DNA of 25,821 nucleotides from a virus, in the IMG/VR virus record IMGVR_UViG_3300048597_000060, positions 1 through 25,821 of that record; one strand, given 5' to 3'. Below are positions 1-25,821 of this stretch, piece after piece. Position 1 is the first letter of the stretch. Every line of letters begins with the position of its first letter. Made by a program: the position numbers and the translations under genes. Below the pieces are notes generated by a model, which searched no databases, was not told the origin of the DNA, and saw only the letters and a program-made list of their open reading frames with translations.

Positions 1-68
1 CATTCCTGCCGCAGGCAGCGCGAGAAAACGCAGCGCACTTCGCAAGAACTGATGATCTGCAGGAAAAA

Positions 69-116
69 TGGTGCCCAGGGGCGGAATCGAACCACCGACA
101 CTGCGATTTTCAGTCG
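69..116 (-). other. attachment half-site: 3' fragment of tRNA-Phe
   Basis: Read on the minus strand, this stretch ends in CCA and contains an acceptor 3' strand (CCTGGGC plus discriminator A), a T arm with stem GGTGG/CCGCC and loop TTCGATT, and an anticodon loop CTGAAAA (GAA, Phe) with the stem half TCGCA. The upstream half pairs for only three bases (CGA) before the sequence departs, and there is no D arm or 5' acceptor strand. It is thus the displaced 3' end of a tRNA gene, as left by tRNA-targeting integrases, with about 48 bp of att identity. Positions 1-68 are then host flank with no recognisable gene. The intact tRNA-Phe should lie at the other prophage end, outside the window. Confidence 0.85.
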
Positions 117-158
117 GGCCTATGTGCTTGTAATCGTTCGCAGACGTTACGATCCAGA

Positions 159-452
159 TTACGGGCGACCGGGCTTGCCTTCCAGCAGTTGGCGCACCAC
201 GCGCACGTCAACGCGGATTTCAGCAATCGCGCCGCGATCCTGTTCGGCGCGATCTTCCGCCTTCAGCAAGCGCCGCTCGACTTCGAGCAGCCGCCGCTCT
301 TGCGCCTGGTCCGCGATGTAGAACGAGATGGCGGGCAGTCCCAGCGTTGTCGCCAGCAAGACAACGCCGCCGACCGCAACGCGGCGCGGGAGCACGAGAA
401 AGCCGCCCTCGTCGGCAGCTTCCTTGTCGGTCGGCAAATCAGAGCGCGTCAT
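159..452 (-). CDS. small TM plus coiled-coil lysis protein (i-spanin-like candidate)
   Basis: 97 residues, last gene of the lysis cassette. The start chosen is the ATG that overlaps the holin stop in an ATGA; a longer reading from 548 would lie inside the holin gene. Residues 1-25 are charged and probably cytoplasmic. Residues about 26-48 form one hydrophobic segment (VAVGGVVLLATTLGLPAISF). Residues about 50-90 are a charged heptad-like helix rich in Glu, Arg and Leu. This N-in TM plus periplasmic coiled-coil layout is that of Rz-type inner-membrane spanins, and the position after endolysin and holin supports it. No lipobox partner (o-spanin) is seen overlapping it. It could instead be an antiholin or accessory membrane protein. 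No specific family was recognised. Confidence 0.65.
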   Translation of the reverse strand: MTRSDLPTDKEAADEGGFLVLPRRVAVGGVVLLATTLGLPAISFYIADQAQERRLLEVERRLLKAEDRAEQDRGAIAEIRVDVRVVRQLLEGKPGRP

Positions 453-988
453 TTGCCGGCCTTCCGGAAGCCGATGGTCGGGGCGATCTCTTTCAGGACG
501 TGGCCACCGTTGAATACTGCCAGCCATGCCAGCGTCACGCTTCCCCATGCCGTCACCACGTCAGGGACTGGCATGAGCGTTTTCGCGCCAAGGTTCCCGC
601 CGAATAGGGCTGTGATGAGGATGGCGAGCCACCCGCCGATGACCATGGCCTGCCATGCACCGCGCCAGAACTGCCAAGCACCGAAACCCTTCTCAATCTC
701 AGCGGCCTGCGCAGCATCGGCGCGGGCGATTTCTGCCGCGATGAATTCATTCACGGCTTCCATCACGGCAGGCGCTTCCGCCGCCTCGACACGCTGCACG
801 ACGATGGGCGCTTCGTTCTTTTCGAGCGCCTTGCCCACCGCCTCCGGCGTCGGCTCCACGTCGAAGCCCTTGGCCAGCGCCTCGACGACGGATGATGCAA
901 TGGCAGCGCCAGCCGGCCCGCCCAGCGCGCCGCCCAAGATCGGAGCACCGAGCCGCGTCAGCGTTCCTGCGATGGATGCAAGGTCCAT
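449..988 (-). CDS. holin, 3-TM GTA-release type
   Basis: 179 residues. The start is the ATG at 988, preceded by a purine-rich GAGGGGGAA ribosome site about 6 nt upstream; the in-frame extension to 1237 lies over the endolysin and is discarded. The N-terminus (about 1-40) is Gly/Ala-rich and hydrophobic. A Glu/Ala-rich soluble stretch follows. Two clear membrane segments lie near 108-130 (after the FWRGAWQAMVIGGW motif) and 140-165. The FWR(G)AW...MPVPDVV...W pattern is typical of the 'holin of 3TMs, for gene-transfer release' family (PF11351), common in alphaproteobacterial phages and gene transfer agents. It would make the inner-membrane lesion that lets the endolysin out. The gene lies two bases after the endolysin stop and overlaps the next gene by ATGA. 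Confidence 0.85.
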   Translation of the reverse strand: MDLASIAGTLTRLGAPILGGALGGPAGAAIASSVVEALAKGFDVEPTPEAVGKALEKNEAPIVVQRVEAAEAPAVMEAVNEFIAAEIARADAAQAAEIEKGFGAWQFWRGAWQAMVIGGWLAILITALFGGNLGAKTLMPVPDVVTAWGSVTLAWLAVFNGGHVLKEIAPTIGFRKAGK

Positions 989-990
989 GG

Positions 991-1839
991 TCAGTTCCCC
1001 CTCAGTGCGGACATGAACCGACCCCACAGCCCTACGGAAGGCGCGGGCTGGCGTTGCGGCGTGATGGGCGAGCGCCCGACAGGCAAAGCGCCCGGCAATC
1101 CGTCGTCGGGGATGCCCCATTCGTTCGCAGGAGGGGCGCTGGCAGGCTCTGGCGCAGGCTTGGGCGCAGGTGCCCCGACCGGCGCGCCCTTGCCCTCCAC
1201 GGCGCGCGTTTCCTTGAGCGCGTCGCGCGGGTTCCAAGGTGTGTCAGGGATGCGCTGCCAGTGCGCGTAGCGGCGCGCAAGGCGGTTGTGATAGTCGTTC
1301 TTGGCGAAGGCCGGCCCGTTGTATCCACGGGCGAACGCCGCCCAATCGAGGCGGCGCAATGCCCGGTCCAGCCCGTTCGTCTTGATGAATTCGACCATGG
1401 CAGCAAGGTGAGCCTCTTCGTCGTCCGCGAAGGCTTCGACCATGGCCCGCGCCGTGGGGTATCCAGCGGCCTTGTGGTTTTCGCCAAGGATTTGTCCAAG
1501 CCCCCAGCTTGCCGACTTCAGCGCGGCCTCTTCGTCGATCTGGACAGCGGCGAGAATGCGCGGGTAGCTGTCAGCCGGATATGCGCCCGGCTTCCATTTG
1601 GCATAGGCGAGTCCAGCCCTTGCAGCCGCCGCGCGCTTCGATCCAGAGAGATTCCGCCAGAACACATGCGGCTCGAACAGCGCCAGCACCCGGCCCTGCT
1701 TGTCGAAGCCATAACCGCGCGATTCCACATCCATCACGGCATGGATCACATCTTCCCCGACGCCGATCATTGATCCAATGCGCGGAAGGTCGATGTCGTC
1801 GATGCGCTTGGCCGCGCCCTTGAACCTGATGTCGGTCAT
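991..1839 (-). CDS. endolysin, N-acetylmuramidase
   Basis: 282 residues from the ATG at 1839, which shares its A with the upstream stop (TGATG) and has GGAGG six bases before it; the longer reading to 1869 has no such signal. Residues about 15-185 match the N-acetylmuramidase family (PF11860): a predicted catalytic Glu at E39 in AVMDVESRG, then FEPHVFW, the ASWGLGQI segment and the late YNGPAFAKNDYHNRLAR motif. It would cleave the MurNAc-GlcNAc bond of peptidoglycan. Residues about 195-260 are a Pro/Ala-rich linker, ending in a short amphipathic tail. There is no signal peptide, so release should depend on the holin encoded next. Confidence 0.9.
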   Translation of the reverse strand: MTDIRFKGAAKRIDDIDLPRIGSMIGVGEDVIHAVMDVESRGYGFDKQGRVLALFEPHVFWRNLSGSKRAAAARAGLAYAKWKPGAYPADSYPRILAAVQIDEEAALKSASWGLGQILGENHKAAGYPTARAMVEAFADDEEAHLAAMVEFIKTNGLDRALRRLDWAAFARGYNGPAFAKNDYHNRLARRYAHWQRIPDTPWNPRDALKETRAVEGKGAPVGAPAPKPAPEPASAPPANEWGIPDDGLPGALPVGRSPITPQRQPAPSVGLWGRFMSALRGN

Positions 1840-2189
1840 CACACGCCTCCTGGGGGCACGAAAAAGCACAGCACCCGCTTGTCGCTGTGGTGCAGGCAGA
1901 TGTGATATTCGCCGTCCGGCGAGGGCTGCGCTTCGGCTGCCGCGACGAAAACCATGATGGCTGGAGCGCCGGCCAAAACCTGCGGATGCGTGCCGGGCGT
2001 CACCGTCACATGCCAGCCGCCACGGCGTTCACGGACCGCTTCTGCCGAGACGCGGGCGCAATCCTGATTTGAGCAGCACGAGATCGGATATTCCCACCCC
2101 GAAGGGGCCTGATGCGACCGTGCGGTCCATGCCAGCGCGAAGCACAGGAAGGCGACGATGGCGGCGAGGGAGGCGAGACGGCGGATCAT
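1839..2189 (-). CDS. secreted Cys-rich small protein of the lysis cassette
   Basis: 116 residues. It starts with an ATGA overlap with the upstream gene and ends in a TGATG overlap with the endolysin. Residues 1-24 form a signal peptide (RR then LASLAAIVAFLCFALAW, with a probable cleavage near TARS). The mature part has a SCCSNQDC cluster, a WHVTVTPGTHP segment, then YHICLHH and VLCFF near the C-terminus, so five mature cysteines could form disulfides in the periplasm. The pattern 'CC.. DC ... PDG.YH.C ... CFF.PP' recalls small uncharacterised secreted proteins of rhizobia and their phages. Being placed inside a lysis operon suggests a role at the envelope, but no function is known to me. Confidence 0.8.
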   Translation of the reverse strand: MIRRLASLAAIVAFLCFALAWTARSHQAPSGWEYPISCCSNQDCARVSAEAVRERRGGWHVTVTPGTHPQVLAGAPAIMVFVAAAEAQPSPDGEYHICLHHSDKRVLCFFVPPGGV

Positions 2190-2572
2190 GGCGCGGCCAA
2201 CAGTTCAGCGGCGCGGTCCTTGCCGAACAGGTCCGATACGCGCCCGGCAAAGACAGCGAACAGCGGAGCCGAGCTATCGAGCGATGCCGCGTTCTGGAAC
2301 GCCAGCCGCTCTTTCACAGGAGAGGCGGCAAGCGCGGCGTCGAACAAGCCCGCCTCATCGTCTGTCATGCGCCCGATGAAATCGAATTTCGACAGGATGT
2401 AGGGCGGGAGCGGTGGTGCAGCGTAATCCGCAATCGGGATGCCGCTGGCCAACAGCGCGGCCCATTCAGCGGGCGTGTCGGCAGTGGAAACGACAACCGC
2501 GCCGTTGGTGTCGGTTTCGGCAACGCAGACGGTGCGTTCGCCATTCGCATAAGTTGCGCTGAGAAATTTCAT
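2186..2572 (-). CDS. small protein after the receptor-binding protein
   Basis: 128 residues, with ATGA overlaps to both neighbours. The N-terminal part (about 1-55) looks like a small beta domain with a 'V.ETDTNGAVVVSTADTPAEW' stretch. The second half is helical and contains LPPYILSKFDFIGRMTDDE, which resembles the 'L.K.DF..R.T..E' motif of small tail-associated proteins found just downstream of fibre genes in many phages. Its position suggests fibre assembly or a tail-tip role. I do not recognise a named family with certainty. Confidence 0.75.
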   Translation of the reverse strand: MKFLSATYANGERTVCVAETDTNGAVVVSTADTPAEWAALLASGIPIADYAAPPLPPYILSKFDFIGRMTDDEAGLFDAALAASPVKERLAFQNAASLDSSAPLFAVFAGRVSDLFGKDRAAELLAAP

Positions 2573-3963
2573 GTCATGACCTCTTCGGCCACAAACAACG
2601 CCACCTGCGTGCCGCCCATGTAGCGGGCGGGGCCTGCGGTTCCGTTGAATGCGACGCTTCCGGTGTTGGAACCCGTGCGAACCGTGAAGGTCTGCGCTGT
2701 CGTGGAGCCGGCGAGAAACATTTCGTCCAGAACGACAGGCATAGGAGCGCCCGCCCCCACTGGGAATATCGCAGAGGCAAGGACCGCGTTTGATGCGCCG
2801 TTGAGAAACAGCGCCGTCATGATGAACCCGCCCGTCGAGGCGGCAGACCCTGAAAAGCGTGTGCGGATGATGTTGGTTGCCGACGAGGGCGTGATGGCCG
2901 CAGAAATGATCTGCGTTCCCTCCGTCACCTGCGGGATGGTGTCATCGACTGGAACGGTGGTCGAAAGGACCGCGTTGGTCGTGTATCGCGCCGGAACGAT
3001 CTGCACCGTGTCGCCAGGGAGTTTCAGGCCGGGGCGGTATGCAATGATCCGCGTCGGGGCGGCGTCCCATGTGCCCGCCGTGGTGAGGCCAGAGGCCCAT
3101 TCGAGATAGCCAAGGATCGTGAACGCCTTCGACGTGACCGCCGTGCCGGAGTAAAACACATGGGCGCTGTCTGCCGCTCCCGCGCCGCCCTCCGCAGTCG
3201 ATGAAGCGATGGCGAAGCCGCCCAGCGGAAAGATGTTCGTCCCGGAAAGACAGTTGATCGCGCCAAGCCGGATCGTCCCGCCGTCATCAAAGGCCACGAT
3301 CCAGAGACGGCCCGCCGTCGCGTTGGCGAAGCCCATGGTTGACCCGCTCGAAATGACAAGCGTGTTTGATGCGGTCACTTCGCGCGGTGTGATTGTGCCA
3401 GTCGCAGCCGTGGCCGAACGGAAAGGGATGATGCACTTAGATGAGCCAGAAGGCGTCGATCCAGCCGCTGTGGTCAGCGAGATCGTCAGAGCACCAGCAG
3501 CCACCGACGCAGACAGGCCGACATTAACCAGAGCGCCAATGTCAGTCGTGCCGCCAGAGCCGCCAGCAGCATCGATTTTTATTCTGCCCGTCCCATCGGT
3601 GTAAGTGATGGTGATATTCGTTCCGGCCTCAAGGGCTGCACCAACAATGTCCTCCACCGCTTCTTGCAGATCGGTGATGGTGGAAGCGGTTTGATTGTGC
3701 GAAGTTGCCGCCGCGTCAAGGGCCGTTCGCGCAGCCGCTGCATCCGCAGCGGTCAGAACGGAGCGGCCAACCGATGTCGAATCGGAAATGTCGGCTGCGA
3801 CATGGGTGTGAACTTCCTTCGCCAGCGGAGTTCCGCCAGCCGTGGAGCCATCCCCGACGGCAAGGGTTTTCTTTGTCGTGTCCACAATGACTTCGCCAGC
3901 GGCGGGAGTCCCACCGCCGATTGCGGCAGTTGTGCCGCGCCGAAGCTGGAGTTGAACGCTCAT
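2569..3963 (-). CDS. receptor-binding protein with Mtd-type N-terminal domain
   Basis: 464 residues. Residues 1-50 carry the pattern LQLRRGTTA...AAGEV.VDT..KTL.VGDGSTAGGTPL, the N-terminal beta-prism-like domain of the BPP-1 major tropism determinant and many tail spike/fibre proteins (Mtd_N). Residues about 75-125 are an Ala-rich helical segment (TAADAAAARTALDAAA, then a helix ending EAVEDIVGAALEAG). The rest is Ser/Thr/Gly/Ala-rich beta sequence ending in TFTVRTGSN...GPARYMGGTQVALFVAEE, typical of a trimeric fibre tip. It probably binds the cell-surface receptor. It overlaps the fibre-anchor gene upstream by ATGA, implying equal production. No C-type-lectin variable region or reverse transcriptase was seen. 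Confidence 0.8.
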   Translation of the reverse strand: MSVQLQLRRGTTAAIGGGTPAAGEVIVDTTKKTLAVGDGSTAGGTPLAKEVHTHVAADISDSTSVGRSVLTAADAAAARTALDAAATSHNQTASTITDLQEAVEDIVGAALEAGTNITITYTDGTGRIKIDAAGGSGGTTDIGALVNVGLSASVAAGALTISLTTAAGSTPSGSSKCIIPFRSATAATGTITPREVTASNTLVISSGSTMGFANATAGRLWIVAFDDGGTIRLGAINCLSGTNIFPLGGFAIASSTAEGGAGAADSAHVFYSGTAVTSKAFTILGYLEWASGLTTAGTWDAAPTRIIAYRPGLKLPGDTVQIVPARYTTNAVLSTTVPVDDTIPQVTEGTQIISAAITPSSATNIIRTRFSGSAASTGGFIMTALFLNGASNAVLASAIFPVGAGAPMPVVLDEMFLAGSTTAQTFTVRTGSNTGSVAFNGTAGPARYMGGTQVALFVAEEVMT

Positions 3964-4622
3964 GGAAAAGCCCCAAGGTCAAAAGAGTCGGAAAATGCGT
4001 CAGGGAATGCGCCAAGGTCCGGACTGCCCAGCAGCGAGGCCATCGTTTCGACTTGGCTTTTCGTGACCGCAGCGGCAGCCGCAGATGCGGCAGAGGAATC
4101 GGCGCTGGCATCAGCTGCGCTGGCGCTTGCAGATGCTGCATCTCTGGCAGCTTCCGCATCGGCCACCGCCTGATCGAGCGATTCCCGCGTCGCTTCGAGG
4201 TCGCCAAGATCGTTGTCGAAGCGGTCATAAAGTTCGCGTTGCGTCGCTGCCACGACATTGAACGCCGCATTCAGTTCCCGCGCCGGCACACCAGCGCCTT
4301 CCGTGAACTGATCAGACCGACGAGGACGGCGACGGCCAGAGACAACAACCGTTCCCGTCTGCGCAGAAAGGAAGGTCACTTCCCCGTCCACCCAGCAGTT
4401 CGGCTGGCCAAACGTTCCAACGACCAGAGAGGCCGAAAACGTCCAATCTGTTGAAAGCGCCTTGACGATTCCGTTGACGGTCACGCGCAGATCAGCGCCG
4501 GTCGCATCGAATACAGGGAATGGGATCAGCACAGGGCCGATGCCGGCGCTTAGCGTCGCGGAGACGCGCCGCTCAACATCTTCGATGGCAGGTTGATCGA
4601 GGCTCGACATGAGGCGGACCAT
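3960..4622 (-). CDS. tail-fibre anchor protein (T7 gp17 N-terminal type)
   Basis: 220 residues. The start is the ATG at 4622, with GAAGG four bases upstream; an internal ATG at 4610 lacks such a site. Residues about 15-115 resemble the T7 tail-fibre N-terminal domain that docks on the tail: IPFPVFDATGADLRVTVNG, then DWTFSA, QPNCWVDGEVTF, and RPRRSDQF. Residues about 115-205 are an Ala/Asp/Ser-rich coiled coil. The protein then stops instead of continuing into a shaft and tip. Its C-terminus repeats DLGAFP twice. I infer that it is an adaptor that carries the separate receptor-binding protein encoded immediately downstream. A repeated late motif lies 22 nt upstream of its start. Confidence 0.85.
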   Translation of the reverse strand: MVRLMSSLDQPAIEDVERRVSATLSAGIGPVLIPFPVFDATGADLRVTVNGIVKALSTDWTFSASLVVGTFGQPNCWVDGEVTFLSAQTGTVVVSGRRRPRRSDQFTEGAGVPARELNAAFNVVAATQRELYDRFDNDLGDLEATRESLDQAVADAEAARDAASASASAADASADSSAASAAAAAVTKSQVETMASLLGSPDLGAFPDAFSDSFDLGAFP

Positions 4623-4643
4623 GCCGCCTTCAGCCGCCCCCTC

Positions 4644-4653
4644 TCAACGCACA
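4644..4653 (-). promoter_or_regulatory. late-gene motif copy 5 (TGTGCGTTGA)
   Basis: Minus-strand TGTGCGTTGA followed by GAGGG (TGTGCGTTGAGAGGG). It is in the 41-bp gap between the gp16-like gene and the fibre anchor, with its 3' edge 22 nt before the anchor start. It is one of five perfect copies, all on this strand and all ahead of late genes. Inferred late promoter for the fibre-lysis unit. Confidence 0.6.
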
Positions 4654-4663
4654 GGGCAGCCGC

Positions 4664-7600
4664 CTATTGCGACCAACTCACCACGGGCGATGGTTTCGGG
4701 GTGCGGTCCAGCAACGGAACACCAATGGCGTTCGCAGCCGCGTCCTCAACTTCATTGAGAAGCCGCCGCGTCGCCCACAGGTTTTGCAGCGGAAGCAGTT
4801 GCCGGGCATTGGCGATGGTGCGCGCCGAGGTCTGCCCTGAAGCCACATCACCCATCACGCCGGCCAGCTTTTCGGCCTTGCCGACAGTCGGGCCGAGCAA
4901 TTGCCCAACGAATGAGTTGTTGGACGTGCGCGCCAGCGGCTTGTCCGCGCCAATGAGGCGGAACGCATCGACGCGACCGCGCGTCAGTTTGGCGGATATG
5001 TTGTTTCCCTCTTCGAACCAGCCGAGCACGCCAGACTTCGAAATGCCCTCTTTCACCCAATCTTGCGGGCGCTCAGGCAGCGGCTTGCCGGAAAGGGCCG
5101 AGTAGATGCCAGCCGAGATCATGCCGGCAGAAATTGACGTGACCAGCATCGCAAGGCTGGCCGCGTCCGAACGCTGAAGATTGGCGATCAGGATGCGTTC
5201 CGTCGCGCCTGCGATGAAGCTCTTGTGCTGGCCGATCAGCCGCCCGACAGGACGCGACATCCATAGAGGTTTCTCTTGCCCTGGCGAAACCACTGCAATC
5301 TCGACTTCGCGGGCCAGCGCGCCCTCGAAAATCTCCCGCGCCTTTCCGTCCGTCCACTTGGCTGTATTGGGAAGGTGCGTCGTCCCGATCACGTCCTTGC
5401 TGGCGTCGAATTGGTCGAAGATGCGCCGGGCCATGTCCGCGTCAATGCCGCTTTCAGCCAGCGAGGCAATCTGCTTCGCCGTCGCACGGCCTTCTGTGAG
5501 GGCCTTCGTCGCGCGATACATTTCGTTCATCGTCACCGTGCCGGCGACGGTCTTTGCCCAATCAGTCCAGTATGCCTGGAGGTTGATCAGGTTGAACTTC
5601 TCGCCAGCATAATAGATGCCGCGCTCGAACTTCGAAACAGGCTCGAAGGGGCTTTGCAGGTCGGCCAGTGAGCGGCCATGCGTGGCGTGCCAGACTTCGC
5701 TCGCAACGCCCATGCTTTGCAGTTGCCGCCCCGATTCCTTGAACCCTGAAGGTATGCCAGCAAGTTCTTTTGCGAACGGAACCCACCCTTCGCTGAAGGT
5801 GTTCATGAAGCCCTGCCGGCCAATGATGTTGGCAATGTCCGCCATCGAGTTGAACGCCGCCGTTCCAAGATCGGCCAGCATGTTCAACGCAAGGACAAGC
5901 GTTCCGATGCGCCCGATATTTCGCGCCAACCCGCCTTCAGACCAGCCATAGACGCCGCGCACGCGCAGAAGAACACCGTCAATCTTCTCCAGGGTCCGCA
6001 CCCGTTCGGCTTCCAGCTTCGCCCGCGTCTTTGCATCAGGAGCCGCCGTTATCATCCGCTCGAAATCTTCAGCGACAGCCTGCTTTTGCACCTTCAGATC
6101 ATTTGATCCGAACTGCTCAATCAGCCGAAGGTCAGGAACAACCGTGCGCGTGTAGGCCCGCATCAGGTCATCGGCGCGGTTGACCAGAAAACCCTCAATC
6201 ACTTCGTCCGGTATCTGGAAAGCCCGACGCGCGAGCGGGCCACGAAGCCGGCCCAGCGCCGAGTTGGGATCGACGCCCGCTGTCTCTGCATCCCTGAAGA
6301 ACAGCCGCCCGCCAGGTGTGCCCTTGATGTTGTCAACGATCTGCATGGCGACTTCACGCAACTCTTGCGGCGACAGGTCAGGGTCACTTTCAATGATGCG
6401 TTTCGCCGCCGTCACAATGTCGCCATCGGCAGAGCGGGAGCGCGGCAGTGTTTCAGCGGCACCAACCGCCGCTTCGCCCGATGCCCTGTCGCGCGCCTTG
6501 ATCGAGGACAGGGCTTCCCGCGCCGTCTTGCCACCCCATCTGCCAATTTCCTCTTCAATCCCGGCAACGGCATCATCCTGCGCACGGCGCGCAATGTCGC
6601 GGGCCTCCGCAAGCAGGGCCTGCTTCCGTTCGGCGGCATCAAGCCGCTCAGCCAATGCCTGCGCCCGCTTCTCATTGACGGTCGCGGCCATGCGCGCTTC
6701 GTCCGCACGCGCACCGGCCACTTTCACGCCCGTCTCGGCAGAAGCCTTCCCGGCTTCAGCCTTGCGAAGCGTCGCCTTCAGCGCGGCGATCTGTTCTTTC
6801 GTCGCAGTGATGGCTTCCCCGGTCGCTTCCAACCGGATCGTCAGCGGCACCCCAGCCGCTTCCCGTTCCAGCGCGTCAATCGCCTCGTTCACGACACGGC
6901 CCGGCCCGTCGCGCATCCCGTCCCATTTTCCGGTCACGAATTCGGCAATGATCCTTTTGCCTTCCTGCACGGCGGCGCGTTGTTCAGCCTGCACGGCGGC
7001 GCGTTTGGTGGCATCGGCAGCCAGAACGTCCGCGATCCGCTTTTGGGCATTCCGTCCGCCTTCCTTCGCAATGCGTGCGACATCATCCACCACGCTCGAC
7101 TTGGGCATGGCGGGGCGCGTCGGAATCTCGACAGGAGATTCGCGGGCGATGATTTCAGCCCAATCCGCCGCCGCGAACAGCGGATCATTGCTCCTGAGTT
7201 GCCCAACATTGAACTCGGCATCAAAGAAGCCGGGGTTGCGTCCGGAAATGGCCGCATCGAGCATGTCCACGACTTCAGCCGGCGTATATCGGTCCACACC
7301 GTATCGACCGGCATCAAGTTCCGAGATGGCTTCCGCCAATTCGTCAAGCGTCTTTCCGGTGCCTTTCTTCGCCACGAGGCCGCGATACCCGGCCCCCTTG
7401 GCGCTTTCCCCCAGCATCTTCACTTCACCGCGCAAGAACTCATCGGGATTGATGCCACCGCTCTTGATGACATAATCAACCAAAGAAAATTCGCGCTTCG
7501 GCCAGTTCCGCTCGCCAGTCAGCATCCCCGCCGCCAGCTTTGTTTCAGGGTCACGCAGCGCGCCTGCAACTTCACTCGCACGCTGGCGATCCAGATCATC

Positions 7601-9286
7601 GAGCGTCACCCGCGACCGCTCTTCAGCGGCAGACAGCGCGCGATATTCATTCTGCAACTCAGTAACACGCGCCTTCAGGTCCGCGCTTATCGGCCCAGCC
7701 TCCAAGTCGCGCAGGAACTCCCCAATGTCGGAATCCTTCTCAGCCGCGACGCCCAGCCGATCACCCGTCGCCTCAGCCCGTCCAGCCGTGCGCGTCGCCT
7801 CCATGCCGCGTTCGTCACCGCGCGCGCGAAGGACAGCAAGCCGGCGATCAATCCTTTCAAGCTGCGCTTCTACCCGCGCCTCAGCATCGGCTGCAACACG
7901 GCGCGCGGCATCAAGTGTCTCCACCTTGTCCTTCACGCCAAGCTTGCGCACCTGTTCAGTTCCCAGCCATCCCGTGAAGCGATGAATTAACTCGTCTTGC
8001 CAGGCGATGATCTGCGGCACGTCCCACATGCGCAGGAGCCAGCTTTGCTGCTGCTCCAACGTCATGTCTTCAGGGAGGATGCCAGCTTTCTTGAGACGTT
8101 CCCAATAGCCGCCGTCGAGTATTTCGGAACGCAGGCGCTTTGCGGCTTCATTGGCTTCTGGTATTGCGCTTTCATAATGCGGGCGCATGGCGCGACCGAC
8201 TTCCTCCAAGAACTCCATCGGGCCAACTTTGCCTTCAGGCACCGCCCCGCGCATGGCGTCGAAAGCGGCCTTGTCCTGGCCCAGCTTGCGCCCGGTATCC
8301 CCGAAATAGTGCATCTGAAACGCATCATCGAGAATCGTGGTGCTCAGCATCTGCACCTGTTTCTGTTCCTGCGTGATGGCCCGTGAGGCGGCAAGGCCCT
8401 GCGTCTGCGCCACCCCCTGCGCCGCGTCTTCAGTGCGCAGAGCGGTTTCAGCCAGATCGAGCATCAATCGGCGTGAAGCTTGCGATTCAGACTGAAGGAC
8501 ATCACGCACCGGAGAGAATCGGCGCACCACCTCACCGAGCCAAGGAACCTTGTCGAGGCCGAACCCGACCAACTGGCCAGTGCGCATATCGGCAGCCGCC
8601 GCACCGGCAGAGGCGGGTTGAGGGTTGAACCCGCTCGCTGCGTCTTCAGCGAACCGAGCGTTCAGCGCCGTTCGCTCCGCAGCCGAGAGGAACTTGGAAG
8701 CCCCGGCCCCAAGGATGCCACCAAGCACCGTGGCGAAGGCGATTGTTTCCGCCGCGTCCTGTCCCGTCCGCGTGATCTGCGTGGGCTGCAACACAGCCTC
8801 TTGTGCCGCCGCGCCAGCCGCAGCCCACGCTGCGACCGACATGGCAGACTTGCCAGCCGCCCAAGACGTGCTCCCCGCCCGATAGAGCGCGCCGCCCGGC
8901 AAGGCTATCGTCGGGTCAAGGATGCCCATGCCGATCTGCGCTACCACACCGCCCCAGCCGGCTTCGCTCAGCACCTTCTTGTCCGCCTCTTCACCGTCGA
9001 TCTGGCGCATGACAGCGCGTGTCTCAGCCGATGAGCGGGAGCCTACGAAAGCGTTCAGATGGCGAGCCTCATAAGGCGTGTCCTTGATGAGATCGAGCGG
9101 GTTGTGTCCCGGCTCATCTTCATAGGCCCCGCCCGATGCAACCAGCCAGTTTCCGAGCGAGCCAACCGTGTTGGCCTGCCTGAAAGCCGCGCCGAGCAGC
9201 GAAGGCGCATTGGGATCAGGCGCTTGGATGCCTTGCCCAAGATTGCCCCGGAACCCTTCCGATTCGTCATAAGACCGGAACCCCAT
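4664..9286 (-). CDS. large internal virion / DNA-ejection protein (gp16-like)
   Basis: 1540 residues, the longest gene. Its ATG shares a base with the upstream stop (TGATG). Residues about 105-200 hold several hydrophobic Gly/Ala-rich stretches that could enter the host membrane (GWGGVVAQIGMGILDPTIAL and FATVLGGILGAGA). Long charged helical regions lie near 460-620 and 750-900, rich in Ala, Arg, Glu and Asp (coiled-coil-like). The last 400 residues contain further hydrophobic pieces (NMLADLGTAAFNSM, MLVTSISAGMISAGIYSAL). Length, layout and position after two other internal proteins match the largest T7-type ejection protein, which leaves the head and helps DNA cross the envelope. The N-terminal transglycosylase domain of T7 gp16 is not visible; a CHAP domain in the preceding gene may replace it. 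Confidence 0.8.
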   Translation of the reverse strand: MGFRSYDESEGFRGNLGQGIQAPDPNAPSLLGAAFRQANTVGSLGNWLVASGGAYEDEPGHNPLDLIKDTPYEARHLNAFVGSRSSAETRAVMRQIDGEEADKKVLSEAGWGGVVAQIGMGILDPTIALPGGALYRAGSTSWAAGKSAMSVAAWAAAGAAAQEAVLQPTQITRTGQDAAETIAFATVLGGILGAGASKFLSAAERTALNARFAEDAASGFNPQPASAGAAAADMRTGQLVGFGLDKVPWLGEVVRRFSPVRDVLQSESQASRRLMLDLAETALRTEDAAQGVAQTQGLAASRAITQEQKQVQMLSTTILDDAFQMHYFGDTGRKLGQDKAAFDAMRGAVPEGKVGPMEFLEEVGRAMRPHYESAIPEANEAAKRLRSEILDGGYWERLKKAGILPEDMTLEQQQSWLLRMWDVPQIIAWQDELIHRFTGWLGTEQVRKLGVKDKVETLDAARRVAADAEARVEAQLERIDRRLAVLRARGDERGMEATRTAGRAEATGDRLGVAAEKDSDIGEFLRDLEAGPISADLKARVTELQNEYRALSAAEERSRVTLDDLDRQRASEVAGALRDPETKLAAGMLTGERNWPKREFSLVDYVIKSGGINPDEFLRGEVKMLGESAKGAGYRGLVAKKGTGKTLDELAEAISELDAGRYGVDRYTPAEVVDMLDAAISGRNPGFFDAEFNVGQLRSNDPLFAAADWAEIIARESPVEIPTRPAMPKSSVVDDVARIAKEGGRNAQKRIADVLAADATKRAAVQAEQRAAVQEGKRIIAEFVTGKWDGMRDGPGRVVNEAIDALEREAAGVPLTIRLEATGEAITATKEQIAALKATLRKAEAGKASAETGVKVAGARADEARMAATVNEKRAQALAERLDAAERKQALLAEARDIARRAQDDAVAGIEEEIGRWGGKTAREALSSIKARDRASGEAAVGAAETLPRSRSADGDIVTAAKRIIESDPDLSPQELREVAMQIVDNIKGTPGGRLFFRDAETAGVDPNSALGRLRGPLARRAFQIPDEVIEGFLVNRADDLMRAYTRTVVPDLRLIEQFGSNDLKVQKQAVAEDFERMITAAPDAKTRAKLEAERVRTLEKIDGVLLRVRGVYGWSEGGLARNIGRIGTLVLALNMLADLGTAAFNSMADIANIIGRQGFMNTFSEGWVPFAKELAGIPSGFKESGRQLQSMGVASEVWHATHGRSLADLQSPFEPVSKFERGIYYAGEKFNLINLQAYWTDWAKTVAGTVTMNEMYRATKALTEGRATAKQIASLAESGIDADMARRIFDQFDASKDVIGTTHLPNTAKWTDGKAREIFEGALAREVEIAVVSPGQEKPLWMSRPVGRLIGQHKSFIAGATERILIANLQRSDAASLAMLVTSISAGMISAGIYSALSGKPLPERPQDWVKEGISKSGVLGWFEEGNNISAKLTRGRVDAFRLIGADKPLARTSNNSFVGQLLGPTVGKAEKLAGVMGDVASGQTSARTIANARQLLPLQNLWATRRLLNEVEDAAANAIGVPLLDRTPKPSPVVSWSQ

Positions 9287-12200
9287 CAGCCGCCTCCAGC
9301 GATCATGCCGGCATCCGTCAGGTTGCCAGTGACGGGACCACCGTTCTGGCGCTGCATCCGGTCTTGAGCAGCCTGCCTTTCGCGGGCGATCTTTGCGTCT
9401 CGCTTGGCGCTGAAATCAGCCCGCGCACGCGCTTTCGGCTCTTCAGGGTCGAAGGCATAGATGAGCGGCTTTCCTTCGCCATCTGTCGCAAGCCGGCTTT
9501 GCCCATTCACCTTGAGGGCGACGAGATAACCAGGCGGGCGCTTCATCGACAGGTCAGCCGGCGTCGTAGGCGCGGCAATCAACTGATAGCTCACACCATC
9601 CATGGGATCAGGGCCAGACCCTGCACCTGCCATTGCCCCGACATCCGGCAAGCCCAGCTTTTCCCCGAGCCGCCGCGCAGCCGTCTTTTCAGGAAGAGCA
9701 GGCGGCTTGATCACGCCAGAATCGACGAGGTAGCGGCCCAGGTCGCGCTTGATCTGTTCCTTCATCCAGTCATGCGAGCCGTTGACCTGAGGATAATACT
9801 TCTCAGGCGGGTATTTCATGATGGCTTCTCCGGCCACCGGGGAGATGCCCCATATGGTCTTCAGCCGCTCTTGCGCCTGCGTCTCGGAAAGCTTCTTGTC
9901 TCGCGTCGCCTTGTAGCGTTCGACGAACAGGCGCTCATAATCCGCCATCATGGCGTCCTGCACGCGCGGCACACCTGACGGCAGCGCCCGCTCGTCATCA
10001 GGGAACCGAGCGCCGGAGCCGGGGAGCCAGCCGTCGAACAGCTTGCGGGCCTTGTCCATCGTGGCGACACCGGAGAACTCGGAGCGGGCCTCGCGCTCCA
10101 GCCTTTCCAGCGCCGGCCCGGTCATGCCCTCAACCGGGTTGTTCACCGCCTTCACCATCTCTTCAGGCGTCGTGTAGTCGCGCAGGGTCTGCCAGTTCTG
10201 GAGCCGGTCCAGTGTCTTGTCTCCGAACTTGTCGGCAAACCGCGTGGGATCAGCACGGTAGAGCGCATCGAGGCCCGACATCGCGGCCTGAAACTTGGCC
10301 GGGTCGCGCGTCATGGTCGCATTGACCAGCACATCCACGACGCCTTCCTGATCCAGCGTCGCGTTCAGGTTCTCGCGTCGGGATGAAAAAAGGCCCTGAT
10401 ACAGATTGGCGACGCCGGAAGCGTTCGCGCGCGCCATCGCCCCCTTGAACTGCTCCACTTCCGCTTTCGGGATCAGCGACCGCGCCGACGTGCCGTCATA
10501 GTTCTCCATCATTCGCGAGACTCGGCCACGCGCCGAGAACACCTGCCCCACGTCTTGCGCGTCTTCATAGTTCGGCATCCGGGGCGCGATCTTTTCAGCC
10601 CCTTCCAGCACTACGCCAAAGCCAAGCCCTTCCGCCGCGCGATAGGGGTTTTCGTCAATGGCCTTGCGGCGCGATTCAAGCTCGCCTTCGACGGCCCTCA
10701 GATAGTCGCGTTGCGCGGGTCCAAGCTGGCCAGCTTCGCCAGCCTGCGTCAGACCAGTGACGATGTTCTCCAGTTCTGGCAGTGGACGCCCGGCAGCCGT
10801 CGCCGCTGCGTCCTTCACCTGAAGAGCTACAAGGATTTCCTGGCGCTTCTTCGGGTCCGAGAGATATGGAACCATCTTGCCAAGTTCCACCATCTCTTCC
10901 CGCGTTGGCGTCAATCCGTCATCCATCGTCTTCTTGATGACATCCCACGCCTCATTCGCCCGCTTGTCGAACGCCTCTTGCGCCGCCCGGCGCGCGGTCA
11001 GCCCGACCGCATCCGTTGTCGCATAGCGCACCACTTCACCGCGCCGCTGGCGTTCTTCGGACCCCGGCCCATGCGTGACGCCCTGCATAACCGTTCCAGC
11101 AGGCGGCGGGACGCGGAAGCCCGCGACTTCCGAAAGTGGCAAGACGTTCTCACGCACGGAGCGCCCATCATTGCCGGCGATGTAGCGGACACGATCACCT
11201 TCAACCGCGACGACGAAACCGACATGGCCAGATCGGCCCGCCGCTTGAGGCGCGAACACCACCACGTCACCCTTGGAGGGCAAATCTGTCGCCGTGCCGT
11301 AGTTCAGAAAATCAGCCGCGCGCAAGGTGTTCGCCCCGGCTTTGCCGCTCGACTTCAACACCGCATCCGCGAAGGCGGCGCACCACGCCACGGAGCGAGG
11401 GTCAATCGCCTGTCCGCCAGTGCGCCTGAAAAACTCTTTCAGCGTCTCGGCATCTCCAGCCGCCGTCATGCCCGCATAGGTGCGCGCGACTTCAGCCGGA
11501 TCAGCCGCCGTGGTGCGACGCCCGGCATTGTTCAGCGCGTCTACCGCCTCATCAGCATTGCGCGCCTGGCCAATGGCTTGCGCACCTTGCCGGCCAGCCA
11601 CGCGAAGCTCCAGAGACTGCGCCTGCCCAAACATGCGCTGGCGGCGCATCTCTCCCACTGTCGCGTCAACTTCCGTCTGAGGCACCGCCTCGCCAGCGCG
11701 CAAGCGCTCATCAAGCGCCCTGCCACGCTCGACAAGATCGGCGCGCGCTTCCTGCCTCACAGCCGCCGCGCCCTGAATATGCGAGCGCACGACACCAAGC
11801 AGCTTGATCCGCTCCGCAGCCGGCAGCGGGCCGTCTTCAGCCATGATGGCGTCTTCGGCCTGCTTCAACGCGCCGGGAAGATCACCCGTGCGCTCATAAT
11901 AGCGCCGCTGCTCGCCGCCGATATAGCTTGCCTTCAGCCTGAAATTCGTCTCGTCATCCGCCGCCTTCTTCTGTTCGGGAGTGAAGACCAGAAGCTGGTT
12001 GCCCATACGCTGCTGGCGAATGTCCTCCAGTTCGGCGCGCTTGGTGTGGAATTCGGTTGTATCGATGCCACCCTTGAATGACAGCGTGTCCAACTCGCCA
12101 AGAATCGCATTCTCGCGAGCGCCAAAGGAAGCGTTGGCGCGCTGGACATCAAGGTTGCGCTTGCTCTGGACCAGTCCATTCCAGTGCTGGATGCCAGATT

Positions 12201-12768
12201 CATCGGCTTCGATCTTCAGGAAGGGCGCAAGGAGCTTGTCGCCTTTGGCACCGACCGACGCGCCATATTCCTTCGCCGCAGCCAGAAAGGCTTCTGGATT
12301 ACCGTCATGCTGCTGGCGCAGCCGCGTCATCTCTTCATTGATTTTGGTCTTGCCCTCCGCAAGTCCGGCCTGCCTTGCCGCGGCATTATAGGCGCTGTCG
12401 GTGTTCGTGAACTCCCACTTCCAGTTGACCTGGATTTCGCCGTTCTCGTCGCGCGTCACGGCCCGCGCGCCTTCCGCCATCGCATAGGGACGCGCGACCT
12501 TTTCGACCATCTGCCCAAGACCGCCGACCGCATCAGCCAGCGCGGAGTAAGGCGCGAGAACCTGATTCGGCGTCAGTTCCGGAATGTTGGAGCGCGGCCT
12601 GCCCTGGATCGAAACAATGTTGGGCTGCACCATCGCGCCGGTCGCGGCCTGCCCAGCGGACCCACCAAACGCCCCATCGACACCGCCGACCACGCGCCCG
12701 CTATCAGGGCCAGAAAGCCCCGTCTTGCCGCCACCGCCAAATCCGGCTTGCTGGAGAACGTCTACCAT
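9286..12768 (-). CDS. internal virion protein with CHAP-type amidase domain (gp15-like)
   Basis: 1160 residues from the ATG at 12768, which follows GAGGA and lies one base after the upstream stop; a TTG at 12783 is less likely. Residues about 440-560 match the peptidoglycan-amidase fold of the TIGR02594/CHAP group: SVAWCAAFADAVL with predicted nucleophile C463, a PSKGDVVVF strand, GHVGFVVAV with H515, and YIAGNDG with N533. Flanking regions are long, charged and helical (residues about 90-430 and 580-1100), as in T7 gp15-like ejection proteins. The enzyme probably opens peptidoglycan locally during DNA entry and is carried in the virion. It sits between the gp14-like and gp16-like genes, completing an ejection trio. 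Confidence 0.85.
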   Translation of the reverse strand: MVDVLQQAGFGGGGKTGLSGPDSGRVVGGVDGAFGGSAGQAATGAMVQPNIVSIQGRPRSNIPELTPNQVLAPYSALADAVGGLGQMVEKVARPYAMAEGARAVTRDENGEIQVNWKWEFTNTDSAYNAAARQAGLAEGKTKINEEMTRLRQQHDGNPEAFLAAAKEYGASVGAKGDKLLAPFLKIEADESGIQHWNGLVQSKRNLDVQRANASFGARENAILGELDTLSFKGGIDTTEFHTKRAELEDIRQQRMGNQLLVFTPEQKKAADDETNFRLKASYIGGEQRRYYERTGDLPGALKQAEDAIMAEDGPLPAAERIKLLGVVRSHIQGAAAVRQEARADLVERGRALDERLRAGEAVPQTEVDATVGEMRRQRMFGQAQSLELRVAGRQGAQAIGQARNADEAVDALNNAGRRTTAADPAEVARTYAGMTAAGDAETLKEFFRRTGGQAIDPRSVAWCAAFADAVLKSSGKAGANTLRAADFLNYGTATDLPSKGDVVVFAPQAAGRSGHVGFVVAVEGDRVRYIAGNDGRSVRENVLPLSEVAGFRVPPPAGTVMQGVTHGPGSEERQRRGEVVRYATTDAVGLTARRAAQEAFDKRANEAWDVIKKTMDDGLTPTREEMVELGKMVPYLSDPKKRQEILVALQVKDAAATAAGRPLPELENIVTGLTQAGEAGQLGPAQRDYLRAVEGELESRRKAIDENPYRAAEGLGFGVVLEGAEKIAPRMPNYEDAQDVGQVFSARGRVSRMMENYDGTSARSLIPKAEVEQFKGAMARANASGVANLYQGLFSSRRENLNATLDQEGVVDVLVNATMTRDPAKFQAAMSGLDALYRADPTRFADKFGDKTLDRLQNWQTLRDYTTPEEMVKAVNNPVEGMTGPALERLEREARSEFSGVATMDKARKLFDGWLPGSGARFPDDERALPSGVPRVQDAMMADYERLFVERYKATRDKKLSETQAQERLKTIWGISPVAGEAIMKYPPEKYYPQVNGSHDWMKEQIKRDLGRYLVDSGVIKPPALPEKTAARRLGEKLGLPDVGAMAGAGSGPDPMDGVSYQLIAAPTTPADLSMKRPPGYLVALKVNGQSRLATDGEGKPLIYAFDPEEPKARARADFSAKRDAKIARERQAAQDRMQRQNGGPVTGNLTDAGMIAGGG

Positions 12769-12769
12769 C

Positions 12770-13711
12770 TCAAGTCCTCGCAAACATCGACATCGGCCCC
12801 ATGCTGAAGCCAGCCGAATTGGACGTTGTGTCAGGCGTCGTCCCTATGCTCCCCATCGACTGACCGAGCGACAGAACGCTTGGGATAGCCCCCAGCATGT
12901 CCGCGAACATCGACATGCTTGCCGCCCGCTTCTGCGCCTTGTAGGTGTTGAGCGTTCCCTGCTGCACTGCTTGGACTTCGAGCAATTCAATTGCCGCCTG
13001 CTTCTCGCCAGCCGTCCGCACGTAATCAGCGGCGGCGTCCGCGATGTAGCCATTCGCCCGCTGCGTCGCGGATTGAGCCTCCAGAGCCGCAGCCTTGCCT
13101 TGTGACTGAAGCCCGCGAGCATCCAGCCCGAACGCGCGCACACGCTCACCAATCGCCTTGATGTCAAGATCGCCGGCACCGATCCGCAATGAATCAATCG
13201 CCGTATCGCGCTGTTGACCAAGCGTCTCACGGACCTTGTTGATGAGCGCCATATGCGTAGGAGAGAAGGCCGTCACGTTCCCTGAAGCGCGGATCGCATC
13301 GACATTGGCCAGCGTCGTTGTCATCTGCTCCCGCATCGCTTCGTCAGTCTGCAAGGCGCGCACGCGAGCCGCATCCGCCGCCGTCTTGATCCGGTCAGCT
13401 TCAATGCGGGCCATGTTCCCGCTCAGCGCGAAAGAGCCGGCTTCCAACCGCGCTTGCTCTGCATCAATCAGGAGGGTGTCCGCCATCTGGCCATAGCCCA
13501 ACGCACGGGCGCGCTGCTGCGCCGATGACATCGCAGCGTCACCCTGCGTCCGTTCAGCCTGCATCCTCAGACGCGAAGCTTCCTGCATCCCCTTCGACAA
13601 GGTATTCATGGCCTGCGAACTGCCAGCCGCGCCCTTGCCGGCTGCTGACAAGCCAGCCTTGCCAACGGCCATTGCGGCTTGGACAGCGGCCATTGAGACG
13701 GGATCGCCCAT
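12770..13711 (-). CDS. internal virion protein (gp14-like)
   Basis: 313 residues. The start overlaps the nozzle stop in TGATG and has GGAGG seven bases upstream. The N-terminus is hydrophobic and Ala/Gly-rich (MAAVQAAMAVGKAGLSAAG), and almost the whole chain from about 35 to 250 is a helical Ala/Gln/Arg sequence with regular 'A..A..AR' heptads. The C-terminus (about 265-313) is Ser/Met/Gly-rich with MFADMLGAIPSVLSLG. Size, composition and position directly after the nozzle gene fit the smallest T7-type ejection protein, which forms the outer-membrane part of the ejection channel. Sequence motifs are weak in this family, so the assignment is mainly positional. Confidence 0.75.
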   Translation of the reverse strand: MGDPVSMAAVQAAMAVGKAGLSAAGKGAAGSSQAMNTLSKGMQEASRLRMQAERTQGDAAMSSAQQRARALGYGQMADTLLIDAEQARLEAGSFALSGNMARIEADRIKTAADAARVRALQTDEAMREQMTTTLANVDAIRASGNVTAFSPTHMALINKVRETLGQQRDTAIDSLRIGAGDLDIKAIGERVRAFGLDARGLQSQGKAAALEAQSATQRANGYIADAAADYVRTAGEKQAAIELLEVQAVQQGTLNTYKAQKRAASMSMFADMLGAIPSVLSLGQSMGSIGTTPDTTSNSAGFSMGPMSMFART

Positions 13712-15822
13712 CAGGTCGCCTCCATCGTCACTTCGAGAAGCGTGAACTTGCCGGGCACCATCGTCCTGATACGGAATTGCGGATCGAACGACCGCCCAAG
13801 CGGGCGCGTGCGATAGACCTCTTCGCGCAGGGGCGGCTCTTCGCCTTGATCTTCACCAGCCCGATAGAAGCCGATCACCATCGAACCGACTTCAAGCGCC
13901 TGCGTCCGCAGGAACTTCGTCGCAACGCGCGCCAGCCGGCGACGGCGCATCCTTTGCCCACGCGATTCCCCTTCCGGAGCCTGGGGAACAAAGGGCATGA
14001 CTTCGGTCTGAAAATGGAAGCCAACCAGCTTGCTTCGTCCCGGAACAATCGGAAGGCCAGACGGGAACACGCCAGCGGCCACCACCCCCTCACCCCGTGG
14101 CCATCCCTCTTGCATCAGCCAATAGCTCATGCCGTTGACCAGCAGTCCCGCAGGCGCATCCGGGTTGACTGTGGCATCCGTCAGAACCGTGTCGTCTTCA
14201 ACTTCCAGAAGACGGACGGGGCCATCAGGAGCGTCATACTCAACGATCATGGCGACTTCGCCATCTCCAGCCGCGTGAATCCAGAGCACGCGCCCAACGC
14301 CATCCCAAGGCAGCCACCCGACGAACTCACGGCGCTGCTGATAGCGGGCTACGGCCATCGTGCCGTCCTCATTGACGACATAGATGTATCGTTCCGGAGC
14401 CGAAACGTCGGATGAGGAAACCGCCATGGCGACCGGGCGTTTGAACAGCGCCGAATGGCGTTCCGAAAGATCATCGATGATATATGGCCGGGCCGCTTGG
14501 CCGGTCCCTATCATCGTCATGACTCGCGTTCGGGCCGAGTTGATGAAAACCAGACCGTCCGTCGATGGCTGGGGCTTGATGCGCGAGGAAGCATCACGCG
14601 AAATCTCACGGAACTCGACAGAGCCGGGCTTCAGCGGGTTGCCGGTCGAAATGGGGATATAATACAGCGCAAGGTCAGTGAACACGAACTGATCAGGCCC
14701 GCCGACAAGATGCAGCACCGTGCAGTTGTCAGGCACGAGTTCGAGGAACGCCTGATCCGCTTCCGGCCCAATGGCGAAATTGAATGGATCAGCAATACCG
14801 CCTTCCAGAATGGCGCGGCTCAACTGCCTGAAGCGGCAGAAGATCAGGCGCTGGCGGTCAAAGCTCACCGAGCCGGGCCAGCCACGAGCGGCAGAACAGA
14901 AAGCTTCGTCCCAAAATGTCCAGGCGGCGGGCGTCGTTTCCGCCGAGGCGGTCACCTTTGTCTTCGAACCCGGCGAAATGATGTTTTCATCAGCCTCGAA
15001 GCCGCTCCAGTTCTTGCTGACAAGCACGCTCAGAATCGTTCCAGAAATGGCAGTGACAAGCCCCTCACAGCCGCTTGTCTGGCCCGTCACAACATCACCG
15101 ACCTGAAAGCCAGCAGTGCTCACAACCGTCACGGAAAGAGTAGGGGGAAGCTGTTCAATCACCGTTGCGCGAACCTGCGAAGGCGACACAAACTCGCTTA
15201 CCTGAACCTGACGTTCGCCATAGCGCAGCCTCACCCCGACATAGCTGGAATTGAACACAGCCGCACTGGCGGTCAGCAGCACAGTTCCGGAACGTGCCGT
15301 TGGTTGAAGGGTGATCGCGCGCTCAGGCTGGAACTGATAGAAGGCTTCAAGGCTTTCGCCATTTGGTCCAACACCAAAGCGAAAATCCGCGCTGGACCAT
15401 GAGCCAGACACAGGATCAAGTGTCAGCACAACCGGCCTGAAGGTCGGATGCACGACAAACAAGCGGTTATCGACACTGACCCAAACGATTTCGGAAACCG
15501 TTTGCGCTGTCCAGGGAAGGCTTGTCAGGACAACTGTGAGGGCAGACACGCTTTCGACCGGGACCAGCGTAACGGACCCATCCGAGAACAGGACGCGCCA
15601 CTCCTCTTGCGATGTGAAGCGAATACGTTCACTCACGACAAAATCGCCGCGAGAAATGGCCCGCCTGCCAGGCCGGCGCGTCGCCGCACCTGTCGAAAGC
15701 ACACGCAGATTCCGGCCCACGCGCAAGGACTTGCGCATGAACGCCTCATCATCGCGGCGCATAACCGTGTCATCGGCTTGCCCGGCAGAAAAATCGCGCT
15801 GCGCCCAGGTTATCTTTGTCAC
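13711..15822 (-). CDS. tail nozzle protein (tail tubular protein B, gp12-like)
   Basis: 703 residues, starting at GTG in a GTGA overlap with the adaptor gene. The opening MTKITWAQRDFSAGQADDTVMRRDD, followed by the 'GAATRRPGRR' segment, is typical of the podovirus nozzle family, where 'F..G..S....R.D' and 'RPG' motifs recur. The middle is beta-rich with WPGSVSFDRQRLIFCRF..., GPEADQAF, QFVFTDLALYYIP and SSDVSAPERYIYVVNEDG. The protein would form the distal tube of the short tail. No catalytic domain was seen. It is encoded between the gp11-like adaptor and the ejection proteins, the standard order. Confidence 0.88.
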   Translation of the reverse strand: MTKITWAQRDFSAGQADDTVMRRDDEAFMRKSLRVGRNLRVLSTGAATRRPGRRAISRGDFVVSERIRFTSQEEWRVLFSDGSVTLVPVESVSALTVVLTSLPWTAQTVSEIVWVSVDNRLFVVHPTFRPVVLTLDPVSGSWSSADFRFGVGPNGESLEAFYQFQPERAITLQPTARSGTVLLTASAAVFNSSYVGVRLRYGERQVQVSEFVSPSQVRATVIEQLPPTLSVTVVSTAGFQVGDVVTGQTSGCEGLVTAISGTILSVLVSKNWSGFEADENIISPGSKTKVTASAETTPAAWTFWDEAFCSAARGWPGSVSFDRQRLIFCRFRQLSRAILEGGIADPFNFAIGPEADQAFLELVPDNCTVLHLVGGPDQFVFTDLALYYIPISTGNPLKPGSVEFREISRDASSRIKPQPSTDGLVFINSARTRVMTMIGTGQAARPYIIDDLSERHSALFKRPVAMAVSSSDVSAPERYIYVVNEDGTMAVARYQQRREFVGWLPWDGVGRVLWIHAAGDGEVAMIVEYDAPDGPVRLLEVEDDTVLTDATVNPDAPAGLLVNGMSYWLMQEGWPRGEGVVAAGVFPSGLPIVPGRSKLVGFHFQTEVMPFVPQAPEGESRGQRMRRRRLARVATKFLRTQALEVGSMVIGFYRAGEDQGEEPPLREEVYRTRPLGRSFDPQFRIRTMVPGKFTLLEVTMEAT

Positions 15823-16421
15823 GTCGGCCAGCGCAGGCCACGCGGACCCGCCCCCCTGCGACGCAGCGCAGACGTGGACTTGAACACAGCCCGCCGCCCA
15901 CCTTGCCGGTCCGTCTGGAATCGGACCTGTTCAAGAAGATCATTGAAGGCCCCCAACCGACGATCAGCCCGCGTGTCCTCTTCGTTGAGGCCACGAAGGA
16001 TCAGTTCTTCAACCTTGACCGTCAGAAGCTCGCGGAAGTTCAGCGGCCATTGATCCGCAGGAGGCGCACGGACATAGGAGACTTCCACGCCATCTTCATA
16101 GGGCAGGCAAAGCTTGCCGCCCGCCATCTCGTAATTCGAGACAGGAATGCCGCTCACATAGACAGCTTCGACATGCAGGCATTCTGTCGGAAGGGCGAAA
16201 GCCACTTCGAAAAGGACAGACGGGCTGGACAGCGCACGAGACGAAAGCGCAATGCGCTTCTTGGCAAAGTTCCATTCATGGGCATTCAGCAGCGATCCAA
16301 GCGCCCGGCGATAAGCTGACTCAGACGCAATCCATTCATCCGAGCCGTCATGTTCGACGGTCAGTGGATTGTTGCCAGTGGCGATCAGGGCATCATTGAT
16401 GATCTGGAGACGTGCCGACAT
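15819..16421 (-). CDS. head-tail adaptor (tail tubular protein A, gp11-like)
   Basis: 200 residues, ATG preceded by AAGG seven bases upstream. The family pattern is plain: IINDALIATGNNPL, ESAYRRALGSLLNAHEWNFA, LPTECLHVEAVYV and the C-terminal 'LTVKVEELILRGLNEE' helix. The protein links the portal ring to the nozzle and carries fibre attachment sites. It is the first gene after the intrinsic terminator and after the fourth late-motif copy, so it probably opens the tail transcription unit. The last 30 residues are Arg/Gly-rich and possibly disordered. Confidence 0.9.
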   Translation of the reverse strand: MSARLQIINDALIATGNNPLTVEHDGSDEWIASESAYRRALGSLLNAHEWNFAKKRIALSSRALSSPSVLFEVAFALPTECLHVEAVYVSGIPVSNYEMAGGKLCLPYEDGVEVSYVRAPPADQWPLNFRELLTVKVEELILRGLNEEDTRADRRLGAFNDLLEQVRFQTDRQGGRRAVFKSTSALRRRGAGPRGLRWPT

Positions 16422-16452
16422 GCCAGCACCTTGAGAGCGTCACCCTTCATCA

Positions 16453-16462
16453 TCAACGCACA
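16453..16462 (-). promoter_or_regulatory. late-gene motif copy 4 (TGTGCGTTGA)
   Basis: Minus-strand TGTGCGTTGA followed by TGATGAAGGG, 31 nt upstream of the gp11-like start. Its first base lies in the T-run of the terminator at 16462-16503, giving a back-to-back terminator and candidate promoter. GAGGG is missing in this copy, though GAAGGG occurs a few bases further on. Confidence 0.6.
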
Positions 16463-16503
16463 AACGAAAACCCCGCCCCCCATTGTGGCTATGGGGAGCG
16501 GGG
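16462..16503 (-). terminator. rho-independent terminator after the head genes
   Basis: On the minus strand CCCCGCTCCCCAT and ATGGGGGGCGGGG form a 13-bp stem with a single G-T wobble and a seven-base loop (AGCCACA), followed by TTTTCGTTT. It lies 33 bp after the stop of the 69-residue gene and before the gp11-like gene. The opposite strand has no T-run, so it acts on late transcription only. It should reduce read-through from capsid to tail genes. Confidence 0.9.
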
Positions 16504-16536
16504 CCGAACAACCCGACAGGACAGGGGGGAGAGCAG

Positions 16537-16746
16537 TCAGGTTGAAGCGGTGAAAGACTCTTCAGCTTCTGACGCAGCAACCACGTCATCGGCCTTGCCG
16601 GGCTTGGCGGCTTTCGCACCGCGAACGGCCTTTGGTTCGAGAGCTTCCCAGCCCTTGCCGGGCTTGGTTGACGACTCGAATTCATCTCCGGCGCGGAGAC
16701 GAGAGCCATCGACGAACAGGGCTTCCTTGGCACGATAGCGGGGCAT
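16537..16746 (-). CDS. small basic/acidic hypothetical protein at the end of the head unit
   Basis: 69 residues; ATG preceded by GAGGA nine bases upstream. The first 35 residues (MPRYRAKEALFVDGSRLRAG and following) look like a small beta domain seen in short phage head-region proteins with a 'R..AG..F' motif. Two near-identical KPGKG/KPGKA segments and an Ala-rich, acidic C-terminus (AASEAEESF) follow. It is the last gene before the terminator and follows the cement-protein gene by 33 bp. Function unknown; a minor head protein is possible. Confidence 0.75.
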   Translation of the reverse strand: MPRYRAKEALFVDGSRLRAGDEFESSTKPGKGWEALEPKAVRGAKAAKPGKADDVVAASEAEESFTAST

Positions 16747-16779
16747 TGTGCTTGATCCTCAGCGTGGTTCAGGTGGTGC

Positions 16780-17229
16780 TCAGAGAGCGTCGGCGTAAGC
16801 CTTCCAGCGACGAACGTCGTTCGTCAGGAAAGCATTGATCTTGCCCGCCGTCAGCGCAGCCGTGCCCACGTTCTGGACGATGCCGATGTATCGTTCATAG
16901 GCCGGCGCTTCGACGGGCAGCGCGACAGCGCAGACCTGATAGCCGGCGATCAGCGTTGCTTTCGGAATTGCCGCCGTCGCGAAGTGGACGGTCGCGGAGC
17001 CATCGACCGCAATCGCGGCCTGCGCATCCGAAACCAGTTCGAATGAGACGGTGGCCGAGCCAGCCGAAGTGACGGCGGTATCCACCTGGATGACCAGGTA
17101 GAGCGTATCGCCAATGTCGCCGCCAGCCGTTGCGCCAAGGTCGATCACATCACCGACCAGAGCGCGGCCCGTCGCGGCGGTGGACAGCGCCGTAGCGTCT
17201 GCGAATTCGTTTCGTTCGTCGAGGATCAT
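16780..17229 (-). CDS. Bbp16-like capsid cement/decoration protein
   Basis: 149 residues; ATG with GGAG nine bases upstream, 40 bp after the capsid gene. It opens MILDERNEFADATAL, continues with VIDLG..., then DTLYLVIQVDTAVTSAGSATV, ends KINAFLTNDVRRW, and is almost all beta with low charge. This agrees with the family of Bordetella phage BPP-1 Bbp16, a protein that dimerises at capsid two-fold axes and stabilises the shell. Position right after the major capsid gene is as in BPP-1. Identification is by recalled pattern and synteny. Confidence 0.78.
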   Translation of the reverse strand: MILDERNEFADATALSTAATGRALVGDVIDLGATAGGDIGDTLYLVIQVDTAVTSAGSATVSFELVSDAQAAIAVDGSATVHFATAAIPKATLIAGYQVCAVALPVEAPAYERYIGIVQNVGTAALTAGKINAFLTNDVRRWKAYADAL

Positions 17230-17269
17230 GGGAGTCCGCTCCGGTTCAGGTTCAGGTTTCCGCCGCGCC

Positions 17270-18262
17270 TTACGACACGGCGGCTTCGGTGTTCAGAATG
17301 CGGTCGAGGCGGCGAACCGGGATGTCGTCGAATGTCATCACGCGCTTGCCGGCGACCGACTCCCAGGTGAGGTTGTTCGCGATCTTCTCCTGAATGCCGA
17401 TGCGAAGCTTCTCCCGGATCGTGCGGTTCACGTAGAAGCAGGCCTTGCCCATGCCGAAGGACGGGATGACCTCGGAAGCCTGAATCATCCACTGGATCAG
17501 GTTCTTCGTGTTGGCGACCGTGTTCAGGTCGCTCACGTCGATGTTGGCGACGCGCGCCACATAGCGCCAGTCACGCAGGCACAGGCCCAAATCCCAGCGG
17601 TAATGCGTGCGGTAGGCTTCCATCCGGCCACCGGCACCATCGACGTTTTCGAGGGTCACCTGGCCCTTGTCGGTCACCTGAAGGCCTGCCTTCGACCCTT
17701 TCGGGAAGATGCCGTGGCAGGTATTCGGACCCCACACGACCAGCCAGATTGACGTGTTGTCGGAACCGGAGCCGCCTGCGTTGATGATGTTCAGCGCATT
17801 CTCGGCACTCAGGCTGTTGTAGCGCGGCGCAAGGCCCGTGATCTCTTCCGGAGCCGTGGCTTCATTCGAATACACCATCGAATCAGCCGCCTCCTGGGAA
17901 AGCGCTTCGATGAACGCGCGCTCTTCAGTCAGCCTGAACTCGGCGGTGTTGCCGTTCAGATCGGCCAGCGCCTTGTCCACTTCGGCATAGGCTTCGAGCA
18001 TACCAGTCGTGTCCGTGACGGCGCGGGTGGCAGACTTCGAAGGCTGCACACCGCCATAAAGCTTGCGCCATGTGACGGTCGGAAGGCCCGTGCGGATGGT
18101 GCTGCGATGGCCGGTCGGAAGGTTGCCCTCCATGAACGGGGCATCTTCCAGCATCTCATTCGTCTGGCTCAGAAGCTCGACGATGGCTGGAACGGAACCG
18201 TTCGGATCGAGGCGGTTCGCCCAATCGAGGAGCGTCGGGTGGGTTGCAGCCAAGGTCGCCAT
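17270..18262 (-). CDS. major capsid protein (BPP-1 Bbp17-like)
   Basis: 330 residues; ATG with AGGAAG seven bases upstream, directly after the scaffold stop. Typical pattern of the podovirus capsid family: LLDWANRLDPNGSVPAIVELL, MLEDAPFMEGNLPTGH, TVTWRKLYGGV, then FIEALSQEAADSMVY, NIINAGGSGSDNTSIWLVVW and the late FYVNRTIREKLRI and VMTFDDIPVRRLDRIL segments. This is an HK97-fold shell protein that assembles on the scaffold encoded just upstream. The scaffold, capsid and cement genes form one unit bounded by a late-motif copy and the terminator. Confidence 0.93.
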   Translation of the reverse strand: MATLAATHPTLLDWANRLDPNGSVPAIVELLSQTNEMLEDAPFMEGNLPTGHRSTIRTGLPTVTWRKLYGGVQPSKSATRAVTDTTGMLEAYAEVDKALADLNGNTAEFRLTEERAFIEALSQEAADSMVYSNEATAPEEITGLAPRYNSLSAENALNIINAGGSGSDNTSIWLVVWGPNTCHGIFPKGSKAGLQVTDKGQVTLENVDGAGGRMEAYRTHYRWDLGLCLRDWRYVARVANIDVSDLNTVANTKNLIQWMIQASEVIPSFGMGKACFYVNRTIREKLRIGIQEKIANNLTWESVAGKRVMTFDDIPVRRLDRILNTEAAVS

Positions 18263-18263
18263 G

Positions 18264-19037
18264 TCAGTTCTTCCTCGTCATGGTGGGGTAAAGTCGGTCA
18301 GCAAGGGACACCGAAGCCGGATCGACGCCGGGAACACGCCCGGCCCCGCTGGCGGCTGGCATTCCCCCATTCTTCAACTGTGACTGGAGGGCTTCGAGCG
18401 CCTTCACCGCTTCAGCGGAATAGATGCCCGGAGCGAGGGCCTTCCAGCCTGTCTCGCCAACGGAGGCGGTCAGGAAGGTCTTCAGATTATCAAGCCGCGC
18501 CTGCGCGTTTGCCCCAAGCGTCTGCATCTCCATCTGATGCGCCTGCTCGACAGCCTTGAACTTCGCGGCTTCAGCCTGCGCATAGATGCCGGCAAGCTGG
18601 TTCACGGCGGCTGGATCGACCTTGTGGCCGTGCGCCCATGTCTTCAGCGCCGGCACCATCGGATTCTTGTCATCCAGTTGGAACGTGACGCCTTCAGGGA
18701 ACTTCACATCATCTGGAAGCGCCAGTTGATAGTCGTCAGGTTTGGCCGGCAAACCGGCAAGGCGCGCGTCCTGCTGCGCCTTGAACTCGGAAAGCTGCTT
18801 GAACTGCGCCGCAACTTCATCCGTCTTCAGCGCGCCAGTTGCCGCATCCCAGAAAGATTCGAGGCCAGCGGGAGCTTGTGGAGCGGGAGCAGAGCCATCA
18901 GGCGCGCTTGCCGGAGGGCTTGCCGATGGATTCGGGGACGCGGCGGCGGACGCCTGCTCCACGCCCGGCTGGGGCGATGGATTCGCGCCTGCGTCGGCTG
19001 GCGTCGATGTCGTCTGCGAGGTCGCGTCGTTCGTCAT
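18264..19037 (-). CDS. capsid scaffolding protein
   Basis: 257 residues from the ATG at 19037, preceded by GGAAG; a TTG reading to 19064 has no ribosome site. Residues 1-70 are low-complexity Pro/Ala/Ser. Residues about 75-230 are helical, with a KPDDYQLALPDDVKFPEGV segment of the type found in scaffold or assembly proteins of many phages, followed by a Gln/Ala-rich coiled coil. The C-terminus (SVSLADRLYPTMTRKN) is short and basic and probably contacts capsid subunits. It is encoded immediately before the capsid gene. A late-motif copy lies about 67 nt upstream, inside the end of the Bbp19-like gene. Confidence 0.87.
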   Translation of the reverse strand: MTNDATSQTTSTPADAGANPSPQPGVEQASAAASPNPSASPPASAPDGSAPAPQAPAGLESFWDAATGALKTDEVAAQFKQLSEFKAQQDARLAGLPAKPDDYQLALPDDVKFPEGVTFQLDDKNPMVPALKTWAHGHKVDPAAVNQLAGIYAQAEAAKFKAVEQAHQMEMQTLGANAQARLDNLKTFLTASVGETGWKALAPGIYSAEAVKALEALQSQLKNGGMPAASGAGRVPGVDPASVSLADRLYPTMTRKN

Positions 19038-19251
19038 GGGCTTCCGGTCGTGTGGCGTAACCAATAAGTTGCGCCGCGAACCTGCGCGTCCCGTTCAAAT
19101 CCCTCAACGCACAATCATCCTCGTTCACTGGACCGACAGTCATGACCACCTGTCGCAGATGCAGAAGAGCCGTCTTCCCGTCAGGCGTGTCGAAGATGCG
19201 CCGCCAGGCATCCCCGATGTCATCCGCCAGCGTCCGCGCCCCATCCGCCAT
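18898..19251 (-). CDS. Bbp19-like small head protein
   Basis: 117 residues, starting in a TAATG overlap with the portal stop. The first 70 residues carry the Bbp19-type pattern: WRRIFDTPDGKTALLHLRQ, a short loop, then CALRDLNGTRRFAAQLIGY. The last 45 residues are Arg-rich, of low complexity, and overlap the scaffold gene by 140 nt, so the original stop may have been lost. The late-motif copy at 19104-19113 lies inside the coding part and encodes CAL. Known relatives lie next to the portal in BPP-1-like phages; exact function is not known to me. Confidence 0.72.
   Translation of the reverse strand: MADGARTLADDIGDAWRRIFDTPDGKTALLHLRQVVMTVGPVNEDDCALRDLNGTRRFAAQLIGYATRPEAHDERRDLADDIDASRRRRESIAPAGRGAGVRRRVPESIGKPSGKRA
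19104..19113 (-). promoter_or_regulatory. late-gene motif copy 3 (TGTGCGTTGA)
   Basis: Minus-strand GATTGTGCGTTGAGGGAT, about 67 nt upstream of the scaffold start and inside the Bbp19-like gene. It shares GATTGTGCGTTGAG with the terS copy, a 14-base identity. Inferred promoter of the scaffold-capsid-cement unit, the one that needs highest output. Confidence 0.6.
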
Positions 19252-20861
19252 TACACAGCCCCTTCAGGCGGGAGGCCGGGAACCCCGGCTGGAACGCCCG
19301 GCATCGCCCCCGGAGCACCGCCGCCACCAAGGAGCGAGCCGAACTGATCGATCGCCTGTCCTATGCCCTTCTGATCGCGGAACACCACAAGCTCGTCGCG
19401 CATCTTTTCCTTGATGTTCTTCAGCGTCGCGGCCTGATCGCAGATCGCTTCGAATGTCTGAGGGAACGCCGTGCGCCCGATCTCGACAAGCCGCGTCGCC
19501 ATCGCAACCTTCTGGTTATCCTGCGCCGCTTCAGTCGGATTGTAGGGCACAAGCGTCACCTGAAGCCCGTTCAGGTTGTAGCCCTCTGGAATCTTGCCGT
19601 CCTTCTGGAGCAGCCAGCGGAAGCGCCGGAACACTTCCATGGGAACTTCCTTCCAGAACGTCAGGCCCGGCGTGCCGATCCGCTGCTGCGCCATCATCAT
19701 CTCGTCAAGCCACTGCTGCGCTGTCGGAGGCGTCTTGCCCTTCTGCTGCGCAAAGTCCACGAAATGAAGCCGCCTGATCCGCTCTTCGACCTTGGCGATT
19801 TCGAACGTCGTGAAGTCCACATTGCCTTCGAACGACAACTTGGTGATGTCGCGGCCAGAGCCGGGCCGCATCGGGTAGCCCATGCCCGGCTCAATTCCGC
19901 CAGACAGATTGATGATGCCATCATCCGGGAACCCGAACGGCGGATGCACCTGAAAATCAAAGTTCTCGATCTTCAGCGCCTCGACTTCATCCAGCCGGCG
20001 AAGCTCAGGCAGCGATTTGATTGTCGGCCCGCGTCCAAAGGCGAACATCGGATCAGGATCGAACCGCCCGACCACCAGCGGGCAGGCCCCATGACCTTTC
20101 AACTCGCCTTCCGCAACCCGCTTCCCGTCGGCATAGACAACCGCCTGCCACCAGCAATCATCGTCGCGGTCCCACAGACGCCACCAGCCCCAGGTCACGA
20201 TGCACCGGCCTTGCGGCGAGTTCTCAACCTTGCGGCGGACTTCATCGGGAAGCTTCACGCCCGGCAGTAATGCCATCAGGTCGCCAAACCGGGTATGCCT
20301 CACCATGAACCTGTCATCGACATCGCCATAGGGGCCGACATTGATCTCAAGTTCGCGCAGAGGCACAGGGATTGTCATGACAGGATCAGACGCACGGGGC
20401 TGGCCAATCCACATCGCCACAGTGCCAAGGCACGCATCAGGCCAGAACGCCTGTGCAGCCGAGCTGTAAAACCCGCTGCTCTTCATCGTGTCGAAGATCA
20501 GCCGCGTATCGAGAAGAATGTTCTGCTGCAATTCTTCAATCGCGCCTTCCGGCAGCGCGTCGGGAGAAGGAAGGCCCGTCCCCGTCTTCTGATTTGCCCA
20601 TTCCAGCGTCGAGGGCATGAACGTATCGAGCAGGTAGCCAGCAAACTCCTGGCCGACTTCCATTCCAAGCGACGTGCTGGCTTCACTCGCCTGACTCGAT
20701 TCAGGTTCAGTCGGGCGCGTCATCGACGACAGGTCGCGGCAGCGGTGCGGATCGACAAAGAAATACGCCTCGCGCATGTCCAGTTCGATGCGCCGCTTCT
20801 GTTCGCGCGCATCAGACAGACGGCGCTTGAAATCCTTGTCGAGCTTGTCCCCGTCCTTCAT
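19251..20861 (-). CDS. portal protein (T7-type head-tail connector)
   Basis: 536 residues, ATGA overlap with the upstream coiled-coil gene. It has the T7-group portal pattern: an N-terminal helix region with R.....R, then the SLGMEVGQEFAGYLLDTFMP segment, an LGTVAMWIG strand, IPVPLRELEINVGPYGDVD, and FAFGRGPTIKSLPELRRLDE. The C-terminal part has EERIRRLHFVDF and PPTAQQWLDEMM, and ends in a Gly/Pro-rich tail. It forms the dodecameric ring at the packaging vertex, engaging the terminase and later the gp11-like adaptor. No frameshift is seen. Confidence 0.94.
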   Translation of the reverse strand: MKDGDKLDKDFKRRLSDAREQKRRIELDMREAYFFVDPHRCRDLSSMTRPTEPESSQASEASTSLGMEVGQEFAGYLLDTFMPSTLEWANQKTGTGLPSPDALPEGAIEELQQNILLDTRLIFDTMKSSGFYSSAAQAFWPDACLGTVAMWIGQPRASDPVMTIPVPLRELEINVGPYGDVDDRFMVRHTRFGDLMALLPGVKLPDEVRRKVENSPQGRCIVTWGWWRLWDRDDDCWWQAVVYADGKRVAEGELKGHGACPLVVGRFDPDPMFAFGRGPTIKSLPELRRLDEVEALKIENFDFQVHPPFGFPDDGIINLSGGIEPGMGYPMRPGSGRDITKLSFEGNVDFTTFEIAKVEERIRRLHFVDFAQQKGKTPPTAQQWLDEMMMAQQRIGTPGLTFWKEVPMEVFRRFRWLLQKDGKIPEGYNLNGLQVTLVPYNPTEAAQDNQKVAMATRLVEIGRTAFPQTFEAICDQAATLKNIKEKMRDELVVFRDQKGIGQAIDQFGSLLGGGGAPGAMPGVPAGVPGLPPEGAV

Positions 20862-21286
20862 GCCGCGCGAGCACCCAGGCTTGAAACGCCATAGACCTTG
20901 CGGAGAAGCGCAGTGCGCCGGCCAAGGTCATCCTGAAGGGCAAGAAGGCTTGTGGCTTGCGCCCTGCTGTCCGCCTTCTTGACCAATTCATCCTGCTTCT
21001 TCTGCGCCGCCGCTTGATCCGCCGCAGCCGCGTTGGCCTGCTGCAAATACTGCTGCTGCGCCGCAGCAAGGCTGCGCTGTTCCTGCTGCGCCCGCAATGT
21101 CGCTTCGGTCTGCGCCCGAAGCGCGGCAGATTGTTCCTGAAGATAGCGTTCCTGCGCGGCACGCGCTTCAGACGCCTGCCGTTCCTGTTCCTGCTGTGCC
21201 ATGGTCTGGCTTATCAGCGCCATGCGCGCTTCCCGACCGCTGCCACCAACCAGTGGGCCAATTGCCGCCGTTGTTGTCTCGCCCAT
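20858..21286 (-). CDS. Ala/Gln-rich coiled-coil protein between terminase and portal
   Basis: 142 residues from the ATG at 21286, with GGAG/GAAGG 4-10 bases upstream; an ATG at 21334 is possible but lies almost on the late motif. After a short Gly-rich start (GETTTAAIGPLVGG), residues about 20-115 are one long helix of Ala, Gln, Glu and Arg (ALISQTMAQQEQERQASEAR and on). The C-terminus (LLALQDDLGRRTALLRKVYG then SSLGARAA) is conserved-looking. It could be a minor head or internal core protein. No family recognised. The gene overlaps the portal by ATGA and is the first gene after a late-motif copy. Confidence 0.75.
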   Translation of the reverse strand: MGETTTAAIGPLVGGSGREARMALISQTMAQQEQERQASEARAAQERYLQEQSAALRAQTEATLRAQQEQRSLAAAQQQYLQQANAAAADQAAAQKKQDELVKKADSRAQATSLLALQDDLGRRTALLRKVYGVSSLGARAA

Positions 21287-21680
21287 TGCCTTCAATCTCC
21301 GCGCCGTGGCGCAGACATTGCCGATAGAAGGCATCCGGCCTCAACGCACACCCGCCGACGCCGGCAAGATGCGCCATCGCAGGAACGCACCAGAACCCCA
21401 CACGGAGCCATCGACGGCGCACCACGCCGCCCGCGATCCGAAGCGTCACATTCCCGGCCCGAAGTCCTTCAATCACCGCCCAGGTCGCAGGCTCATCCCG
21501 GCCCAGGCTGATCTTCGTCCGCCCAAGCGTCACATCGTAGATCAACCAGCACTGCGCATCCGGCAGCCAGGCGAACGCCAGCACATGCTTGAACCGGCCC
21601 ATCGCAATGAAACTCAGCCACCGCGTCCGCGCCTTCCGCTGGAAAACAAGGAACCACAGCGGCGGTTCATTCAGGACCAT
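21168..21680 (-). CDS. hypothetical protein after the large terminase
   Basis: 170 residues from an ATG sharing a base with the terL stop (a GTG three bases earlier is also possible). Residues 1-115 look like a compact alpha/beta domain rich in Trp (PLWFLVFQRKARTRWLSF, FKHVLAFAWLPDAQCWLIYD). A segment CALRPDAFYRQCLRHG follows. The last 40 residues are Gly/Asn/Trp-rich, unlike a folded domain, and overlap the next gene by 119 nt; the ancestral stop was probably nearer 21290. The FKHVLAF plus CWLIYDV layout slightly recalls papain-like folds, but no Cys-His pair can be assigned. Function unknown. Confidence 0.65.
   Translation of the reverse strand: MVLNEPPLWFLVFQRKARTRWLSFIAMGRFKHVLAFAWLPDAQCWLIYDVTLGRTKISLGRDEPATWAVIEGLRAGNVTLRIAGGVVRRRWLRVGFWCVPAMAHLAGVGGCALRPDAFYRQCLRHGAEIEGNGRDNNGGNWPTGWWQRSGSAHGADKPDHGTAGTGTAGV
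21341..21350 (-). promoter_or_regulatory. late-gene motif copy 2 (TGTGCGTTGA)
   Basis: Minus-strand TGTGCGTTGAGGCCGGAT, 54 nt upstream of the coiled-coil gene start and inside the preceding hypothetical gene, where it encodes CAL. Inferred start of the coiled-coil, portal and Bbp19-like unit. Confidence 0.55.
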
Positions 21681-23260
21681 CACACTCGCCTCAGGGAGCG
21701 CCGCTCATACACCCGCACCGGCTCTGCATTGCGACCGCGACCCGTCACGATGTCACCCTCACCACCGCCGACAACCGCATACTGAAGCGCGTCCGCAATA
21801 TCCGAATATCCCTGCTTGTCCTTCTCCGGCACATAAACCCCAACCCGCGCCGACGACTCTTCGAAGTGATACCCACCGGCCATCGCCATCTTCAGCTTCC
21901 GGCACCTTGGCGACACAAGCAGCGCAGGCGAGCCATCAACCATCCGCATCAACAGGTTCTCCACCGCACCAAGCCGCAACTCGATGTTATTCCCCTTCAC
22001 TGGCGCAGGGCGCACCTTCATTCCGTGTGTGTCCCAAATCTCATAGGCCGTCGTCTCGTTCGACTGCACCCCATCCTGCCCCTTGGGATCACCCCAGAAC
22101 ACAACGCCGGCACATTCGACCGCCCCCCCCGGCCCCATCACGGCCCGCCCGCTCAGCACGCCAGGAAACCGCCGCGCCAGAAATGCCTTCACCATCGGAG
22201 CAAACACCGACGCCGAAACATCAACCGCCGTCAATTCATCCAGAACGACCCAGCGCAATCCAACCTGCTGACAGAAAACCGCCGCAGGACGGCGACCAAA
22301 ATCAAGCCCGACAATCAGCGGATACCCCGGCTGATACCGCAATTCATTCCGCGCGACATGCGTCTCTTCCCGAAACTGGCCCCACACCGGCTTCCCACGT
22401 AACGGAGCAGTGATCCGGTTCATCAGGTTCGAGTCAATCCACCGACGACCCTTCCCCTTCAGCGTCTCCAGATAATACGGCTTCCCGTTAATGTCCGGAA
22501 TCCACCGCACATTCTCCGCAACAGGGTTCATCCGATACCCCGAAACCGTCTTCCCATCCGCAGCCATCTCCTCGACCAAAGCCGCAGGCTGCGTAAAATA
22601 CTCCCAACCATCAGGCCACCGGTAAGCCAGACGATCCTCCTCAGGCATGTCATCAGGAAGTGGAACCTCACCCGTCAGCATCACCAGCCAGTGATCCTCA
22701 CTCGGAGAGTTCATGTCCGCAATCAGCCCCGTCCACGTCGGACCACCATCCTTCAGCGCCGGGAACTGACCACACCGTGATTCAGCCTCATCAAAAATCG
22801 CCCGATCAATGAACTGCAACTCATTGATCCACCCCCCGGTCCATTCCGTCGATTTCAGCTTCCCAACATCCTCAGGCTTGTCCAACGCCAGAAACTCAAC
22901 CTCAATCTGAACATCAGGAGCAAACTTCGGCCTCAGCACATGCCGATACGGAACAGACCACGTGAACCGCCCGAAAACATCCTCCGGAAACCAGTCCAAC
23001 CACGTCTTGATCGTCGAACGCTTCAAATCCGGATACGTGTTCCTCAGAACAAACCACCGCGTCCGCCTCACACCGTCCGGACCCGCAGCCTGCTCAAACC
23101 CGCGCCGCACCAACTCATGACAACAACACACACTCGTCCCGCTCCGGATAGGACCACGAATAACCCGAACACGAGCATCAGAAGCCATGAACCCGCGCAA
23201 CGTCGCACCATCCGGCACATACACCGTCCGGCCCAACCCATCCCGCGCAAGTTCAACCAT
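21680..23260 (-). CDS. terL: large terminase subunit
   Basis: 526 residues from the ATG at 23260 (a TTG precedes it). N-terminal ATPase: a deviant Walker A GPIRSGTS at 36-43 and a Walker-B-like WINELQFIDRAIFDEAESR. C-terminal RNase-H-like nuclease: first metal-binding Asp D320 in LIVGLDFGRR, a middle acidic FWGDPKG, and final acidic D487/D490 in YSDIADALQYAV. It cuts and pumps DNA into the head through the portal. Codon choice differs from the neighbours: third positions favour G and T (GTT, TTG, CCG, CGG), so the plus strand is notably C/A-rich over this gene. That hints at a separate origin. Confidence 0.92.
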   Translation of the reverse strand: MVELARDGLGRTVYVPDGATLRGFMASDARVRVIRGPIRSGTSVCCCHELVRRGFEQAAGPDGVRRTRWFVLRNTYPDLKRSTIKTWLDWFPEDVFGRFTWSVPYRHVLRPKFAPDVQIEVEFLALDKPEDVGKLKSTEWTGGWINELQFIDRAIFDEAESRCGQFPALKDGGPTWTGLIADMNSPSEDHWLVMLTGEVPLPDDMPEEDRLAYRWPDGWEYFTQPAALVEEMAADGKTVSGYRMNPVAENVRWIPDINGKPYYLETLKGKGRRWIDSNLMNRITAPLRGKPVWGQFREETHVARNELRYQPGYPLIVGLDFGRRPAAVFCQQVGLRWVVLDELTAVDVSASVFAPMVKAFLARRFPGVLSGRAVMGPGGAVECAGVVFWGDPKGQDGVQSNETTAYEIWDTHGMKVRPAPVKGNNIELRLGAVENLLMRMVDGSPALLVSPRCRKLKMAMAGGYHFEESSARVGVYVPEKDKQGYSDIADALQYAVVGGGEGDIVTGRGRNAEPVRVYERRSLRRV

Positions 23261-23263
23261 CAA

Positions 23264-23512
23264 GACACCCCAAACTTTCCAGACCCAGAAAAATTCACCA
23301 CACCCCCCCTCATATCCATGAGAGAAAATCGCGTGGGGGGAGTAGGAGCTTCAGAGACTCCCGCCCAATTTTCCCCCCTCCCCTCCCGGCCTGGCCTTCG
23401 CTCCAGACTTTCCGCCCGCTCAGTGGGGAGAGGCAATCCGGATGGCTCCAGCCGGCCTGCAACCTGTCCAGCCGCTCAACTTTCAGGGCTGGAATGGATG
23501 CCTTCAAGCCCG
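23264..23512 (-). other. gap between the terminase genes with a doubtful 65-codon frame
   Basis: The 249-bp interval between the terS stop and the terL start is unusually long for this tightly packed operon. A minus-strand frame from a TTG at 23507 to 23310 could encode 65 residues (begins MKASIPALKVERLDRLQAGW), but it has no clear ribosome site, family or conserved pattern. The strand has runs of G (GGGAGGGGAGGGGGG and a seven-G run) and a small inverted repeat GGGAGT/ACTCCC. No intrinsic terminator was found. It may be a decayed gene or a cos/pac-type recognition area next to the terminase genes; neither is shown. Confidence 0.3.
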
Positions 23513-24040
23513 TTATTCGTGCTCAATCGTAACGGCATCGTTGAATATCAATGACTTATCATCAGAACCCATGCGACTTGAGATCGCCTTAGGCGCTGCC
23601 TTCTCTCCAGACAGGTCTATAACGTATCCGGATCCGCCGTTGATCTGGACCGATCCGCCGTGAATGTGGATGTTCGAGCCTTCGCCCTCACCCTCGATCA
23701 TCCTCACCGCTTCCAATGCAACCTTTTGTTGGGCTGGCTTGGCGTTGGGGTCCATGCCCTTGTCTCGGATTGATAGGAGGAGGGCGAGGTTGCGGGCTTT
23801 CTCTGCGTTTGTGACTTCCGCGAGGCGCTTGAGGTATTCCTTGCGAATGATCGGATCGTAGAGGTATCGGCGTGCCCGCTTGACCCGGATTCCGGCTGCT
23901 CTGGCTGCATCCATCATGCTTTCACCGAGAATGAGCGCATCGAGGAGGGCTTGCACTCGATCCGAGGCGAGGAGCGTCTTGCCGCCCTGGTCAGTGAACT
24001 GGATTCGCTTTGATGGAGTGGGAGGAGTGCTGCTAGCCAT
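23513..24040 (-). CDS. terS: small terminase subunit
   Basis: 175 residues from the ATG at 24040 (GGAACAGAG upstream); an in-frame GTG at 24067 would add nine residues. Residues about 22-65 form a DNA-binding HTH region (ALLDALILGESMMDAARAAG, then RARRYLYDPIIRKEYLKRL). A central helical part (about 60-105) would mediate ring formation. The C-terminus is a beta segment with IHIHGGSVQINGGSGYVIDL. It recognises packaging sites and directs the large subunit. Its leader carries a small hairpin (CTCGC-TTT-GCGAG, 24081-24093) and starts at the first late-motif copy, so terS heads the whole late cluster. Confidence 0.85.
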   Translation of the reverse strand: MASSTPPTPSKRIQFTDQGGKTLLASDRVQALLDALILGESMMDAARAAGIRVKRARRYLYDPIIRKEYLKRLAEVTNAEKARNLALLLSIRDKGMDPNAKPAQQKVALEAVRMIEGEGEGSNIHIHGGSVQINGGSGYVIDLSGEKAAPKAISSRMGSDDKSLIFNDAVTIEHE

Positions 24041-24149
24041 TCTCTGTTCCGGCGTGAACGCCTTCACCGCTCGCTAGTCGCTCGCTTTGCGAGAAAAGGA
24101 ACGCACGCGTGGCGACGCGAGGAGGGATGCCATGGGCGGTTTTCCCTCT

Positions 24150-24159
24150 CAACGCACAA
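24150..24159 (-). promoter_or_regulatory. late-gene motif copy 1 (TGTGCGTTGA)
   Basis: Minus-strand GATTGTGCGTTGAGAGGGAA, about 110 nt before the terS ATG, at the divergence between late and early genes. No coding sequence lies over it, so this copy cannot be explained by codon constraint. Inferred first late promoter; a good sigma-70 pair is not seen around it on this strand. Confidence 0.6.
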
Positions 24160-24240
24160 TCGCGCCCGCGCAAGGTTGCGTAGCGTTTTCAATGACTTAC
24201 AGTTTCGGCCCCGGAACGAATCAGTTGTGCCGAGGGGGGC

Positions 24241-24295
24241 TTGACAGTTTTTATTTATGGCCTGAAAAAGCGCGGAATGGGCATAATTCAGGAGG
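24241..24295 (+). promoter_or_regulatory. possible early promoter and ribosome site of the HTH gene
   Basis: TTGACA at 24241-24246 is a perfect -35 box, followed by an AT-rich stretch (GTTTTTATTTATG), but the hexamer at the right spacing (TGAAAA) is a poor -10. AGGAGG at 24290-24295 is a strong ribosome site five bases before the TTG start of the HTH gene. The 24163-24240 interval holds nothing else I can name. Confidence 0.4.
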
Positions 24296-24300
24296 CTTGA

Positions 24301-24579
24301 TTGCAGCGCCGAGGAAGGCCCCCTGTCCACTCCCCACAAACCCGCGCCTTGTGCCTTGAACTGGTCCGCAGCGGGCAATGGACCCTTGAGGCAATCAGCT
24401 TTGTTTCTGGCGTGTCGCGCCGGCATCTCACCAGATGGTGCGCGGAGGAACAGATAAACCCATGGCGATTGCGCAGGCTCGCAGAAACCCGGTTGCGGGA
24501 CCGCTTCGAGGCTTTGCGCCACACCGAGCCGCGCCAGGACGCACCCGCCCCGCCCGCTCAGAAGAAAAAGCGCATTTAA
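24301..24579 (+). CDS. small helix-turn-helix regulator
   Basis: 92 residues from a TTG start, fixed by AGGAGG five bases upstream. The N-terminus (QRRGRPPVHS) resembles an AT-hook. Residues about 18-50 form a homeodomain-like HTH: LVRSGQWTLEAISFVSGVSR followed by a recognition helix RRHLTRWCAEE. The C-terminal third is basic and Pro/Ala-rich, ending KKKRI. It is the first gene of the divergent plus-strand region, and its stop codon lies inside the first of two near-palindromic 12-mers that flank the next promoter. I infer it regulates that promoter or the early/late divergence. It could also be an excisionase-like DNA-bending protein. Confidence 0.7.
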   Translation: MQRRGRPPVHSPQTRALCLELVRSGQWTLEAISFVSGVSRRHLTRWCAEEQINPWRLRRLAETRLRDRFEALRHTEPRQDAPAPPAQKKKRI

Positions 24580-24614
24580 TGCAAATTGCCTGTTGACATA
24601 TTCGCATTTAATGC
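24571..24614 (+). repeat. two direct copies of a near-palindromic 12-mer (operator candidate)
   Basis: CGCATTTAATGC occurs at 24571-24582 and again at 24603-24614, start to start 32 bp (about three helical turns). Each contains GCATT/TAATGC-type dyad symmetry with one central mismatch. The second copy fills most of the -35/-10 spacer of the promoter at 24593-24620, and the first ends just before the -35 box. Such placement suits a dimeric repressor binding two sites on one face of the helix. Confidence 0.65.
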
Positions 24615-24620
24615 TAGTTT
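24593..24620 (+). promoter_or_regulatory. sigma-70-type early promoter overlapped by the operator candidate
   Basis: TTGACA at 24593-24598, a 16-bp spacer and TAGTTT at 24615-24620, with an upstream TG (ATGCTAG) that may act as an extended -10. It points to the small early genes at 24838 onward. The expected start lies near 24627. Confidence 0.6.
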
Positions 24621-24837
24621 CCTCTTGTGCCACCAAAGGCGCACCACACGCGCGGTCAATGGCATCGACCAGGACGTGAAGCTTAACAAGGCGTTGTGGA
24701 TCGTGGCGCAGGCCATGGCCGGCCACAAGCTTGCGGCTTGACGTTTCGACCTTGGGCAGGCCGCGCGCCTGCCCAATCCGAAGCGCCAGCTTCCCCGGCC
24801 ATGACAGGGCCGGGCTTCCCCAACAGGAGCAAGACAG
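24621..24837 (+). promoter_or_regulatory. long leader with two GC-rich hairpins
   Basis: A 217-bp leader runs between the promoter and the first good ribosome site. Two perfect hairpins lie in it: GGGCAGGC/GCCTGCCC with a five-base loop (24754-24774), and CCCGGCC/GGCCGGG with a seven-base loop (24794-24814), the second ending about ten bases before the AGGAG of the next gene. Neither is followed by a T-run. A 38-codon frame from TTG 24625 to 24741, ending KALWIVAQAMAGHKLAA, is possible as a leader peptide but has no ribosome site. An attenuation or mRNA-stability role is inferred. Confidence 0.4.
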
Positions 24838-25152
24838 ATGAGCAAGCGAAGCACCAAGAAATTCAACCGCGCTTTTGAGGACGCGCTGCGAGAGAGCGGA
24901 GCAACCATCCGCTGCATGTGGCAGATGGACGGGCCGGAAAACACCATGGTTTCCGGCCTGGAAATGCTGGCCTGCTATGGCGAGGCCGGCGCGTTCACGC
25001 TCGCGCTTGTCGTGAGCTATGCCGCTCATGATGGCACGCCGGAAGGCTGGGACGTCTTCACACCGGCCAGCCAGACCAACCGCGTGGATGCCACGCTCGC
25101 AGCCGTCGAAGCAGCCATGCGCGCGAACATTCCAGCCAAGGCGGAGGGCTGA
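24838..25152 (+). CDS. early-region hypothetical protein, 104 residues
   Basis: ATG with AGGAG eight to nine bases upstream. A basic start (MSKRSTKKFNRAFEDALRES) precedes a compact alpha/beta sequence with RCMWQMDGPENTMVSG, a hydrophobic strand FTLALVVSY, and the closing segment GWDVFTPASQTNRVDATLAA. It looks like a small soluble phage protein; no family is recognised. It is the first clear gene after the operator-controlled promoter and is followed three bases later by another small gene with a strong ribosome site, so the two are co-transcribed. Confidence 0.72.
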   Translation: MSKRSTKKFNRAFEDALRESGATIRCMWQMDGPENTMVSGLEMLACYGEAGAFTLALVVSYAAHDGTPEGWDVFTPASQTNRVDATLAAVEAAMRANIPAKAEG

Positions 25153-25155
25153 GAG

Positions 25156-25383
25156 ATGGACGGCATCTATCCTGTTTTCACCTACTTTCGCGCTGATCTG
25201 AAAACCGGCAAAACCTGGCAAATCGCGCAGTCGTTCCTTTCCGAACGGGACGCGCGCGAACACGTCGATGCGTGGAACCCCATGATGACTGGATATTCCC
25301 ACTATACCCGCCTGTCCGCGACGACGCGCCGCCTGCGCAATGCCTACCGCGTCGAAAGTGAAACTTTGGTAGAGGAGGGCTGA
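25156..25383 (+). CDS. early-region hypothetical protein, 75 residues
   Basis: ATG preceded by GGAGG, three bases after the previous stop. The sequence (DGIYPVFTYFRADLKTGKTW, then FLSERDAREHVDAWNPMM) has a small alpha/beta look and an aromatic N-terminal strand. No domain is recognised. The next ribosome site (GAGGAGG) overlaps its end, so the operon continued into the gene that is cut at about 25463. Confidence 0.68.
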   Translation: MDGIYPVFTYFRADLKTGKTWQIAQSFLSERDAREHVDAWNPMMTGYSHYTRLSATTRRLRNAYRVESETLVEEG

Positions 25384-25386
25384 GAC

Positions 25387-25527
25387 ATGCGCGATTACCG
25401 CGTCACCGTCGCCGAGGTCCGCGCGATCCGCATGGCGTGCTTCCTCACGCTGGGCGACCTCGCCCGCGACCATCGCCCCGATCCTGCGGGAGAACATGAG
25501 CAAGGAAGCCCGCCTCGCAACCGATGA
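25387..25527 (+). pseudogene. truncated early gene fused out of frame to transposase DNA
   Basis: ATG with GAGGAGG upstream, third gene of the early operon. The first about 26 codons (MRDYRVTVAEVRAIRMACFL and on) look like a genuine small-protein start. From about 25463 the DNA reads as an IS transposase in another frame, and this frame ends at a TGA at 25525-25527 after about 20 meaningless codons (HRPDPAGEHEQGSPP). I take it as the 5' remnant of a phage gene cut by a deletion or an IS-related rearrangement. Confidence 0.65.
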
Positions 25528-25821
25528 GGCAGGCCACTATCTGCACATCGGTAAGGAGTTTGCCGCGCATGGCGTCGTTCGCCGCGGCAAGGAAGAATAC
25601 GTGGTGGGAGACGTGCACACCAACACGATTGAGGGCTATTTCAGCATCTTCAAGCGCGGCATGAAAGGCGTCTATCAGCACTGCGGCAAGCAGCATTTGC
25701 ACCGCTATCTTGCCGAGTTCGATTTTCGCTACAACAATCGCTCGGCGCTCGGCGTTGAGGATATGCAGCGCTCAGTCAATGCAATCGAGGGCATTGTGGG
25801 CAAGCGTCTGACATATCAACA
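25466..25821 (+). mobile_element. IS1595/ISXO2-type transposase, 5'-truncated, running off the window
   Basis: An open frame without its own start begins with TIAPILRENMSKEARL and continues TDEAGHYLHIGKEFAAHG, DVHTNTIEGYFSIFKRGMKG, FDFRYNNRSALGVEDM and GIVGKRLTY. This is the C-terminal DDE region of ISXO2-like transposases, including the later catalytic Asp (TDEAG) and the conserved NTIEGYFSIFKRGM block. The N-terminal zinc-ribbon region and the first catalytic Asp are missing, as is the left terminal repeat. The join to the phage gene is near 25463. It is therefore inactive on its own; the rest of the element lies beyond the window. Confidence 0.88.

Follow-up and report, generated by a model that had tools for sequence, protein, structure and literature searches.

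The CII protein of phage lambda controls lysogeny genes from two TTGC repeats that flank the −35 region at PRE, PI and PaQ. C proteins, the controllers of restriction-modification systems, can activate sigma70 promoters and bind palindromic operators, and XRE proteins usually bind inverted repeats. The MotA box of phage T4 lies nearer to −30 and needs AsiA. In phage Mu, the small activator C acts on several dispersed late promoters transcribed by the host RNA polymerase, at a site adjoining or overlapping a poor −35 (PMC4461284). The T4 MotA box has the sequence TGCTTtA (PMC9004378). LUZ100, a temperate T7-like phage, encodes an RNA polymerase and has a promoter motif of 17 contiguous bp (PMC10134795).

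The DNA analysed here (the window) is an entire virus record of 25,821 bases and almost certainly a fragment of a phage genome. It carries terS, terL, portal, scaffold-like, capsid, tail tubular A and B, large internal-virion-like, fibre and endolysin genes, and the early region is almost wholly missing. At the right the record ends in part of an IS1595-type transposase. This truncated gene closes a divergent plus-strand stretch (24301–25821) with a small HTH-like ORF (24301–24579) and other short ORFs, which may be accessory or host DNA.

An exact search located the 10-mer TGTGCGTTGA five times in the window, always on the minus strand (Table 1). Dinucleotide shuffles gave an expectation of 0.09 copies and 0 of 100 shuffles reached five, which bears out the five perfect copies described in an earlier note on this DNA. 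Four of the five positions listed in that note hold as well, but the copy placed at 24150–24159 lies one base away, at 24149–24158. Allowing one mismatch added a single further site in the window, on the plus strand. The extensions that had been quoted are correct: the 14-mer GATTGTGCGTTGAG occurs twice, at 24149 and 19104, and GAGGG or GAGAGGG follows TGTGCGTTGA at three copies. The exact 14-mer is present in 109 IMG/VR contigs, with one match each among the matches listed, and no other IMG/VR contig carries the box 1 sequence. We found no description of the motif, or of the related Microcystis phage Mwe-JY08, in the literature searched.

Table 1. Predicted late promoter elements, terminator and genes of the window.
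Feature	Position	Strand	Basis or remark
Box 1, TGTGCGTTGA, before terS-terL; predicted TSS about 24117	24149..24158	-	exact search and site alignment; 9-mer at about −40 to −32
Box 1 −10-like element CATCCCT	24123..24129	-	one base longer than CA-N3-T; sole inexact window site
Box 2, TGTGCGTTGA, before coiled-coil and portal genes; predicted TSS about 21308	21341..21350	-	exact search and site alignment
Box 2 −10 element CAATGT	21315..21320	-	site alignment
Box 3, TGTGCGTTGA, before scaffold and capsid genes; predicted TSS about 19072	19104..19113	-	exact search and site alignment
Box 3 −10 element CAGGTT	19079..19084	-	site alignment
Box 4, TGTGCGTTGA, before tail tubular A operon; predicted TSS 16421 (A of ATG)	16453..16462	-	exact search and site alignment
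Box 4 −10 element CAAGGT	16428..16433	-	site alignment
Box 5, TGTGCGTTGA, before fibre gene; predicted TSS 4611	4644..4653	-	exact search and site alignment
Box 5 −10 element CATGGT	4618..4623	-	site alignment; includes ATG that ORF callers use as start
Intrinsic terminator-like hairpin, end of capsid unit, directly upstream of box 4	16469..16505	-	15 pairs; comparable hairpin and T-run in most relatives examined
terS	23513..24040	-	phrog_3218, E 0.008; ATG 24040, GTG 24067 also open
terL	21680..23263	-	phrog_2
Post-terL gene	21168..21683	-	box 2 inside its 3' part
Coiled-coil gene, corrected start ATG 21286 (GAAGGcaATG)	20858..21286	-	start inferred
Portal / head-tail adaptor	19251..20861	-	phrog_332
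Scaffold-like gene, ATG 19037	18264..19037	-	phrog_3742 and phrog_458; start inferred
Major capsid gene	17270..18262	-	phrog_212
Tail tubular A-like gene, predicted leaderless transcript	15819..16421	-	phrog_394; GTGCGTTG to ATG = 32 nt
Fibre gene, corrected start ATG 4610 (MSSLDQ), predicted leaderless within 1 nt	3960..4610	-	phrog_13481; start inferred

Relatives were collected in three ways. The capsid search returned mostly phages with little in common beyond the capsid and the next gene, the terL search returned closer kin (including Mwe-JY08), and a genome scan added prophages of Bosea, Microvirga, Chelatococcus, Gellertiella, Rhizobium, Ferranicluibacter, Brucella tritici and others. 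Searches of IMG/VR with the portal and with an HTH alignment yielded no usable matches. In the terL relatives GTGCGTTG has 64 copies on the late strand versus 10 on the other. Mwe-JY08 has seven late-strand copies. Several of the closest kin lack GTGCGTTG and carry TGTGCGGTGC or CTGTGCTTTGC about 3–6 times at the same places. The prophages of Bosea, Microvirga, Chelatococcus, Rhizobium and others spell the box GTGCGGTGC or GTGCTTTGC, keep the spelling identical within each genome and have the same genes downstream. Among repeated 10-mers, the box ranks first in the TGTGCGGTGC prophages and in many GTGCTTTGC ones; other repeated words outrank it in several GTGCTTTGC prophages (e.g., L310, L314, L338–L343). 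By gene order, boxes stand before the terS, portal, scaffold, tail tubular A (capsid in the marine group) and fibre genes, a placement that is orthologous in Mwe-JY08, IMG/VR contigs and Hyphomicrobiales prophages. Box 2 is embedded in the coding sequence of the post-terL gene, as are its counterparts in L036 and L201 (our reading of the frames).

The earlier note had asked whether related prophages carry the motif at the same positions and whether it is equally common in the host genome. The relatives carry the motif or a lineage variant at the same genes, and the copies of TGTGCGGTGC cluster in prophages and not across the three host genomes scanned: Bosea, Microvirga and Chelatococcus hold 17, 24 and 14 copies, of which 10, 8 and 8 fall within one stretch of 24–27 kb each. 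Neither the box nor a variant of it was found in L325 and L333, which have a related terL, portal and TTB. L017 and L027 also contain repeats, but these resemble tandem repeats within coding sequence and were rejected as boxes. Among the marine loci (L214, L262, L265, L270 and others), G-runs (GGGGGGGAACACAAGGGGGGG or similar) come about 25–30 nt after the GTGCGTTGAC copy at terS. Two host assignments also drew our attention. Mwe-JY08 (PP395640.1) is recorded as a Microcystis phage and has a terL, portal and regulator that resemble those of alphaproteobacterial prophages; this host label may be doubtful. The L314 prophage is of a Rhizobiaceae-type lineage, sits within a metagenome bin labelled Arenimonas and was possibly mis-binned.

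Aligning the sites of the window phage and its relatives revealed a second conserved element, CA-N3-T, starting 19–20 nt past the 9-mer of the box. The alignment comprised 111 sites in three box classes; removing those with a downstream sequence at least 75% identical to that of an earlier site left 70. The genomes behind this 70-site set had been picked because they carry the motif, and the rule was settled after trials of several k-mer and pattern variants. In this set, the strongest columns besides the box are an A at offset 29 (67%), a T at offset 33 (73%) and a C before the A (60%). The A...T pair has its A at offset 29 in 43 of the 70 sites and at offset 30 in 15, the mean for other offsets being 3.0. 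Likewise, CA...T with the A at 28–30 is found in 38/70 sites versus 3.7% of random late-strand positions, and at 29/30 in four of the five window sites (null, 2.2%). Marine relatives of low GC content in which GTGCGTTG is likewise repeated do not follow the rule at offset 29. As the A at offset 29 and the T at offset 33 match A-11 and T-7 of a sigma70 −10 element, the box is predicted to lie at about −40 to −32 and transcription to start near offset 40. The five words are most likely the upstream halves of bipartite late-gene promoters with a sigma70-type −10, and their reading as a phage-specific late promoter set is well supported by the −10 at constant spacing, the orthologous placement, the register to start codons, the terminator next to the tail box in most relatives examined and the clustering in prophages.

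Short, exact, strand-specific copies before late genes, three of them with a purine-rich continuation, are also what a T7-type single-subunit RNA polymerase might use as promoters, one of the possibilities raised in the earlier note. We regard this as very improbable. The conserved 9-mer and the separate element near offset 28–33, with its A-11 and T-7, do not form a single contiguous block of ~17–23 bp ending at the start site. Moreover, no relative, including records of 44–46 kb, had a match to the polymerase family PF00940 in a search that returned the T7 control at 9.9e-110. The site reads best as that of an activator, the other reading offered in the note, with a −35-region box, a separate −10 and no such polymerase in the relatives. 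The box and its flanks have no dyad symmetry and are not palindromic.

Could the boxes be ordinary sigma70 promoters, constitutive or host-regulated, with a −35 conserved by chance and no phage factor? The TTGA in GTGCGTTGA falls at about −36 to −33, and the marine terS copies have TTGACA and, after a spacer of 17–19 nt, in most cases an element resembling xATAAA, with a G-run behind it. However, the lineages spelled GTGCGGTGC or GTGCTTTGC have poor −35 hexamers and yet keep them identical in each genome. Conservation in the 70-site alignment furthermore reaches upstream to GTGC, and a consensus scan detected zero late promoters in the part scanned. Taken with these features, the explanation by ordinary promoters appears unlikely.

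The predicted starts bear directly on the annotation of late genes. An ATG stands at offset 40, 41 or 42 in 15, 4 and 4 of the 70 sites, respectively (23/70). At the tail tubular A and fibre genes, 31–34 nt separate GTGCGTTG or its variant from the ATG (window, Mwe-JY08, L036, L201, L203, L200 and G003). The distance at tail tubular A is 32 nt in the window, Mwe-JY08, L036 and L201, as it is from GTGCTTTG in L200, and is larger at the tail gene of the Chelatococcus/Bosea-type lineage. Because the predicted starts fall on the tail-tubular-A ATG and no more than 1 nt from the fibre ATG as corrected, both transcripts are probably leaderless. The earlier note placed every copy ahead of a start codon; late genes do follow each copy, but ATG 21334 and ATG 4622 fall within the predicted promoters. 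ATG 4622 probably belongs to a −10 element, with ATG 4610 as the probable true start of the fibre gene, and the coiled-coil gene likely starts at ATG 21286 instead of ATG 21334.

The copy at 16453 directly follows the hairpin at 16505–16469, in agreement with the strong terminator that one copy had been said to abut. Of the 16 genomes compared, most have a terminator-like hairpin immediately before the tail box; Mwe-JY08 is an exception, and the position used for L310 is probably not its tail box. The mean MFE there is −23.6, and it is −11.7 at 34 boxes of other units. A word that recurs at gene boundaries in one orientation could instead be an RNA signal or a replication or packaging signal unrelated to transcription initiation. 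The word, however, keeps a constant distance from a −10-like element and from start codons and has a terminator just upstream. These are features of a promoter, and make such a signal a most implausible explanation.

Early ORFs from four genomes were compared against 18 motif-bearing genomes in search of a candidate activator. An XRE-type helix-turn-helix gene was the only early gene present in 18/18, a count reached with two of the four XRE query versions (17 with the Mwe version and 14 with the Bosea version). The next-best early gene was present in 15/18, the three genomes without it being possibly truncated. G004 and G005 are fragments, and gene absence there carries little weight. In loci with upstream sequence, the XRE gene lies upstream of terS on the late strand. 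It has no strong match in loci without the motif, and only weak XRE matches were recovered from L325 and L333, where the box is absent. The candidates match HTH_3 in Pfam, mostly under the gathering score in the high-GC members, and the Rhizobium-type versions have an additional N-terminal HTH domain. The predicted model, with a core pLDDT of about 90 or more, belongs to the XRE/lambda-repressor-like fold; its Foldseek matches (HipB, C.BclI and C.Esp1396I, E about 0.01) speak to fold class only. In the XRE tree, the GTGCTTTGC lineage is grouped (95/93) and the other box classes are unresolved, so the tree gives no covariation of box and protein. Furthermore, box and XRE variants share one phylogeny, and their co-occurrence is therefore not independent evidence of binding. 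The lack of a palindrome in the box also speaks against an XRE protein, given the inverted repeats that such proteins usually bind. From co-occurrence in the relatives, the XRE-type protein is the likely candidate for activator of the late boxes.

Other phage regulators were also considered. A phage sigma factor, through its region 4, or a sigma-appropriating protein other than XRE (GcrA-like or D5-like) would also give a −35 box at fixed spacing from the −10. Indeed, three relatives (L302–L304) have phage-borne genes of the GcrA family of sigma70 cofactors, and Mwe-JY08 has a D5-like HTH regulator gene. Most motif-bearing genomes examined are, however, without GcrA and D5-like genes, and no Sigma70_r2 match rose above the cut-off in 12 records in a search with positive controls, which very divergent sigma factors could escape. 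A phage sigma factor, which the earlier note had paired with an activator, is thus less likely, and we doubt that any protein of this group is what reads the box. GcrA was rejected as the common factor because it is in too few genomes, as was the D5-like regulator (phrog_323), whose matches in 14/14 control genomes are also unspecific. Either protein could contribute to late transcription. Pfam gave no Mor match, and the Pfam and PHROG scans of ten candidates returned generic HTH matches. The PHROG family annotated as late transcriptional activator (phrog_836) matched L285:8471–9013 at an E of only 0.08.

We favour, with a probability of about 0.7, a late switch in which the host RNA polymerase with its main sigma would use the five boxes as −35 regions (about −40 to −32) under a phage XRE activator. 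The box would stand in for a normal −35 and be bound by the activator, made in the early phase, and the −10 (CA-N3-T, 19–20 nt past the 9-mer) would still be needed. The candidate for this role is the small XRE-type protein whose gene, in relatives, precedes terS on the late strand. Binding and activation would switch on the terS-terL, coiled-coil-portal, scaffold-capsid, tail-tubular and fibre-lysis units together. Tail-tubular and fibre transcripts would start on the first base of the start codon or at most one base away from it, and the terminator directly before the tail-tubular box would part capsid from tail transcription. The boxes, their orthologous placement, the −10 register and the co-occurrence are computed. 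Initiation at these sites, use of the main sigma, and binding and activation by the XRE protein are what we infer from them, the promoter part of the explanation being stronger than the identity of the activator.

A comparable arrangement may exist in phages that are related to the window phage through the capsid and, for the most part, not through the tail genes. In these genomes (L005–L084, e.g., L052, L011 and L078) the word GT[AG]TCCGTG has 129 late-strand copies versus 8, and an A...T pair at offset 27 in 56 of 67 non-redundant sites. These boxes (GTRTCCGTG) would form a parallel late-promoter set with its own fixed −10. Rather tentatively, we propose that an XRE protein acting on a single non-palindromic −35-region box, with leaderless late mRNAs and a specificity that shifts between lineages at fixed positions, might define an undescribed class of late switch, with the GTRTCCGTG boxes as a parallel set.

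For the poorly studied temperate podoviruses of Alphaproteobacteria, the analysis provides a map of late transcription with starts predicted to a base or two. It corrects start codons that gene finders had misplaced within promoters and names one candidate regulator. The predicted leaderless late mRNAs are unusual, and several lineage-specific pairs of box and protein might be developed into orthogonal activators for use in Rhizobium, Bosea and similar hosts.

Compared with the systems described above, the window phage resembles T7 and LUZ100 in being a podovirus whose late genes have several phage-specific promoters, and its relatives are without such a polymerase by the PF00940 search. T4 MotA offers the likeness of a short −35-region word with a normal −10; the similarity to TGCTTT in one lineage is possibly chance. 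Lambda CII is alike in its lambda-repressor-like fold class and in an activator site at the −35 of sigma70 promoters, but a single box and late lytic genes set the present system apart, and weak CII-like PHROG matches are confined to marine HTH proteins. C.BclI, C.Esp1396I and HipB are the closest solved folds to the predicted XRE core, but these proteins are not phage late regulators and their operators are palindromic, unlike the box here. The candidate proteins, with weak HTH_3-type Pfam matches and no Mor/C match, differ from Mu C, as does the box, a short non-palindromic word within the −35 region. The logic of the proposed switch is nonetheless the same as that of Mu C.
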